From positions 310,001 through 374,000 of the forward strand of contig JANVFP010000003.1 of NCBI GenBank assembly GCA_027919835.1: 64,000 bases of DNA, read 5' to 3'. Below, one piece after another: positions 1-64,000 of this stretch; within the stretch, counting starts at the first letter, position 1; each line of letters opens with the position of its first letter. The DNA comes from Lentinula raphanica. Taxonomy: Eukaryota; Basidiomycota; Agaricomycetes; Agaricales; Omphalotaceae. Both the position numbers and the translations under genes were made by a program. Below the pieces are notes generated by a model. That model worked only from the letters and a program-made list of their open reading frames with translations. It was not told the origin of the DNA and made no database searches.

Positions 1-638
1 GCAGATTATTGCAGGCACAGTTTCGTTAAGAAAAGTGGTGGCCCACAAAGCTCGAATGAGAGCAGATGTGCGAAGCATAACCTTGTTCAAGTTGTGTACT
101 TAGCCAAAGAGACGATGAAAGAAGGACGCATCCTCAATGAGATGGTAGTCAATGCGCAAGAAATTAGCGCCCGTAAGCGCCCGAATCAAACCGAACAAGA
201 ATCGTCAAATCGATGGGTACTTAGATTCAAGCTCAAGATTGATTTGGTATTCTGCATTCCCTCAAAGTCCCGGTCATTGAGGAACCAGCTCACAGACTTC
301 TGCAGGTCGAAGGTACGCTATCACCCCAATCATGATGAATACTAATCAGGTTAGTATAGGTTAGTATGCGGAAAAAACCTCTACCACTGAGTCCCCGAAA
401 TGACCGAGATACGAGCATTAGACTTGTCTAGGCTATGTTCCTTTCGATGATGTTCGATGAGGTCTGGATACGAGCCGAACTCATCCAGGGCAGAAACCTG
501 TGGTCACGGAATCAAACTTTCGAGCATCCACTGCGCTGTGAACATAAATTAGAGAAGGGTGGTTGTCTTGAACTTGGAGCATCTCTACGATACAAGAGAT
601 CATCGATTATCTTCCTTAAACGTCAATGCTTGAAGTGA
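1..638. other. Left-edge region without a recognised gene
   Basis: I see no convincing coding region here. At 302-317 there is a near copy (one mismatch) of the 16-bp element GCAGGTCAAAGGTACG that lies upstream of all four family B secreted-protein genes at 2394, 4082, 7436 and 8353. This stretch may therefore hold the relic of another family B promoter or 5' UTR. The rest shows no open frame that I trust. Confidence 0.35.
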
Positions 639-1942
639 CTAGGGCGTTTCTTGCGGGAACACTACCAATTTGACACCACTGACTTTACCTGCTTTCATCC
701 TCTCCAGTCCTTCGACAATTCCGGCAAGACCATTAGGAAGCTTCTCGACTCGGGTCGGCTGAGAATAAACGAAGAAACAACACGAGGAACAAAAGTTGAG
801 GAAGACGCGATGAATGGAATCAAGCTCACCACAATCACCCCATCTTGTACCAACTTTGGCAAAGTCTTCCATAATATCCTCCCAAATTCTCTATGAGGAG
901 GATGATGCGACGACCCAAACATACTGAACACCCTCTTTCCATTCCCCGGGTCTTCCGCTTCCGGGTTCACATCCGCTACCTGTCCACCTTCAGCAACAGC
1001 AGCAACGCAGGCCGCGCGAGAGTCACTGTCTCCGACTGCGTTGTATGCGATTTTGATAGGTACATCCGTGATTTTTCGCGCAACCTCAGCCACGTTCGCA
1101 ACTGGTACTTCTCCGCGTTCAATGACATGCGTGGCGCCGAGCGACTTGAGATATTCAGTGTGACGGGCAGAGGCATAGGTGATGATGCTGCTGAAGCCCA
1201 AGAGTTTGAATAATTGGATGGCTGAGAACAAGAGGAAAACTCAGGATATGTAAATGAGAGATGAAAAGAGATCACGCACCATATTGACCTCCGGATGTGC
1301 TTCCGCCTAGAACAAGCGCGGGTTGACCTGCGTAACTGACACTGAGGTCAAAGGTCGGGTTGAGGCCTGCTCCTTCCGGTTGAGCACGCAAGAGACTAAT
1401 GGAGGCGGCGGTGAATGCTACTGGTATTGTCGCGGCTTGAGCGTAGTCAATGTTGGAAGGGATCTGCAGATAAATTTGTGAGTGAATCGATAGGCGGGCT
1501 TCGTGTGACGTGGTAAAGATCCATGATGACGCGTCGGATTACTTACCTTGCCAACAATGTCGGCTGGAATCGTTGTGTATTGCTGGAAACCAGCCATCTC
1601 GTGGACGAAGAAGCCCTGGGCAAATCTAAGTCATAGCACGTACGGTGTCCGTAAATTCAAGGAGACCGAGGATTTTCGAGGAACGTACACTTTGTCGCCT
1701 TTGGAGAACCCTTCAACGCTTTCACCAACCTCTTCCACATCGCCTGCAATGTCTGTGCCTAGGATAGCGGGGTATGACTTTACAATAAAGTCCCATGCTT
1801 GAATTTTCCAGTCGACTGGGTTGAGCGCAGCGGCGATGATCTTGATGGAGAGTTGACCAGGGCCAAGCTTTGGTATAGGAACGTCGGATAAGACGAAAGA
1901 GCCTTTGGCTTTTTCGAGTAAGAGCGCCTTTTGTTGGGACAT
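639..1942 (-). CDS. Medium-chain dehydrogenase/reductase, enoyl-reductase-like (paralogue 1 of 3)
   Basis: Five-exon gene encoding an NAD(P)H-dependent medium-chain reductase of the type often annotated as GroES-like, TOXD-like or zinc-binding-dehydrogenase-domain protein. The first exon (from 1942) gives an N-terminal GroES-like domain with the family signature ALNPVDWKIQAWDF and a GTDIAGDVEEVG segment. The fourth exon carries a Rossmann segment (LVLGGSTSGGQYGA, then SLGATHVI). The last exon ends FPQETP at the stop. No clear catalytic zinc ligand set is visible, which fits trans-enoyl reductase-like members. Two closely related copies lie at 9768-11037 and 11435-12699 on the same strand with the same exon layout, so these are local duplicates. 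The substrate cannot be read from sequence; it is probably a cytosolic oxidoreductase. Confidence 0.88.
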
Positions 1943-2393
1943 TGAAATTTGAGCTCTCAGCTTGACCAGTGAGAGGAGTAGATGTATTTGTGATGGGAAG
2001 ACAGTGACGTCTTATATCCTGGTCTTATATCGAGCAGTCACTCAATACTTTTGCTTCGTATTGGATATGGGTGCTTCTGGGTTAATTCCATGGGTAGATT
2101 CTCAGTCAGCAAGAGACGAGTGTTGCTCCGTCAGCAGAGAACGAAAATGCTCGGTCAGCGAAATACAACTCACGAGAAGCCATACAGAGCACGGTCAACT
2201 CGATATAAAGAGACAAGAGGAGAAGGACACAACCACAACGCGACTGTCCTCGCGACGAGAGCTAAAGAATTGAGAGGCAAACAAGTACAAACCGTACATC
2301 GTGAGATTCGCCAAAACAGGCCAAAATGATTGAACAACATTGAGATTCTTTATCCCTCATCCTCACAACGCTGGTCGTCGCAGGGTGCAATTT

Positions 2394-2409
2394 GCAGGTC
2401 AAAGGTACG
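2394..2409 (+). promoter_or_regulatory. Shared 16-bp upstream element, family B gene 1
   Basis: GCAGGTCAAAGGTACG occurs here and upstream of the other family B genes (4082-4097, 7436-7451, 8353-8368), always about 140-170 bp before the start codon. The AAAG|GTACG part looks like a 5' UTR exon/intron junction, and an acceptor (gtcaacag) follows before the ATG. A leader intron is the likeliest reading. Confidence 0.5.
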
Positions 2410-2547
2410 TTATCCTAGAACTGTACTATATGACTCACTCATGTGTTCCTCGTCTGTCCTCTCGCCTCGTCAACAGCCCAATTTCTCATTCAAACAAGTT
2501 ACAAAACAGGCTATCATACCAGAACGCCAATCTCTTACCCCAAAATC

Positions 2548-3553
2548 ATGCGTCTCCATCTAGTATGCCATGGCACGAGAGCCCTTAGCATTGCCTTTCT
2601 TTCTATTGTGTATACTGCATCGGCTCTCCTGATGTACAGTGTACACTCATCAGTGGCTGCCCGTTCGTATTCCCAAAACGCTGTACGAGTTCAACTTCCC
2701 GTAATGACCGAGATACATTGCAGGAAGTTGAAAGCTTTTCCTCTGATCATTTCAGAGCTCCCAATGTCTGGCCACTGGTCCCCGCTCCTGGCGAGTGGAT
2801 CGTCCTCAAGTTTCGCGATTCCAAAGCATCAAATATCCCCCACGAATCTTCCGAACCATTCAAAATCTACTCGAATACCCAAGTTGGAATGCGCCGCCAG
2901 TTGGGCGTCTCGCACGACATCCCAGTCCACTTTTTGGCTGGCGGAGCGGTTCTACGTTGGCGGACGGATGAGGAAAAACACGAATCCTACATTCTTTTCG
3001 ATCACTTCTTCTTCCCTAAGTATAAACTCCGCCAGTGTTTACACAGATGAGCTAAGGTGTGGTTGGGGAGAAATCCCGGTGGACAGAAAAAAAGTCGGAT
3101 CCATGAGGACGGAAATCTATGCAGATGTGAAGGGGACACATAGAAGGCAAGAGTTCGACATGGGAAAGGACGACTTCCCCATCGTGAGTATTTCCGTTGA
3201 GCAAAGGGAATTCAGGAAAATTACTGATTCTTAATTTTCCCTTATAGCTTGACAGTGGAGCGTTCAAGGTGAAGACGATCAAGGATCATGGCGCCAATAG
3301 GAAACTAGTCCTAGTAATCTGTGGTTGTAGATGGACTGGCGCATTGAAGTCCAGGGTGGTGATACACTTACCGTCGTTGCTCCTGCATTCACGATCCATG
3401 TTGACACCTAACGAATCTATCCCTGTTGCGTCGTCGATGTTTTCTCGAGGTCTTCAATCCTACCCCTCAAAAAATATCTCAATCAAGATGCACATGCTAT
3501 ACCGTATACGACAAAATCGCCGAGTTGTGATGAAAGAGGATGATCTAGGATGA
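2548..3553 (+). CDS. Putative secreted protein, family B member 1
   Basis: Tentative four-exon model (2548-2682, 2724-3019, 3057-3183, 3248-3553), 287 aa. Exon 1 encodes a signal peptide with a hydrophobic core (SIAFLSIVYTASAL). A middle block follows that resembles family B members 2 and 4 only loosely. A conserved block (KVGSMRTEIYADVKG ... KDDFPI) follows and is shared with member 3. The family places an intron directly after this FPI/FPV motif, and the gene has that intron. The third intron would be only 37 bp. Member 3 stops shortly after the last junction (KDHGTNNRN), but here that stop is lost and the frame runs on about 80 residues into sequence that is noncoding in member 3. This copy may be decaying. 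No known domain is recognised. Confidence 0.5.
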
Positions 3554-4250
3554 TGCCCAAGCCTCAAGCTCAAGGCCCCAAGGGCCAAGAGCACTCCGCT
3601 TATCGCTTGATTATCCATCTATCCGAGTCGGTAAGCGGTAGTTTCACAATTGGCACATGCACCGTGAGGCACCGTGGCCACTGGTGCGAGCTCTGGTGCG
3701 GTGCTCGTATTCATGGTTCGAACCTCAACTGGGAGTTCGTGAACTTGAATGTAAAGCTTTGGATAGCAGATGAACGAATGGTTTTGGTGCATAGGCAGAG
3801 CAACGACAAGTTCCGAAACAGCCGCGACTTCCTTCGTCCCTGCGGCTCCTTGATCATTGATGCTCATACGAATGCTCAAATTTTCAAAGGCGTATCATCT
3901 ACCAGGTTACCGCAGGTTACCGCCGCTTACCGGCTGCTATACCGGGCTACGTATCGACACGTATCGATACCTATTGTCCAGAGCGTGAGATTTGCCCTTT
4001 CAGTGCCCATAAATCGATGGACCGCAGAATCAATTTTCTTCCTGTATCTTCACATAACGCTGGTCGTCGAAGGCACAATTTGCAGGTCAAAGGTACGATC
4101 TTCCGACGACGATTTCACTCATGCTATCATTCATCTCTTCTCTCGCCTTGCCAACCACTGACGATCTCATTCGATTAGATTTATCGTATCGTTCTTCTCA
4201 AACACCTATTTTCAAAATATTCATCCGCACTTCCAAGTCGAATTCGAATC
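3554..4250. promoter_or_regulatory. Intergenic and upstream region of family B member 2
   Basis: Open frames here have no family support. The stretch from about 4010 to 4250 is nearly identical to 8270-8520 upstream of member 4. It contains the shared element GCAGGTCAAAGGTACG (4082-4097), a pyrimidine-rich leader and a probable 5' UTR intron ending near ATTCGATTAG. This is the duplicated promoter and leader of a family B gene. Confidence 0.5.
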
Positions 4251-5026
4251 ATGCATCTCCGTTCAATATGCTGTGGCAAAAACGCTCTTCTTTTTGCCTT
4301 TCTCTTCGTCGTGCATACTGCTTTGGCTCTTCCAATGAACAATCCGCATTGGGTGAGTAATCAGAATGCACTCGTCCGATTCACCTGAATGACCAACATG
4401 CATTGTAGACCGAGGCAGGGAGCTCTACCTTGTCAGGTACTACCGCGACGCCAATGGTTGTGCGAGTCCCTGGAGATGGTGAAGTGGTCGTCCTTCACTA
4501 TGAAGGGGAATGTGATCAGTCGGTATATCAACCCGAATTCCACTCAGTCCAAGCCAGAATCATTTCTAAAATGGGCATCCGGGAAAGCCAATTTCGCTGC
4601 TATTCTGGACACGGGATTCCGAGATGGGGTCCGGATGGGTCTATCCGTTTCAAGTACTACATCGTCCCTATCAACCACGAACATCCTTGGGATTGCCCTA
4701 TTCCCGAGAACTGGGGAGAACCTGAAGGGTCTGGGAGAGTCACGTTGCGTCCAAACAAGCCAATGGAAGTTACATTGACGCCAAGCCCAATCAGGGAGGG
4801 TGAGCCGGTTCTGACGCAGACGCTCCCTGGCGGGCCTGGCGAGCCTGCCAGTGTCCGTACGTTTTCCGGACGTTTTGGAGATGACGAGATGCCCGTGGTG
4901 AGTAGTTGATCAAAGGGAACAAAAAGTGTACGCAATATACTGACTGTTAACTTATTATCTCAGTTGTACAATGGGTACTATACCAAGACCAACACACGGG
5001 GGCAAGGTGCTAGCAGAGGATTGTAG
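4251..5026 (+). CDS. Putative secreted protein, family B member 2
   Basis: Three exons (4251-4352, 4409-4897, 4964-5026) give 217 aa with coherent phases. Exon 1 is exactly a signal peptide exon of 34 codons with the core ALLFAFLFVVHTALAL, followed by PMNNPHW, and the first intron sits directly behind it. Exon 2 encodes the secreted domain (PGDGEVVVLHYEG; RFKYYIVP) and a Pro/Gly/Glu-rich tail. It ends at the family motif DDEMPV, where the second intron lies. Exon 3 is a short Gly/Thr/Arg tail. Member 4 has the same structure. No named domain is recognised, and the function is unknown. It could be an apoplastic or cell-surface small secreted protein. Confidence 0.75.
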
Positions 5027-5520
5027 GAAATTGGCAAGTGTAGTGGTTTGTGATTGTAGACTGACAAGTAGAGTTGAAGTTGAGGATGAGCATACTTTCA
5101 CTTCAGTGACGTTCCGAGACTGAGTACTGTTCTTGTACTTCACTTACCTGTCTATTCAATCTGTCAATCTTTCATCGCGCCTTCCGGCTGACTTTGTCTG
5201 ACTCGTGTGTACTTGAGTACTTGAGTACTTGAGTCGTTTACGGTCCAGCGCTCGGTGCCAGTTATAGCAGCCTTCAAGATCAACCAACGAATTTAAACGC
5301 AACGCAAGGGTGACATGTACAGGCTTGTCAGATAGTATAGGACAAGCAGATAAATATGTATCGCAGCAATACAGTCTGAGGAAACAAAAAATGCAGAGGG
5401 CAACGGAGTCACAATCCGGGAGTACAGAGAGAGAAATTGAAGACAGAGCATCGACGATCACTGGGGTACACACCCACATGAACCAAAGATATTGGTACCA
5501 ATTGATTGTAGGATATGAAT
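5027..5520. other. 3' flank of family B member 2
   Basis: No gene recognised. From about 5080 to 5190 the sequence resembles the downstream flank of member 4 (about 9395-9510), so the duplicated unit includes 3' sequence. A short tandem of ACTTGAGT-type repeats lies near 5215-5235. Confidence 0.4.
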
Positions 5521-6582
5521 CTAATGAATAGAATTGGCAGACGTGTCTTCGTTCTCTTGCTGCACACAAAAGGACAACAGTGAGCTCTTTTTTGTTTGAA
5601 TCAAATGAGGAAAAAATTTATTCACCAGACAAATCTTCTCACCATGATCAAACTTCAACTTCTCTTCGTCAGTGAGTAAGCCACGAAGGTGCTGATTAAG
5701 CAGGTCTCCAGCATGAGTCTTGTACTGGTGTAACCACTCCTGGTATACAGTATGCTTCTCGATGTCGATGTTGAGCTTCTTCATCAGAAAGGCAATGTAG
5801 TCCATCTCCGTACCACCGTCCACAATAGATCTCTGGAAGGGAATACCAACCAACTCAAGATATCTTTCCCGGTCAACGATTCTTTTGCTGAGTACACCAT
5901 ACTGGGTACGACTGCCAAAGAGGTCTCCTGTAGTCGTCTTGGGCTTCCCAATGACACACGGATTATCGATGTGGACCAGATCGCCGGTACCAATGGGATC
6001 ATAGTAAGCGTAATCGAGTTTGATCAGTGCGTTCACATTCAAGGCAGGGAAATTGAAGTAGATCATGTTCCGTTGGTTAACACTGCCGATGGCGTGAGAT
6101 ACAATGTATATTCCATCTTCAAGACGTCCTTCGCGCTCTCGAACTGCTTTCATTGGGATTGATTTGTCGGGTTCATCTGATGCCATGGATGTTGGAACAC
6201 TAAGCATGTGGAATGGACGTTCAAGCATGCGCAGGGGACCATTGGCAGTATGAAACACAGGTGAAGTGAGAACATGACCAATTCCCATGAATACGACATA
6301 GATCATGGCGAGCTTCGAGCGAGGTTTATTAGAGGTGGAAATGGAGAGGGACGACATTCGAAAATTTGAACTGTTATTTGCAAATTGCAACATAATGTAA
6401 GTCAGATCATAGATGTTGAACGGGATATGGAGATAAGTACCAACGGAGACGTACACTTGAATTTCTTGTTTGGTGAGGTGGTTGAGAGCAAGTGGGACGA
6501 GTGCGGGATCTATACCAATGATGTGTATAAGTGGCAGCACATGAATCGTCCTCAGGAGTTCATGAACGTACTGGTATTTCAA
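5521..6582 (-). CDS. Unknown protein with possible N-terminal membrane or signal segment
   Basis: An uninterrupted minus-strand frame of 353 codons. I do not recognise the family. The body is a normal globular-looking sequence (for example NMIYFNFPALNVNALIKLDY and GGTEMDYIAFLMKKLNID), unlike the noncoding frames around it. A better start may be the internal Met at 6357, which would put a hydrophobic stretch (LAMIYVVFMGIGHVL) near the N-terminus. Near the 3' end a 66-bp segment has intron borders (GTGAATAAA ... GTGCAG). It is a multiple of three, so splicing would shorten the protein without changing frame. It separates two copies of the family B gene pair. Function unknown. Confidence 0.55.
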   Translation of the reverse strand: MKYQYVHELLRTIHVLPLIHIIGIDPALVPLALNHLTKQEIQVYVSVGTYLHIPFNIYDLTYIMLQFANNSSNFRMSSLSISTSNKPRSKLAMIYVVFMGIGHVLTSPVFHTANGPLRMLERPFHMLSVPTSMASDEPDKSIPMKAVREREGRLEDGIYIVSHAIGSVNQRNMIYFNFPALNVNALIKLDYAYYDPIGTGDLVHIDNPCVIGKPKTTTGDLFGSRTQYGVLSKRIVDRERYLELVGIPFQRSIVDGGTEMDYIAFLMKKLNIDIEKHTVYQEWLHQYKTHAGDLLNQHLRGLLTDEEKLKFDHGEKICLVNKFFPHLIQTKKSSLLSFCVQQENEDTSANSIH

Positions 6583-7582
6583 CGTGAAATTTTCAAAAGA
6601 TCGGTCAGGAATTTGCCAGCAAATCCCAGACTACCAGAGACTCGAGAAAGAAAATGAAATATAGCTGTGTCAAAGCTAAGTCAGTGCATCGAAAGCGGAC
6701 AAGCTATATGAGGTACACATACCGAACTAGCGCAGTGTGTGGCAGAAGTAAACAAGAGTGTGGTCGTCAAGAAAGAGGATGGCAGTAAGTGAGACTTTTT
6801 CGCTCTAAGCAATTGATCTGCTGGCAAAAGGTGTGATAAGGAGTGGCACTGCATCATTTTTGATATCGTTGTTCTGCCAATCATCATGATTCATGAGTGC
6901 CAAAATCTGAGAAAAGTTGAGGTGTTTGTCCTTGAATGCCACTGGGCGCGCGGGAGGAAACTTGACCTTGAGCAGCTGTTTGATTCTTGATCCAGACAGA
7001 ACACCGACGTATTGATATCAGGAGAAAGCCGGGGCGAGGCATTTCAGTCATGTAGGATGAGGATGTGTTCTGATGAGTGACGAGTGAGATAAGCACTTGA
7101 ACCTCAAGAGAGTAAGAGTCTGAGAGAAACTAAGCGTCAAGGCGCTAAGCTGTCTCGATGGGTATTGAGGCAAAGAGACGATGAGATAAGGTCCTAAGGA
7201 CACAACCGCTGCAAAGGCTAAATCGTCTGCCACTGGCCAGTGTGACTCAATGAGGACATTCACACCAGCGACAACTGAAAAATCGTAGCGCCAAATTAGT
7301 AACATAGGCGCCTACTCTAAGATGTCAGAGGCAAACAAGTACAAACCATACAGCGTTGCCGAAACACCACTTCGGAGGATCAGTGACGGATTGAACATTG
7401 AGATCTTTTATCCCGCACGCCGGTCGTCGCAGGTGCAGGTCAAAGGTACGTCATTCTAGAACTTGACTTTAAGCTTCATCACTAACTCATGTGTTCCTCG
7501 TCTGTTTTCTCGCCTCGTCAACAGCCCGATCTCTCATTCAATTAAACTATCATACCAGAACACCAATCTTTACACCAAAATC
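6583..7582. other. Region between unknown gene and family B member 3
   Basis: No coding region that I trust. The part from about 7325 to 7580 matches the upstream region of family B member 1 (about 2270-2545), including the shared element at 7436-7451 and the Met-proximal leader. It is the duplicated promoter of member 3. The rest (6583-7320) shows nothing I can name. Confidence 0.4.
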
Positions 7583-7975
7583 ATGCGTCTCGAGCTAGTA
7601 TGCTATAGCACGAAAGCTTTCATTGTCGCGTTTCTTTTCGTCGTGTGTACTGCGTCGGCTCTCCCGATGTACACTCATTGGCTGCCCGTTCGTATTCCAA
7701 AAAACGCTGTACGAGTTCAACTTCCCGGAATGACGAAATTCAGTGGACAGAAGAAAAAGTCGGACCCATGAGGACGGAAATCTATGCAGATGTGAAGGGG
7801 ACACATAGAGGGCAAGAGTTCAACATGGGAAAGGACGACTTCCCCATCGTGAGTATCTCCGTTGAGCAAAGGGGATTTAGGAAAATTATTGATTCTCAAT
7901 TTTTCCTCATAGTTTGACGGTGGAGCGTTCAAGGTGAAGACAATGAAGGATCATGGCACCAATAATAGGAACTAG
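7583..7975 (+). CDS. Putative secreted protein, family B member 3 (short form)
   Basis: Three exons (7583-7708, 7744-7848, 7913-7975) give only 97 aa. Exon 1 is the signal peptide exon (core FIVAFLFVVCTASAL). Exon 2 carries the block shared with member 1 (KVGPMRTEIYADVKG ... KDDFPI). Exon 3 is the conserved last exon (FDGGAFKVKTMKDHG). Compared with member 1, the middle secreted domain encoded by about 300 bp is absent, so this looks like an internal deletion product. Phases are coherent and there is no internal stop, so it may still be expressed as a small secreted peptide. Function unknown. Confidence 0.55.
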
Positions 7976-8521
7976 TCCTAGTAGTATGTGGTTGGTAGAC
8001 GGACTGACGCACCGAAGTCCAAGATGGTGACACACTTTACTGCCGCTGCTCCTGCAAGGCTGCAATTACGGGGCTTGTCATCTAATGAATCTATCCATAT
8101 TGCGTCGACGGTCGTTGATGTTTCCTCGAGGTCTTCTTCCTACGGTCTACCCCACAAAAATCCCTCAATCAAGATGCACATGTCATAGCATGCTATACAA
8201 CGAAATCGCTGAGTCGTGATGAAAGATAGTACGTATCGACACGTATCGTCCATAGCGTGAGATTTGCCCTATCAGTGCCTTTAAATTGATGGACTGCAGA
8301 TCGATTTTCTTCCTGTATCTTCACATAACGCTGGTCGTCGAAGGCACAATTTGCAGGTCAAAGGTACGATCTTCCAACGACGATTTCACTCATGCTATCA
8401 TTCGTCTCTTCTCTCGCCTTGCCAACCACTGACGATCTCATTCGATTAGATTTATCGTATCGTTCTTCTCGAACACCTATTTTCAAAATATTCATCCGCA
8501 CTTTCAAGTCGAATTCGAATC
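7976..8521. promoter_or_regulatory. Upstream region of family B member 4
   Basis: Noncoding. The first 200 bp match the tail of member 1 in broken form. From about 8270 on, the sequence is nearly identical to the upstream region of member 2, with the shared element at 8353-8368 and a probable leader intron. Confidence 0.5.
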
Positions 8522-9352
8522 ATGCATCTCCGTTCAATATGCTGTGGCAAAAACGCTCTTCTTTTTGCCTTTCTTTTCGTCGTGCATACTGCTTTGGCTC
8601 TTCCAATGAATAATCAGCATTGGGTTAGTGGGCAGAATGTACCTGTCCGATTCATTTGAATGACCAAGATTTTTGTAGACAGATGCAGGAAGTTCTTCTT
8701 TGTCAAGTACCGAGACGCTAGTACCAGGCTCGCCACGACTCCCCGTATCGAACCAAGTGGTAGTCATCATGTTTCCCAAATGGCCTGTGAATCCCCCGAG
8801 TCCGTCTCGCACCGAAACCCAAGGAGTGCAAAGCAGTATCATCTCTGAGCTGCACAAAAAGCTAGGCAGGTCGTTGGAAGAACGTGCCATCTTGTTTCAA
8901 AGTATAGATATCCTTCCGGACTGGGATCGGGACTCCACTATGCCTTTTAACTACTACTTTGTCCCTCCTTTGAAAGATCCTCGGATTTTCCCGAGTATCC
9001 CCAAAGACTGGCCAAAGGCAGGGTCTGGCAAAGTCGAGAAGGGGACTCCTCCCGGTCAACTCAAAACGACAATCGAACCAGAGCGTGTGAAGCCGCCCGC
9101 TGTCCCAGTTGGGTGGCTTCCAATCGGTCAAGCTGTAGGTCCACATGTAGGGCAGCCGGGTGATTGGGTGCTGGCAAATGGTACGATAGCGGGTGAAGAC
9201 GAATTTCCCGTGGTGAGTAGTAGTATCAACTCTGTTGATCAAGGGAATCAAGGAAGTGTCGCAATTTTCTAACCTTCGGCCTTTTCTCTCTCTCTCAGTT
9301 AAAAGACAACAAGTTTAGCATGAAGAAGATACACAGAAGAAGAAGTAGGTAG
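8522..9352 (+). CDS. Putative secreted protein, family B member 4
   Basis: Three exons (8522-8623, 8679-9212, 9299-9352), 229 aa, with the same intron positions as member 2. The 34-codon signal peptide exon differs from that of member 2 only in a few residues. The exon 2 product diverges strongly (VVVIMFPKWP; ELHKKLGRSLEER; FNYYFVPPLKD), while the EDEFPV end motif before the last intron is kept. The short last exon is basic (KKIHRRRSR). Signal peptides are much more conserved than mature domains, which suggests fast evolution of the secreted part. No known domain recognised. Confidence 0.72.
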
Positions 9353-9767
9353 TAGGTTGCAGCGGTTCGTGAATCGTGTCACAGATGTCCAAGACTCCAG
9401 GATGAGCATACTGTCACTTTGGCGTTCCGAGACTACATGTTCTTGTATCTCTGCTTTACTTTATCTATTCGAGCACGGCATAATGATGTCGATCTTTCAT
9501 CGAGCCTTGCAACTAATGTTTAACTCGTTTACGGTTCAGCTATGACCTCCTTCGAGAATATCCACCCAAAACACATAGGCAAGGAGACGGAGACTTGAAC
9601 GAATGCTTCGCTAGTCTCCCGACAAGAACATAGCCTAATATTATTGAGATGTGATAGTACTTCACTGTTCTATTAATGTTATGTCAAAGACATGTTTCCT
9701 CAAAGTCCAAAGATGATTTCAATCATGTCATACACAGAACAACAAGGTTTTCAATACCCAAAAGCAA
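9353..9767. other. 3' flank between family B member 4 and reductase 2
   Basis: No gene seen. The first 160 bp are related to the downstream flank of member 2. The two genes are convergent here. Confidence 0.4.
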
Positions 9768-11037
9768 CTAGGGCGTTTCCTGGGGGAGCGCAACTAATTT
9801 GATACCACTGATTTTGTCAGCTTTCATCCTCTGCAACCCTTCATCAATCCCAGCGAGTCCATGAGGAAGTTTCTCAACACGGTTCGGCTTGAAACAACAG
9901 ATCAACACCAAGAAATCGAAGGAAACAGAACTGTCCTGAGCTTACCAATATCGCTCCGTCTTGTACCAACCTCGGAAGGTTCTTCCACAGAACACGCCCA
10001 AACTCTCGGTGAGGGGGGTAGTGTGAGTTCCCTACGATCGTGAACACTCTCTTCCCATTCCCCGGGTCTTTAGCTTCCGGATCCACATCAGCTACTTGTC
10101 CGCCTTCGACGATAGTATCAAGGCAAGCCGCGCGAGAATCGTTATCGCCCACTGCGTTATATGCGATTTTGAAAGGTCCTCCGGCGATCTTTTTCGCCGT
10201 CTCAGCCAAGCTACCGATGGGTACCTCTCTACGGTCAATGACATGTGTAGCTCCTAGTGATTTGAGGTAGTCGGTGTGGCGGGCAGAGGCATAGGCGATG
10301 ATGGTGCTGTAACCCAACAGTTTGAATACTTGGATGACTGTGCATATATGCGTATAAGATATCAGACTGTGCTTTATTCGGGATACAACGCGTACCATAT
10401 TGGCCAACTGAAGTACCTCCACCGACAACGAGTGCGGGCTGACCTGCGTAGCTGACATTAGAGTCGAAGGTAGGATTGAGTCCCGCTCCTTCAGGTTGAG
10501 CTCGTAACAAGCCAATCGCGGCAGTGTTGAAACCGAGAGGGATAGTAGCGGCTTGGGCGTAGTCAATGTTGGACGGTATCTAGAAAGTAGCCGACATTCC
10601 TATGAGTTCGGAGCTCATTGATCATGAATGGATTAGCTGACCTTTCCAGTGAGATCAGCTGAAATCACAGCATATTGCTGGAAGCCACCCAATTCCTTGA
10701 CGAAATATCCCTGAGCGAATCTATGGGATGTATGTCAGCTTTCAAAAATTCACACAGAGGAGACGAAATGGTAGGATAATCACACTTTGTCGCCTTTGGA
10801 GAAACCTTCAACACCTTCACCGGTTTCTTCTACATCGCCAGCTAGATCTGAGCCTAGGATAGCGGGGTATTCCTGGATGAGGAAATCCCATGCCTGAATC
10901 TTCCAATCCACAGGGTTCAATGCAGCGGCTTGGACTTTGATGAGAAGCTGGTCAGGACCAGGTTTCGGTATAGGAACGTCGGCCACAACGAAGGGACCTT
11001 TGGCTTTCTCGAGAAGTACAGCCTTTTGTTGAGGCAT
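9768..11037 (-). CDS. Medium-chain dehydrogenase/reductase, enoyl-reductase-like (paralogue 2 of 3)
   Basis: Five-exon paralogue of the genes at 639-1942 and 11435-12699. The GroES-like N-terminus starts MPQQKAVLLEKAKGPFVVAD and contains ALNPVDWKIQAWDF. The Rossmann segment is LVVGGGTSVGQYG followed by SLGATHVID, and the protein ends LPQETP at the stop. The catalytic-domain tail (NSHYPPHREFGRVLWKNLP) is strongly conserved between copies. Frames are open and intron borders intact, so the gene should be functional. It lies 397 bp downstream of the third copy on the same strand. Substrate unknown. Confidence 0.88.
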
Positions 11038-11434
11038 GATGAGGAGAAGATGGGGGAATGTGAGAGGAAGACGTCGAGTACGTTCTGGTTTTATATTCGA
11101 GAGTCCGATTGTCGTTTATGATTATGTCTGAAGTGGAATGATCCCGATACAGCTCTTTGTAAGTCTCTCAGTCAGCTCGGAAGGCTGACGGAGGAAAAGC
11201 GAGCTCTTAATTTCCTTTTTTGTCTTGTTCTCGCCCTTTTATGGTTACGTTGACAAATTCGAATTACGCAACGAATCTCTCGCTGAGTTCTCAAGCTCAA
11301 GACCAGATCGTTACCTGTTGCCACGCTGAGAAAGAGTCTTGAATAATTCAGATATGGATGTATACAAATTATCAGTCTACCCTGCCTGCATTAGAACGTG
11401 AGCGTTCGACGTTCAACTCGCATCAATCCTCAAC
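11038..11434. promoter_or_regulatory. Promoter region of reductase 2
   Basis: Noncoding spacer between two same-strand reductase genes. It must hold the 3' end of paralogue 3 and the promoter of paralogue 2. On the minus strand a TATA-like TATAAAAC lies about 50-60 bp upstream of the start at 11037. Confidence 0.4.
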
Positions 11435-12699
11435 TTAGAGTGCTTCCTGCGGGAAGGCGACCAGCTTGATACCGCTGACCTTATTAGCTTTCATCTTCTG
11501 CAACCCGTCGTCGATTCCTGCAAGCCCATTGGGAACTTTTTCCAGCCGGTTTGGCTTGAAGAAAGGATGAATCAGCACGAGTAGAAGCAGAACGAAATCT
11601 TGAACTCACTTTGATCGCTCCTTCTTGTACCAATCTCGGCAAATTCTTCCATAGAATACGCCCGAATTCCTTGTGAGGGGGATAATGTGAGCTCCCCATG
11701 ATCCCAAGGACTCTCTTCCCATTTATCGTCTTATGTCCAAGAGTGGATTTGACATCAGCTACTTGTCCACCTTCCGCAATGGTATCGACGCAAGCCGCGT
11801 GAGAATCGTCATCTCCTACTGCATTGTATGCGATCTTGAAAGGTGTTCCTGCAATCTTCTTAACAGTCTCAGCCAGTTTATCGATGGGAATCTCTCCACG
11901 GTCAACAACATGCGTGACCCCGAGCGATTTCAGATGATCAGCGTGGCGGGCAGAGGCATAGGCGATAATGGTGCTGTAGCCCAACAGTTTGAACACCTGG
12001 ATGACTGGTGTGGTTTAGAAACGTGAATCAGCACAAATCAAGCGTAATACACGCACCATATTGACCAACCGAGGTACTTCCACCAACGACGAGTGCGGGT
12101 TCACCTGCGTAACTGACATCAGGGTCAAAGGTAGGGTTGAGACCCGCTCCTTCAGGTTGAGCTCGTAATAAGCCGATTGCGGCAGTGTTAAAACCGAGAG
12201 GAATGGTAGCAGCTTGTGCATAGTCGATGTTGGAAGGCATCTACGAGTCAAGGATGTATTTGAGCCGATGAATGCTGGAAGAACGCAGATGGATGACTGA
12301 CCTTACCAACGTTCTCGGCTGGAATTATAACATACTGCTGGAAACCACCCATTTCTTTGACGAAATAACCCTGGGTGAATCTGAATGACATGGACGCACA
12401 TCAACCAAAGAAGTAGATGAAGTCGAGAGAGATCGAAATACTTACACTTTCTCGCCTTTAGCGAAACCTTCCACACCTTCACCAATCTCCTCTACATCTC
12501 CTGCGATATCTGATCCTAGCACAGTCGGGTACTCTTTGACGAGAAAGTCAAATGCCTGAATCTTCCAATCGACAGGGTTTAACGCAGCAGCTTGGACTTT
12601 GATGGAAAGCTGGCCAGGGCCAGCTTTCGGTTTAGGAATGTCGGCGACTACGAGGGGGCCTTTAGCTTTTTCGAGAAGTAGAGCCTTTTGATAGGACAT
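11435..12699 (-). CDS. Medium-chain dehydrogenase/reductase, enoyl-reductase-like (paralogue 3 of 3)
   Basis: Third tandem copy, five exons, with a GroES-like N-terminus (MSYQKALLLEKAKGPLVVAD; ALNPVDWKIQAFDF) and Rossmann segment (LVVGGSTSVGQYG; SLGVTHVVD). It ends FPQEAL at a TAA stop. It keeps the shared motif SHYPPHKEFGRILWKNLP. It is closest in sequence to the copy at 9768-11037. The gene reads intact. Upstream on the minus strand the AT-rich motif TATAAAAC lies about 50 bp before the start. Confidence 0.88.
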
Positions 12700-12994
12700 G
12701 ATAAGTGAGACGTTAAGTAAGGACTCAAAGCTCGAAAATCCCTCGTTTTATACAAACACGATTCCCCCCTATCTTGTCGTTCAACTTTGCGTTCTACGTC
12801 ATTCTAGAACGGGAAATTGATGGGGGTTAGTAAAATGTTCGAAGTCAGCCTATAGTGAGCAATGTAAATCAAGATGACACCTTTGTTTCCGATTTTCCTG
12901 TTCTTGAATCCGACATCTTTCCGACCTCGAAACATCCACAGGTTGCAATGAACAACGAATAGCATGACAAAACCTATCTGAAGGACACATCTTA

Positions 12995-15900
12995 CTAACG
13001 TCGTTCCCGGACCTTGACCCAAACGACACCAATCACCGCCAACCCAAAACCAGCGATGAACGCAAACAGAACCAAAACATCTCTGTAATAGTTATTTTCA
13101 CCAAATCCAAACAGCTACCAGAACGAAAGCAGCACATGAATCTATAATCAGCATCATGAATGATAATCATCGTCAGCGAAACACTTACCAAATTCATGAT
13201 CAAGCTCGCAGACACATCTACAGGTACACCCTGTAACGAGTCCTCGATCATCAATCCCGAACCTACTTCGTTCACAGACAACGCCTCGAGACAGTATTTC
13301 AGAGGACAGAGCCACTGTAACCAGCGAAGGACGGGAGGGATTGAGTCGAGATGGACGAAGAATCCGGCGTAGGTCATTTGATATAATGCAGTTAGAGCGG
13401 ATAGTAGGATCGCGATCCCGCCGTTTCTGAAAAGGGTCCCGAGGAGGAAGTTCTGGTAAGAGAGGTCAGCTTGCAATAGAACCAAAAACGAGCGGTGCTT
13501 ACGAATAGTGTCAATGCAAGCGTGTATAGCACAAGAATGAAGAGAAATTTGAAGAAATGGGCAGCGTCCGGGGCTAAGCCTGCCATCCAATATGTTCTAC
13601 AAAACATGCTAGTCAACGCTGGATGAATCAAGTTGGATGAGAATATCTACATCGTAGACACAATAATAGTTGGTACGAGTCGTAGTGGAACAACGTCGAA
13701 CAGGAAGCGCGAAAGCAGCCAAGCAGTCGGGCTAGTAGCATTCTGATGGTTAGCGTTGCATTTTCCTTGATTTGTAACATCCATACCTATAATAGTATGC
13801 AGACCGTTCACGAAGGAACAGTGGTCGAATTTCGACGATATTGTACAGCGCGCTCAACGAAGAGAACGCTATCAGTGCTCCCTACGATGTGATCAGAATC
13901 ATGCTTCTCGGGAGTGTGTAAATGTTGCGTACGAGGAAGAACAAACACCCAACCCGAGACTGGAAGCCAGCGATAGTAGTGTTGATGTTGAAATACAAGC
14001 CACCTGAGAGATTCAGTTAAGATGAGTTGACTAGACAAAACTGAGGTAGTCAAACTGCGGCTCCTTACCACAAAATACTCCCAGCACCGCAGCGACAGCG
14101 ACATGGGTGAAGAAAAGTGTCTTGTCTCTGCATCAATTGAAATGAGAATTCTACCCGCAAAACGCTCGAGTAATCATCGTTGATCACCCACCTCCGTAAG
14201 ATCTTCCACTCTCTTCCAGAAAGATACTCCAATTGCGTCAAAAACGTCGTCGCATACTTGGACTTTCCTGTCATCCCAAACAGCTTACTCTTCTTATCAT
14301 TCCCATCTCGATCGAACCTGAGCCTATTAGACACGCCGGAATCATCAATACTCGTACTCTTCTCGTCCTCGACTTTCTCCGTCAAGACATTGCTCGTATT
14401 ATCACCCGACTGTGCCGGAGCCACGCAAGCAGAAGAGGGTTTGGAGTTCGGTGATTGGAGTAATTGAAGAGGTGGATCGCTAGCAACTTCTAGCAGATAA
14501 TCTGCTACGTTGTACCCTTGTGGAAAAGGCTGAGTTACGCCAGTGCGAGTAAGGTGTTCCACGGGAGCAAAAGAGCCAGGACCAAAGTACAGAGAATGTC
14601 CATGTGCCAGGACAAGGATTGTATCGAAGGTCTGGTAGAGTTGCGAACTAGGAAATGTTTTAACACAATAGCAAAGCGGGATAGAATAAGGAATACCCGG
14701 GTTGATGGATGGAGGCGATTACAGCCGTTGGCGATGACTGGTCATGAGCAATCGCATGCAACACACTGGCTACCCGTGCCGCCGAGACTGAGTCCAAACC
14801 TGTCATACGAGCCGTCGTCAACGAATCGACTTTTCCCAGAAAAGAGTCTCACCAGAAGTAGGCTCGTCCAGTATCAAAACATCGGGACTGGCGATGAGTT
14901 CTAGTCCAATACTTACTCTCCTCATCTCACCTCCACTGATACCTCTCGCCCGACCATTTGTATTGTCACCAATCCTCACATTTCTTAACCCCTCTATACC
15001 GAGTTTCTGAAGAAGTGCATCAACTCGGGCGTGTTTTTCGATATCGGGAATGCTTTCTGGAAGACGCAATCGAGCTGCGAAAAGGAGCGCTTCGTATACC
15101 GTTAAGGTGGGAGGCAAAACATCTTGTTGGGGGACAAAACCGATCCGAGGATTAGGTTGAGAAGATGATGGGAAAGATACACGACCGATGATAGACCCAG
15201 ATTTGTGCTTGCCCGCGAGGATTTCCACGAGAGTCGTTTTCCCGGCACCTGAAGGAAGGCAAAGTGAATTTGCTGATAATAAGTCCACATGTCATAATTT
15301 TGGACATACCACTAGGTCCAAGAATGGCCATCATTTGGCCTGGGAGAACACGACCGCTGATGGAGTCGAGAATGACTTTGTCGTCGTTGTAACCGGATGA
15401 GTTGCGTTTTCTCCAGAAATCCCTCGTTGAAGAAGGAACAATGTAGGATATGTTCGACCAATCTACAGTAACATTCCCGGATCCCAGTTGGCTATAACCA
15501 GACTTTCGAGCTCGTCTTTGTGCGAAGCAACCTAGAATGATGAATAACGCCGCGATGAGCAATAGTCCTCCGACAACCGCGAGTCCAGCTATGACACCTC
15601 CACTCAGAGAACTTTGGGTGGAGGAAGAGGAAGTAGAGGAGGTAGTCCCGTTATTGTCAATAACGCTCTGGCGAAGGCATTCGCCAAACGAGCAACCGTT
15701 GAGTACCAGTCCGGAGGAGCCAAACAAACTCTCTATCGTTGCTTGCTTGAAGCTGCAAGTTGCCTGCTGCGTGGAATTGTCGATATCACCACAGTCTATG
15801 TCTAAGGTTCCGCTGAGGGTGTTTATGGCCCCTGTGAGGTTCGTAGCGGGGACACCTCCACAGAACGTTGTGTTCGGTCTACAGATACATGCAAGGTCCT

Positions 15901-16586
15901 GACAGCTCCAGTTATTTCCGTCTTGAGCGCATGAATCAGCTTTGCAGTAGAATTGTTCTTCGCCTTCATAGAAAAGCTGGGCATATAGGGATCCCGCAGT
16001 TCCGAAGGAAGTAACATTGGGAAAGGGACTGAGAGAGGGATTCAAGGTGCGAATGATGTTGAGAGTCGATGAGAGTGGATATAATGCTTGCAACGTTGGG
16101 TTCTACAGGACATATCAGTAAAAGACGGCTGGATAGTGAAGACTGAATATTATTTACGTCGACGCTACAACTCATCTGACTAGAAGCCCATACTTTAGGA
16201 GATGTGTTGCAGATAAGCGTGTTGTTCTGACCATCGTCGTCGCCGGAAATAGATGAGCTTGATGATTCGAGTGAGCTCGCAGCATTCTGGCACGCGCTCG
16301 CGCTCTGACAGACATTACACGCGGTTCCAGTCCATCCGCTTTGACATGAACATCCTGATGCAGTGAGATTGGCGAATCCTCCGGACGATGTTGAAGTTAA
16401 AGGTCTCTGAGAGCCTTCAAAGATATTGCCTCCACAAGCCAACTGTGAGCAAGTTGTACCGCCGGTTCCTGTGGGACAATCGCAAGTGGTGCCATTCAAT
16501 TGGCCATAGTTTTCGCAAGTTTGAGAGAGGACACTGTTAATGAAGACGAAGATGTGAGCCAGGAGGAGGTGTATAGCAGAGAGCAT
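12995..16586 (-). CDS. ABC transporter, ABCG half-size type with EGF-like ectodomain (Adp1-like)
   Basis: Multi-exon gene of roughly 1,000 residues. Domain order: signal peptide (HLLLAHIFVFINSVLS); a Cys-rich, EGF-like luminal or extracellular region (CPTGTGGTTC, CSCQSGWTGTAC); a transmembrane segment (GVIAGLAVVGGLLLIAALFI); a nucleotide-binding domain with Walker A GPSGAGKTT assembled across an intron, signature ISGGEMRRVSIG, Walker B PDVLILDEPTSG and H-loop IASIHQP; and then a C-terminal ABC2 membrane domain. The last exon encodes FGFGENNYYRDVLVL and VWVKVRERR, and the stop is at 12995-12997. This order matches the fungal Adp1-type ABCG transporters. The transported substrate is unknown. 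Divergent neighbour COX17 starts about 200 bp upstream. Confidence 0.9.
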
Positions 16587-16792
16587 GGCAGTTCTTCACA
16601 TCGATGGAGGAGAGACGTGAAGTCTCAAAAAACAAACCCTTTAAAGGTACGATCCGTCGACCATTCTGCCGGAAAGGAAGAATGAAGGTCACAGTCACGG
16701 AATATCACATACATTTCACATTTAATGTCACGACTGCTGTCACGCTGACAAAAGTCCGAGGCCGATTCGGATTACTTTGCTCGTTAACCACC

Positions 16793-17157
16793 ATGTTCCA
16801 AAAGGTGAAATCGCTTCTCGTCTTTCATTCTTATGTACGGTGCCCAACTCACATACACTAGATCTCCTCTTTGTGGTCATCGGCGCCAGAAACTGCACCT
16901 GAAATCAAGTACGACCCCACCAATCCCAAAATGAACCCGTTAAATCCCGAAGGACTCAAAGCGTATGCATCATTCTCCTGGTTCCTCTTTTGCTGTTACT
17001 TTTCTTCCCAAAAAACTACAGATGCTGCGCGTGCCCTCAGACAAAGTCCGCCAGGGATGATTGTTTCCTAAAGTATGGCGCCGAAGCAGATGAAAACTGC
17101 AAGGAACTCGTACAAAACCATCTTGCGTGCATGCGTAGTCTGGGATTCAAACTATAA
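16793..17157 (+). CDS. COX17: Cox17, mitochondrial copper chaperone
   Basis: Three exons (16793-16804, 16862-16962, 17022-17157) give 82 aa with coherent phases. The C-terminal exon carries the copper-binding CC pair and the twin CX9C pattern: CCAC-x9-C, then C-x9-C, within LKYGAEADENCKELV and ending MRSLGFKL. Cox17 delivers copper in the mitochondrial intermembrane space to Sco1 and Cox11 for cytochrome c oxidase assembly. Exon 1 is a 12-nt microexon (MFQK). It was chosen because the second exon is open but has no ATG at its 5' end, and the ATG at 16793 has the strong context ACCACC. The usual KPCC before the copper site is KACC here. A shorter start at 16931 is possible. Confidence 0.88.
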
Positions 17158-17353
17158 TTGTCTCAAACTACAAACATCGTTCGAACCTATAGAAGCGTCG
17201 AATACATCACTACTCATTTTGATATCGGTTACAACTGTCACGAATGGTCCGAAGTATCGACTGGAATGTTCGTGGTCATTTTGGTGTTTAGCTACCAGAA
17301 AGTATCGTCAGTAAGTTTCCTTCATCGTTCTGACCATCTGACCTATCGTGCAT

Positions 17354-17785
17354 TCAAAGACCACACACAGACGAGTTCACTTGGACCGAATCAACATTTA
17401 CCACACCCAGCGCAACAGCATTCCCATCCGTCAAATTATTCATCGCCTCCAACGAGACAACAAACCCAGTTGCCGCCACATCGATCGCCAAAATGCTCAA
17501 CGTAGTATTATCTCCCGTCGAAGCGTTCGTGAAAGTGACGTTCCAACATGACCCACAGTTGGGCGAATTGAACATCGTCACTGCGCTCGCACCGCCGATA
17601 TTAGGGAAACTAGGCAGAGAACCAAAGGTCGTGAAATTCTTCGTGAGGAGACCGTTCTCGCCGTTTGAGCATGCCACGGTGGCAAGAGATTGGTTCTCGT
17701 TATCATAAGTGGTATCGAAGCGGAGTTGATCAGCCGTTATTGTCGAGGCTGCTGTGAGGATGGTGACAAGGATGGAGAACAACAT
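17354..17785 (-). CDS. Cerato-platanin family secreted protein 1
   Basis: Intronless 143-aa protein. The signal peptide (ILVTILTAASTITA) is followed by the cerato-platanin domain: LRFDTTYDNENQSLATVACS, then TFGSLPSFPNIGG, NCGSCWNVTF and a C-terminal CGL. The four cysteines of the family are present. The start at 17785 was chosen because the signal peptide begins there; the frame extends upstream without signal character. Cerato-platanins are small secreted fungal proteins that bind chitin oligomers, act at cell walls and surfaces, and can elicit plant responses. It is convergent with COX17. A paralogue lies at 58055-58492. Confidence 0.93.
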   Translation of the reverse strand: MLFSILVTILTAASTITADQLRFDTTYDNENQSLATVACSNGENGLLTKNFTTFGSLPSFPNIGGASAVTMFNSPNCGSCWNVTFTNASTGDNTTLSILAIDVAATGFVVSLEAMNNLTDGNAVALGVVNVDSVQVNSSVCGL

Positions 17786-18816
17786 GGTGTGGTTTTGATG
17801 GCGAGGTAGGAGAAGATGCCTGACCCTTAGACTTCCCTCTTCACTTAAAGGGCTGGGCTCGCCGCTCGAAGGGGATTCCTCGCAGGAATCCATTCATTTG
17901 TCTGGTTTGAACGGCATTCAACATTCGTTCGCTGGCGTTCGAACATTTATTCTCGATGTTCAGATTCCCTTTCGGCATTTGCATCTAGCGTCTGTTCTTA
18001 GAATCCCTCTTCCACCTGCTCTTCTGACTTGAGTCAGATGCTTTCTGAATATCGTTCGTTCTTGTTCTTCGACTTCGCGTCCTTCGAACTATTTGATATC
18101 TAGATATCAACAGAAATGCCAAGTTCATCAGAAACTTTTAGTTCATCGAACGTTACAACTGAAAATATATGGCTTGGGTCCGAAAACGCCATACTTAGAG
18201 CCCATCGGATGTAGCACGAGAACAGATGGTTCGAAATAAACTCATCAGTCACTTGGACTTCGATTGTATGCTTTTGAGAGAAAACAAGGAGAATGTACGA
18301 AAACGTCTTGGTATCGGAGAAGTAAGAGAGTTGATGATGAATCAATGATACACGGTTACAGTAAGGAATCCGTTTAGGAATCATGGGTATGGTACTGGAC
18401 CATACTATGGCATAGTGTACAACGACGACCTACAGAAGGGGACTAAACTACCTGTGGATGATGATGGATACAAGTGGGGGAAGATGCGCAAGAGATAGCC
18501 GGCTATGCATTATGGTTGAATGGTATTATGGCTCGATCCGTATTCTTCTCCTGCCTGCAAGAAGTGGATTATGTCGATGATGTACGGAGAACAGCAATTG
18601 CTCGGCACACAAGCGCAGTGTTCCCGGAGAATCAGTCCCTACGATGAGGCCGGTCGGCCCAGGAATATGACAACAAGCATCGCAGTCGATGTAGATTTGG
18701 TTGAAGGTGTGTCCGATATGCTGATGACTGTCGGCGTTAGGGCCCAACTTGGGATTGGAAAGAGTGGAATGGTGGAAAGGATAGTGGCGATCGAGAGGTG
18801 TATAAAGGTGTAGTCA
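17786..18816. other. Upstream of cerato-platanin 1, no clear gene
   Basis: Contains the promoter of the minus-strand cerato-platanin. A minus-strand frame of 94 codons at 18100-18384 (TIEVQVTDEFISNHLF) looks somewhat protein-like but has no family support. Nothing else is recognised. Confidence 0.3.
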
Positions 18817-19956
18817 TCATGATGAGGAGCTGACGAGGGAGTTAATGGCTTGAGAAACGACCTTGCCAACATGCTGTACTCTCTGACGTTCTCCCTCATC
18901 AAGTACAGAAGTGAGAACGTTCTTGGCTGCCCATCGATCGGGATGGTAGCGCTTCCGCGCTTGGTCGAGTAGAGCTTTGTGTTCCGCGGCGCCCAAGTAG
19001 TCCTTAGAGAATTGAGAGAACCGCTCGACGGAAACCCAGGTGATCTCGTCAGCTGTCAAAGAGTTCTGGGGTAGAAGAACCGGCCACGGAATCGACGCGA
19101 AAGAAGCTCGAGTCGAGCTCGAAAACCGAGCGATCTTGTCAAACTCGGCGCAAGAACGACGGTATTGATTGACGATCTCCTGCATGTCCTTGGTTTCCTT
19201 CATTCGTTTCGCCTTTGCCGCCTCCTCTGCTTCTTTCTGCTTCTTTTCCTCCTTCCTCTTTTGTTCCTCTCTCTGACTTTCGTATTTCCTCTGTCGTTCT
19301 TCCTCAGCCGCCCTCTGCCGCTCATACTCCTTCTGTTTCTTCTCCGCTTCCTCCTTCGCCTTCTTCGCCTCTGCCTCAGCCCTCTCCTTACGATCCTGAG
19401 CTTCCTTCTCCCAGTACCGCTCATGCGCACGCGCAGCTTCCTCCGCAGCTTTAGCCTTCTTCTTCTCCGCTGCCTCCTGAGCCTTCTTTCGAAAGAGGCG
19501 CTCTCCCTCGTACCATTCCTTCCAAATGCGACAGAACACCATCATGTTATCTTTGACGATGTCGCTCCTTCGCGTGAGCTCCAATCCTCGCCGGGGCGTG
19601 CTGAAATAGTCATAGACGTCCTCGTAGAATTTGAGCGGTGGCTGTTGGTCTCGGTGAAGGTGGCAGAAGGTGATCCCTCCGATTTTTCGATTACAGAGAC
19701 GGCCGGTGCTGGCAGCGATTCCGTTGCAACAACCCATGGCTGCGTGCGCACGACGTTCTTCCAGAGGTGGGTGGTTAAGGACATCCCAGTACCCCTGGCC
19801 TTTGTGAGCGAAGCAGAACCCGCCTCCAGAGACGAGTTCGCCACATGTTTGGCCGTCTTTCCCAATGCCTGCGCAAGAAGGAGGAGGCGGGGGTTCGTAG
19901 TAGTAGTGACGCGACGGTTTCGTTCTTCTCGAGTTGCAGCGGTACGTGTAAGCCAT
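18817..19956 (-). CDS. Zinc-finger / coiled-coil protein with C-terminal J-like segment
   Basis: Single-exon protein of 379 aa. Residues about 28-120 hold two similar Cys/His clusters of pattern CX9CX9CX2H (CAGIGKDGQTC ... CFAH) and CX10CX9CX2H (CNGIAASTGRLC ... CHLH), which probably bind zinc. Residues about 160-265 are an almost pure Lys/Glu/Ala/Arg coiled coil. The C-terminus has IPWPVLLPQNSLTADEITW, then LLDQARKRYHPDRW, and ends near VGKVVSQAINSL. The HPD tripeptide after a basic helix is J-domain-like, as seen in a family common in basidiomycetes and in NFKBIL1-type proteins. A co-chaperone role is inference. The whole frame is open and in a good ATG context. Confidence 0.8.
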   Translation of the reverse strand: MAYTYRCNSRRTKPSRHYYYEPPPPPSCAGIGKDGQTCGELVSGGGFCFAHKGQGYWDVLNHPPLEERRAHAAMGCCNGIAASTGRLCNRKIGGITFCHLHRDQQPPLKFYEDVYDYFSTPRRGLELTRRSDIVKDNMMVFCRIWKEWYEGERLFRKKAQEAAEKKKAKAAEEAARAHERYWEKEAQDRKERAEAEAKKAKEEAEKKQKEYERQRAAEEERQRKYESQREEQKRKEEKKQKEAEEAAKAKRMKETKDMQEIVNQYRRSCAEFDKIARFSSSTRASFASIPWPVLLPQNSLTADEITWVSVERFSQFSKDYLGAAEHKALLDQARKRYHPDRWAAKNVLTSVLDEGERQRVQHVGKVVSQAINSLVSSSS

Positions 19957-21748
19957 TAGGGAGAGAGGAGGGGAGCAATCTGTTCACGTCCAAGTGCGTT
20001 ATGACAGCACTTAGCTGGGACGAGAACAAAGTAAAGACGCACGGACTTTGTGAAGGGCTTTGGCTGAAAGGGATTTAGTCTTTTCGGACTTTGAATTCGA
20101 TCAAAGAACAAACACCAGGAAAGAACCGTTGCCTTTGAATACAATGCAGCAATGGAAGATAATGGTCCGTGCGATAGCAAACTGAAAGAATTTTCGGATG
20201 CGGGTGAGATCTAGGATGAATCAGAAAGGTATCACGGGCTCGAGATACGAATGTAGATGTACCTTTAGGCCTTGTTATGGCAAAGCACCGTTGAAAACCT
20301 TTCACAAAGTAAGTTTCGGGTTCCTCTTAGCAGAAAGGACAAGTGGGCTCGGAGGAAGCATGAAAGAGGAGATAGGATGTTCCAGGGATTTTCGCCAGAT
20401 TCATGCGACGTTTCAGGCCGAGTCAAGGGCTTATATGTATTCCCTGAAGTTTGAACTGGAAAGAGAAGGAAAGAAAGGAAAGTAGAATCAGCAAATGAAG
20501 CGTGAACGTCAAGAAGAAACTCGACGAACAAAAATGTGAGGATTTGAAGGCCGAAGAATTCATGCAGCAATTTTAATGCAATTTTGTCGGGTTTGTGTGA
20601 GTGAGTTGAGATCAGAGATGTGAGCTGGAGAAAAGATTTCTGGTGGTACTTCCATGGTTCTATGGAATGGTATAGAAGCGAGCTCAAGCGTCAAGGGGAA
20701 GCAGTGAGGAAGTTACTCTACTAGGTCAAGACACGCGCTTATTGCGCGCTTAAACGCCTGTATTGATCACATGATCGAACGAGTGAGTCACCGTCGCCAA
20801 AAAGCGTTTGTTGAACTTCAACCCTTCAACGTTTCAACTTTCAACACGTTGTCTTTGCTCAGTTCGATTGCGCCAAATGACAGAGAAAGGAGAAGACGAG
20901 AGTACTCTGAGAGGTGCAGCTCTGACTGCAACGCGTGGGACATAGGAAAGGTATGTATATTCAACGACTTCTGAACATTCATAAATCTCAGAATTGGTGC
21001 AGCAGTTTGAACTTTGCCCTGGTCCCTTCTGGTTCCTCTCGAGAGCAAGGCTCTACGATACGTCGAACTACCTACGAGAGAACTCTCAGATGCACAAATG
21101 CGGGGAAGAACGGCGCAATCTCCTCAGTTTGTTATTCTGGACCTTATCAATAATCAGACCGACTTACGAAAAATGCCTCTTCACACATACCAAATGGCGT
21201 TAGCTACACCCCCTAATCTCTTCCATTGGCATAGATTTTGTGTCGACGTCTCATCAACTGGGAATAGGATCTCATGAGTGGAAGTAACAGGGCCTTTCAG
21301 TCTCAATATCGATGTGAGTTTACGACCGTTCATTCCAGATGCATGTGCTGAGTCTTTGACAAGTTTCTCAGACATCATCCTCGTTCGTTTAGCTACCTAA
21401 GTAGCAAGGGCTTCGTGCTTGCCTTTGCACACCAATCAGCGTCGGACATCGTTGTCTGATCAGCTGTTACCATGCGCCTTTTTCTATGAATCTGCATTCA
21501 TCACTGCCGCTCAGGTTCACAAGCTACAGCCTTCGCTATTAGACACTGATCAGTGACAATCACAGCCAGTCGGGAATTGTCGGAATATGGCTAGATTTTT
21601 TTTATCTAAAAGGAATGCGCGAAATAGCTTTTTGTCCCCCAAGAAACTGCTGACAGCTTCTGACACTTCCACTACTATCGTATCGATCCTGTGAAGAAAT
21701 TCTTGCTCTCCCCTCGTCGTCGTACTCTCGCTTGTTATCCTTTAAACG
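19957..21748. other. Intergenic region before the family A array
   Basis: Several open frames up to 140 codons occur, but none shows a protein-like composition or matches a paralogue. The last 230 bp (about 21520-21748) are homologous to the upstream regions of the three other family A genes (near 24250, 51150 and 54410), with shared tracts such as CAGCTTC and CTATCGTATCG. They represent the duplicated promoter and leader. Confidence 0.4.
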
Positions 21749-23035
21749 ACGCGACTTCTCTGGCCTACGATTTCTGTTCTTGCACTTGTATGTGCAGTTC
21801 GCACTGCACCACTCACAGTGAGTGATTCCCAAAGTTTGCGCACTTTACCATATCGAACTGAGAACTTGCTTACTGGGTAGCTTCCATCGCACGCGCTCTC
21901 GACCTCGGATCTGCGAGTGCCCGCTGACGCAGAAGCCTATCCCTCTTCCCCGAAACACGATCTTTCCACGCAACGTGAGGTTTCTCCGAGTCTACAGAAT
22001 GCTCGTACCCAAAGCACTCATTAATACGCGGCTGTGAAACGGCGAAGTTCTGCTCGACTACTTACACCTGCGGAAACTCGTGCTGCCGCGGCGCGCCCTG
22101 AGTCTGGTGATGATACTGCCAGCGAACGCTCTGCTTCGCCAGACACACACGAACATGCTCTTCATCTCTCAAAGTCCGACGAAGTTCAAAGTGATCACGT
22201 TCCCATGAGAGAAGCCACACAAGAGGAACTCCTTGATCTAGTAAGGCAGGGAATTGACCTCGATGACTCCGATGCTTCTCTGGACGCACACGATTATCAT
22301 TACCCTGATCCGCCACACTCTGTGGCACACGATCATCATTCTCGTCCTGACCCCACAGCGACTGGAGAACTTTCATTCTCCGAGGCTTTGGCTAATGATG
22401 TAGCTTTGAAGGGGTATCTCACGGGCAATTTTCGCTCTTCAAACCCCACTGACCAACCTCCTCCGCTGCCTGGTCCCGTCCTTAAGTGGTACACTTCCTG
22501 TTTCCGTACCATCTATCCTGAAGCTTCAGGTTCCGGTGGTACGCCATACGATTTAATCCAGCCGAATGTGCCAAGATACCAGTGTCCAAAACTCATAGCT
22601 GTCACTTTCCCGAAGGGGCGAGGGAAGAAAAGAAAATACTCGGCTTCACCAAAGGGTGGAGAAATGCCTCCTCGGGAGGTCGAATTACAGGTTTCCCAAC
22701 GTCTATTCGGTTTTCCGGATTATGTGGAATTCATCGCATTCGAGGGTAACTACATTGAAGGAGAGACTCAATTCGAGTATCGTGTGAAGGATGAAGACGA
22801 CGACAAACGTACTAATCATAAATTTTCGAAACCTGAACCCATCGACACTCCGAAAGACAAAGGAGGCAAGCCACCACCTTGTGATTTCGATACGCTAATG
22901 AAAGAATACTGCCAGCGCCCTCGGGCTTCGAAAGTGGTAAGCAAGCTGATCATGAACTTCATTTTCGTTGTTCTGACTTGCTTTTGCCATACTTAGGGTC
23001 CCTCCGCCGCGCCGTCAGCTGGCCGCAGAGCGTAG
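21749..23035 (+). pseudogene. Family A secreted protein 1, disabled copy
   Basis: Same exon plan as its paralogues: signal-peptide exon 21749-21817, main exon 21881 to about 22938, last exon 22997-23035. Two lesions are visible by alignment to the copies at 24500 and 51384. The start codon reads ACG (21749-21751) where the others have ATG. A CAA codon is TAA in ACTCATTAATACGCGG (about 22018-22023), which stops the frame about 50 codons into the main exon. Downstream the frame is open for 320 codons and keeps the family domain (CPKLIAVTFPKGRGKK; VSQRLFGFPDYVEFIAFEG; GETQFEYRVKDED). An acidic, His-rich linker is specific to this copy. It is either a pseudogene or a gene re-started at an internal ATG without signal peptide. 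Confidence 0.65.
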
Positions 23036-24499
23036 TACTACATCATGGTCTGCCAAGAATGATATGTGCCATGTGTACTCTTACAGTATACTGTAGCACG
23101 TCTTTCAGGTCATAGTACGAGGTCGTTCTACTTGAAATACTGATCGCTTGTGTTCATTAGATTATAGACGTCGTTCCTCTGCTGTATATCATATCATTTC
23201 TCGATTCCACCTTTGTTTGCCACTGTAATTTCGAATGTGATCCCTGTACATGGTTCGAGTTCAGACATCTCATTGCCTGCAACAGTATACATCCAAAGTG
23301 AAATCGACGCAGAATGTGTATTGGGTGCCGGACCAAGAAGCTCGTGAGCCTCAGTCCGAACGGCACCGTATTTTGATGCAATTGGCAGTCCACAAGTTCA
23401 ACATCATTACATCACGCGAAGCACCGAAGAGCAGCCGACAACCCGGCGTTTGAACTTTGAACGTCCCAACAACTTGTATGCTCGTCGTAATGGCTCTCGA
23501 AACACGCGTCGCTCAACGACTTGAAAAACCCAAGGCTTTCTACTACATGCGGATATGACACGTTGCGCAGTGGAAAGCAGAGGATATCGAAGGGATTGAT
23601 CACATTGCTGGTGCCAAGTTTTTAAAATGTAACGAAATTCAACTGGACCAAAACGCTTCATGCTGGCCTCATATTTGCGAGAAAATGGCCTCTTTCACAC
23701 ATCCGGAGTCCATGGCGTTGGCTCGTACTCAACCAGGTCTCCCTAGGACTACCTATCTTCTATATTCAGCGTGAATTTCGCAATATTTCGCATTGACGTT
23801 CCTTGCACTGGATCATTGGCTATCATTGGCTGTCGCGACAGATTTTCAGTTTCTTCAAGCTGTCTCCGAGGGCTGTACCGAGGCTGTATAGGGCTGTATG
23901 CCATCGTATGCTTCGCGCGATCGTTACTTCTCACCTACCTGTTTCATCTTTCTTTCGGGGTTAGCTCGACCAACTGCCCGGCGAGTGCTTTCTTTGGCAC
24001 TTTGTTCACTGCTGTTCACTGCTGCATAGAACGAAGTCATAGGAAATGGATTTGGAACTCGTGAGTGGAGTTTTTTGTCATTCCGAGCCCATGCACACTG
24101 AATCACATTCATGGTTCAAGTCAATGTAGTCCCCAGTGCCCACCACTGGGTCCCCACCCTATCTTCCGTAGTCCAGGAACCAGGAATCTCTCATCCGTTG
24201 GATGACTTCCCATAGGCTTATCTAGGCTTATCATTTATGCGCCTTTTCTTCACAGGCCATAGCCTTCGCTAAGAAAGACACCAACAGATCTTGACAAGCC
24301 GGGAGTTGTCGGAATACAGCAGACTTTTTTTATTATAAGAGATGCGCGAAATAACCACTTTCCCTCGAAGAAACTGCTGGCAGCTTCCAAACACATCGAC
24401 TTCTATTGTATCGCTTCTGTGAAGAATATCGTTCTCGCCTTACTCTCGCTGTTGTCCCTCTAGTCCGTTCAACATATCCTCAAAACTCGAAAGAAAACG
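23036..24499. repeat. Family A spacer with paralogous empty site of the KDZ element
   Basis: No gene. The stretch 23390-23740 is about 95% identical to 50535-50885, which flanks the right end of the KDZ transposon. The joint at 23382-23389 (TTGGCAGT) is the uninterrupted version of the transposon target. From about 24250 to 24499 the sequence is the promoter and leader module shared by all family A genes. Confidence 0.75.
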
Positions 24500-25649
24500 A
24501 TGCGTCTTGTCCAACCGACCGCGTTCTTTGTTCTTGCATTTGTATCTGTAGTTCGTGCTGCACCAATCACGGTGAGTGTGCCATTTGAATTTTACAAAGA
24601 GTTACCAAACTGAGAGCTTGCTCGTTGTGTAGTCCACATCGCGCGCGCTCTCGAACTCGGATATACGAGTGGGCGCCGACGCAGAAGTCCACCCCACTCC
24701 CCCGAAACATGATCCTTCCAACCAATGCGAGGATCCTCTACGAAGTGCTCATACCCAAGGCACTCAGCAATGGGCTTCCGTGCAACGGCGAAGTGATCGG
24801 GATGCCCGGATTCCAAGGTTCACAGATGCGGAATTACACAATCTGCATCTTGAGGAGTTCTCGGGTCGTAATCACCGTTATTACCCCACAGATAGCGTCG
24901 AAGATCGAGAATATAAGGCAGCTATTGCGGCGAGTCTCCGTCACACTTCAGGACCCACTGCCCAAGGTTCAAGTTCTCCGCCTGCGCTGGGTGCTGTTCC
25001 CTCTTCGCACACTCTCATAGGTCCTTCAGGTTCCGGTTCTACGTCATACGATTCAATCCGTCCGAATATGCAAACCGAAAAGCCTCCCAAACTCATAGGT
25101 GTCAGTTTCCCGATGGGGGTCAGTGAAACAGATGTGGGGAGATTGAAAGAACCTCCTCTGCAGGTCCAAGAACAGGTTTCCCTACGTCTTTATGGTTTTT
25201 CGGATTTGGTGGATTACATTGCATTCGAGAAGAATTATGTGGATGGAGAGACTCATTTCAAGTATTTTGTGAAAGTCGAAGGCGACTACGAACGTACTGA
25301 TCATAAACTTTCGGGACCTGAGCCCATTGTCACTCCGAAAGGTGATGGAGGCAAGCCACTTTGTGATTTCCATTACTTATGGTATGACTACTCGCGCTCT
25401 CAGCCTTCGAAAGCGGTGAGCAAGCTAATGATGAATTTCATTTATATTCTTCTGACTTCCTTTGCCGTCTCTAGTTTACCTCCGCCGAACTGTCATCTGG
25501 TGTAATAGTGGTAAGCAAGCTCACCATGAACTTCATCTATATTTTCTGACTTTCTTTGCTATCTCTAGCGGCCTGGTTCCTCCACGGGACCGTCACCCAG
25601 TGCCACTGAATCATTAAAGAATCTCTTGACGGGCAGAAAAGGAGGCTAA
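24500..25649 (+). CDS. Family A secreted protein 2
   Basis: Four exons (24500-24571, 24633-25415, 25475-25510, 25569-25649), 323 aa. Exon 1 is a 24-codon signal peptide (RLVQPTAFFVLAFVSVVRAA). Exon 2 has a polar, low-complexity linker and then the family domain: PPKLIGVSFPMG, VQEQVSLRLYGFSDLVDYIA, GETHFKYFVKVEGDY and a PEPI-x-TPK-x-GGK tail. Exons 3 and 4 are short Ser/Gly/Pro exons whose upstream introns resemble each other, so an intron-exon unit seems to have been duplicated. The frame is intact. I do not recognise the domain, and the secretion prediction is by eye. It lies next to the left end of the KDZ element. Confidence 0.75.
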
Positions 25650-26145
25650 AAGTTTGCCCAAAGGTTCTCAAGCTAGTATAGTGCTATAGTAGTGACGAGG
25701 GTATGCGCGCCATGCACTATGGTGCTTGTTCTAGTCTTATAGAACAAACCTATGTAGTCGAGATTTGGCGTTTACTTATGGAGTGTGTGCGCATAGATCA
25801 TCAGTGTTTAGATATAGTTTGTTTCTCTGTACAACTTGGTTTAGATTTTGTTCGTCCAATGTGAATTCATGGACTCGATTAGGCTCGATTTGCCCTTCGT
25901 GTGCGTAGCATTGCCATTTGCTAGCGATTGTACAAAAAACCACCGACTCGAGCTGAGAAGAGAGGCTGAGAGTACTAGATCCAATTCACACAAGGAACGG
26001 ACGGGTACTACCGTGCACCGTTTTCGAATTTGTTACTAGGTTAGGTGGTAGTATGTAATACGAGGCGGCAGAGGGCGGCAGGCCCGAATTCGGAATGACC
26101 TCTTTAGACTTTCACACATTTTAGTCCTCTAGTATTTTGATGCAA
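25650..26145. other. 3' flank of family A gene 2
   Basis: Noncoding sequence homologous to the 3' flank of family A gene 3 (about 52423-52700), with shared tracts such as CACTATGGTGCTTGTT versus GTACTGTGGTGCTTGTT. It ends with the target duplication of the KDZ element. Confidence 0.5.
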
Positions 26146-26153
26146 TTGGCAGT
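26146..26153. repeat. 8-bp target site duplication, left
   Basis: TTGGCAGT directly precedes the left terminal inverted repeat and is repeated at 50527-50534. KDZ-superfamily elements are known to make 8-bp duplications. Confidence 0.9.
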
Positions 26154-26613
26154 CACCTCAACCTCACATCAATTGACTTATATAAGAATGCCAAGCACGA
26201 TCGCATGTGGCATTCATGTACGAGTCAAACATGCTGTTCCCCACTATGTGCCAATAATTCCTTCAATATTGTCAGATATTTCAGATTTAGAAGGGGTCCA
26301 GAGGCTTCATAGACCCATCATATGTAGTAGGTAATTGTTCGTAAGTTGTATCAGCCGAAGTGTTGCCGTTGTCTGAGCGTTAATTGCCATCCCGCCCATT
26401 CTCATGACTTCAACTGTGAGAATCTCCCTTGTCAACGTTTGATTCCCGCCTCCCGCCTTTGATTCCGCTGGCGCTAAAACTCCTACTGGCGCTAATGTCT
26501 TTCTCATGACCTCAACTGTGAGAATTTCTTTGTCAACACTCAAATTCCCGCCTCCCGACTTTAATTCCACTGGCGCTAAGATCCCGCTGGCGCTAAAGCC
26601 ACTCGTTCAATTC
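26154..26613 (+). repeat. Left terminal inverted repeat of the KDZ transposon
   Basis: It matches the reverse complement of 50067-50526 over 460 bp with about five substitutions. The inner part is a tandem pair of imperfect units of about 102 bp (26401-26502 and 26503-26605). It contains four copies of CTGGCGCTAA at 26468, 26486, 26570 and 26587, which are likely transposase-binding sites (inference). Confidence 0.93.
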
Positions 26614-28265
26614 TAAAACGTCTCGACTCTCGACTCAACTTTCATTCAAAACATCTCTACGTGTTTTCTACCTTGTAAACTCGTAATGCCGAAGGCACGA
26701 CGAATGAACTCGGTCCAGGTTGCTGTTGGTGGTGGTAGGAGGGGCGGTCCTATGGTGAAGACAACGGTGGGAGTTAAGAAGTTAGAGGAATATCGTCGCG
26801 CAGTCAAGGACACGTACCAACAAGCGATGGATGGTACGTCTCACTGGCTTTGGCTTCCATATATCATCTTACACCCTTACCCATTTCACTGTTCACAGGG
26901 CTTACCCATAGCTCTCAGCAAGTTCTTCATTCCCTCGCTGGTTCATCATTGGATCCGCCTCCTCCCTTCGAGATGGATGTGGGTGAATATGGACTGCCGG
27001 AAGTCGATGAAGCGAACGACCAAGGCAATAGTGGAGACATAATACATGATGTTGCGAATCTCATGCAATTTAGTCGGTGAGTCTTTGTAGCATCGAAGTT
27101 TGTGCGTACATTCATTGTACCCTACAAGATATACAAGTTTTCGCAAACGACTCGACGGACGAACGTGGGCGGAACGCCTCAGACAAAATGCCGCAAACTG
27201 GAAGCCACACCTTGAATCCATGACCGACATGTACATGAAGTGGAAGTATCACGATCCACCCAACGTTGTCACCTTTCAGGAAGCCACCGCCTCTCCAGCT
27301 GTTGATGGTTGGGACTTCGATATTAATGTGATTGACCTACATACCCTCGCCCGCGTCGCAATCATTCCACGGGATAGTGAAACACCGGTCGCTGTAGCTC
27401 TTGTGCAGGCTGGGTATCTTGGGACGACGCCTGTGAATCCCTCTGTTGCAATTGCCCTACGTACCCTAGAACTATTCTATTCTTTACGCTTGTTCAAACC
27501 ATCGTTCAGCGTCGAAGCTTTTGCGAAAACCATCTGTCACACTCTCGGAGTAAGGTTCTGTCATTCAATTGCACCCAATTTCTGACATTCATTCATTAGG
27601 TTCCATATCGCCGGATGTATCGTACACATCTTTCTGATGCGTTTGATATCTATCTCACCCTTAAGCGAAAAGTTGATGCTCGTGTTGCCAAAGAATTAGG
27701 GCGCGACACTCCAAACTATCGTGTTCTGCACAGCTGCCCTCCATGTAATTATAAGGTAAAGATCCTGTTCTATTCTTCTTCTTCATACCTACACTGAACC
27801 TTTGGTCAGCTCGAAGGCGAACCTTCTCTTGTTTTTGAGCGAATGTTTGTCATCGATGGAAACAATTCACTCAAACGGCTCAAGTCCGTCGGGAATCGTC
27901 AGGTAGCCGACACACGAGAATTCCACGGCAGTGATTATTATCTTGGCACCGAATATGTGGACCAATTCCGTAATGAAGTCAAGGCGAAGTCTGCCGACAC
28001 TCGGGCTCGAACAGCTACAGGTGAAGAACACGCTGATGATGAGTGGGTCAATGAAGACACCGGAGATCCCACCGACGGTTCTACGCCCCAGGACCGTTTG
28101 TCTCACTGCACTGATAACTGGAAGGCGAGCTCTGCGGAATCAAAAAAGCGGATGTGGGACGGGTTCGAAGAATCTGGCATATTCGCGAGTGCATGTCGAC
28201 ATGGCTTCATCCTATGGCTTTGCGATATGATCCGCAGCGGTGAACTGTACGCATGCTGAGCGCTG

Positions 28266-28272
28266 ATTTCTT
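28266..28272. repeat. 7-bp target duplication of palindromic element 1
   Basis: ATTTCTT precedes the element and is repeated at 31378-31384. Confidence 0.85.
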
Positions 28273-31200
28273 CAGCTGATACTGTAAAGCTTTTGTAAAA
28301 AGACCTGATGAGTTATCCAGGAGCTTTTGAAAATAGTTGTGACGACACAGAGGGGGCTCCGGAAATGGCTCCGGGGGGTGGGCATGCCTGTCACCACCTG
28401 TCACATCTGACCTATATTTACTGTTTTGGGTAATTAATAATTATCCAGATATTAAATAAGCGGTACATTTGTAAAAAATCCTGATAAACTATAAAAATTC
28501 AAAAAAACCCAAAAAAACCTAATTAGGTCAAATCGGGGTATGTAAACAAAATAGCCTTATATGGTAAAAAATGCTGTAGGATCTATCTAGGTGCTAAAAA
28601 TAGCCAAAAAAATCACTAAAAATGCTAAAAATATGTAGGGATGGTATATAGCCTATTGCAGATCCAGGCATCCGAAAATTACCAAAAAAGGAAATTTTTG
28701 ATGATGATGTCATCTTGTAGCAAAAAATCTGAAAAAAATCCTAAAAATAGTCAAAAAATTCAGGGGTGCCTTGTTGGCCCTGAAAATGCAAAATAAAAAA
28801 AATACGCGACAAGTGTAAAAATTTTTGTTACTCCAAATCATACCAAATCCACTATATAGTCAGTATATATAATGTATATGCTATATTTAGCATCCTAGTA
28901 CCCTCATTGGGCTAAAAATAGAACTTAATCTCATCTGGTAGCAAAAAATCTGAAAAAATCATAAAAAATACTCAAAAAATTTAGGGGTGCCTCATTGGCC
29001 CTGAAAATGCAAAATAAAAAAATTTACACGACACAATTGAAAAACAACATCATTCCAAATCTTATCAAATTTACTATATAGTTAGTATATATTATGTATA
29101 TACTATTTATAGCATCCCTAGTACCCTCAATCACTTATATCACTCAAGAATCCTACCAAACTGACAACATTGAGTAAATGTAATGTACATGGTATTTTTA
29201 GCACACCTAGTACCCTTAAAGCTCAGAACAATTTATATCACTCAATATGTTCAGTATACTCAGTACTCATCACATTTAACACACTAAAACTCGGAACAGT
29301 ACTTATATGTATCATACTTAACACAGTTGGCAATGAAAATACTCAAAACAGTGTTATCAGTCACTATACTTAATACACTTAACAGTCAAAAAGTCGGAAT
29401 AATGTTACTTGATATACATAACACACTCATTGTTATACTACAACACACTTATAACAACGAGTTTTGGGTGCTTATGGGTGCTTATTTGGTATTTTTGAGT
29501 CGAAATTCTTTAATAGCACACTCAATAATTTTTGTGTGGGGTTTATACTGTGTAAGGATGTTGTTTATATCATACTACACTTGATACAATTTGGAGAACT
29601 CAAGATTACAGCCTGTGGGGCTGGCTATATTGTGATCTTTTGTGATATAACAGTGTTTTATGTAAATGTCAGTGCATACACCCATGTTGTGAAGTCAAAC
29701 TGCGACTGGGTCATGGAAAGAGTCCTCCTACAACCTATTCCATGCTAACTCTATGTAATACAGCCAAGAGATCTGTAATGGGGGTCATTGAATATGACAT
29801 CTATTCTGACATGTAGGTGTAGACATCTATAGTGTACATGAAACATGTACATATATATCACAGAGTCCAATAGTCATAGTGAGTATCTGAACCATGTCCA
29901 GACACTTCTAGTAGACTGTAGGAGTCATTCCTTCATGAACCACTATCAGTATACTTGCATTACATGGACATATGCATTGACATTTACATAAAACACTATT
30001 ATATTACAAAAGATCACAATATAGCCAGCCCCACAGGCTGTAATCTTGAGTTCTCCAAATTGTATCAAGTGTAGTATGATATAAACAACATCCTTACACA
30101 GTATAAACCCCACACAAAAATTATTGAGTGTGCTATTAAAGAATTTCGACTCAAAAATACCAAATAAGCACCCATAAGCGCCCAAAACTCGTTGTTATAA
30201 GTGTGTTGTAGTATAACAATGAGTGTGTTATGTATATCAAGTAACATTATTCCGACTTTTTGACTGTTAAGTGTATTAAGTATAGTGACTGATAACACTG
30301 TTTTGAGTATTTTCATTGCCAACTGTGTTAAGTATGATACATATAAGTACTGTTCCGAGTTTTAGTGTGTTAAATGTGATGAGTACTGAGTATACTGAAC
30401 ATATTGAGTGATATAAATTGTTCTGAGCTTTAAGGGTACTAGGTGTGCTAAAAATACCATGTACATTACATTTACTCAATGTTGTCAGTTTGGTAGGATT
30501 CTTGAGTGATATAAGTGATTGAGGGTACTAGGGATGCTATAAATAGTATATACATAATATATACTAACTATATAGTAAATTTGATAAGATTTGGAATGAT
30601 GTTGTTTTTCAATTGTGTCGTGTAAATTTTTTTATTTTGCATTTTCAGGGCCAATGAGGCACCCCTAAATTTTTTGAGTATTTTTTATGATTTTTTCAGA
30701 TTTTTTGCTACCAGATGAGATTAAGTTCTATTTTTAGCCCAATGAGGGTACTAGGATGCTAAATATAGCATATACATTATATATACTGACTATATAGTGG
30801 ATTTGGTATGATTTGGAGTAACAAAAATTTTTACACTTGTCGCGTATTTTTTTTTATTTTGCATTTTCAGGGCCAACAAGGCACCCCTGAATTTTTTGAC
30901 TATTTTTAGGATTTTTTTCAGATTTTTTGCTACAAGATGACATCATCATCAAAAATTTCCTTTTTTGGTAATTTTCGGATGCCTGGATCTGCAATAGGCT
31001 ATATACCATCCCTACATATTTTTAGCATTTTTAGTGATTTTTTTGGCTATTTTTAGCACCTAGATAGATCCTACAGCATTTTTTACCATATAAGGCTATT
31101 TTGTTTACATACCCCGATTTGACCTAATTAGGTTTTTTTGGGTTTTTTTGAATTTTTATAGTTTATCAGGATTTTTTACAAATGTACCGCTTATTTAATA

Positions 31201-31377
31201 TCTGGATAATTATTAATTACCCAAAACAGTAAATATAGGTCAGATGTGACAGGTGGTGACAGGCATGCCCACCCCCCGGAGCCATTTCCGGAGCCCCCTC
31301 TGTGTCGTCACAACTATTTTCAAAAGCTCCTGGATAACTCATCAGGTCTTTTTACAAAAGCTTCACAGTATCCTGTG
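28273..31377. mobile_element. 3.1-kb palindromic (foldback-like) DNA element, copy 1
   Basis: Two inverted arms of about 1.41 kb (28273 to about 29685, and about 29967-31377) surround a unique centre of about 280 bp. Ends are CAGCTGATACTGTAAAGC on the left and, in reverse complement, CACAGGATACTGTGAAGC on the right. A 7-bp duplication (ATTTCTT) flanks it. The sequence is very AT-rich, with runs of A and T and the subterminal tract GGCTCCGGGGGGTGGGCATG. It has no coding capacity; small mirrored frames in both arms are artefacts of the palindrome. It is therefore a non-autonomous element that needs a transposase from elsewhere. It lies inside a KDZ transposase intron, 26 bp after the splice donor. 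Confidence 0.9.
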
Positions 31378-31384
31378 ATTTCTT
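31378..31384. repeat. 7-bp target duplication of palindromic element 1, right copy
   Basis: ATTTCTT, identical to 28266-28272. Confidence 0.85.
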
Positions 31385-31685
31385 ATCACCTATACACTGA
31401 TCACTTGTTTATCTCGCAGTGCAAAATATCCTCTCGCCATTGTTGCCAAGGCTCTCGAAGTTTTCGATGGGCAATGGCTACTCGGTTATGACATAGGATG
31501 CAGCTTCGGTCATACCATCGACCGTAGTTCTCTGGGACCTGAGTTCAAGGCCAAGGAATGCCGCACCTGCGTCAATGCATTCCATGGGTACTCACACAAC
31601 GCTGCATGTCAACAAGTCAATCATCCCAACAACATTGTCGGCATGGGTCTCGAAGACCTCGAAACTCTGGAACGCATTTTCTCTC

Positions 31686-32050
31686 TGTAACGGTAGTATT
31701 CGGACTAAGGCTGGAGCCCGCCATTCCGGAGGTACGGAGCTACAGAACAGGGCAAAGGGTTTGGTATGACATATGACATTCACCTCACCTCACATAGTGT
31801 ACTTTTGATATATTCCTCATGTTTTTCCTCACTTTTACTTACATATTTACTTACAAAATCGCACTAGTGGCGTAGTTTCGAGAACACGACCGAGCCTTAT
31901 GCTCGTCGTGCGGTACCGTACTCATAAACAAAGTAGCATTAGCGGGGATCTTGTCGAATCCCCCCCCCTCTTGTATACACCTTTACAGAATAAAGTTTCT
32001 ATCTACTTGACATCGCTCGATTCTTCATCACGCCGACTCCAGCCTCTACA
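31686..32050 (+). repeat. 5' LTR
   Basis: Starts TGTAACGGTAGTATTCGG and ends CAGCCTCTACA. It matches 38536-38899 except for a C-run length difference near the TTGTATACACC segment. Confidence 0.95.
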
Positions 32051-32052
32051 TC

Positions 32053-32070
32053 TGGAGCCCACCGCGAGCC
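32053..32070 (+). promoter_or_regulatory. Primer binding site candidate
   Basis: TGGAGCCCACCGCGAGCC begins two bases after the 5' LTR. The leading TGG is complementary to the CCA end of a tRNA, as expected for a primer binding site. The tRNA was not identified. Confidence 0.6.
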
Positions 32071-32149
32071 CAAGAAAAACATTCTTGGTTCGAAACTGAC
32101 CACGTCTTCGAACGTTCGTTCCCGAGGTTCTGCACCTGCGAGACGAGTC

Positions 32150-33913
32150 TTGCCTATACGACAAGGAGTTCCGTCGACAAGTCACCGGCAGTTCTTGAAC
32201 ACCGGACGATTGGCCTTCCAGTTCCCGGACGGAAATTCGAGCATCATCGAGCCCGAGTCTGTCTCTGCACTTGACAGCGAACCGAACGTTAGCGCGACTG
32301 TAGACGAACCTACAGAAATCAACATACCCGACAGTAACTTTGTTTCTTTGAATACAACTCCTTTCTCCTTGTCTTCGTTACCATCTTTGACTCCATCGCC
32401 ACCGCCGATCGTTGAACCAAGTACTTTGTCTACCGATATGTCTACTCCACCTCCGCGTCCCGCGACGAAAGGCCCCGCGTATCTTCCTGCGCCCGGATCC
32501 ACGAGAGCACCTGAGAAGTTCCGTGGCGACGGCACTCAGCTGAAATACTTCCTGAAAGAGTTTGAGGGCCATGCCAACGATCAGGAACTTACCGACGAAG
32601 AGAAAGTCCGGTTGGTCTTGAAGTACGTAGACACCCCCACCCGGGAGTATTGGATGACCCTCAAAGGGTACAAGAGAGACGATTGGGCCCAGTTGAAGGA
32701 GGAGCTCTACGAAGCTTACCCGGGATCGAAACAGGGTCATCGTTACACCCGTCGACACTTGAAGAAGCTCGCCAGTGACCATGCCAAGAGGAGGCTCGAC
32801 GATGAGGCCAAGTTCGCTGAGTATTATCACCAGTTTCGTCGAATCGCCGCACGATTGGTTGAAGATGACGAGTTGACCGAGAAAGAGGTGAACCGGTATT
32901 TTTGGCATGGTATTCACAAGGCAGATCGTCGAGAGATTCTGCTCTACATCAGGATGGGCAATACGAACCCTGATTTCAAGACGATTCCTACCGTCGAAAC
33001 CGCTTACAAGATGGGGACACGGATCTTTGAGGATGAGGTGATGGGGATGGATTCTGACGACGAATTGGAGGAAGTAAAGCCCGCAAAGTCGAAGAAATCG
33101 AAGAAGAAGAAACACGTTTCGCCCCCTACGAGCGAGAGCGACGACGACGATGGTGACTCCACAAGCGATAGCGATTCCGAGGTAGACCAGAAGCCTAAAA
33201 AGAAATCGGTTAAGCAGGAGGTCCGTACGAAGATTGTTGAGAAACCCCCTGCTGAGAGCATCGATGATCTTGCTCGCCAACTTCGAGCCTTGAACGTCAG
33301 CGACGTTAACTATGCCGGGGTTTACGCGCAACTTGCGGGGTTTTCTCCCTTTTTGGCCAACACGATTGCTAGTCTTCCAAAGGAGGTTCCTAATGCGACG
33401 ATGGCGGCAACTCCTGCTATGCCCATGGCTCCCTATCCTAACCCTTCGTATTTGCCTGCTTCATACCCCCATCCTTTGTTCCCGCCGCAGATGAACATGT
33501 CGACGTCCCAGCATTATGGCCAGTTTTCTCCTCCGCAGTTTCCAGGTTCTACGAACAGCGTAAACATGTATCAGAATGCCCAAGGATCTCCAGTGACTTA
33601 CCCAAATTCGATTCCGATACAAGGGAACAGATATGGTGGACCCCCTCGAAACGGTCAACGTGGACGTGGACTGCCGAATGGACCCCTTCCTCCACATGTG
33701 TTGTGCTTTTTCTGTAAAGAAAACCACCTTCTTCGAAATTGTACCCACTTGCCAGGGTATGTTCAATCCAATCGAGTCGTGCAGATGGGGCGATGGTTTT
33801 ATTGGCCCGACGGTCATCCTCAAGCTCGTCAGGTTATCCAAGATGATCCGAATACAGGAATAAAAGGTGTTATTGATCGACCTGCTCCTGCGCCTCAGCA
33901 GCCGGGTTTTTGA
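32150..33913 (+). CDS. gag: Retrotransposon Gag
   Basis: Open frame of 587 codons starting in the leader. A Pro/Ser-rich N-terminus is followed by a retrotransposon gag region (KYFLKEFEGHANDQELTDEE; LVLKYVDTPTREYWMTLKGY) around residues 130-300. Then come an acidic/basic Lys/Ser/Asp stretch, a Pro-rich segment and one zinc knuckle near residue 522 (CFFCKENHLLRNC, spacing CX2CX3HX4C, one residue shorter than the usual CX2CX4HX4C). Gag builds the particle and binds element RNA. The stop TGA at 33911-33913 lies directly after a slippery heptamer. The first residues may not be used, because a later ATG is possible. Confidence 0.88.
   Translation: MPIRQGVPSTSHRQFLNTGRLAFQFPDGNSSIIEPESVSALDSEPNVSATVDEPTEINIPDSNFVSLNTTPFSLSSLPSLTPSPPPIVEPSTLSTDMSTPPPRPATKGPAYLPAPGSTRAPEKFRGDGTQLKYFLKEFEGHANDQELTDEEKVRLVLKYVDTPTREYWMTLKGYKRDDWAQLKEELYEAYPGSKQGHRYTRRHLKKLASDHAKRRLDDEAKFAEYYHQFRRIAARLVEDDELTEKEVNRYFWHGIHKADRREILLYIRMGNTNPDFKTIPTVETAYKMGTRIFEDEVMGMDSDDELEEVKPAKSKKSKKKKHVSPPTSESDDDDGDSTSDSDSEVDQKPKKKSVKQEVRTKIVEKPPAESIDDLARQLRALNVSDVNYAGVYAQLAGFSPFLANTIASLPKEVPNATMAATPAMPMAPYPNPSYLPASYPHPLFPPQMNMSTSQHYGQFSPPQFPGSTNSVNMYQNAQGSPVTYPNSIPIQGNRYGGPPRNGQRGRGLPNGPLPPHVLCFFCKENHLLRNCTHLPGYVQSNRVVQMGRWFYWPDGHPQARQVIQDDPNTGIKGVIDRPAPAPQQPGF
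33904..33910 (+). promoter_or_regulatory. Minus-one ribosomal frameshift site
   Basis: G GGT TTT in gag phase fits the X XXY YYZ rule, and the gag stop TGA follows at once. Pol lies in the -1 frame relative to gag. Slippage here would fuse the two proteins. Confidence 0.7.
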
Positions 33914-36900
33914 GTCGCCAAACCGTAGCAGCAGCGGTGGTGACGGTGGAGGCGAATTCGAATGAGGAAGCGAGGGAGGAGTCTGAGGAATCACCGATTG
34001 AGGCGACGAAGAGTGAAGAGGCGGAAGATGAGACGATTGAAGGAGAACATAGTGTTGCGGAGGTTGATGAGGACGAAAGTATTGACGAGGTGGATGCAGG
34101 TGTGGAGCCAGAAACAGTGCGAATCGAGGAGGTTGTAGATGAGGGTGATAGCGACAAGCGATTGGGTGTCGTTCAGGATGTGGATGAGATTGTTGAGGAG
34201 GATGATTATTTTGCGTGGCTTGAAGGGTTTGAGTTGGAGAGGATTGGAAACGCCGAAGTGATGGTGACGACGAGAGCTGGGAAGAAGAAGGCCGAGGTGG
34301 AAGGTGTGAAGAGTGACGATGAAGCTAAAGTGGGGGGGACAAGTCAGACAAAGAAGAACGAGAACGAAAAGGGATCAAGAGACCTACCAGGCGATCTACC
34401 GGCGTTTACTTATGAATCGAAGGCGGAGATTCCGGCGAAGGAGAAGGAGATGTTTGAGAGGATGTTGGATGTGAGAGTCCCAGATGTCACGATTCGTGAC
34501 TTGACTGCCTTGAGCCCAGGCCTTCGTCGAAATTGGATTGATTATACGAAGACCCAACGCGTCCCGACCGTCAAAGTTATGCCTGCGCTCGCGGGTACGA
34601 GTCTTCCTCGGGGGCTGGAATATGTTACGCCGGTTAGGTTGGTGAAAGTCGTTTTGAATGGGAAGGTTTCGGTCGACGCATTGCTCGATGAGGGAGCGGA
34701 ATGCTCGTCTATCAGAGAGTCTGTTTGGGGTCAGTTGGGGATGCCGATGAACGATATGAAGAAGGCTCACATGGCAGGGTTTGGAGGAGAAGTAGTGACG
34801 GCTTTAGGATGTTTGGAGTACCTGGAGATAGCAGTGGAAGGATATCGAACGTGGGGACACGTTTTTGTTGTGAAGGACATCCCGTATGACATGATTTTGG
34901 GGAGACCGTGGCAGAGGTCGTTGAAGTTGTCGAAAGAGGAGGATGCGACCACGGTTCGAATTACGATCCATGATCAGATGGGGTGTTTACCACCAAAGAC
35001 GGTGAATGCTGTTCCCCAGCTAACAGGTGGAAGTATGCGAGAGACGTCGCGACGGATTCGGGAGGCTTGGGAGACGTTGAGGCCGAGTTTGGAAGATGAG
35101 GTGGAAAGTCTTGAGCGGGATGGGCTCGATGGTACCGAGAAACGAGCACGGTACGAGTCCTTGAAGAAACAGGTGGATCATGTGGCACCCGAGGATATAG
35201 ATCCTTCTCCATTTGCGGCGGTTTTTGTCTCATCCACCTATCGAATGGATCCAGTATGCCATACGTTTGCATACAAACGCGTTGCTCAGAAGGTCCAGCC
35301 AATTCCGACCGTCATGCCGGAATACGCGAAGGTGATTCGTAGGTTTCCTGAAGACCCGCTTGCGTCTCTTCCTTCACTCTCTACCCATCCACCTCCTTTC
35401 GACCCTGGCATACGACTTACACAGGAACGCCTGGAGGGACTAGGAATCTTGCAGAATGAATTTTTGTGGCCTCAGGAGCGGCTGTTGATGGCCCAGGTGT
35501 TGAAGAATAACGAACTGGGGATTGCCTGGAACGAGGAAGAGAAAGGGAGGTTTCGTGAGGATTATTTTCCTCCAATCAAGATACCGATGGTAGCTCACAC
35601 ACCTTGGGCTGAGAAAACGCTCCCTATCCCTCCTGGGATTCGCGACAAGGTTATCCAGCTCGTTCGAGAGAAGGTCGCTTCAGGTCTTTATGAGCCCTCA
35701 AATAGTTCGTATAGGTCCCAGTGGTTCGTCGTCGGTAAATCTGATGGAGGACTCCGGATCGTGCACAATCTCAAAAAGCTCAATGCGGTTACGGTTCGCG
35801 ACTCGGGTCAGCCTCCCATTCTCCATCTTTTCGTCGAACAGTGTGGCGGTCGAGGGATTTATTCGGGGATCGACATTATCGCGGGATTCGACCATGGAAC
35901 TCTCCACGAGGACTCGAGAGATCCTACAACTTTCGATACTCCCATCGGAACCTTTCGTCTGGCGCGAATTCCTCAAGGCTGGACGGGGTCGATACCAGTG
36001 TTTCACGGGCATGTCGCGTTCCTCCTTCAAGATGAGACTGAGGTAGCACCAAATTTCGTGGATGATTTGCCGGTTCTGGGTCCGAAGACGCGATACGAGA
36101 TCGAAGGAGGAGGTTATGAAGTCACCAAGGAGAACCCTGAGATTCGACGATTTGTTTGGGAGCACGCCATCGACCTCAATCGTGTTCTTCATCGACTTAA
36201 ACGCGCTGGAGGAACTGTGTCAGCAAAGAAGTTGAAGGTTGCGGTCCCGGAGTTGAAAGCAGTGGGGACTGTCTTTACTTACGAGGGAAGACTCCCAGAT
36301 GAGACGAAGGTCATCAAGATACGAACATGGCCAGTTTGTAGGTCAGTCTCCGAGGTTCGTGGATTTTTGGGGACAGCGGGAGTTCTTCGAGTTTGGATAC
36401 GAGACTTTGCGAAAATTACTCGACCTTTGGTGGACCTCACGAAGAAGGATGTCTCGTTTGGCTGGGACGACCCACATCAAGTCGCGATGGATGAGGTTAA
36501 GGTGGCGGTGTCGAACTGCGAAGCTCTGGTTACCATCGATTACTCATCTCTTCTCCCGGTCATCATGGCCGTCGACTCTTCTTACATCGCCTGCGGGATC
36601 GTTTTATATCAGGATCAGAAGGAAGGGAAGAGAAGACCGTCTCGTTTCTGGTCTATCGCATGGAACGAACGCGAATCCAGATACTCACAAGCGAAAATCG
36701 AACTTTATGGGCTTTTTCGGGCTTTTCACGCGATGAAGATCTATTTGATTGGGGTACGAAAGCTCGTGGTCGAGATGGACGCGTCCTACGTCAAGGGCAT
36801 GCTCAATAACCCTGATATGCATCCTAACGCAGCTATCAACCGTTGGATCGCGGCTATTCAACTCTTCGACTTTGAGCTCAAACACGTCCCTGGGAAAGAT

Positions 36901-38478
36901 TTCGTTGGACCGGATGGGCTATCGAGGAGACGAGGAACAGAGGATGAAGGAGACGAGGAGGAAGGGGAAGCGGATAAGTGGGCTGACGAGATTTTGGATG
37001 CTGGCCTTTGGGTAGCGAGGACTTGGATGGACAGTGTAAGTGATGAAGGTATGGTTTCTTGTCGAGTTTCTCTTTCATCGGCGACGTTGCGCCCAGGTAC
37101 TCAGGGGGTAGCATCTGACGATGTGACGATCCCCTGTAGTACTTGGTCTCGAAACCGTGATGAGGAACTCCGGGAAATCCAATCCTTCCTCACCACCTTC
37201 ACCACTCCATCCCTTCCAGACCTTGAACTTCGGCGATTTCTCAAGAAGGTATCGCGCTATTTCGTCCGTGGAGGCAGACTTTGGCGTAGGGATCCTCGAG
37301 GACGACACCAGCTCGTTATTCTCGATCCGGTGGAACGACTAGCTCTTCTTCGGCAGTCTCACGATGATCTTGGGCATAAAGGCTTTTATTCGACTCGTAG
37401 GACGATCGCAGACCGGTTTTGGTGGCCAGCTATTGATGAAGACCTTCATTGGTTCCTAAAGACATGCCACGAATGCCAGATTCGCTCTACCGAAAAGGTT
37501 GTGATCCCTCCATCTATCTCCATCCCTGCGACTCTTTTCCGCAAAGTTCATATCGACGTTATGTATATGCCTACAGTCCAAGGGTACAAGTTCATTGTCC
37601 AAGGTCGTTGCTCCCTATCTAGGTGGCCAGAGTGGAGGATACTCAAAAAGGAGACTGGGAAGACATTAGGGAAGTTCATCTTCGAGGAGATCCTCTGTCG
37701 ATGGGGTGGAATTGCCGAAATCACAACAGACAACGGGCCTTCGATCGTCGCTGCGCTCGACTGGCTTCGGACTCGGTATCACATCAACCACATTCGTATC
37801 GCGCCATACAACTCACAGGCTAACGGGACAGTGGAAGTTTCTCATCGCTACATCAGGGACGGGTTGGTCAAGGCTTGCGAAGGAGACATTCGTCGCTGGA
37901 TTATCGTGGTGGCATACATCTTTTGGGCGGATCGAATTACAACTCGACGCGATACCGGCTACTCTCCATACTACGCCGCTCATGGAGTTGAACCTCTCCT
38001 TCCTTTCGACATCACCCATGCCACCTTCCTTTTCCCCGAAGTCGACTCTCCACTTACCGATTCTGAACTCCTGGCTATCCGCGCGAAACAACTCGAACGA
38101 CGAGATGATGAGCTCAAAACTATCCACGACCGTGTCGTTCAAAGTCGTTTCAAATCTGTTGAGGCGTTTCGTCGCTACCACGAGAATGTTATACGAAGCC
38201 ATAGATTCAAACCCGGGGAACTCGTCTTGGTTCTCAACAAACGAATCGAAGCCGGTGTATCTAAGAAGGCCCTCCCTCGTTACTTCGGACCCATGGTCGT
38301 CGTCAAACGTACCACTGGAGGCAACTTTCGTCTCGCCGAACTTACTGGTGCCGTGTCGCGTCTTCGTTATGCCGCCTTTCGAATCATTCCTTACCATGCA
38401 CGATCGACTACGAAGATCAAGGTCACCGAGTTTCTGGATTCCGAAACGCTTGCTGGAGTTGCGGAAGAGGACGATTAA
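33910..38478 (+). CDS. pol: Retrotransposon Pol (protease, reverse transcriptase, RNase H, integrase)
   Basis: Open frame of about 1,522 codons in the -1 frame after gag, with no ATG at its 5' end, as expected for frameshift expression. An acidic N-terminus is followed by a retropepsin-like motif LLDEGAECSSI near residue 260 (DEG instead of the usual DSG/DTG). The reverse transcriptase has PSNSSYRSQWFVV, IPQGW and the catalytic FVDD near residue 715. RNase H spans about 870-1000 (IMAVDSSYIACGIVL; VEMDASYVKGM; PDGLSRR). The integrase zinc region (GHKGFYS ... CHECQI) is followed by the catalytic triad in HIDVMYMP, ITTDNGPS and NGTVEVSH, with 34 residues between the second Asp and the Glu. No chromodomain is visible. 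All catalytic motifs look intact, so the copy may be active. Confidence 0.93.
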   Translation: MSRQTVAAAVVTVEANSNEEAREESEESPIEATKSEEAEDETIEGEHSVAEVDEDESIDEVDAGVEPETVRIEEVVDEGDSDKRLGVVQDVDEIVEEDDYFAWLEGFELERIGNAEVMVTTRAGKKKAEVEGVKSDDEAKVGGTSQTKKNENEKGSRDLPGDLPAFTYESKAEIPAKEKEMFERMLDVRVPDVTIRDLTALSPGLRRNWIDYTKTQRVPTVKVMPALAGTSLPRGLEYVTPVRLVKVVLNGKVSVDALLDEGAECSSIRESVWGQLGMPMNDMKKAHMAGFGGEVVTALGCLEYLEIAVEGYRTWGHVFVVKDIPYDMILGRPWQRSLKLSKEEDATTVRITIHDQMGCLPPKTVNAVPQLTGGSMRETSRRIREAWETLRPSLEDEVESLERDGLDGTEKRARYESLKKQVDHVAPEDIDPSPFAAVFVSSTYRMDPVCHTFAYKRVAQKVQPIPTVMPEYAKVIRRFPEDPLASLPSLSTHPPPFDPGIRLTQERLEGLGILQNEFLWPQERLLMAQVLKNNELGIAWNEEEKGRFREDYFPPIKIPMVAHTPWAEKTLPIPPGIRDKVIQLVREKVASGLYEPSNSSYRSQWFVVGKSDGGLRIVHNLKKLNAVTVRDSGQPPILHLFVEQCGGRGIYSGIDIIAGFDHGTLHEDSRDPTTFDTPIGTFRLARIPQGWTGSIPVFHGHVAFLLQDETEVAPNFVDDLPVLGPKTRYEIEGGGYEVTKENPEIRRFVWEHAIDLNRVLHRLKRAGGTVSAKKLKVAVPELKAVGTVFTYEGRLPDETKVIKIRTWPVCRSVSEVRGFLGTAGVLRVWIRDFAKITRPLVDLTKKDVSFGWDDPHQVAMDEVKVAVSNCEALVTIDYSSLLPVIMAVDSSYIACGIVLYQDQKEGKRRPSRFWSIAWNERESRYSQAKIELYGLFRAFHAMKIYLIGVRKLVVEMDASYVKGMLNNPDMHPNAAINRWIAAIQLFDFELKHVPGKDFVGPDGLSRRRGTEDEGDEEEGEADKWADEILDAGLWVARTWMDSVSDEGMVSCRVSLSSATLRPGTQGVASDDVTIPCSTWSRNRDEELREIQSFLTTFTTPSLPDLELRRFLKKVSRYFVRGGRLWRRDPRGRHQLVILDPVERLALLRQSHDDLGHKGFYSTRRTIADRFWWPAIDEDLHWFLKTCHECQIRSTEKVVIPPSISIPATLFRKVHIDVMYMPTVQGYKFIVQGRCSLSRWPEWRILKKETGKTLGKFIFEEILCRWGGIAEITTDNGPSIVAALDWLRTRYHINHIRIAPYNSQANGTVEVSHRYIRDGLVKACEGDIRRWIIVVAYIFWADRITTRRDTGYSPYYAAHGVEPLLPFDITHATFLFPEVDSPLTDSELLAIRAKQLERRDDELKTIHDRVVQSRFKSVEAFRRYHENVIRSHRFKPGELVLVLNKRIEAGVSKKALPRYFGPMVVVKRTTGGNFRLAELTGAVSRLRYAAFRIIPYHARSTTKIKVTEFLDSETLAGVAEEDD

Positions 38479-38522
38479 GAAGTCCCTTCCGAGCGTTGTT
38501 TGAGCGGGGACGCTCAATTCTA

Positions 38523-38535
38523 AGTGGGGGGGAGG
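38523..38535 (+). promoter_or_regulatory. Polypurine tract
   Basis: AGTGGGGGGGAGG lies directly before the 3' LTR and would prime plus-strand DNA synthesis. Confidence 0.85.
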
Positions 38536-38899
38536 TGTAACGGTAGTATTCGGACTAAGGCTGGAGCCCGCCATTCCGGAGGTACGGAGCTACAGAACAG
38601 GGCAAAGGGTTTGGTATGACATATGACATTCACCTCACCTCACATAGTGTACTTTTGATATATTCCTCATGTTTTTCCTCACTTTTACTTACATATTTAC
38701 TTACAAAATCGCACTAGTGGCGTAGTTTCGAGAACACGACCGAGCCTTATGCTCGTCGTGCGGTACCGTACTCATAAACAAAGTAGCATTAGCGGGGATC
38801 TTGTCGAATCCCCCCCCTCTTGTATACACCTTTACAGAATAAAGTTTCTATCTACTTGACATCGCTCGATTCTTCATCACGCCGACTCCAGCCTCTACA
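38536..38899 (+). repeat. 3' LTR
   Basis: It is identical to the 5' LTR at 31686-32050 apart from one base in a C run. It is followed by the TCTC target duplication and the resumed transposase exon. Confidence 0.95.
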
Positions 38900-39905
38900 T
38901 CTCTATCCAATCAGCTTGCCTCTGTCACTCGGTACATGTCATTATATCGACGTCGGCTATTCATTGATCTCTTCTTTCAACAATGGGACCGGGAGAAGTA
39001 CCAGTCGCTCGCCACATTCCTACACAACAACTATGTCCAAGCACTCAAGATCGTCGACGAGGATGCGAGCCGCCTATCTGACGAGTTGACCAAGCTCGAG
39101 CTCACTGTGGACGACATTGAAAACTATTGGAACGAGCAGAAGCAGCATTTTGACTCAATCGAGACCGAGGACACACATGATCATCGTGCGACAGAGTACG
39201 TGAGTCTTCTTCAACAACTACAAGGGGTCAAGTGCGTATCGTCATTATTTCTTACCTGCAACTCGAACTCACAATATTTCCACATGTTCAGGAAGTCGCT
39301 CGAGGCTGGACGCTTTGATCTTCACACCAAAACACCATCGGACTATACGTTCTTGAACGACGCATCCTCCTACAACGTCAAACTCTCACAGACACGCAAG
39401 ATCGAAACCAAACGACAATACCTGAAGGAACAACACAAGGAGCTACTTTTTCAAGTAGTGCAGATGGAGACGCTACTCGATATACAGCGGCGTTGGGAAC
39501 CTCAAGATTCGGAGTATCGTGCAGCACTGAAGTATATGGATGAGCAAAAATATCGAGAGGCGTTGTTGAAGTTGCATCGTTTGGTAGTACAACGGCTATG
39601 GGAACTACATAAGATGAATCTCTCACAAACCGGTACGTTGCTTTCTTTTCTCTGTATGATGTTATTGACGCGTTCGTCATTCTCATAGGCTACAAAATGC
39701 GAACCCATATTGCTCATGCACTTCAAAAACGATCGAAAGCCATTCGCACTGCTGTTGCGACTTACAACGCTGCAGCACTCAACCTTGATCCTCCTCGTCC
39801 AACCGTCGACTGGGCGAAAGTGTCGCACTACTCATTCCTAGATCAATTCGACATCCTCGCTGACACTCGGTACAGTGTTCTAGAAAAGCCCTGGGCTAAG
39901 CCCGT

Positions 39906-39912
39906 CATACGT
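39906..39912. repeat. 7-bp target duplication of palindromic element 2
   Basis: CATACGT precedes the element and is repeated at 43022-43028. Confidence 0.88.
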
Positions 39913-42900
39913 CACAGGATACTGTGAAGCTTTTGTAAAAAGACCTGATGAGTTATCCAGGAGCTTTTGAAAATAGTTGTGACGACACAGAGGGGGCTCC
40001 GGAAATGGCTCCGGGGGGTGGGCATGCCTGTCACCACCTGTCACATCTGACCTATATTTACTGTTTTGGGTAATTAATAATTATCCAGATATTAAATAAG
40101 CGGTACATTTGTAAAAAATCCTGATAAACTATAAAAATTCAAAAAAACCCAAAAAACCTAATTAGGTCAAATCGAGGTATGTAAACAAAATAGCCTTATA
40201 TGGTAAAAAATGCTGTAGGATCTATCTAGGTGCTAAAAATAGCCAAAAAAAACACTAAAAATGCTAAAAATATGTAGGAATGGTATATAGCCCATTGCAG
40301 ATCCAGGCATCCAAAAATTACCAAAAAAGGAAATTTTTGATGATGATGTCATCTTGTAGCAAAAAATCTGAAAAAAATTCTAAAAATAGTCAAAAAATTC
40401 AGGGGTGCCTTGTTGGCCCTGGAAATGCAAAATAAAAAAAAATACGCGACAAGTGTAAAAATTTTCATCACTCCAAATCATTCCAAATCCACTATACAGT
40501 CAGTATATATGATGTATATGCTATATTTGGCATCCTAGTACCCTCATTGGGCTAAAAATAGAACTTGATCTCATCTGGTAGCAAAAAATCTGAAAAAATC
40601 ATAAAAAATACTCAAAAAATTCAGCGGTGCCTCATTGGCCCTGAAAATGCAAAATAAAAAAATTTACACGATACAATTGAAAAACAACATCATTCCAAAT
40701 CTTATCAAATTTACTATATAGTTAGTATATATCATGTATATACTATTTATAGCATCCCTAGTACCCTCAATCACTTATATCACTCAAGAATCCTACCAAA
40801 CTGACAACATTGAGTAAATGTAATGTACATGGTATTTTTAGCACACCTAGTACCCTTAAAAACTCAGAACAATTTATATCACTCAATATGTTCAGTATAC
40901 TTAGTACTCATCACATTTAACACACTAAAACTCAGAACAGTACTTATATGTATCATACTTAACACAGTTGGCAATGAAAATACTCAAAACAGTGTTATCA
41001 GTCACTATACTTAACACACTTAACAGTCAAAAAGTCGGAATAATGTTACTTGATATACATAACACACTCATTGTTATACTACAACACACTTATAACAACG
41101 AGTTTTGGGCGCTTATGGGCGCTTATTTGGTATTTTTGAGTCGAAATTCTTTAATAGCACACTCAATAATTTTTGTGTGGGGTTTATACTGTGTAATGAT
41201 GTTGTTTATATCATACTACACTTGATACAATTTGGAGAACTCAAGATTACAGCCTGTGGGGCTGGCTATATTGTGATCTTTGTGATATAACAGTGTTTTA
41301 TGTAAATGTCAATGCATACACCCATGTTATGAAGTCAAACTGCTACTGGGTCATGGAAAGAGTCATCCTACAACCTATTCCATGCTAACTCTATGTGATA
41401 CAGCCAAGAGATCTGTAATGGGGGTCATTGAATATGACATCTATTGTTACATGTAGGTGTAGACATCTATAGTGTACATGAAACATGTACATATATATCA
41501 CAGAGTCCAATAGTCATAGTGAGTATCTGAACCATGTCCAGACACTTCTAGTAGACTGTAGGAGTGATTCCCTCATGAACCACCATCAGTATACTTGCAT
41601 TACATGGACATATGCATTGACATTTACATAAAACACTGTTATATTTCAAAAGATCACAATATAGCTAACCCGACAGGTTGAATTTTCGAGTTCTCTGAAT
41701 TGTATCTAGAAGAATATGATATAGACAACATCCTGACACAGTATAGAGCCCAGACAAACATTATTGAGTGTGCTATTAATGAATTTCGACTCAAAAACAC
41801 CAAATAAGCGCCCATAAGCGCCCAAAACTCGTTGTTATAAGTGTGTTATAGTATAACAATGAGTGTGTTATGTATATAAAGTAACATTGTTCCGACTTTT
41901 TGACTGTTAAGTGTGTTCAGTATAGTGACTGACAACACTGTTTTAAGTATTTTCATTGTCATCTGTGTTAAGTATAATACATATAAGTACTGTTATGAGT
42001 TTTCATGTGTGAGGTTTGATGAGTGTTAAGTGTACTGAACATATTGAGTAATATAAATTGTTCTGAGTCATCAAGGGTACTAGGTGTGTTAAAAATATCA
42101 TGTACAATATATTTAATACCCCAAATCATTCAGTTTGGTAGGATTCTTGAGTGATATAAGTGATTGAGGGTACTAGGGGTGCTATAAATAGTATATACAT
42201 GATATATACTGACTGTGTAGTGGATTTGGTATGATTTGGAGTGATGTTGTTTTTCAATTGTGTTGTGTAAATTTTTTTATTTTGCATTTTCAGGGCCAAT
42301 GCACCCCTGAATTTTTTGAGTATTTTTTATGATTTTTTTCAGATTTTTTGCTATCAGATGAGATCAAGTTCTATTTTTAGCCCAATAAAGGTACTAGGAT
42401 GCTAAATATAGCATATACATCATATATACTGACTGTATAGTGGATTTGGAATGATTTGGAGTGATGAAAATTTTTACACTTGTCGCGTATTTTTTTTTAT
42501 TTTGCATTTTCAGGGCCAACAAGGCACCCCTGAATTTTTTGACTATTTTTAGAATTTTTTTCAGATTTTTTGCTACAAGATGACATCATCATCAAAAATT
42601 TCCTTTTTTGGTAATTTTTGGATGCCTGGATCTGCAATGGGCTATATACCATTCCTACATATTTTTAGCATTTTTAGTGATTTTTTTTGGCTATTTTTAG
42701 CACCTAGATAGATCCTACAGCATTTTTTACCATATAAGGCTATTTTGTTTACATACCCCAATTTGACCTAATTAGGTTTTTTTGGGTTTTTTTGAATTTT
42801 TATAGTTTATCAGGATTTTTTACAAATGTACCGCTTATTTAATATCTGGATAATTATTAATTACACAAAACAGTAAATATAGGTCAGATGTGACAGGTGG

Positions 42901-43021
42901 TGACAGGCATGCCCACCCCCCGGAGCCATTTCCGGAGCCCCCTCTGTGTCGTCACAACTATTTTCAAAAGCTCCTGGATAACTCATCAGGTCTTTTTACA
43001 AAAGCTTTACAGTATCAGCTG
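39913..43021. mobile_element. 3.1-kb palindromic (foldback-like) DNA element, copy 2
   Basis: Second copy of the element at 28273-31377, 3,109 bp, about 95% or more identical by eye, with long inverted arms around a unique centre near 41310-41620. The left end reads CACAGGATACTGTGAAGC and the right end, in reverse complement, CAGCTGATACTGTAAAGC, so the two end types are swapped relative to copy 1 while the centre has the same orientation. The 7-bp duplication CATACGT flanks it. Host flanks join in frame in the KDZ transposase. The arms here have diverged more from each other near the centre than in copy 1. Noncoding and non-autonomous. Confidence 0.9.
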
Positions 43022-43028
43022 CATACGT
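43022..43028. repeat. 7-bp target duplication of palindromic element 2, right copy
   Basis: CATACGT, identical to 39906-39912. Confidence 0.88.
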
Positions 43029-43533
43029 GAACTCATGATGCAGGTACGACGTGTTTCGCGCGCTCGGGAAGAGATTACCCGGCTGAATATCGAACTGCGC
43101 CGCCTTCACACATCGATCGTTGATGAGGAAAAGCTCTTCACCGACGTTCTCAATCGCCTCACAGCATCATCATCTCCTATGTATCCAGCGGTTTTTGACT
43201 TTGTTGAGCAACGCAGAGCTGTCAATAACCTTCTGCTTGCTCGCATGCAGACCACGTATGCTCTGCCTGGATTCACAGGCATCCCCTACCCTGGCGAACA
43301 TTCTTCACTATCTTCTGATGGGACAGTTCTTCCACCGTTGGCTGCGCCACCTGATTTACAACCAGCCGTCGGAGAAATTCAATCAGGGACTGCGGCTCAA
43401 TCGGACAACGAAGGCGTAGATGAAGACGATGATGAATACATATCGTATGTCAGTGCTATCTCAGACTATCTGTCAAATGTCACAATTTGAAGGCGAGATT
43501 ATTGTATTGTATTCATTCATGTACTAGTAGAAT

Positions 43534-44137
43534 TCAATCAGTTTCTACCCAAAGTCTACGTCGTCCGGCATCAACATCGCGAAGCTCGCGAAGTTTCGCA
43601 TCTTCCTCTCGGAGAGTGAGATGAATAATGTACTCTGCCCGTTCGTGGGCTACACAACGTATCCTGTATAACGTCGCATCTGTGATTGGCCAACCGTTGG
43701 AGCGCGAAGCTCTTTCGATGTGCTCGAGAATGTCGTTGCTGAGGAAGCAAACACAATTAGAGGCAATTGAACCAGTGAAACGTTTGAGCTCACCGGACTT
43801 TGCGTTCAATGGATGGACGAATCTCAGCCATGCGGCGGCGATATTCATTCCGTTCTGCTATACAACTGTCGACATAATGGTCCAGTACGTCGCTCCTGAC
43901 ACGTTCATCAGGGTCAATGGTCTGCAGTATGGCGCTTCGTTCGAGTTCGCCAGTCAGGTAGATATTTTGGTGATCGATATGCGACGGCCAGTGTGCAGGA
44001 CGCTGGAATGGCGGGATCGGCATAGAAGGCCAATTGTAGTCAGAAGGCATGGGGATGAAGCGATGAAAATCAGAGGGGGATTTCTTATAAGTGCTCGCGG
44101 AGGAAGCTTTTGGACCGTCGGGGGTGATTGAATGCAC
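43534..44137 (-). CDS. KDZ cargo protein A, unknown
   Basis: Two exons (44137-43794 and 43738-43534) with a 55-bp GT-AG intron and coherent phase, 182 aa. The N-terminal half has aromatic and Pro-rich segments (YNWPSMPIPPFQRPAHWPSH). The C-terminal half is charged and helical (DILEHIERASRSNGWPITDA; HERAEYIIHLTLREEDAKLR). It is convergent with the transposase, whose stop is 43 bp away. No family is recognised. Since its frame and splice sites are intact inside the transposon, a role in transposition or in controlling the element is possible (inference). Confidence 0.65.
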
Positions 44138-44276
44138 AATGTTATTCTATGCTCATAACAGTTTACCGACGGAAGCACGATTTGTATTCAATAATGTGTT
44201 CGAAACGTGAAAACTTCAACATTGCCTGAACGTTCAACGAACGGTTAATAGAAGCTTGAATTGCAGAGGTCAAGAC

Positions 44277-44771
44277 TCACTGTGACTTTAGATGTGCACG
44301 TCGCTCTGCCTCCTTTGCTCGCAAATAGTCTCGATTCAGCTCTCTATATGCAGCCTGTGAGAGACGACGAGCAGCCCTCAGTGCTTCCTGCTGCTCCATA
44401 GTATCGGTTTCTCGTTTTCTCTGTCGGCGTTCCCTCTGGTACTGGAGTTTCTTTTCACGGTTCCTAGATAAACTCCTCAGCTCAGCTGACAATGAGCAAA
44501 ATTATTAGTACATGAACAAAAACCTTCGGTAATATTCTCGTTGTCCTTCGCGCCGGGAATGGTACCGTCGAGCATCAGCGCGAGTTGCAATCAAGAACAG
44601 TATGGATTCATCATCGTTGCCCAAAGATCTCAGAAACTCCCGCTCCTCTTCTCCATGGAGTTCCAAGTGGCAATCAGCTGGTGGTCCACGATATTGTTTG
44701 GGCATTTGGGATGCAGCGATGATGCAGCGATGATGGAAAGAGATATTCGTAAGCAACTTGTTGTCAACCAT
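44277..44771 (-). CDS. KDZ cargo protein B, basic helical protein, unknown
   Basis: Two exons (44771-44524 and 44475-44277) with a 48-bp intron that has a TACTAAT branch-like motif and an AG acceptor; phases agree, 148 aa. The N-terminal part has HGEEEREFLRSLGNDDESIL. The C-terminal 80 residues are highly basic and helical (RSLSRNREKKLQYQRERRQR; AARRLSQAAYRELN), like a DNA-binding basic region with a short coiled coil, but no leucine zipper register is clear. A start at the second Met (44705) is possible. Function unknown; DNA or RNA binding is inferred from charge only. Confidence 0.6.
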
Positions 44772-45127
44772 GAGATAAAGCCATGGCGAAATTCCTTCGG
44801 TTGTGGCGAAATTCCTTCGAGCGCTTACTGGCGCTTATGCGAAAAAGACCACAAAAGCTCACTGTTCTCTGCGACTAGGGAGTGCAAAGGTTGTTAGGAA
44901 TGTTGTATATGTCTTGAGGGGACATGATAGAATGTAGATAGAGTTCATAATAAAGCAAGGAGCACTTACAAGATATGATGTAGTGATAATTCTCGAAAAC
45001 CAGGTCGTGATCTCATACAGATTTAGAAACACTTTCAACAGAAGTTGGTACAACTCACAAAAAAGCCTTATGCATGGGTCACGAACGTGAAGATAGCAGA
45101 AAAGTATATTATAAGCATGCTAGCTAT

Positions 45128-46959
45128 CTAATTCCATCCTAACTCTGAAGAAGTAGAAAATAAACTCAAACCCATCTCCCAGCGGCGCCGTTTCTCCTCG
45201 TCATCCCGCCTAGCGTCAGCCGTACTGCGATTCTTCGTATAGTTCTCGAATGTTTGGAATCCATAGTCAACCCAACGGAAAAGTCCCCCGGGGGTGTATT
45301 GAGTGAAAGAGAAACGAGTCTCTTTGTGCTGAATCGAGGTGTTAGAATGTCGGAGCACACCTGAGGGTATCACTATTAGTGAACCGGGGGGGAATTCTAT
45401 GACTAGCTTCAAGTCCCACAAGACCAAGTGGCCCCCCTTTTTGTAGTCATATCGTCCAAGAGCCCATATAGGGCACCACCCGAATGGAATGTTACCGAAA
45501 TCAACGTGAGGAAAACAGACAGTTCTCGGGCCAAAATTAAAGGCCGCGGCTGCGAAAACACTGTTGTCGAAGACTCGACGCAGATCCGAATTGGATTCGA
45601 GTAAAGCGTCGAAGTGCTTCTCATAATAATCGTAAAGGCGCGGGGCCCACACCTTCATAACGCCTGTAACAAAGCCGGACATTCGTTTGAATGCCCAATG
45701 GCCGGCGAGCCGCTTCAATGCTGCGGTGTTGCTAACATTCTGTGACACATTCGCAGGCTCCTACATGCTGGTGATTAGCATGTGCTTACAATTCAACAAA
45801 ATCTTACCGTCATGCCGTTGCCGTAGAGGATACCAGTGGATAGTGCTGGGAACCTGCCTCGGCGGTGATCTTTCTGCTCTGCCGTAAACCTACAGTGCCG
45901 ACGTTCCGTTTTCAAAGCCTTCGTAGCAGCTTGGGTGCAATTTTGCCAGTCTGTGGTTTGAGGTGGTGCAACTAGGATGGTCGTTACACGACCGTCCCCG
46001 TCAACGATTGGGACAGTTTCTCTGTAAGCAATACAAGAATGATTGGCAAGAACAGTGTTGGACAACGAATGCAGGTACTCACCTTGCATCCCACTCAACT
46101 AAACCAAACCCAAACTTCGAATGAGACCCAATGAGATCTAGAAGGGAGTATTCTTGACTGTCGGTCTCAGATTCTGCGCTGCGTAACCCAACATATGCTG
46201 TGGAAGCTACTCTTGCATCCGCGGCAGTGGAGAAGTGGGAGGGGAGTGGCACGGCACAGTCAACGTGTCTTGCAATCGCCGAAGAACGAGGAGAAATAGA
46301 AGCCGCAGTCTTCGCTTCCTCAAGACGTCGCTTCTTCTTGTTCTTTTTGCTTTGATTTTTTGAGTGTCGTTTACGGCTCGTAGGGTTTGAAATGGCAACG
46401 GTTGTAGAAGGGTTCGGCAGTGGAATGGATGAGGGCAAAGGTGAAGATAGCGGGGAGGGGGTAAGGCTTGATAGTGGGGAAAGTGTTTCTTCCCTTATGT
46501 TCTCGATCTGACCGAACAACTCATCTCGTTCATGTTCATACAGCACGACCTCTAACAGTGCATTGGCGAAATCAAAATCGCTGCTTAAAATATAGGAAGA
46601 AACACCTAAGTCCTTCCCTATGCCTGTATAACAATGGAACTCGTCAACCGAGCGAGGAATGCAGTGAACGTCGGCCTCTGCTATGGAGAAACACTGCATA
46701 CCATGGAAAGGATGGCCTCGAATTCCCGTTGCACAGGTATTCGAAGAATCCCGCCGCTTGGATGAGGTCACTCCAATGCAAAGGCTAATGTCCAACTGCA
46801 GAAAGGCAAGCACTTACTGTGATTCAACTTCAGCTTGATTTTCATCTGAAGGAAAAGCACTGTGATCACGAGATCACCTTTTTTATCGATTTTCCAAAAT
46901 CCAGCAACCCCCCATTCCGCAAATTCACAGTGGACGTATAAAAGGTGAAATTCTAGCAT
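45128..46959 (-). CDS. TET/JBP-family Fe(II)/2-oxoglutarate dioxygenase
   Basis: Four exons (46959-46818, 46677-46083, 46021-45808, 45760-45128) with coherent phases give about 527 aa. The C-terminal double-stranded beta-helix has the iron-binding HxD in FPHVDFGNIPFGW (about residues 402-404), the distal His in GVLRHSNTSI (455) and the 2-oxoglutarate-binding Arg in ETRFSFTQYTPGGLFRW (466). The family core GGHLVLWDLKLVIEFPPGS is complete. TET/JBP enzymes oxidise 5-methylcytosine or thymine in DNA. The N-terminal half holds a conserved segment (IPRSVDEFHCYTGIGKDLGV) and a Ser/Pro and Lys-rich linker with a likely nuclear signal (KNQSKKNKKKRR). A longer start at 47004 is possible. It lies inside the KDZ element, the known genomic context of such genes in basidiomycetes. 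Confidence 0.92.
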
Positions 46960-47002
46960 CTGAGTTCCAATTCCCTCTTGCTTTTCTTTCTTCTCTTCCC
47001 CC

Positions 47003-48279
47003 ATGTCAGCTATTCAACAACGCTTTGTATATCTCAACGCCAATGGTGGCAGCTTCCACACTTCGATGTAAGTACTTAGTTTTCTTATCAACAGGAATTT
47101 CTTATCTCACTTTCATCTCCCACAGGCAATGGCGCCGAAGCGGTTCAAATGCTCACCATCTCCCCATTTGCATTCAGGCAAATTCGAATACCCAAGCGAG
47201 GATCATCCTCGAAAACCTTCAACCCTTAGTTACGCAACACGGAAATGCCCCCCTCACTCAGTTCGTTGCGGCGATAACGGCGTCCACCGACCTGCTCAAC
47301 GCTATCGAAGCGGAGTTGTACCGCGAGGAGGGCCTTACACAGGGCACCAGGATCTGGTGGCATGCACAATACGCCACCCACGCTGGAATTTATGAAAGCA
47401 CGTAAGTTATCGGGCTCATCTACCTCAACGCTCGCGCTGATTAAGCTCGGATTCAGCCAAGAATGTCTCGATAGTGTTGACCATTCGAATGCCAATTTCC
47501 AGCGAGCTTTTGGCTTCCGCCGATTTCGTGAGGCACTCTACTCGGCACTCACCTTCGACCTCAACCCTCCTGGCCTCTTGTTCGATTACAACCCACACCA
47601 CAACGCAATTGCCGCTGCTTCGGTTCGTGCGAGCATTTACCCCCACGGAATTATGTCAACGATTCAACCTCCTGCACCCGCGGCAGCTCCTGCGCCCACC
47701 ACTCCTGTTGCACCCGTTGCAGCTCCTGCGCCTGCCACTCCTGTTGCAGCTCCTGCGCCTGCCACGCCTGTTGCACCTGTCGCAGCTCCTGTTCCCATGA
47801 CCCCCGTTGCACCCGTCGTATCTGCTGCCCCTCCGTCGGCTTCAAATATTTCTGCTGTCAATACAGCAACCCAGAGAAGATCCGGCTTGTCGCCTCGCCC
47901 TCATACACCTGATCGCGGGATTATGGGCCAGGGTCTTGTTCCGATGGCGTCTGGTGGCGTTGTAATTTACTCGCCTAGAGTCAATATTTCTTACGGCGAC
48001 ACTCCAACGAAATCAAAGGGAAAGGGTCACGCTCATGCAACCACCAGTTTTCCAGCCGACGGGTTTGGTGACGAGTTCGGTGGTATCGACTGGGTGCGCC
48101 ATTTCTTGTTCTGTCAAAAATTCGACAACGCGGTGATCCAAGGCATCGAGCATTTGCTTGAGGTTGTCGAAGACTGTGAGGAGTTCATTGAGAGTGTCCA
48201 CGAGGGATATGGCAATATCCTTTCTGACGGCACTGCTCTTTTTTTGTATGATCTCTATCACGGTGTAATGTCAAACTGA
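47003..48279 (+). CDS. KDZ cargo protein C with Ala-Pro repeat, unknown
   Basis: Three exons (47003-47067, 47126-47401, 47457-48279), 387 aa, phases coherent. The N-terminal half is globular (VYLNANGGSFHTSMQWRRSG; LVTQHGNAPLTQFVAAITAS; RIWWHAQYATHAGIYES; FQRAFGFRRFREALYSALTF). Residues about 190-245 are a degenerate tandem of APAP-(A/T)TPVAPVA. The C-terminal 80 residues are acidic and aromatic (DWVRHFLFCQKFDNAVIQGI; EHLLEVVEDCEEFIESVHEG). A TATA-like TATAAAAG lies at 46938, 65 bp before the start, inside the first exon of the divergent dioxygenase gene. No domain recognised. Confidence 0.68.
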
Positions 48280-48389
48280 CCGTCGCAAAATGTACGTTAC
48301 ACCGTCGCTCGTCTATGCTACAACTCTGTATCCCATGTAACATATTAAAATCGTCGAACAATTGTGATTTTCGTTGTCCTCTTTGCACT

Positions 48390-50030
48390 ATGGTTCGCCT
48401 GTCATCGTCGAAGAAAGGTCAAGCTCTCGAGCGACACCTTAGCAAAGCTCGGGTTGAAGGACAGTCGAAGCGTCCTTGGCGCTACAGAGTACAACCTCGG
48501 AATGTCAAAAAACTCACTTACCAGGAAAAACTATCGCAAAAGCAGAAACGCTCTAGCGATAGGGCTTTCTACACCAGCAAACTCTTAGCTGTGCAGGCCC
48601 TGATCGTCGAGGAAGCTACAAAAATTCGAGAACTGTGCGGAAAATACACAGTCAAGCAGATCCTCGACGACATATACCAAACGCACCGTTTGAAGTCTCA
48701 TGCGAAACGTGCTGGAATGTTCAATGCGTTCACTAGCTTAGAGATGGCAAAGGTCAATGCAGGCAAGGAAATTTGATTGGACTGTATACTATGTTCACTG
48801 ATTTATGCACAGGTGTGTTGCCGGGAGACAACAAAGAGAAGCTAGCCGACCACATGGATGAGATAGCTGACAAGTGGAAGGCGATGAGCAAGGACGAAAG
48901 GGTCGAAGCCACGAAAGACCATCTCGAGGTCCTCGCAGATAACCGTGTCAATCGAGAACTCGGTCATCATAACGCTTCTCTTGCAGCGTTCCACGATTCG
49001 CGACTGACTGTAGATAGTTGCCAAGAAGCGGTGAGTAACATGGTGTATAGAAAAATCTTCGCTCATTGACCGAGTTGTTGAATAGTTGGCGTGTTTGTCC
49101 GTGCGTACTGGCGACGAGAGTATTTTGATCTCTGTGCACAGTGACGTTTCCCATTTCAACGCCCCGCGTGTTTATGCAACCAGCGATCGTGTCTTCGAGT
49201 TCTTTGCTTTGGCATTCAAGGTTAGGCCAGAGGAATTGGGAAAGAGGATGGAGGGTTACATGTTGTCTGGCATTGAGGGGGTCGTGACCTCATATGCTCA
49301 ACAGCTGCTGAATGAGAAGGCTGCACTAGCGCAGTTGATTCTTGATAAACTTCGTGAGTGGCGTGCTAATTCAACATCGAGTATTGCAACTTACAATTTT
49401 TAAGAACAATGCGCAGGCAAAACGAAGATCTCGAGAATGTTATACACGAATTTCGGAGAACGTATCACTGCCCCACATGGCATTGTCTTGAAGAACTGGC
49501 CACCCGGCATCAAGTTCGTTTGCCCCAGTAGTCTCACGACAGCAGCCGACGTTCGACTCCTTACCGCGTCTTTTCAAAACGATAACACTCACTTCTATAA
49601 GCTGTCGACCTCGGAATACAACGAATGGACTCAGAACCCCAACAGGTTGCTTGAGGCAGAGGGGCAGACTCAGATCACGAGCGACTCACCTCTCAGCGAC
49701 GCCACTACCTCCACCGCAGCACAGCCTACTTCTGATGGAGTCATTGCGACACCTGCCACTAACGACGGGGCAGGAAGTTCCATTACGCCGACTGCTGCTA
49801 CTCCATCCAATTCGGCAGCAACACCTGCCTCTCCAATGGCGTCCGCGGCATCGACATCGAATCCCTTGAATACAACCTTTGTCAATTCCTTTGCAGTGAG
49901 GGGAGAAGATGGGTCAAGTGTTGCGTATGTTCAGAAGAAAAGGAAGCAACGTTCGGATGCTAATAAACCTCGCGGTCCCCGCAAGAAGAGGGCTGTTGCC
50001 ACTGATGTAACGAACACTAGTAGCGTTTAG
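48390..50030 (+). CDS. KDZ cargo protein D, possible HMG-box-like protein
   Basis: Four exons (48390-48762, 48813-49030, 49086-49353, 49417-50030), 490 aa, phases coherent. The first intron is GC-AG (AG|GCAAGG ... TGCACAG). The basic N-terminus is followed by a segment spanning the first intron (FNAFTSLEMAKVNAG, then IADKWKAMSKDERVEATKDH) that has the spacing and helical character of an HMG-box-like region, a weak call. The next part contains SYAQQLLNEKAALAQLILDK and a conserved-looking domain (LYTNFGERITAPHGIVLKNW). The tail is Thr/Ala/Ser/Pro-rich and ends in a basic stretch (KKRKQRSDANKPRGPRKKRA), a likely nuclear signal. It lies just inside the right inverted repeat. A DNA-binding accessory role is inference. 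Confidence 0.68.
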
Positions 50031-50066
50031 TATATAGTTCGTATGTCGAGAAAATGTGACTTCGTT

Positions 50067-50526
50067 GAATTGAACGAGTGGCTTTAGCGCCAGCGGGATC
50101 TTAGCGCCAGTGGAATTAAAGTCGGGAGGCGGGAATTTGAGCGTTGACAAAGAAATTCTCACAGTCGAGGTCATGAGAAAGACATTAGCGCCAGTAGGAG
50201 TTTTAGCGCCAGCGGAATCAAAGGTGGGAGGCGGGAATCAAACGTTGACAAGGGAGATTCTCACAGTCGAAGTCATGAGAATGGGCGGGATGGCAATTAA
50301 CGCTCAGACAACGGCAACACTTCGGCTGATACAACTTACGAACGATTACCTACTACATATGATGGGTCTATGAAGCCTCTGGACCCCTTCTAAATCTGAA
50401 ATATCTGACAATATTGAAGGAATTATTGGCACATAGTGGGGAACAGCATGTTTGACTCGTACATGAATGCCACATGCGATCGTGCTTGGCATTCTTATAT
50501 AAGTCAATTGATGTGAGGTTGAGGTG
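50067..50526 (-). repeat. Right terminal inverted repeat of the KDZ transposon
   Basis: Reverse complement of 26154-26613, with the same four CTGGCGCTAA motifs and tandem 102-bp units. An 87-codon open frame runs through both repeats and is a by-product of this sequence. Confidence 0.93.
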
Positions 50527-50534
50527 TTGGCAGT
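50527..50534. repeat. 8-bp target site duplication, right
   Basis: TTGGCAGT, identical to 26146-26153. Confidence 0.9.
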
Positions 50535-51383
50535 CCACAACATCATTACATCACGCAATTGAGCGAAGCACCGAAGAGCAGCCGACAACCCGGCATTTGA
50601 ACTTTGAACGTCCCAACAACTTGTATGCTCGTCGTAATGGCTCTCGAAACACGCGTCGCTCAACGACTTGAAAAACCCAAGGCTTTCTACTACATGCCGA
50701 TATGACACGTTGCGCAGTGGAAAGCAGAGGATATCAAAGGGATTGATCACATTGCTGGTGAGTTTTTAAAATGTAACGACATTCAACTGGACCAAAATGC
50801 TTCATGCTGGCCTCATATTTGCGAGAAAATGGCCTCTTTCACACATCCCGAGTCCATGGCGTTGGTTCGTACTCAACCAGGTCTCCCTTGGTCTAAATAT
50901 CTTCTACCCGTTATAATACACCCGAAATTCGAATGTCATACACGAAAATGTCCTGAAGTCGGCGGGTATAGTCGAGGCTTCAACAGGCTTCAACATGCTC
51001 GCCAATGCACAGCCTGGTGCATCTATTTGAGCGTCGGGCATCGTTGTCTGATCAGTTGCCCGTACTACCATAGGCTACCATGCGCCTTTTTCTATGAATT
51101 GACATTCATCAAGATCCATCGCCGCCGTCAGTATGTCCTCACGAGTCACAGGCCACAGCCTCTGCTAAGAAAGACAATCAAAGCCAACAAATCATGGCAA
51201 GCCGGGATTTGTCGGAGAACAGCAGGATTTTTCACTTAAAATGGATGCGCGAAATACATAGCCATTTTCCCCTCCAAGAAACTGCTGGCAGCTTCCAAAC
51301 ACTTCAACTTCTATCGTATCGCTTCTGTGAAGAATATCGTTCTTGCCTTACTCTCGCTCTCCCGTTATCCTCGAAACGAAACA
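50535..51383. repeat. Family A spacer, right flank of the KDZ element
   Basis: 50535-50885 is a diverged copy of 23390-23740. Small indels are visible, such as the extra CAATTGA near 50558. From about 51150 onward it is the promoter and leader module of family A genes. No gene is seen. Confidence 0.7.
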
Positions 51384-52422
51384 ATGCGACTTGTCCGACC
51401 GACCGCGTTCTTTGTTCTTGTACTTGTATCTGCAGTTCGTACTGTGCCACTCACGGTAAGTGTACCTTTCACGCAAAGTTACCGATGCCGAACTGAGAGC
51501 ATTTGTTTGCTGTGTAGCCCACATCGCAGACGCCCTCTACCTCCGATCTACCAGTGCGCGCTGAAACGGAAGTCCATCCCTCCGAGTCTCCCCCCAATCG
51601 TGATACTTTGACGCAACGCGAGGCTTTGCTGCAGAGTGCTGATGCAAAAGACACTCAGCAATGGGCTTCCGTGCAACGGCGAAGTAATCATTACGATTTC
51701 TACGATGAGAACCTGAAGCTCAATCCTTACTATGATGATGATGATGAACGCTCACTGTACCCTCACTCATATTATACAACGGATGTGCGAGGCTCGGGAC
51801 TGAAACCGAAATCGAAAACACCCTCTTCGCCAACATATCCTGCGCAACTACCTCCTCCAAAGCTCATAGCTGCCTTTTTCCCGGGCTCGAAGGCTGCTCA
51901 GCGCGGAGAATTGCCTCCTCTCCATATCCAAGAACAGGTTTCCCAGTGTCTGTTTGGTGTTCCATACTACATGGACGTCATTGCATTCAAGAGTAAATAT
52001 GTCAAGGGAGTAAATCAAGTCCAGTGGTACGAGCTGGAAGGCGGCGAAAAACGTGCTGGCAGTGAACTTTCGGAGGCCGTGTCCATCGATCCGAAAGACC
52101 ATGGAGGCAAGGCATTTGTTGATATCAATGAGCAATGGAACAGATACTCGCGATGGAAAGAAACTCAGCCTCAGCCTCCAACAGCGGTAAGCAACCTAAC
52201 TGTGAACTTCATCTCTATTTTTCTGACTTCCTTTGCCGTCTCTAGGGTACCTCCGCTGGCCCGTCATCTGGTGGAACAGTGGTAAGCAAGCCAGTGACCA
52301 TCGTGAACTTTGTGTTTATTTTTCTGACTTACTTTGCCATCTCTACATAGGGTACCTCCACCGGATCGACATCTGGTAAATCGTGGTGGCCAACTTTCCT
52401 GACGGGCAGGAGGCAAGGCTAA
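51384..52422 (+). CDS. Family A secreted protein 3
   Basis: Four exons (51384-51455, 51518-52186, 52246-52281, 52351-52422), 282 aa. The signal peptide exon (RLVRPTAFFVLVLVSAVRTV) is followed by a main exon with an Asp/Tyr-rich linker and the family domain (PPKLIAAFFPGSKAAQRG; VSQCLFGVPYYMDVIAFKSK; VNQVQWYELEGGEKRAG; IDPKDHGGKAFVDINEQW). Exons 3 and 4 both begin GGTACCTCC and encode GTSAGPSSGGTV and GTSTGSTSGK. Their upstream introns are similar, so this is a duplicated intron-microexon unit. Intact frame. Function unknown. Confidence 0.75.
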
Positions 52423-54671
52423 AGTTCAAACGTCACCGAACTAGCGATGTCAGCACTACAGAAAGGTATGCGCACCATGTACTGTGGTGCTTGTTTCAGG
52501 ACATACTTATGTAGTGGAGATTTTGCATTGTTTGGAGTGCGTCCAGGTTGATTGACAGTGTTTAGATATAGATTTGGTTTCTCTGCCATACATACTTCTT
52601 TTTTTGTTTTATCTCACAACTTCAGATTTAGACTTCGTTTCTCCAATGTAAAATCATGAACACGATTTGCCCTTTGTGTGCGCAGCTAGATACCACCGAC
52701 TCGAAAACTTCGGGCTGAGAGTATCGGATGCAATTTACACAAGGAATAGACTAATGGAAGGAGTACTACCATTTGACCCATACACCGTTTTAACTTTTCG
52801 TCACTGTATCGCAATTGAGCGCCCGGAATCAGCCGGAATCTCGACAAGAATTGTTACGACTTTTACTATAGCTTTTACTTCCTCTAAATGACCACGCTCA
52901 AGCGCTCAGCGCTCATGACTCATCTCTATTGACAATTGACACAGTGGGGCCTCTTCTGCCAGCCTCTTTCACTACTCTTTCACCCATTCCACATTGGCGT
53001 TTGTTACTCTCAAGTCTCTCTATCTTCTCTCTGCGGGGATATCTGATTCCGAACTGGCAATCTCGTCAAGCTGTATTAGGAAGTATTAGGACCGCTCAGG
53101 AGCGTTCATCGTAATTCGTATTCCCATGTGGTGTTTGATTCTTTGAAGGCAGACAACGCAGCATCTACCATAGGATGAATTTGGACTAGTCACCGAGGGC
53201 TATACGCCATGATCGATGATCCATCATATGCTCCGCCAATTGTTTAGTACCCCTCGCGGCTTGCCTGCCTGTGAAAGGCCTTCCACAGCCCCCCACTACC
53301 TGGCGATGCTTTTGTAGGAAATCGCTCGCAAGTTGTCCGTCTCTCGGTCGTTCACAGGAACTTGTATTCAGCGACTGCGATCCTGAAGCCGACGGTGGTG
53401 CCAAGGCCCAATATCATCACCTATCATCACCCATTGTATAGAGAACAGTAGAGTGAGGAAACATCTGGAAACATGATGTGGAAAATCAGGAGAGGGTCGA
53501 GGGGATTCGCTTGTTCAAGTTGGCTTGGAGCCATAATTACTAGCTTCAATTTTCAAAACGGTAAGTGGATTTTTAGGTGGATTTTTCTGTCATCCGAGCC
53601 ATTTACACTCAAATACATTCAAAACTTCTCCAGTCTTCCCCTGTCTTCCCGCGTCCAGTTATCGGCCTTTATCGGCTGTCATTAGACGTCGTTCATCATC
53701 GTTCATCGATCATGTTTGATACATAGTTACCATGCGCCTTTTCTACGAGTGCAAGAGCCAAGACCGCCCTTATCAAGACTTGACACGGTACCAGACGGTA
53801 CCCTCAGGCTGTCTGAGTTCCATTGGTTTACAGCCTTTGCCACCAGCTGATTCGATCGAGGATCATCAGATGTTAGTGGGGCTTCTTCCCTTCAAGTCTA
53901 TTCTCTGTGGTTATAGTACTCGATAGTAGACGCAGCGTCATCGAGGCTAAATCCACGCCTTTCCACCTCTTTCCACACCAATCTTGCCCTGCAGTATCAA
54001 GTGACATCGCATATCTCTTATCATGAACAGCAAGTTGCCATCTGTTACCATGCGCCATTTTCTGCTACTCCAACAGTCGTTCGTTCTACCCTTTCGGAAT
54101 CCCTCCAGGATCCGCCAGCAATGCTGATTATTGTTCTGCACACTCGTTTGACTCTCACCGTTGGTCTATGATTCTTTTGCTTTGCCTTCTTCCTGTCTGT
54201 CACCCAAAAATATCGTTCCCTGGCAGATGGGTTGTCCTTAAAACCAAATCCACGCCTTCCTGCACTGTTCACTTCATATATCAAGCATCGGGAATCGTTT
54301 CCAATGATCAGAAGTTACGTTGCGCCTTTGTCTATCAATTGAAGAACCATCGCCGCCATTAGCGCTATCATCTGTGCCCCATATACCATCTTATACCATT
54401 CTCTCAGTCTCACAGGCTACAGCCTTCGCCAAAAGATTCAAGAAACACTGATGAATCATGATTACTGCTGATTACTGCAGCCTGTCGGAAATTGTCGGAC
54501 ATTACAGAATCTTACGCTTAAAAGGGGGTTGCGTATCCATCTTTCCCCCCACAAAACTGCTGGCCAGTTCTCGCACTTCTATAGTATCGCTTCTGTGAAG
54601 TTTTTCTCAGTCTTAAAACTCTTGACCTTGCAACCACCATTCACACCTGTTGATTGTTGATCGCGAAAACA
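52423..54671. other. Long spacer with decayed copies of family A upstream modules
   Basis: No gene. The tract around GTTACCATGCGCC, found upstream of family A genes 1 and 3, recurs here near 53728, 54047 and, in altered form, 54313. This suggests partial tandem duplication of the upstream module. The final 270 bp (about 54400-54671) are the promoter and leader of gene 4. Confidence 0.45.
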
Positions 54672-56801
54672 ATGCGAACGCTCCAACCTGTCTTTTTTGT
54701 TTTTGCTTTCGCTCTCGCAGTTCGCACTGCACCTCTCAACGTATAGTTCACTTTTTATAGACCTTCACGCGTTGATCTGATAACTTCGTTGTTTGACCAC
54801 CTAGCCCACATCGTTCACTTTCGATTCCTCCGGTCTACGCAGACGCATCCCCGCCACTGATTCCGAGGGACCCTCTGTTCCGAAGCCTGGTCCGCACCGT
54901 GCTGTTGTCCCGCCCTCGGGTGCCATTCTTACTCAAGGCTCTCCGCTGGCCCTTTCTGCGGGAGACCCAGAGTTGCTCTCTGCAACGCCTTCGGCGACAG
55001 GCTCTGGTACGACGCACCACTCTGATGGGTCCCTTGGAAAAGTCCTGTCGCGTAGAGATATCAAGGGCACCCCACTGGAGGCTCCTTCCCAACGTTCTTC
55101 TTCTCCGGGAAGTGCTCCTGCGCAATTCCCCGATCCAGATGGTGCTCTGGGACCCTCTGTTCCGGAACCTAGTCCGCACAGTGCTATTGTCCCGCCCTCG
55201 GGTGCCATTCCTACTCAAATCTCTCCGCAGGCCCTTTCTGTGGGAGACCCAGAGTTTCCCTATGCAATCCATTCGGCAATGAGCTCTAGTGCGATGCACT
55301 ACTCTGATGGGTCCCTTGGAAAAGTCCTGTCGCGTAGAGATATCAAGGGCACCCCACTGGAAGCTCCTTCCCGATGTTCTTCTTCTCCGGAAAGTGCTTT
55401 ACCCAATCCAGATGGCGCTCTGGGACCCTCTGTTCCGAAGCCTGGTCCGCACAGTGGTGTTGTCCCCTCCTCGGGTGCCATTCCTACTCGAAGCTCTCCG
55501 CAGGCCCTTTCTGTGGGAGACCCCGAATTTCCCTCTGCAACGCTTTCGGCGACGAGCTCTAGTGCGATGCACTACTCTAATGGGTCCCTCGGAAAAGTCC
55601 TGTCGCGTAGAGATATCAAGGGCACCCCACTGGAGGCTCCTTCCCAACGTTCTTCTTCTCCGGGAAGTGCTCCTGCGCAATTCCCCGATCCAGATGGTGC
55701 TCTGGGATCCTCTGTTCCGGAACCTAGTCCACACAGTGCTGTTGTCCCGCCCTCGGGTGCCATTCCTACTCAAGTCTCTCTGCAGGCCCTTTCTGTGGGA
55801 GACCCAGAGTTTCCCTTTGCAACGCATTCGGCAATGAGCTCTAGTGTGACGCACTCTGATGGGTCCTTCGGAAAGGGGCAGTCGCATAGAGACATCGAGG
55901 GCGCTTCTCCGCAACGCCCTGTACCCCCGGAAAGCGTTCCTGTGCGATTCTTAGAACTGGGCCCAGATGATCCTGCAAAAGACGCTATTGTTACACGGAA
56001 TGTTCTGCTAAACGCTCGTGGGCCAGACAAAGGGAAAGGAAAAGAGGTGCCTATGATACTCGTAGAACTCAAATTCGAGCGCTTGTCGCATCATTCGGAC
56101 ATATACTACGATGTCCCGCCAGAGCCTGTCCAAGATCAGTTGTCCTTACGAGTTTTCGGTTCAACCAAGCTCAAGGATAGCATCGGCTACCCAGAGGGCT
56201 ATCCCAAAGACACCAAACGTTTCAAATATCGTATAGCTGGGGAGTCTGATTATTCGCCGGACAGGTATCTGTACATTGCAAAGCTCCCATCAGAACGCCC
56301 AATCTTCAAATACAAAGCCCTGCTCAAATCAAAGTTGAATACACAAAGTCAGGCTCAGGAACCCACGGCATCGCAGCCTACGGTGGCAAGTTCATCTGAT
56401 TCCACAGAAAATTTTGATTTCAGTATTCCCGATTATCCACGGCGTTCAGCGCAGCTTCTTTTTGATCGTTTGACCGAATTCTCATGGAATAACTCTAGTC
56501 CATCGTATGGTCATACGGGGCCCTTCTCTCAATCTGGTCTTACAGAGGTATGAAAATAGATGAAAATGAACTGTAAACTCCTCTTTCCACTTCTAATTTC
56601 CATCTTCAGACAAACATTCAGCAGTTGTCCGAGAATTATTCAGAGACACCTTGGTTCAAAAGCAAGGCTGACTCTGAGAAGTCAGATCATCATAGTGGAA
56701 CATACAAAGAGCCATATCAGGAAGGAGGATCCAAAGCGAATTCGGATGACCAGACGGAAGCTTTTCACACGGAGTTTGACCATTTGAGTCTAGGTCAATA
56801 G
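54672..56801 (+). CDS. Family A secreted protein 4, with 94-aa tandem repeats
   Basis: Three exons (54672-54740, 54805-56547, 56610-56801), 667 aa. The signal peptide (core PVFFVFAFALAVRTA) sits in its own 23-codon exon as in the paralogues. The main exon contains four in-frame tandem repeats starting at about 54867, 55149, 55422 and 55704 (282, 273 and 282 bp spacing). They are rich in Ser/Pro/Gly, with cores such as GPSVPEPSPHSAVVPPSGAI and SDGSLGKVLSRRDIKGTPLE. The C-terminal family domain follows (VPMILVELKFERLSHHSDIY; VQDQLSLRVFGSTKLKDSIG; KRFKYRIAGESDYS). The last exon is polar and acidic. The repeat region resembles an extended surface or stalk segment (inference). Confidence 0.75.
54867..55985 (+). 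repeat. Four coding tandem repeats of 273-282 bp
   Basis: In-frame repeats inside family A gene 4. Copies 1-3 are highly similar over their length; the fourth diverges in its second half. Unit lengths are multiples of three. The high identity suggests recent expansion or homogenisation. Confidence 0.85.
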
Positions 56802-56946
56802 TATCGCTCTAGTACTACTACCCCTATAAAGCTAAGAATGCTATATAAGTTCCTCCCTCTCCTCGCTGAAACAGAAAAGAGAAACAACTCGTACTTGCTC
56901 ACAACAGTCACCAACCAACTCACCAACCAACTAGTAAACGACCACC

Positions 56947-57342
56947 ATGTCTACTATCCTCGTCGCCGAACAACCCTCATCAACGCCATTCACCGCATCT
57001 GCTTATTCCGAGGCAATCTATTCATTCTCCATGCCCTGCATCACTGGTACAGTGTCGCTCTTGACCTTCGTCCCTCCCTCTATCCGGGTCCCACCTCCTC
57101 TTTCGATACCCGAAATACCCCTTCGAGAGCGTCGTGGCTTTGTCGAGTTCATATCCATTGTACCCCGGTCGGTCATTCACGATGGCAGTGGCAAATCAGT
57201 CGAGGCCGTTCCGATACCTGCAAAGGGCCACCTCGAACCTAAAGCTGGTGCGTTGCCCAGACGGAGAAAGCGTGTACCATCCGCGCGGAGGATTAATAAC
57301 CAGAATGTCGTTCCCGCCGAGTCTAAAGACTTCGATTTTTGA
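56947..57342 (+). CDS. Hypothetical protein
   Basis: 131-codon frame beginning at an ATG with good context (CGACCACCATGTC). It is preceded by a TATA-like CTATAAAG near 56823 and a CT-rich, then CAACCAACTCACC-rich leader typical of fungal promoters. The product is Pro/Arg-rich (TFVPPSIRVPPPLSIPEIPL; GALPRRRKRVPSARR) and matches no family I know. Further exons downstream are possible. The promoter evidence is better than the coding evidence. Confidence 0.35.
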   Translation: MSTILVAEQPSSTPFTASAYSEAIYSFSMPCITGTVSLLTFVPPSIRVPPPLSIPEIPLRERRGFVEFISIVPRSVIHDGSGKSVEAVPIPAKGHLEPKAGALPRRRKRVPSARRINNQNVVPAESKDFDF

Positions 57343-58054
57343 TGCTATTTGCATAATGTAGTTGAGCGAGGAGTGATAACTTTCACGAATGACCCAGCTC
57401 GGTGACAGTGGTATGTGCTTTATCGTTCGCCGTCTTTCGACACAATGCTCATTGGATTTTGTGCTCTTCAAAAGATATCAGACATGAATATCCTGGCCTC
57501 GACATCCCAGCTCGTCCTGACATGGCGTACACAACTGGAGAGATCTAGGATGATCTTTTCGATGATCACGGTGAATCCAATGCTGAGGAGCGTACCGTGG
57601 ACTATATCAAGCTGTTCGTATCGAACTAGGCTGAAGAGGAAACCAGTCAGGCTTACACGTCGCGCATTGCAGTGACAGCACGAGGAGGTGCTGAAAGGGG
57701 TCGTGTATACTGTACCGAGAAATGAAACTCGAGTCAAACCCAGTTTTCATTCACCCTTTACTCGTTACAATTCACTCTGGAGATGTATCTGAATGATGAA
57801 TGAATCAAATTCCCTACGATATCCAGAGATATAAGTAGGGCAAGCAAAACGTTCACTACATAACAGTCCGTGCAAAAAGTCCAAAAATGCGGTAAGATGT
57901 AAGTAATGTCCAAGTGGTTTGAATGCGTTATTTGACGTTCGTGATCATGAATGTGAACCCTAGAGCTTGAGTCAGGGTACAATTACATCTGTAAAGATCC
58001 ACAAGTTAGCAACCATATGGAAAGAATGCCTGTAGATTCCTAACCAGCAACAAT
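57343..58054. other. Intergenic region before cerato-platanin 2
   Basis: Open frames are short and unsupported. It holds the 3' region of the minus-strand cerato-platanin gene. Nothing else recognised. Confidence 0.35.
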
Positions 58055-58492
58055 CTACATTCCACAAGCCGAGCCATCGACCTGCACCGCACTAACTGAG
58101 ACAGCCCCAAACGCAACAGCGTTGTCGTTCGTCAACGTGTTCATAGCAGCCTCCGACACATTGATCAATCCCTCTCCGGCATGATCAATGGCGAGAGCGT
58201 TTATCGTCGTCGAAGCCCCGTTAGAAGTATACGTGATCTGCCAACACGTTCCACAGTTCGCCGAGTTGTATCCTTCGACGGCACCAAAGGCACCGATGTT
58301 GGGGAAGGTCGGAAGAGAACCGAAAGTCGTGTATCCCTTGGTGAGGAGTCCGTTCGTACCATCGGAGCATGCGACGGTAGCGAGCGAGGCACTGGAGTCG
58401 TCGTATGCGGTGTCGTATTGGAGAGTGTCTGCCGCGGCGAGACCAGCGAAGGCAGAGATAACAACAGTGATGAAGAGGGTGTAGAAGTTCAT
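58055..58492 (-). CDS. Cerato-platanin family secreted protein 2
   Basis: Intronless 145-aa protein with a signal peptide (TLFITVVISAFAGLAAA) and a full cerato-platanin domain: LQYDTAYDDSSASLATVACS, TTFGSLPTFPNIGAFGAV, NCGTCWQITY and the final SACGM. All four conserved cysteines are present. The start at 58492 was chosen at the signal peptide. Secreted to wall or medium, where such proteins bind chitin oligomers and can act as elicitors. On the minus strand a TATA-like TATAAAGGAG lies near 58520. Paralogue of 17354-17785, with the mature domain clearly diverged. Confidence 0.94.
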   Translation of the reverse strand: MNFYTLFITVVISAFAGLAAADTLQYDTAYDDSSASLATVACSDGTNGLLTKGYTTFGSLPTFPNIGAFGAVEGYNSANCGTCWQITYTSNGASTTINALAIDHAGEGLINVSEAAMNTLTNDNAVAFGAVSVSAVQVDGSACGM

Positions 58493-59849
58493 GATGGAGA
58501 CGAGGAAGTTCGTTGATATAAAGGAGACTGTTGAAAGAGGCCTTGGGGGACTGTGAAACACCTAAGACGGGGGAGGGTCTGAAGATCGAGAAGGTTTGGC
58601 TTGGGTTTATAAAGGCGAGTAAGATGGGCATTGCTGACCGTGGACGCGTGGCGAAGTGAGAAGAAGCACTGGTTTGAATACTCTAGGTTTTAGTAACTCC
58701 GGGAATCGCCTAAATAGCTCGCTCTATCGAAGGCTATTGAAGGCGATGGAAGGTGAAGAAACTCTGTCGGAGCTTCTTCCCTGCAAGCCAAGAGCATCGC
58801 ATGATCATAGCCAAAAGCAAAACCGGCGTACGAAGACCTTTCAAAGTCAAATGGAAGCCATTCCATGGCGGATATTGGCTGATATTGGTGATGAGATATG
58901 TATATGCCAGCCTTGCGAACCTTCGGAGAATCCTGTACTAATATCGCGGTAATATCGAGTTTGGAGTGTGGCATACATGTAACATATGGACTTGGAGCCC
59001 TACTAGCATCCTGGTTCGTCGTTCTCGGTTTGCGAAGCTTGATGTGATGGAAAGTTGAGAAAGAATGAGTTTATCCGGTCGGGCCCTTGGATTGAGCTTG
59101 AGAGCTGACCATTGAAGCTTGAAGCTAGAAGCTGCGTGAAAGTTTTTGAGCCGGAAGCTTGAGAGCTTGAAGGGAGACACTCTGTCAAGTTTAGCAGACA
59201 CCGGGCTAGTGGATCGTTGAGTTACGGTAGTAATACGAAACAGGGATTCTGGAGGACTTGAAGAACGTCGAGTATTTTTGAAATTTGCTGTAAGTCTTGA
59301 GCGTGAATGTTGAAAGCACCTCGATGCATTGCTCAACGTTGCGCAGGTTCAACGTTGCAATCAACGATATACATTTCAACGTCTCCGGCGTTGTCCGGCG
59401 GCATCCGTGTGACTACGGCGTCCGTTTGTGGGCTGGCCGGATATCTCCTTCTTTCCTTGACCTTGACTCTCGTGCAATTGTCGGATTTTTCGAACATCTT
59501 CTCGAGACATGGTGTTCGAACTTCGCTTCCTATCTGGGCATGAAAGCAGCTTTCCAACGACACAGACCGTCAATGTACTCACATCTGGTCAATACGCAAC
59601 TTGAACCAACTCGGGGTAGATTCTGAACTATTCTGAACTTCCACGATCTGCAAGTGATGTCGATGATGGTGAGAAGGCAAGTTGTCTTGTCCTTCAACCT
59701 TGTTCGACCATGCTGAAGACGCGGGTCTATAGAGAACATGAGGCCTCGACATCGACACGTCATATAGCGATCAACCACCCCAATAGGTCCAACCCAAGTT
59801 GAATCTACGATTATTATGACGTTGCAGACCAGTGTTAACCATCATCACC
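58493..59849. other. Intergenic region before family D
   Basis: No convincing gene. AGCTTGA-rich sequence around 59060-59220 resembles 62750-62830, so flanks of the family D genes are duplicated too. The promoter of cerato-platanin 2 lies at the left end. Confidence 0.35.
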
Positions 59850-60490
59850 ATGTCTCGAAGAGCAACCCGACGCCGTGAAGATTGTGAAGATGAGGTAACT
59901 CCAACGTGAAGAGAGACCTGAACGAAGAATAGAACTCACACGCGAAGAGCAAGTACAACTTCTAATCATCCTCTCCAAACACGATACCAGACGTACTTAC
60001 ACCGCTCACAGACTCTTTCCATTCGCCTTGGATTATCCTGAAGTGTCCTTGCTGCCTCCGGTAGAACGTCAGTGGGGAAACACAAAGCCTGCCTCGTTTT
60101 ACTACCTAGGATGGCTCATCACTTGTGACGAGAAAGGACAACGCCTAGGGAAGGTACCCGAACGTTCTACATAATCCAATCGATCATTATCACGATCATA
60201 GATGGGCACGAGTTGGGGGAGAACCGTATGTCCTTTGAATTTTTTTTACACTCGTGACTCATGGTAGGATTTTGATAGAACTCGAATACAGGTATGGTCT
60301 ACGTCCTGTTGTCAAGATTTACGAACACTCATCAAGGTTGGGGGTATCTCAAGCCCAGCTCTCAGTGTACATTCTCATCAATCATGCGATCGAGATGTAT
60401 ACTCTGCGAAAATATGGAGAAAGCATTATCACGGAAGCGATACGAGTCATTGGACTATCCGAACGAAACGATCTCAACGTCAAGGACTAG
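59850..60490 (+). pseudogene. Family D unknown protein, copy 1, probably broken
   Basis: Homologous to 61904-62535 along its length. The central part reads FYYLGWLITCDEKGQRLGK and then loses the frame near 60170 compared with copy 3. The last exon is conserved and open (YGLRPVVKIYEHSSRLGVSQ; INHAIEMYTLRKYGES) to a stop at 60488-60490. The first exon contains an early TGA unless an extra intron is assumed. Probably a pseudogene. Confidence 0.5.
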
Positions 60491-61218
60491 ATTTCATGGC
60501 AGAGGCTTTCACTGTTTCACGTCCTGTATCCGGCGGTTCAATCTCAGTATTCTAGTGGCTATAATGTTTGAGAGTGGCCCATTCTACGTTATAATACACT
60601 TTCAATAGTCGTCGGGCTGTGAGTACCATAAGAATTTGTTGGTTATCAACGTCTTCAATTAGTCTGAAAAGACACGAAAACTAAAATTGCTTCTTTACAG
60701 GTGGAACACATATCAATGTTTCCTAAGCCCGCCTACTTTTTTGTCATAATCCGTACGTCGAATGCTTTTCACAATGGTCGGATCTACTGACAGCGATCTC
60801 AGCGAGTTTTGAAGTTCTCAAAATGCTTCAAACGATCGTCCTTCTGCTTGCGCTTGCCTCGAGGCGTGGTTTGACTCTTACACCTATCCAAGTCGGTGAC
60901 ATATCTCTTCAATGAAGGCTTTCGGCGGCAAGATGATCGAAGAACAATCTCTTGATCGCGAGTATGAATTCTGAATATATACTTCGTATACGAGGTCCAA
61001 CGGCAAGTGAGAAGACAAATGTTTTCGAGCATGATGCAGACAGCAGTCTCTGGAAAACACGAGGACTCGACTCGGTGCCAACACGTCATAGAAATGACCG
61101 CGGCCAGCAAGGTCCAACCCACGCTAGCGATGCTCATGCTCAAGCTCAAGACTCGAGGAACTTGAATTTGAGCTCGGTTAGACGAGTGTTTCTGCTTACT
61201 GCTTAGAACTGAACCATC
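60491..61218. other. Spacer between family D copies
   Basis: No gene that I can support. A minus-strand frame of 116 codons at 60799-61149 lacks paralogues and a protein-like pattern. Confidence 0.3.
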
Positions 61219-61681
61219 ATGTCAAGCGAGTCTGAATATGAAGACCGATCCGAAGGTGAGGAGCAACCTAACGAACATGAAGAGAAACTCCAACATGAAC
61301 AGCAAACTGGACGCAAGATGGAACTCGCACGCGAAGAGCACAGTGGACCGCAACTTCCTGAACCTAGGTTGCCGCAGGAAGTCACATATAGAGAGCAAGT
61401 ATTTTTCCCTTTCCAAATCTTTCCGAACGCTATACCAGAATTACTCACTCTGCGCTCAGACTCTTTCCACTCACCGTAGACTATCCCGGGCCCGCGTTGC
61501 CACCTCCGTCTGGAACGTTAGTCCAGGGGAAACACAAGGCCCCGTTGTACTACCTAGGGTGGCTCATTCCTTGAACAGAGATCGAACAATATCTGGGGGA
61601 GGCACCTAAAGACTATGATCTAATTGAACATTATAAATATGGAGTCTTGCCGCAGAGATGGAAAAGTATTGGGGGTCAGCC
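61219..61681 (+). pseudogene. Family D unknown protein, copy 2, truncated
   Basis: The N-terminus is longer and more acidic than in copy 3 (SSESEYEDRSEGEEQPNEHE). The central exon matches but has TGA where copy 3 has TGG (LGWLIP then stop, about 61572-61575). The last family exon (IYEHS/LYEHS block) is missing after 61690. Probably a pseudogene. Confidence 0.55.
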
Positions 61682-61903
61682 GTATGTCCTTTGAAGTTTG
61701 AATGATCTTATTCGCTAATACGCCGGGCCGTTGTCAGTGATATCGTCGAGCAAGCTTACGCTTGCAAACAGGATGTAGACACGCACACACATTGTCAGTG
61801 AGAAAGACAAAGTGAAGTGGCTTTCCTCGGCTTTCTCGTTGAAAGCCTAGAGTATAAATAAAGTTCAGGCTTCCTGTATGTCTCTTGCAACTGAACCACC
61901 ATT

Positions 61904-62535
61904 ATGTCAAGCAACTTTGAACGTGAAGAGCAATCCGGCGAACATGTAGACCAACCTGATCCTACTAGTAAGATGGAGCTTACACATAAAGGGCAAGTAT
62001 CTTTCTTCTCGAACGTTATTATGACAGGGCCCAGAAGTACTCACCTATCCACTGCAGACGCTTTCCATTCTCCTACAAGTATCATGAAGTACCCTTGGCT
62101 GGAACATTAGTGGGCGAACACAAAGCGCCATTCTACTACCTAGGATGGCTTATCCCCTGGGAAGAGAAAGAACAACTTTTAGGGGAGGTAGCCCAAGGAT
62201 ACGACCCAATCAATTACTATCATGTTCGAGTCTTGCCACACAGATGGGCCGAGGTTGGGGGAGAACCGTACGTCCAATGTTTTTTTCCACTCATGCTAGA
62301 ACCTTGATAGAACTCAACTAGGTCTCAACCATGTCCTGATGTCAAACTTTACGAGCACTCATTGAAATTGGGATTATATGAAGCCCAGCTCCTCGTCTAT
62401 ATAGTGATCAATCATCCACTTGAGATGTACACTCTGCAAAAATATGGAGAAACTTTCATCAAAAAAGCAATGGAGACCATTGGGCTGCCAGAGGACAAAC
62501 GAAAGGACCTCAAATGGTACTATGTCAGGGACTAA
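61904..62535 (+). CDS. Family D unknown protein, copy 3, apparently intact
   Basis: Three exons (61904-61996, 62035-62267, 62322-62535), 179 aa, phases coherent. Acidic N-terminus (SSNFEREEQSGEHVDQPDP), central KAPFYYLGWLIPWEEKEQLL and LPHRWAEVGGE, and C-terminal VKLYEHSLKLGLYEAQLLVY with INHPLEMYTLQKYGETFIKK. No signal peptide, membrane segment or known domain is seen. Two damaged relatives lie upstream, so this is the surviving member of a local family. The first intron could use another acceptor, so the exact junction is uncertain. Confidence 0.55.
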
Positions 62536-63328
62536 AGTTCCTGAAATCTATTGGAAATTTATGTGCATAAGCTTTCGCTGTTCCTCCTATCCTGTAGCCG
62601 GTCCAATGTGTTCTCGTAGCTGAATCGTAGCATCTTAGTTTTCTTCATTTGGGATTCGTGTTTTGCCTAATTTTGTGTGTGTACGAAGCAGCGATTCCGA
62701 ACGACATATTGACGAAATAATCAATGGTCTTGACTCTTCATGAACTAGACCTGAGGCTTGAAGTTCGAGCTGGAAGCTGTGTCAACGCTTTGATTACAGC
62801 AATGTAGCAAGCAAGTGGTAGATCATTGAGCATCACAATGGAGACAAGAGATAAATGATTCTCTGATTCGGCACAAAAGATGATGTTATGTATTCGCTTG
62901 GGTTCACCAAAATCAAAACTGAGATCCCACTGTGATGTGCCCATTGAATACGTTCAGAGATTTTTGAGGCTTGTCGATCCTACTGAGCTTAGAATGTGTA
63001 TCCATACAAAGCATGGTATTCGTAGCCTATCCAGATCAGTGACAAAACTGTTCTTGACGAATACAGAGGGAAATTGGACATACATTGAAGGTAAACCCTC
63101 TCAATCACACTCAACCTTGGAAACAAGCCTATCAAAGGCTCGGGGAACGAAACGGCTCTTTTTGGGCTGTAATTTGCGTCATGGATGGTCAGAGCACAAA
63201 CCTTCGTCGTAAACTGTATTTGTTCTAAGTGAAAGATTTGTCCCTTTGTCAACATCGTCGACCAAGCTTGCGAACAGGGTGTAGACATGCACACACACAT
63301 TTTCAATGAAGAAGACAAAGTGGAATCA
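62536..63328. other. Intergenic region before glutamate 5-kinase
   Basis: No gene. A tract near 63245-63325 (CGTCGACCAAGCTTG, then TGTAGACATGCACACACACA) repeats in diverged form near 61755-61830, so 3' flanks of family D copies are shared. It contains the 3' end of the convergent kinase gene. Confidence 0.35.
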
Positions 63329-64000
63329 TCACTTGGCTTTTGTTGGTGGAGGAGGTACACGAATAGTAATATTCTCTACAACATACTCCGAGTCAGCGTA
63401 ACCCAACACTTGCGCTAGCTGTGAACTGAGCCAGATAGTAAGCATTATGCGTATCAACAAATCAAGAACGACACGAACCTGTTCAAGCCCCGCACTTTGG
63501 ATACCTGCGCATAATTGTACATCGCCAATCCTCTCCCGACTTCAATAACATCCTCATCGCTGAATTGCGAGGAGGGAAGCTCGACATCCGGCGAGTCCAG
63601 ATTACCGGACGAACTAGACCGGGATAGCGTGCCGAGTGCAATCGTAGACAAATGTCGAGGAGACCCGGGTCTACTAGGTTGCGCACTGGGAATATCGTCC
63701 GACGAGCTTTCATCCGATGCTCTGATGACTATCCGGACAGCCTGCCCAGAAGCAAACGCGCCCATGACGCCAATCACACCAGCTGCGAGTAACCGACCGC
63801 CGGATTCTCGTCTGGATAGCACACGATGGGCACCGGCGTCGATAACGACACTGCCTGCGGGAAATAAGGTGTGGCTTGTCCATGCCTTCAGGTCTCGCAT
63901 TGGTGATAAGGAAGGCATGAATACGGTATGAGGCGGTCGAGGTAAGGGAACTGAGGCCTCTTCAGATGATTCGACGGTTGGTGTGGATGCCTTGAGCGAG
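63329..64000 (-). CDS. PRO1: Glutamate 5-kinase, C-terminal part (cut by window end)
   Basis: The last two exons are visible: 63479 to beyond 64000, and 63329-63425, with a 53-bp intron. The sequence PSLSPMRDLKAWTSHTLFPA, then VVIDAGAHRVLSRRESGGRL, LAAGVIGVMGAFASGQAVRI and, after a Ser/Asp-rich insert, EVGRGLAMYNYAQVSKVRGL is the end of the kinase fold and the PUA domain of fungal glutamate 5-kinases. The protein ends ENITIRVPPPPTKAK. The enzyme phosphorylates glutamate in the first step of proline synthesis in the cytosol. The N-terminal catalytic part lies outside the window. The Ser-rich insert in the PUA domain is usual in fungi. Confidence 0.88.

Follow-up and report, generated by a model that had tools for sequence, protein, structure and literature searches.

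A KDZ transposon of Lentinula raphanica carries a dioxygenase of predicted TET/JBP fold together with four conserved partner genes

TET genes multiply alongside transposons in mushrooms, and a locus of Lentinula raphanica raises the question of whether such an enzyme is a resident gene of a mobile element and, if so, what it might do there together with its neighboring genes. The locus lies within a window of 64,000 nucleotides (C3:310001-374000) of the 49.06-Mb, 75-contig assembly GCA_027919835.1 of this mushroom of the family Omphalotaceae. In the initial annotation, a composite KDZ transposon was proposed, with a transposase, a TET/JBP dioxygenase, and four genes of unknown function regarded as conserved partners of the same system; the dioxygenase was taken to be cargo that alters DNA methylation to the element's advantage. 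The features discussed here are collected in Table 1.

A repeat comparison within the window aligned positions 26154-26622 with 50058-50526 at 98% identity across 469 bp. Over 460 bp, these terminal inverted repeats (TIRs), with the termini CACCTC...GAGGTG, are 98.9% identical with 5 mismatches, in agreement with the 460-bp inverted repeats that had been annotated. The 8-bp sequence TTGGCAGT abuts the element directly on both sides, and a search with the joined flanks from the window matched a paralogous site with a single TTGGCAGT at 94% over 397 columns, an alignment that spans the right flank but on the left reaches just 22 bp from the junction, counting TTGGCAGT. The matching TTGGCAGT at both ends and the empty paralogous site thus identify a genuine insertion with an 8-bp target duplication, as the initial annotation had claimed. 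A single TIR pair delimits the feature, which is one element.

Table 1. Features of the element in the window and its further copies in the same genome (window positions for features of the window, lengths for the other copies; TSD, target-site duplication).
Feature	Position or length	Strand	Description
Paralogous empty target site	23368..23762	+	one TTGGCAGT, element absent; outside the element
TSD, left	26146..26153	.	8 bp, TTGGCAGT
Left TIR	26154..26613	+	460 bp, begins CACCTC; two ~100-bp internal repeats, TGGCGCTAA x4
KDZ transposase gene	26688..43490	+	interrupted by three nested insertions; fragments matching PF18758 and the C13 transposase
Nested AT-rich palindromic (foldback) element 1	28273..31377	.	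7-bp TSD ATTTCTT; in a KDZ intron by comparison with C13
Nested Ty3-type LTR retrotransposon	about 31686..38902	+	protease, RT, RNase H, integrase in order
Nested AT-rich palindromic element 2	39913..43021	.	7-bp TSD CATACGT; in a KDZ exon
Gene B	43534..44050	-	153 aa, two exons; conserved among copies
Gene C	44280..44705	-	123 aa, two exons, Arg/Lys-rich; conserved among copies
Predicted TET/JBP-fold dioxygenase	45128..46770	-	three exons 45128-45760, 45808-46021, 46083-46770
Gene E	47003..48279	+	387 aa; stretch possibly resembling the RNase H1 N-domain, central low-complexity Pro/Ala region, helical C-terminal part
Gene F	48390..50030	+	494 aa; HMG-box-like stretch, conserved C-terminal part
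Right TIR	50067..50526	-	
TSD, right	50527..50534	.	8 bp, TTGGCAGT
C13 copy	11.1 kb		TSD TAGTTATT on both sides; TIRs 363 bp
C2b copy	15.4 kb		TSD TCATGGGC on both sides; inserts within its repeats
C7 copy	11.9 kb		8-bp flanks differ left vs right; insert in right repeat
C2a copy			close to contig start; KDZ side, B, C, and end of the dioxygenase retained

On sequence grounds, the element belongs to the KDZ superfamily and is a predicted cut-and-paste DNA transposon: PF18758 is matched over its cut-off, and both inverted repeats and an 8-bp TSD are present. In the C13 copy, the PF18758 match reaches E=2.8e-76 (256.4 bits vs a cut-off of 26.6), while the window element gives two separate matches, both over the cut-off. 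The CxC1 match is under its cut-off (17.7 vs 26.9 bits). The transposase had been annotated with its catalytic motifs, and putative motifs are indeed located at 27843-27881, 31478-31516, and 31643-31687, which we take to be the KDZ catalytic motifs. Nested insertions interrupt the gene, leaving the window copy without an unbroken transposase gene; in the C7 and C2b copies, the transposase alignment contains stops or frame changes, some of them introns. Both nested AT-rich palindromes are 3.1 kb long, the two unlike ends of the second being swapped relative to the first, and together with the LTR retrotransposon, likewise inside the transposase gene, they account for the 24.4-kb length of the window copy, compared to 11-12 kb for copies without large nested inserts. 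The insertions appear to be recent, since the LTRs of the retrotransposon share 99.7% identity over 368 columns and the palindrome arms are 99-100% identical (40 arms scored). The term "composite" therefore had to be abandoned for that of a single element carrying nested insertions; a composite transposon is ruled out by the TSD, the empty site, and synteny.

A repeat search of the assembly revealed four other elements or parts of elements (C13, C2b, C7, and C2a), and own perfect 8-bp TSDs flank three insertions of the genome, namely those in the window, C13, and C2b. For the comparison of gene content, stop-to-stop frames of at least 30 codons from the window element were matched against the other copies, and gene models were built by a spliced search guided by conservation among copies. 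The window, C7, C2b, and C13 share the arrangement KDZ(+), B(-), C(-), dioxygenase(-), E(+), F(+), read in either direction, so that gene order and orientation are kept in 4 of the 5 copies; for the first 4.3 kb of C2a, no match to the remaining element genes was reported. In the C13 copy, all six gene models are open, though the first dioxygenase exon is uncertain. The native form of about 11 kb encodes six proteins, or five should B and C form a single gene. Compared with the window copy, protein identities in C7 and C13, respectively, are 75% and 69% for the dioxygenase, 72% and 62% for F, 75% and 54% for C, 72% and 51% for B, and 59% and 52% for E.

Since synonymous change is saturated in pairs with C13, dN/dS was read from the window vs C7, giving 0.088 for the dioxygenase, 0.091 for F, 0.13 for C, 0.20 for B (first exon alone, 86 aa), and 0.215 for E, with dS ranging from 0.9 to 2.0 over the cargo genes. 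Judged from these ratios, all five cargo genes evolve under purifying selection. The four genes predicted beside the transposase and the dioxygenase, and their designation as conserved partners, were thus confirmed by their recurrence in the same order and by dN/dS values of 0.09-0.22, and the dioxygenase and other cargo are not missing from all of the same-genome copies found through the inverted repeat. Furthermore, the outermost 328 bp of the TIRs are 84% identical between the window and C7 despite 52-70% of synonymous sites differing, and the inverted repeats are therefore probably constrained as well.

The dioxygenase gene model, whose start codon and first exon are uncertain, contains all the residues named in the initial annotation, between 45293 and 45517: the HxD motif within 45491-45517, the distal His within 45338-45352, and the Arg within 45293-45316, with roles (HxD...H iron triad and 2OG-binding Arg) assigned from known TETs. 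In an alignment of 70 proteins chosen among the matches listed (120 of 325), an Asn at His+5 and a Cys at His+11 are invariant, positions that were counted without gaps and without a residue-level structure alignment. The Pfam Tet_JBP score of the dioxygenase is 14.8 bits, below the cut-off of 34.9; 16 of the 70 homologues match Tet_JBP at E<=1 (best 1.2e-6), vs 24 of 70 that touch the general family 2OG-FeII_Oxy_3. Sequence and profile searches of the PDB with the dioxygenase returned no TET chain, CcTet being unmatched at E<=10. The predicted structure, taken from the model of a close relative, shows a 2OG-Fe(II) double-stranded beta-helix with a fold closest to TET proteins, and its best structural match is CcTet of Coprinopsis cinerea (8jkk, 7w5p, and 7vpn) at 12% identity. 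With this positive fold test, the low Tet_JBP score appears as a limit of the sequence model, and the annotated TET/JBP dioxygenase is, on the predicted structure, a resident gene of TET/JBP fold.

The partner genes offer fewer clues to their roles. Genes B and C matched no family in Pfam; Arg and Lys make up 31 of the 123 residues in C and 24 of 153 in B, and both are probably nucleic-acid or complex-assembly factors. They have been counted as two genes but may form one spliced gene: the gene-model script fused them through a 5-bp exon in the window and C13, and directly, with no such exon, in C7. A 5-bp exon joining the two is unlikely. In F, the HMG-box-like stretch is sub-threshold in the C41 relative (17.8 bits vs a cut-off of 25.4) and gives no HMG match in the window copy; Gcf1p, an HMG-box protein, was matched at E=0.067, ranked behind two ribosomal eL13 chains (E=0.0006-0.001). 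For the RNase H1-like stretch of E, which has no Pfam match, the top PDB profile match was the RNase HI chain 1qhk, the yeast RNase H1 N-terminal domain, at a nonsignificant E=0.21. The structure model of E is poor (pLDDT 41), with a block of pLDDT 71-86 in its helical C-terminal part. In the PDB, the full-length profiles of both E and F hit nothing beyond chance or low-complexity matches, and protein database searches, of a kind that misses distant relatives, found 4 proteins each for E and F, all from L. raphanica.

The association of these genes extends to more distant places in the same genome. At C41, C19, C7:832k, and C26, a KDZ gene, a dioxygenase, and F occur in the same relative arrangement, with E also present at C41 and C19; at C41, relatives of E and F were seen directly, and a weak match to B (E=0.061) lies between KDZ and the dioxygenase. 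C20 and C8 harbor KDZ and a dioxygenase, with a weak F match on the opposite strand relative to both. Genome-wide, 150 listed of 158 KDZ matches correspond to 108 places and all 94 TET matches to 90 places. Among the matches listed, 26 of the 90 TET-like places lie <=10 kb from KDZ, compared to 3.9 expected from the covered fraction, an expectation that is rough because transposons cluster. The enzyme is not dependent on KDZ, since 64 of the 90 have no listed KDZ match within 10 kb. It should be noted that the dioxygenase of the window itself falls outside the 10-kb limit because of the nested inserts; C27:293k, C34:139k, C50:181k, and C4:685k likewise fall outside it. F lies <=10 kb from a TET-like gene at 12 of 13 places, which were hand-picked from 31 exon-level matches, while 3.6% of the genome would qualify; the sole exception is C7:1272462. 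Two of the 13 places come from C4, counted twice because its F gene seems to be split by a palindrome, and by locus the count is 11 of 12.

We consider it rather probable that this is a KDZ element with a native form of about 11 kb and six proteins, of which the dioxygenase oxidizes 5mC on the element's own DNA and F, possibly with E, aims it, so that the transposase is expressed or the repeats become accessible. In such a course of events, the transposase would mobilize the element by cut-and-paste at the inverted repeats, and the dioxygenase would act on 5mC laid down by the host. The HMG-like F could bring the dioxygenase to the element's DNA, and E might possibly contribute to the aiming through a domain binding RNA:DNA hybrids or dsRNA. 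The outcome would be demethylation or the masking of 5mC as 5hmC, allowing expression of the transposase gene or access to the repeats. The analysis shows the anatomy of the element, its conservation, and the predicted fold; chemistry, targeting, and benefit are what we infer for the dioxygenase and its partners. Since the predicted TET-type enzyme and its four partner genes have been conserved together, the transposon may bring along its own means of countering silencing DNA marks. A more far-reaching version, which we regard as somewhat unlikely, would unite the five cargo proteins in one DNA-modification complex for multi-subunit epigenetic counter-defense: a 5mC-specific TET outside the two published classes compared, AG-Kyakuja and PE, with little or no 6mA activity owing to the TET2-like Asn at His+5, F and E aiming at the element's own repeats or nascent transcripts, and B and C serving as structural components.

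The main functional rival, plausible in our view but on the doubtful side, would make the four partners transposition factors for end-binding, synapsis, or target choice, by analogy with the helper proteins of other multi-gene transposons, and leave methylation to the dioxygenase alone. HMG boxes bend DNA, and the sub-threshold HMG-like stretch of F, the abundance of Arg and Lys in C (31 of 123), and the co-occurrence of all four partners with the transposase within one element, seen in 4 of 5 copies, would suit such a role. It fits poorly with the distribution of F, which is <=10 kb from KDZ at 8 of its 13 places among the matches listed, as opposed to 12 of 13 for TET-like genes. Moreover, Cryptococcus KDZ elements are mobile and, in the available text, are drawn with the KDZ/CxC1 transposase (PMC12810828), so that such partners are not obviously needed.

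The main counter-evidence concerns the direction of the effect. One study associates abundant 5hmC/5fC on transposons with silencing in Laccaria, and with silencing in Coprinopsis when levels are high (PMC8889193); the association in Laccaria speaks against a simple de-silencing role. It is nevertheless unlikely, we think, that the dioxygenase adds oxidized marks that silence or tame the element, or serves the host, instead of freeing the element, as its retention within the mobile element and its low dN/dS between diverged copies fit element-level selection. Passenger host genes trapped by chance between two inverted repeats, a reading to which the 26 of 90 TET-like places near KDZ among the matches listed might lend itself, are highly improbable in view of three insertions with own TSDs and of the unchanged set, order, and orientation of the genes among copies that differ at more than half of their synonymous sites. 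That the repeats stem from separate elements, as a span of twice the usual length filled with other repeats might suggest, has a negligible probability given the matching 8-bp TSD, the empty paralogous site, and the 11-12-kb copies with related ends elsewhere. Both chance cargo and two separate elements are ruled out by the TSD, the empty site, and synteny.

A unit of inheritance is now defined, with its ends, an empty site, several copies, and one copy with six open gene models. Together with the occurrence of F next to TET-like genes, seen at 12 of 13 hand-picked places, this replaces the notion of a TET gene near a transposon by a delimited gene set. This leads to the concrete prediction that the dioxygenase would be active on 5mC and not on 6mA, and that its targeting would depend on the partners.

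In 2014, Iyer et al. reportedly linked TET/JBP genes to KDZ elements in basidiomycetes (PNAS), and some KDZ elements are said there to code for further proteins, among them one with a divergent HMG domain; this protein probably corresponds to gene F. The residence of TET genes within KDZ and other transposons has already been published, as has the anti-silencing idea (Kojima 2025, PMC12730594). The TET+ Kyakuja and Zisupton described in that text resemble the window element in combining a KDZ transposase and a TET/JBP dioxygenase within one element, in their Agaricomycete hosts, and in their CA..TG outer ends, and Zisupton furthermore has an 8-bp TSD, as found here. Kyakuja, in contrast, is described with 7-bp TSDs and no TIRs, whereas the element reported here has an 8-bp TSD in three insertions and TIRs of 363-460 bp. 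Moreover, the residues at CcTet positions 331 and 337 are Gly/Ser and Asp in the AG-type TETs of Kyakuja, and Gly331 and Asp337 in CcTet itself (PMC11040006), where the present dioxygenase has Asn and Cys, as counted ungapped from HxD. By this count, the dioxygenase lies outside the described Kyakuja residue pattern, and the element differs from TET+ Kyakuja in the sense of Kojima 2025 in both TSD/TIR structure and AG-type residues. Partner genes of KDZ elements are not discussed in the available text of that study (PMC12730594). KDZ1-KDZ3 of Cryptococcus neoformans, as far as the accessible text describes them (PMC12810828), are elements of a similar kind, about 9-11 kb long with TIRs of 139-241 bp, a KDZ transposase, and TSDs of 4-8 bp, that of KDZ1 being 8 bp as in the window; KDZ and CxC1 domains are named for them, with no dioxygenase, whereas CxC1 is below the cut-off here. 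A literature search, with most subscription papers outside its scope, found no paper on the Lentinula element or its four partners. Within the reach of this search, the novelty lies in the complete Lentinula element, in the genes it contains and the selection acting on every one of its cargo genes, in the linkage between F and TET-like genes, and in a dioxygenase whose residues depart from those described for Kyakuja.

Within the L. raphanica assembly, 28 matches to Pfam Tet_JBP were found, 5 of them above the cut-off, and the dioxygenase of the element type gave 94 matches, which are overlapped by 2 of the 28; by these matches, no fewer than two TET/JBP-like gene sets coexist in the genome.

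The window element lies in a local duplication, with two related stretches containing similar reading frames on either side of it (23300-26150 and 50535-52285). A tandem repeat of a 282-bp unit (3.7 copies, 54867-55902) was also observed, mostly inside an open reading frame of 526 codons. Each terminal inverted repeat of the window copy contains four copies of TGGCGCTAA (26469-26596 and 50084-50211), a sequence missing from the left repeats of C13 and C7 and the right repeat of C2a, the three other repeats compared; these copies are possible family-specific transposase-binding sites.

Two further copies, C7 and C2b, have 13.5 kb in common at 99.3%, including the right flank, despite which their left sides are unlike; moreover, the left duplication of C7, GACATAAT, recurs at C2a's right end. 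The pattern looks like an exchange between two element copies close to the ends of contigs, or a join made in assembly.

Element copies and palindromic elements
Feature	Location	Ends and duplication
Element copy C7	C7:1528284-1540171	
Element copy C2b	C2:2099626-2114996	
Element copy C2a	C2:1-10190	
AT-rich palindromic element, 3.1 kb	window 28273-31377	CA..TG, 7 bp
AT-rich palindromic element, 3.1 kb	window 39913-43021	CA..TG, 7 bp

The genome-wide copies of the 3.1-kb palindromic elements are nearly identical to one another (40 arms scored of 889 candidates, from 31 places). By coordinates, such copies also divide other genes in two: a TET-like one (contig 21), a KDZ transposase gene (C1:626k) and a copy of the partner gene F, putatively HMG-like (contig 4). 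Since their ends and duplication length agree with those given for Kyakuja, a KDZ-superfamily group, in Kojima 2025 (PMC12730594), the palindromic elements may be non-autonomous KDZ passengers.
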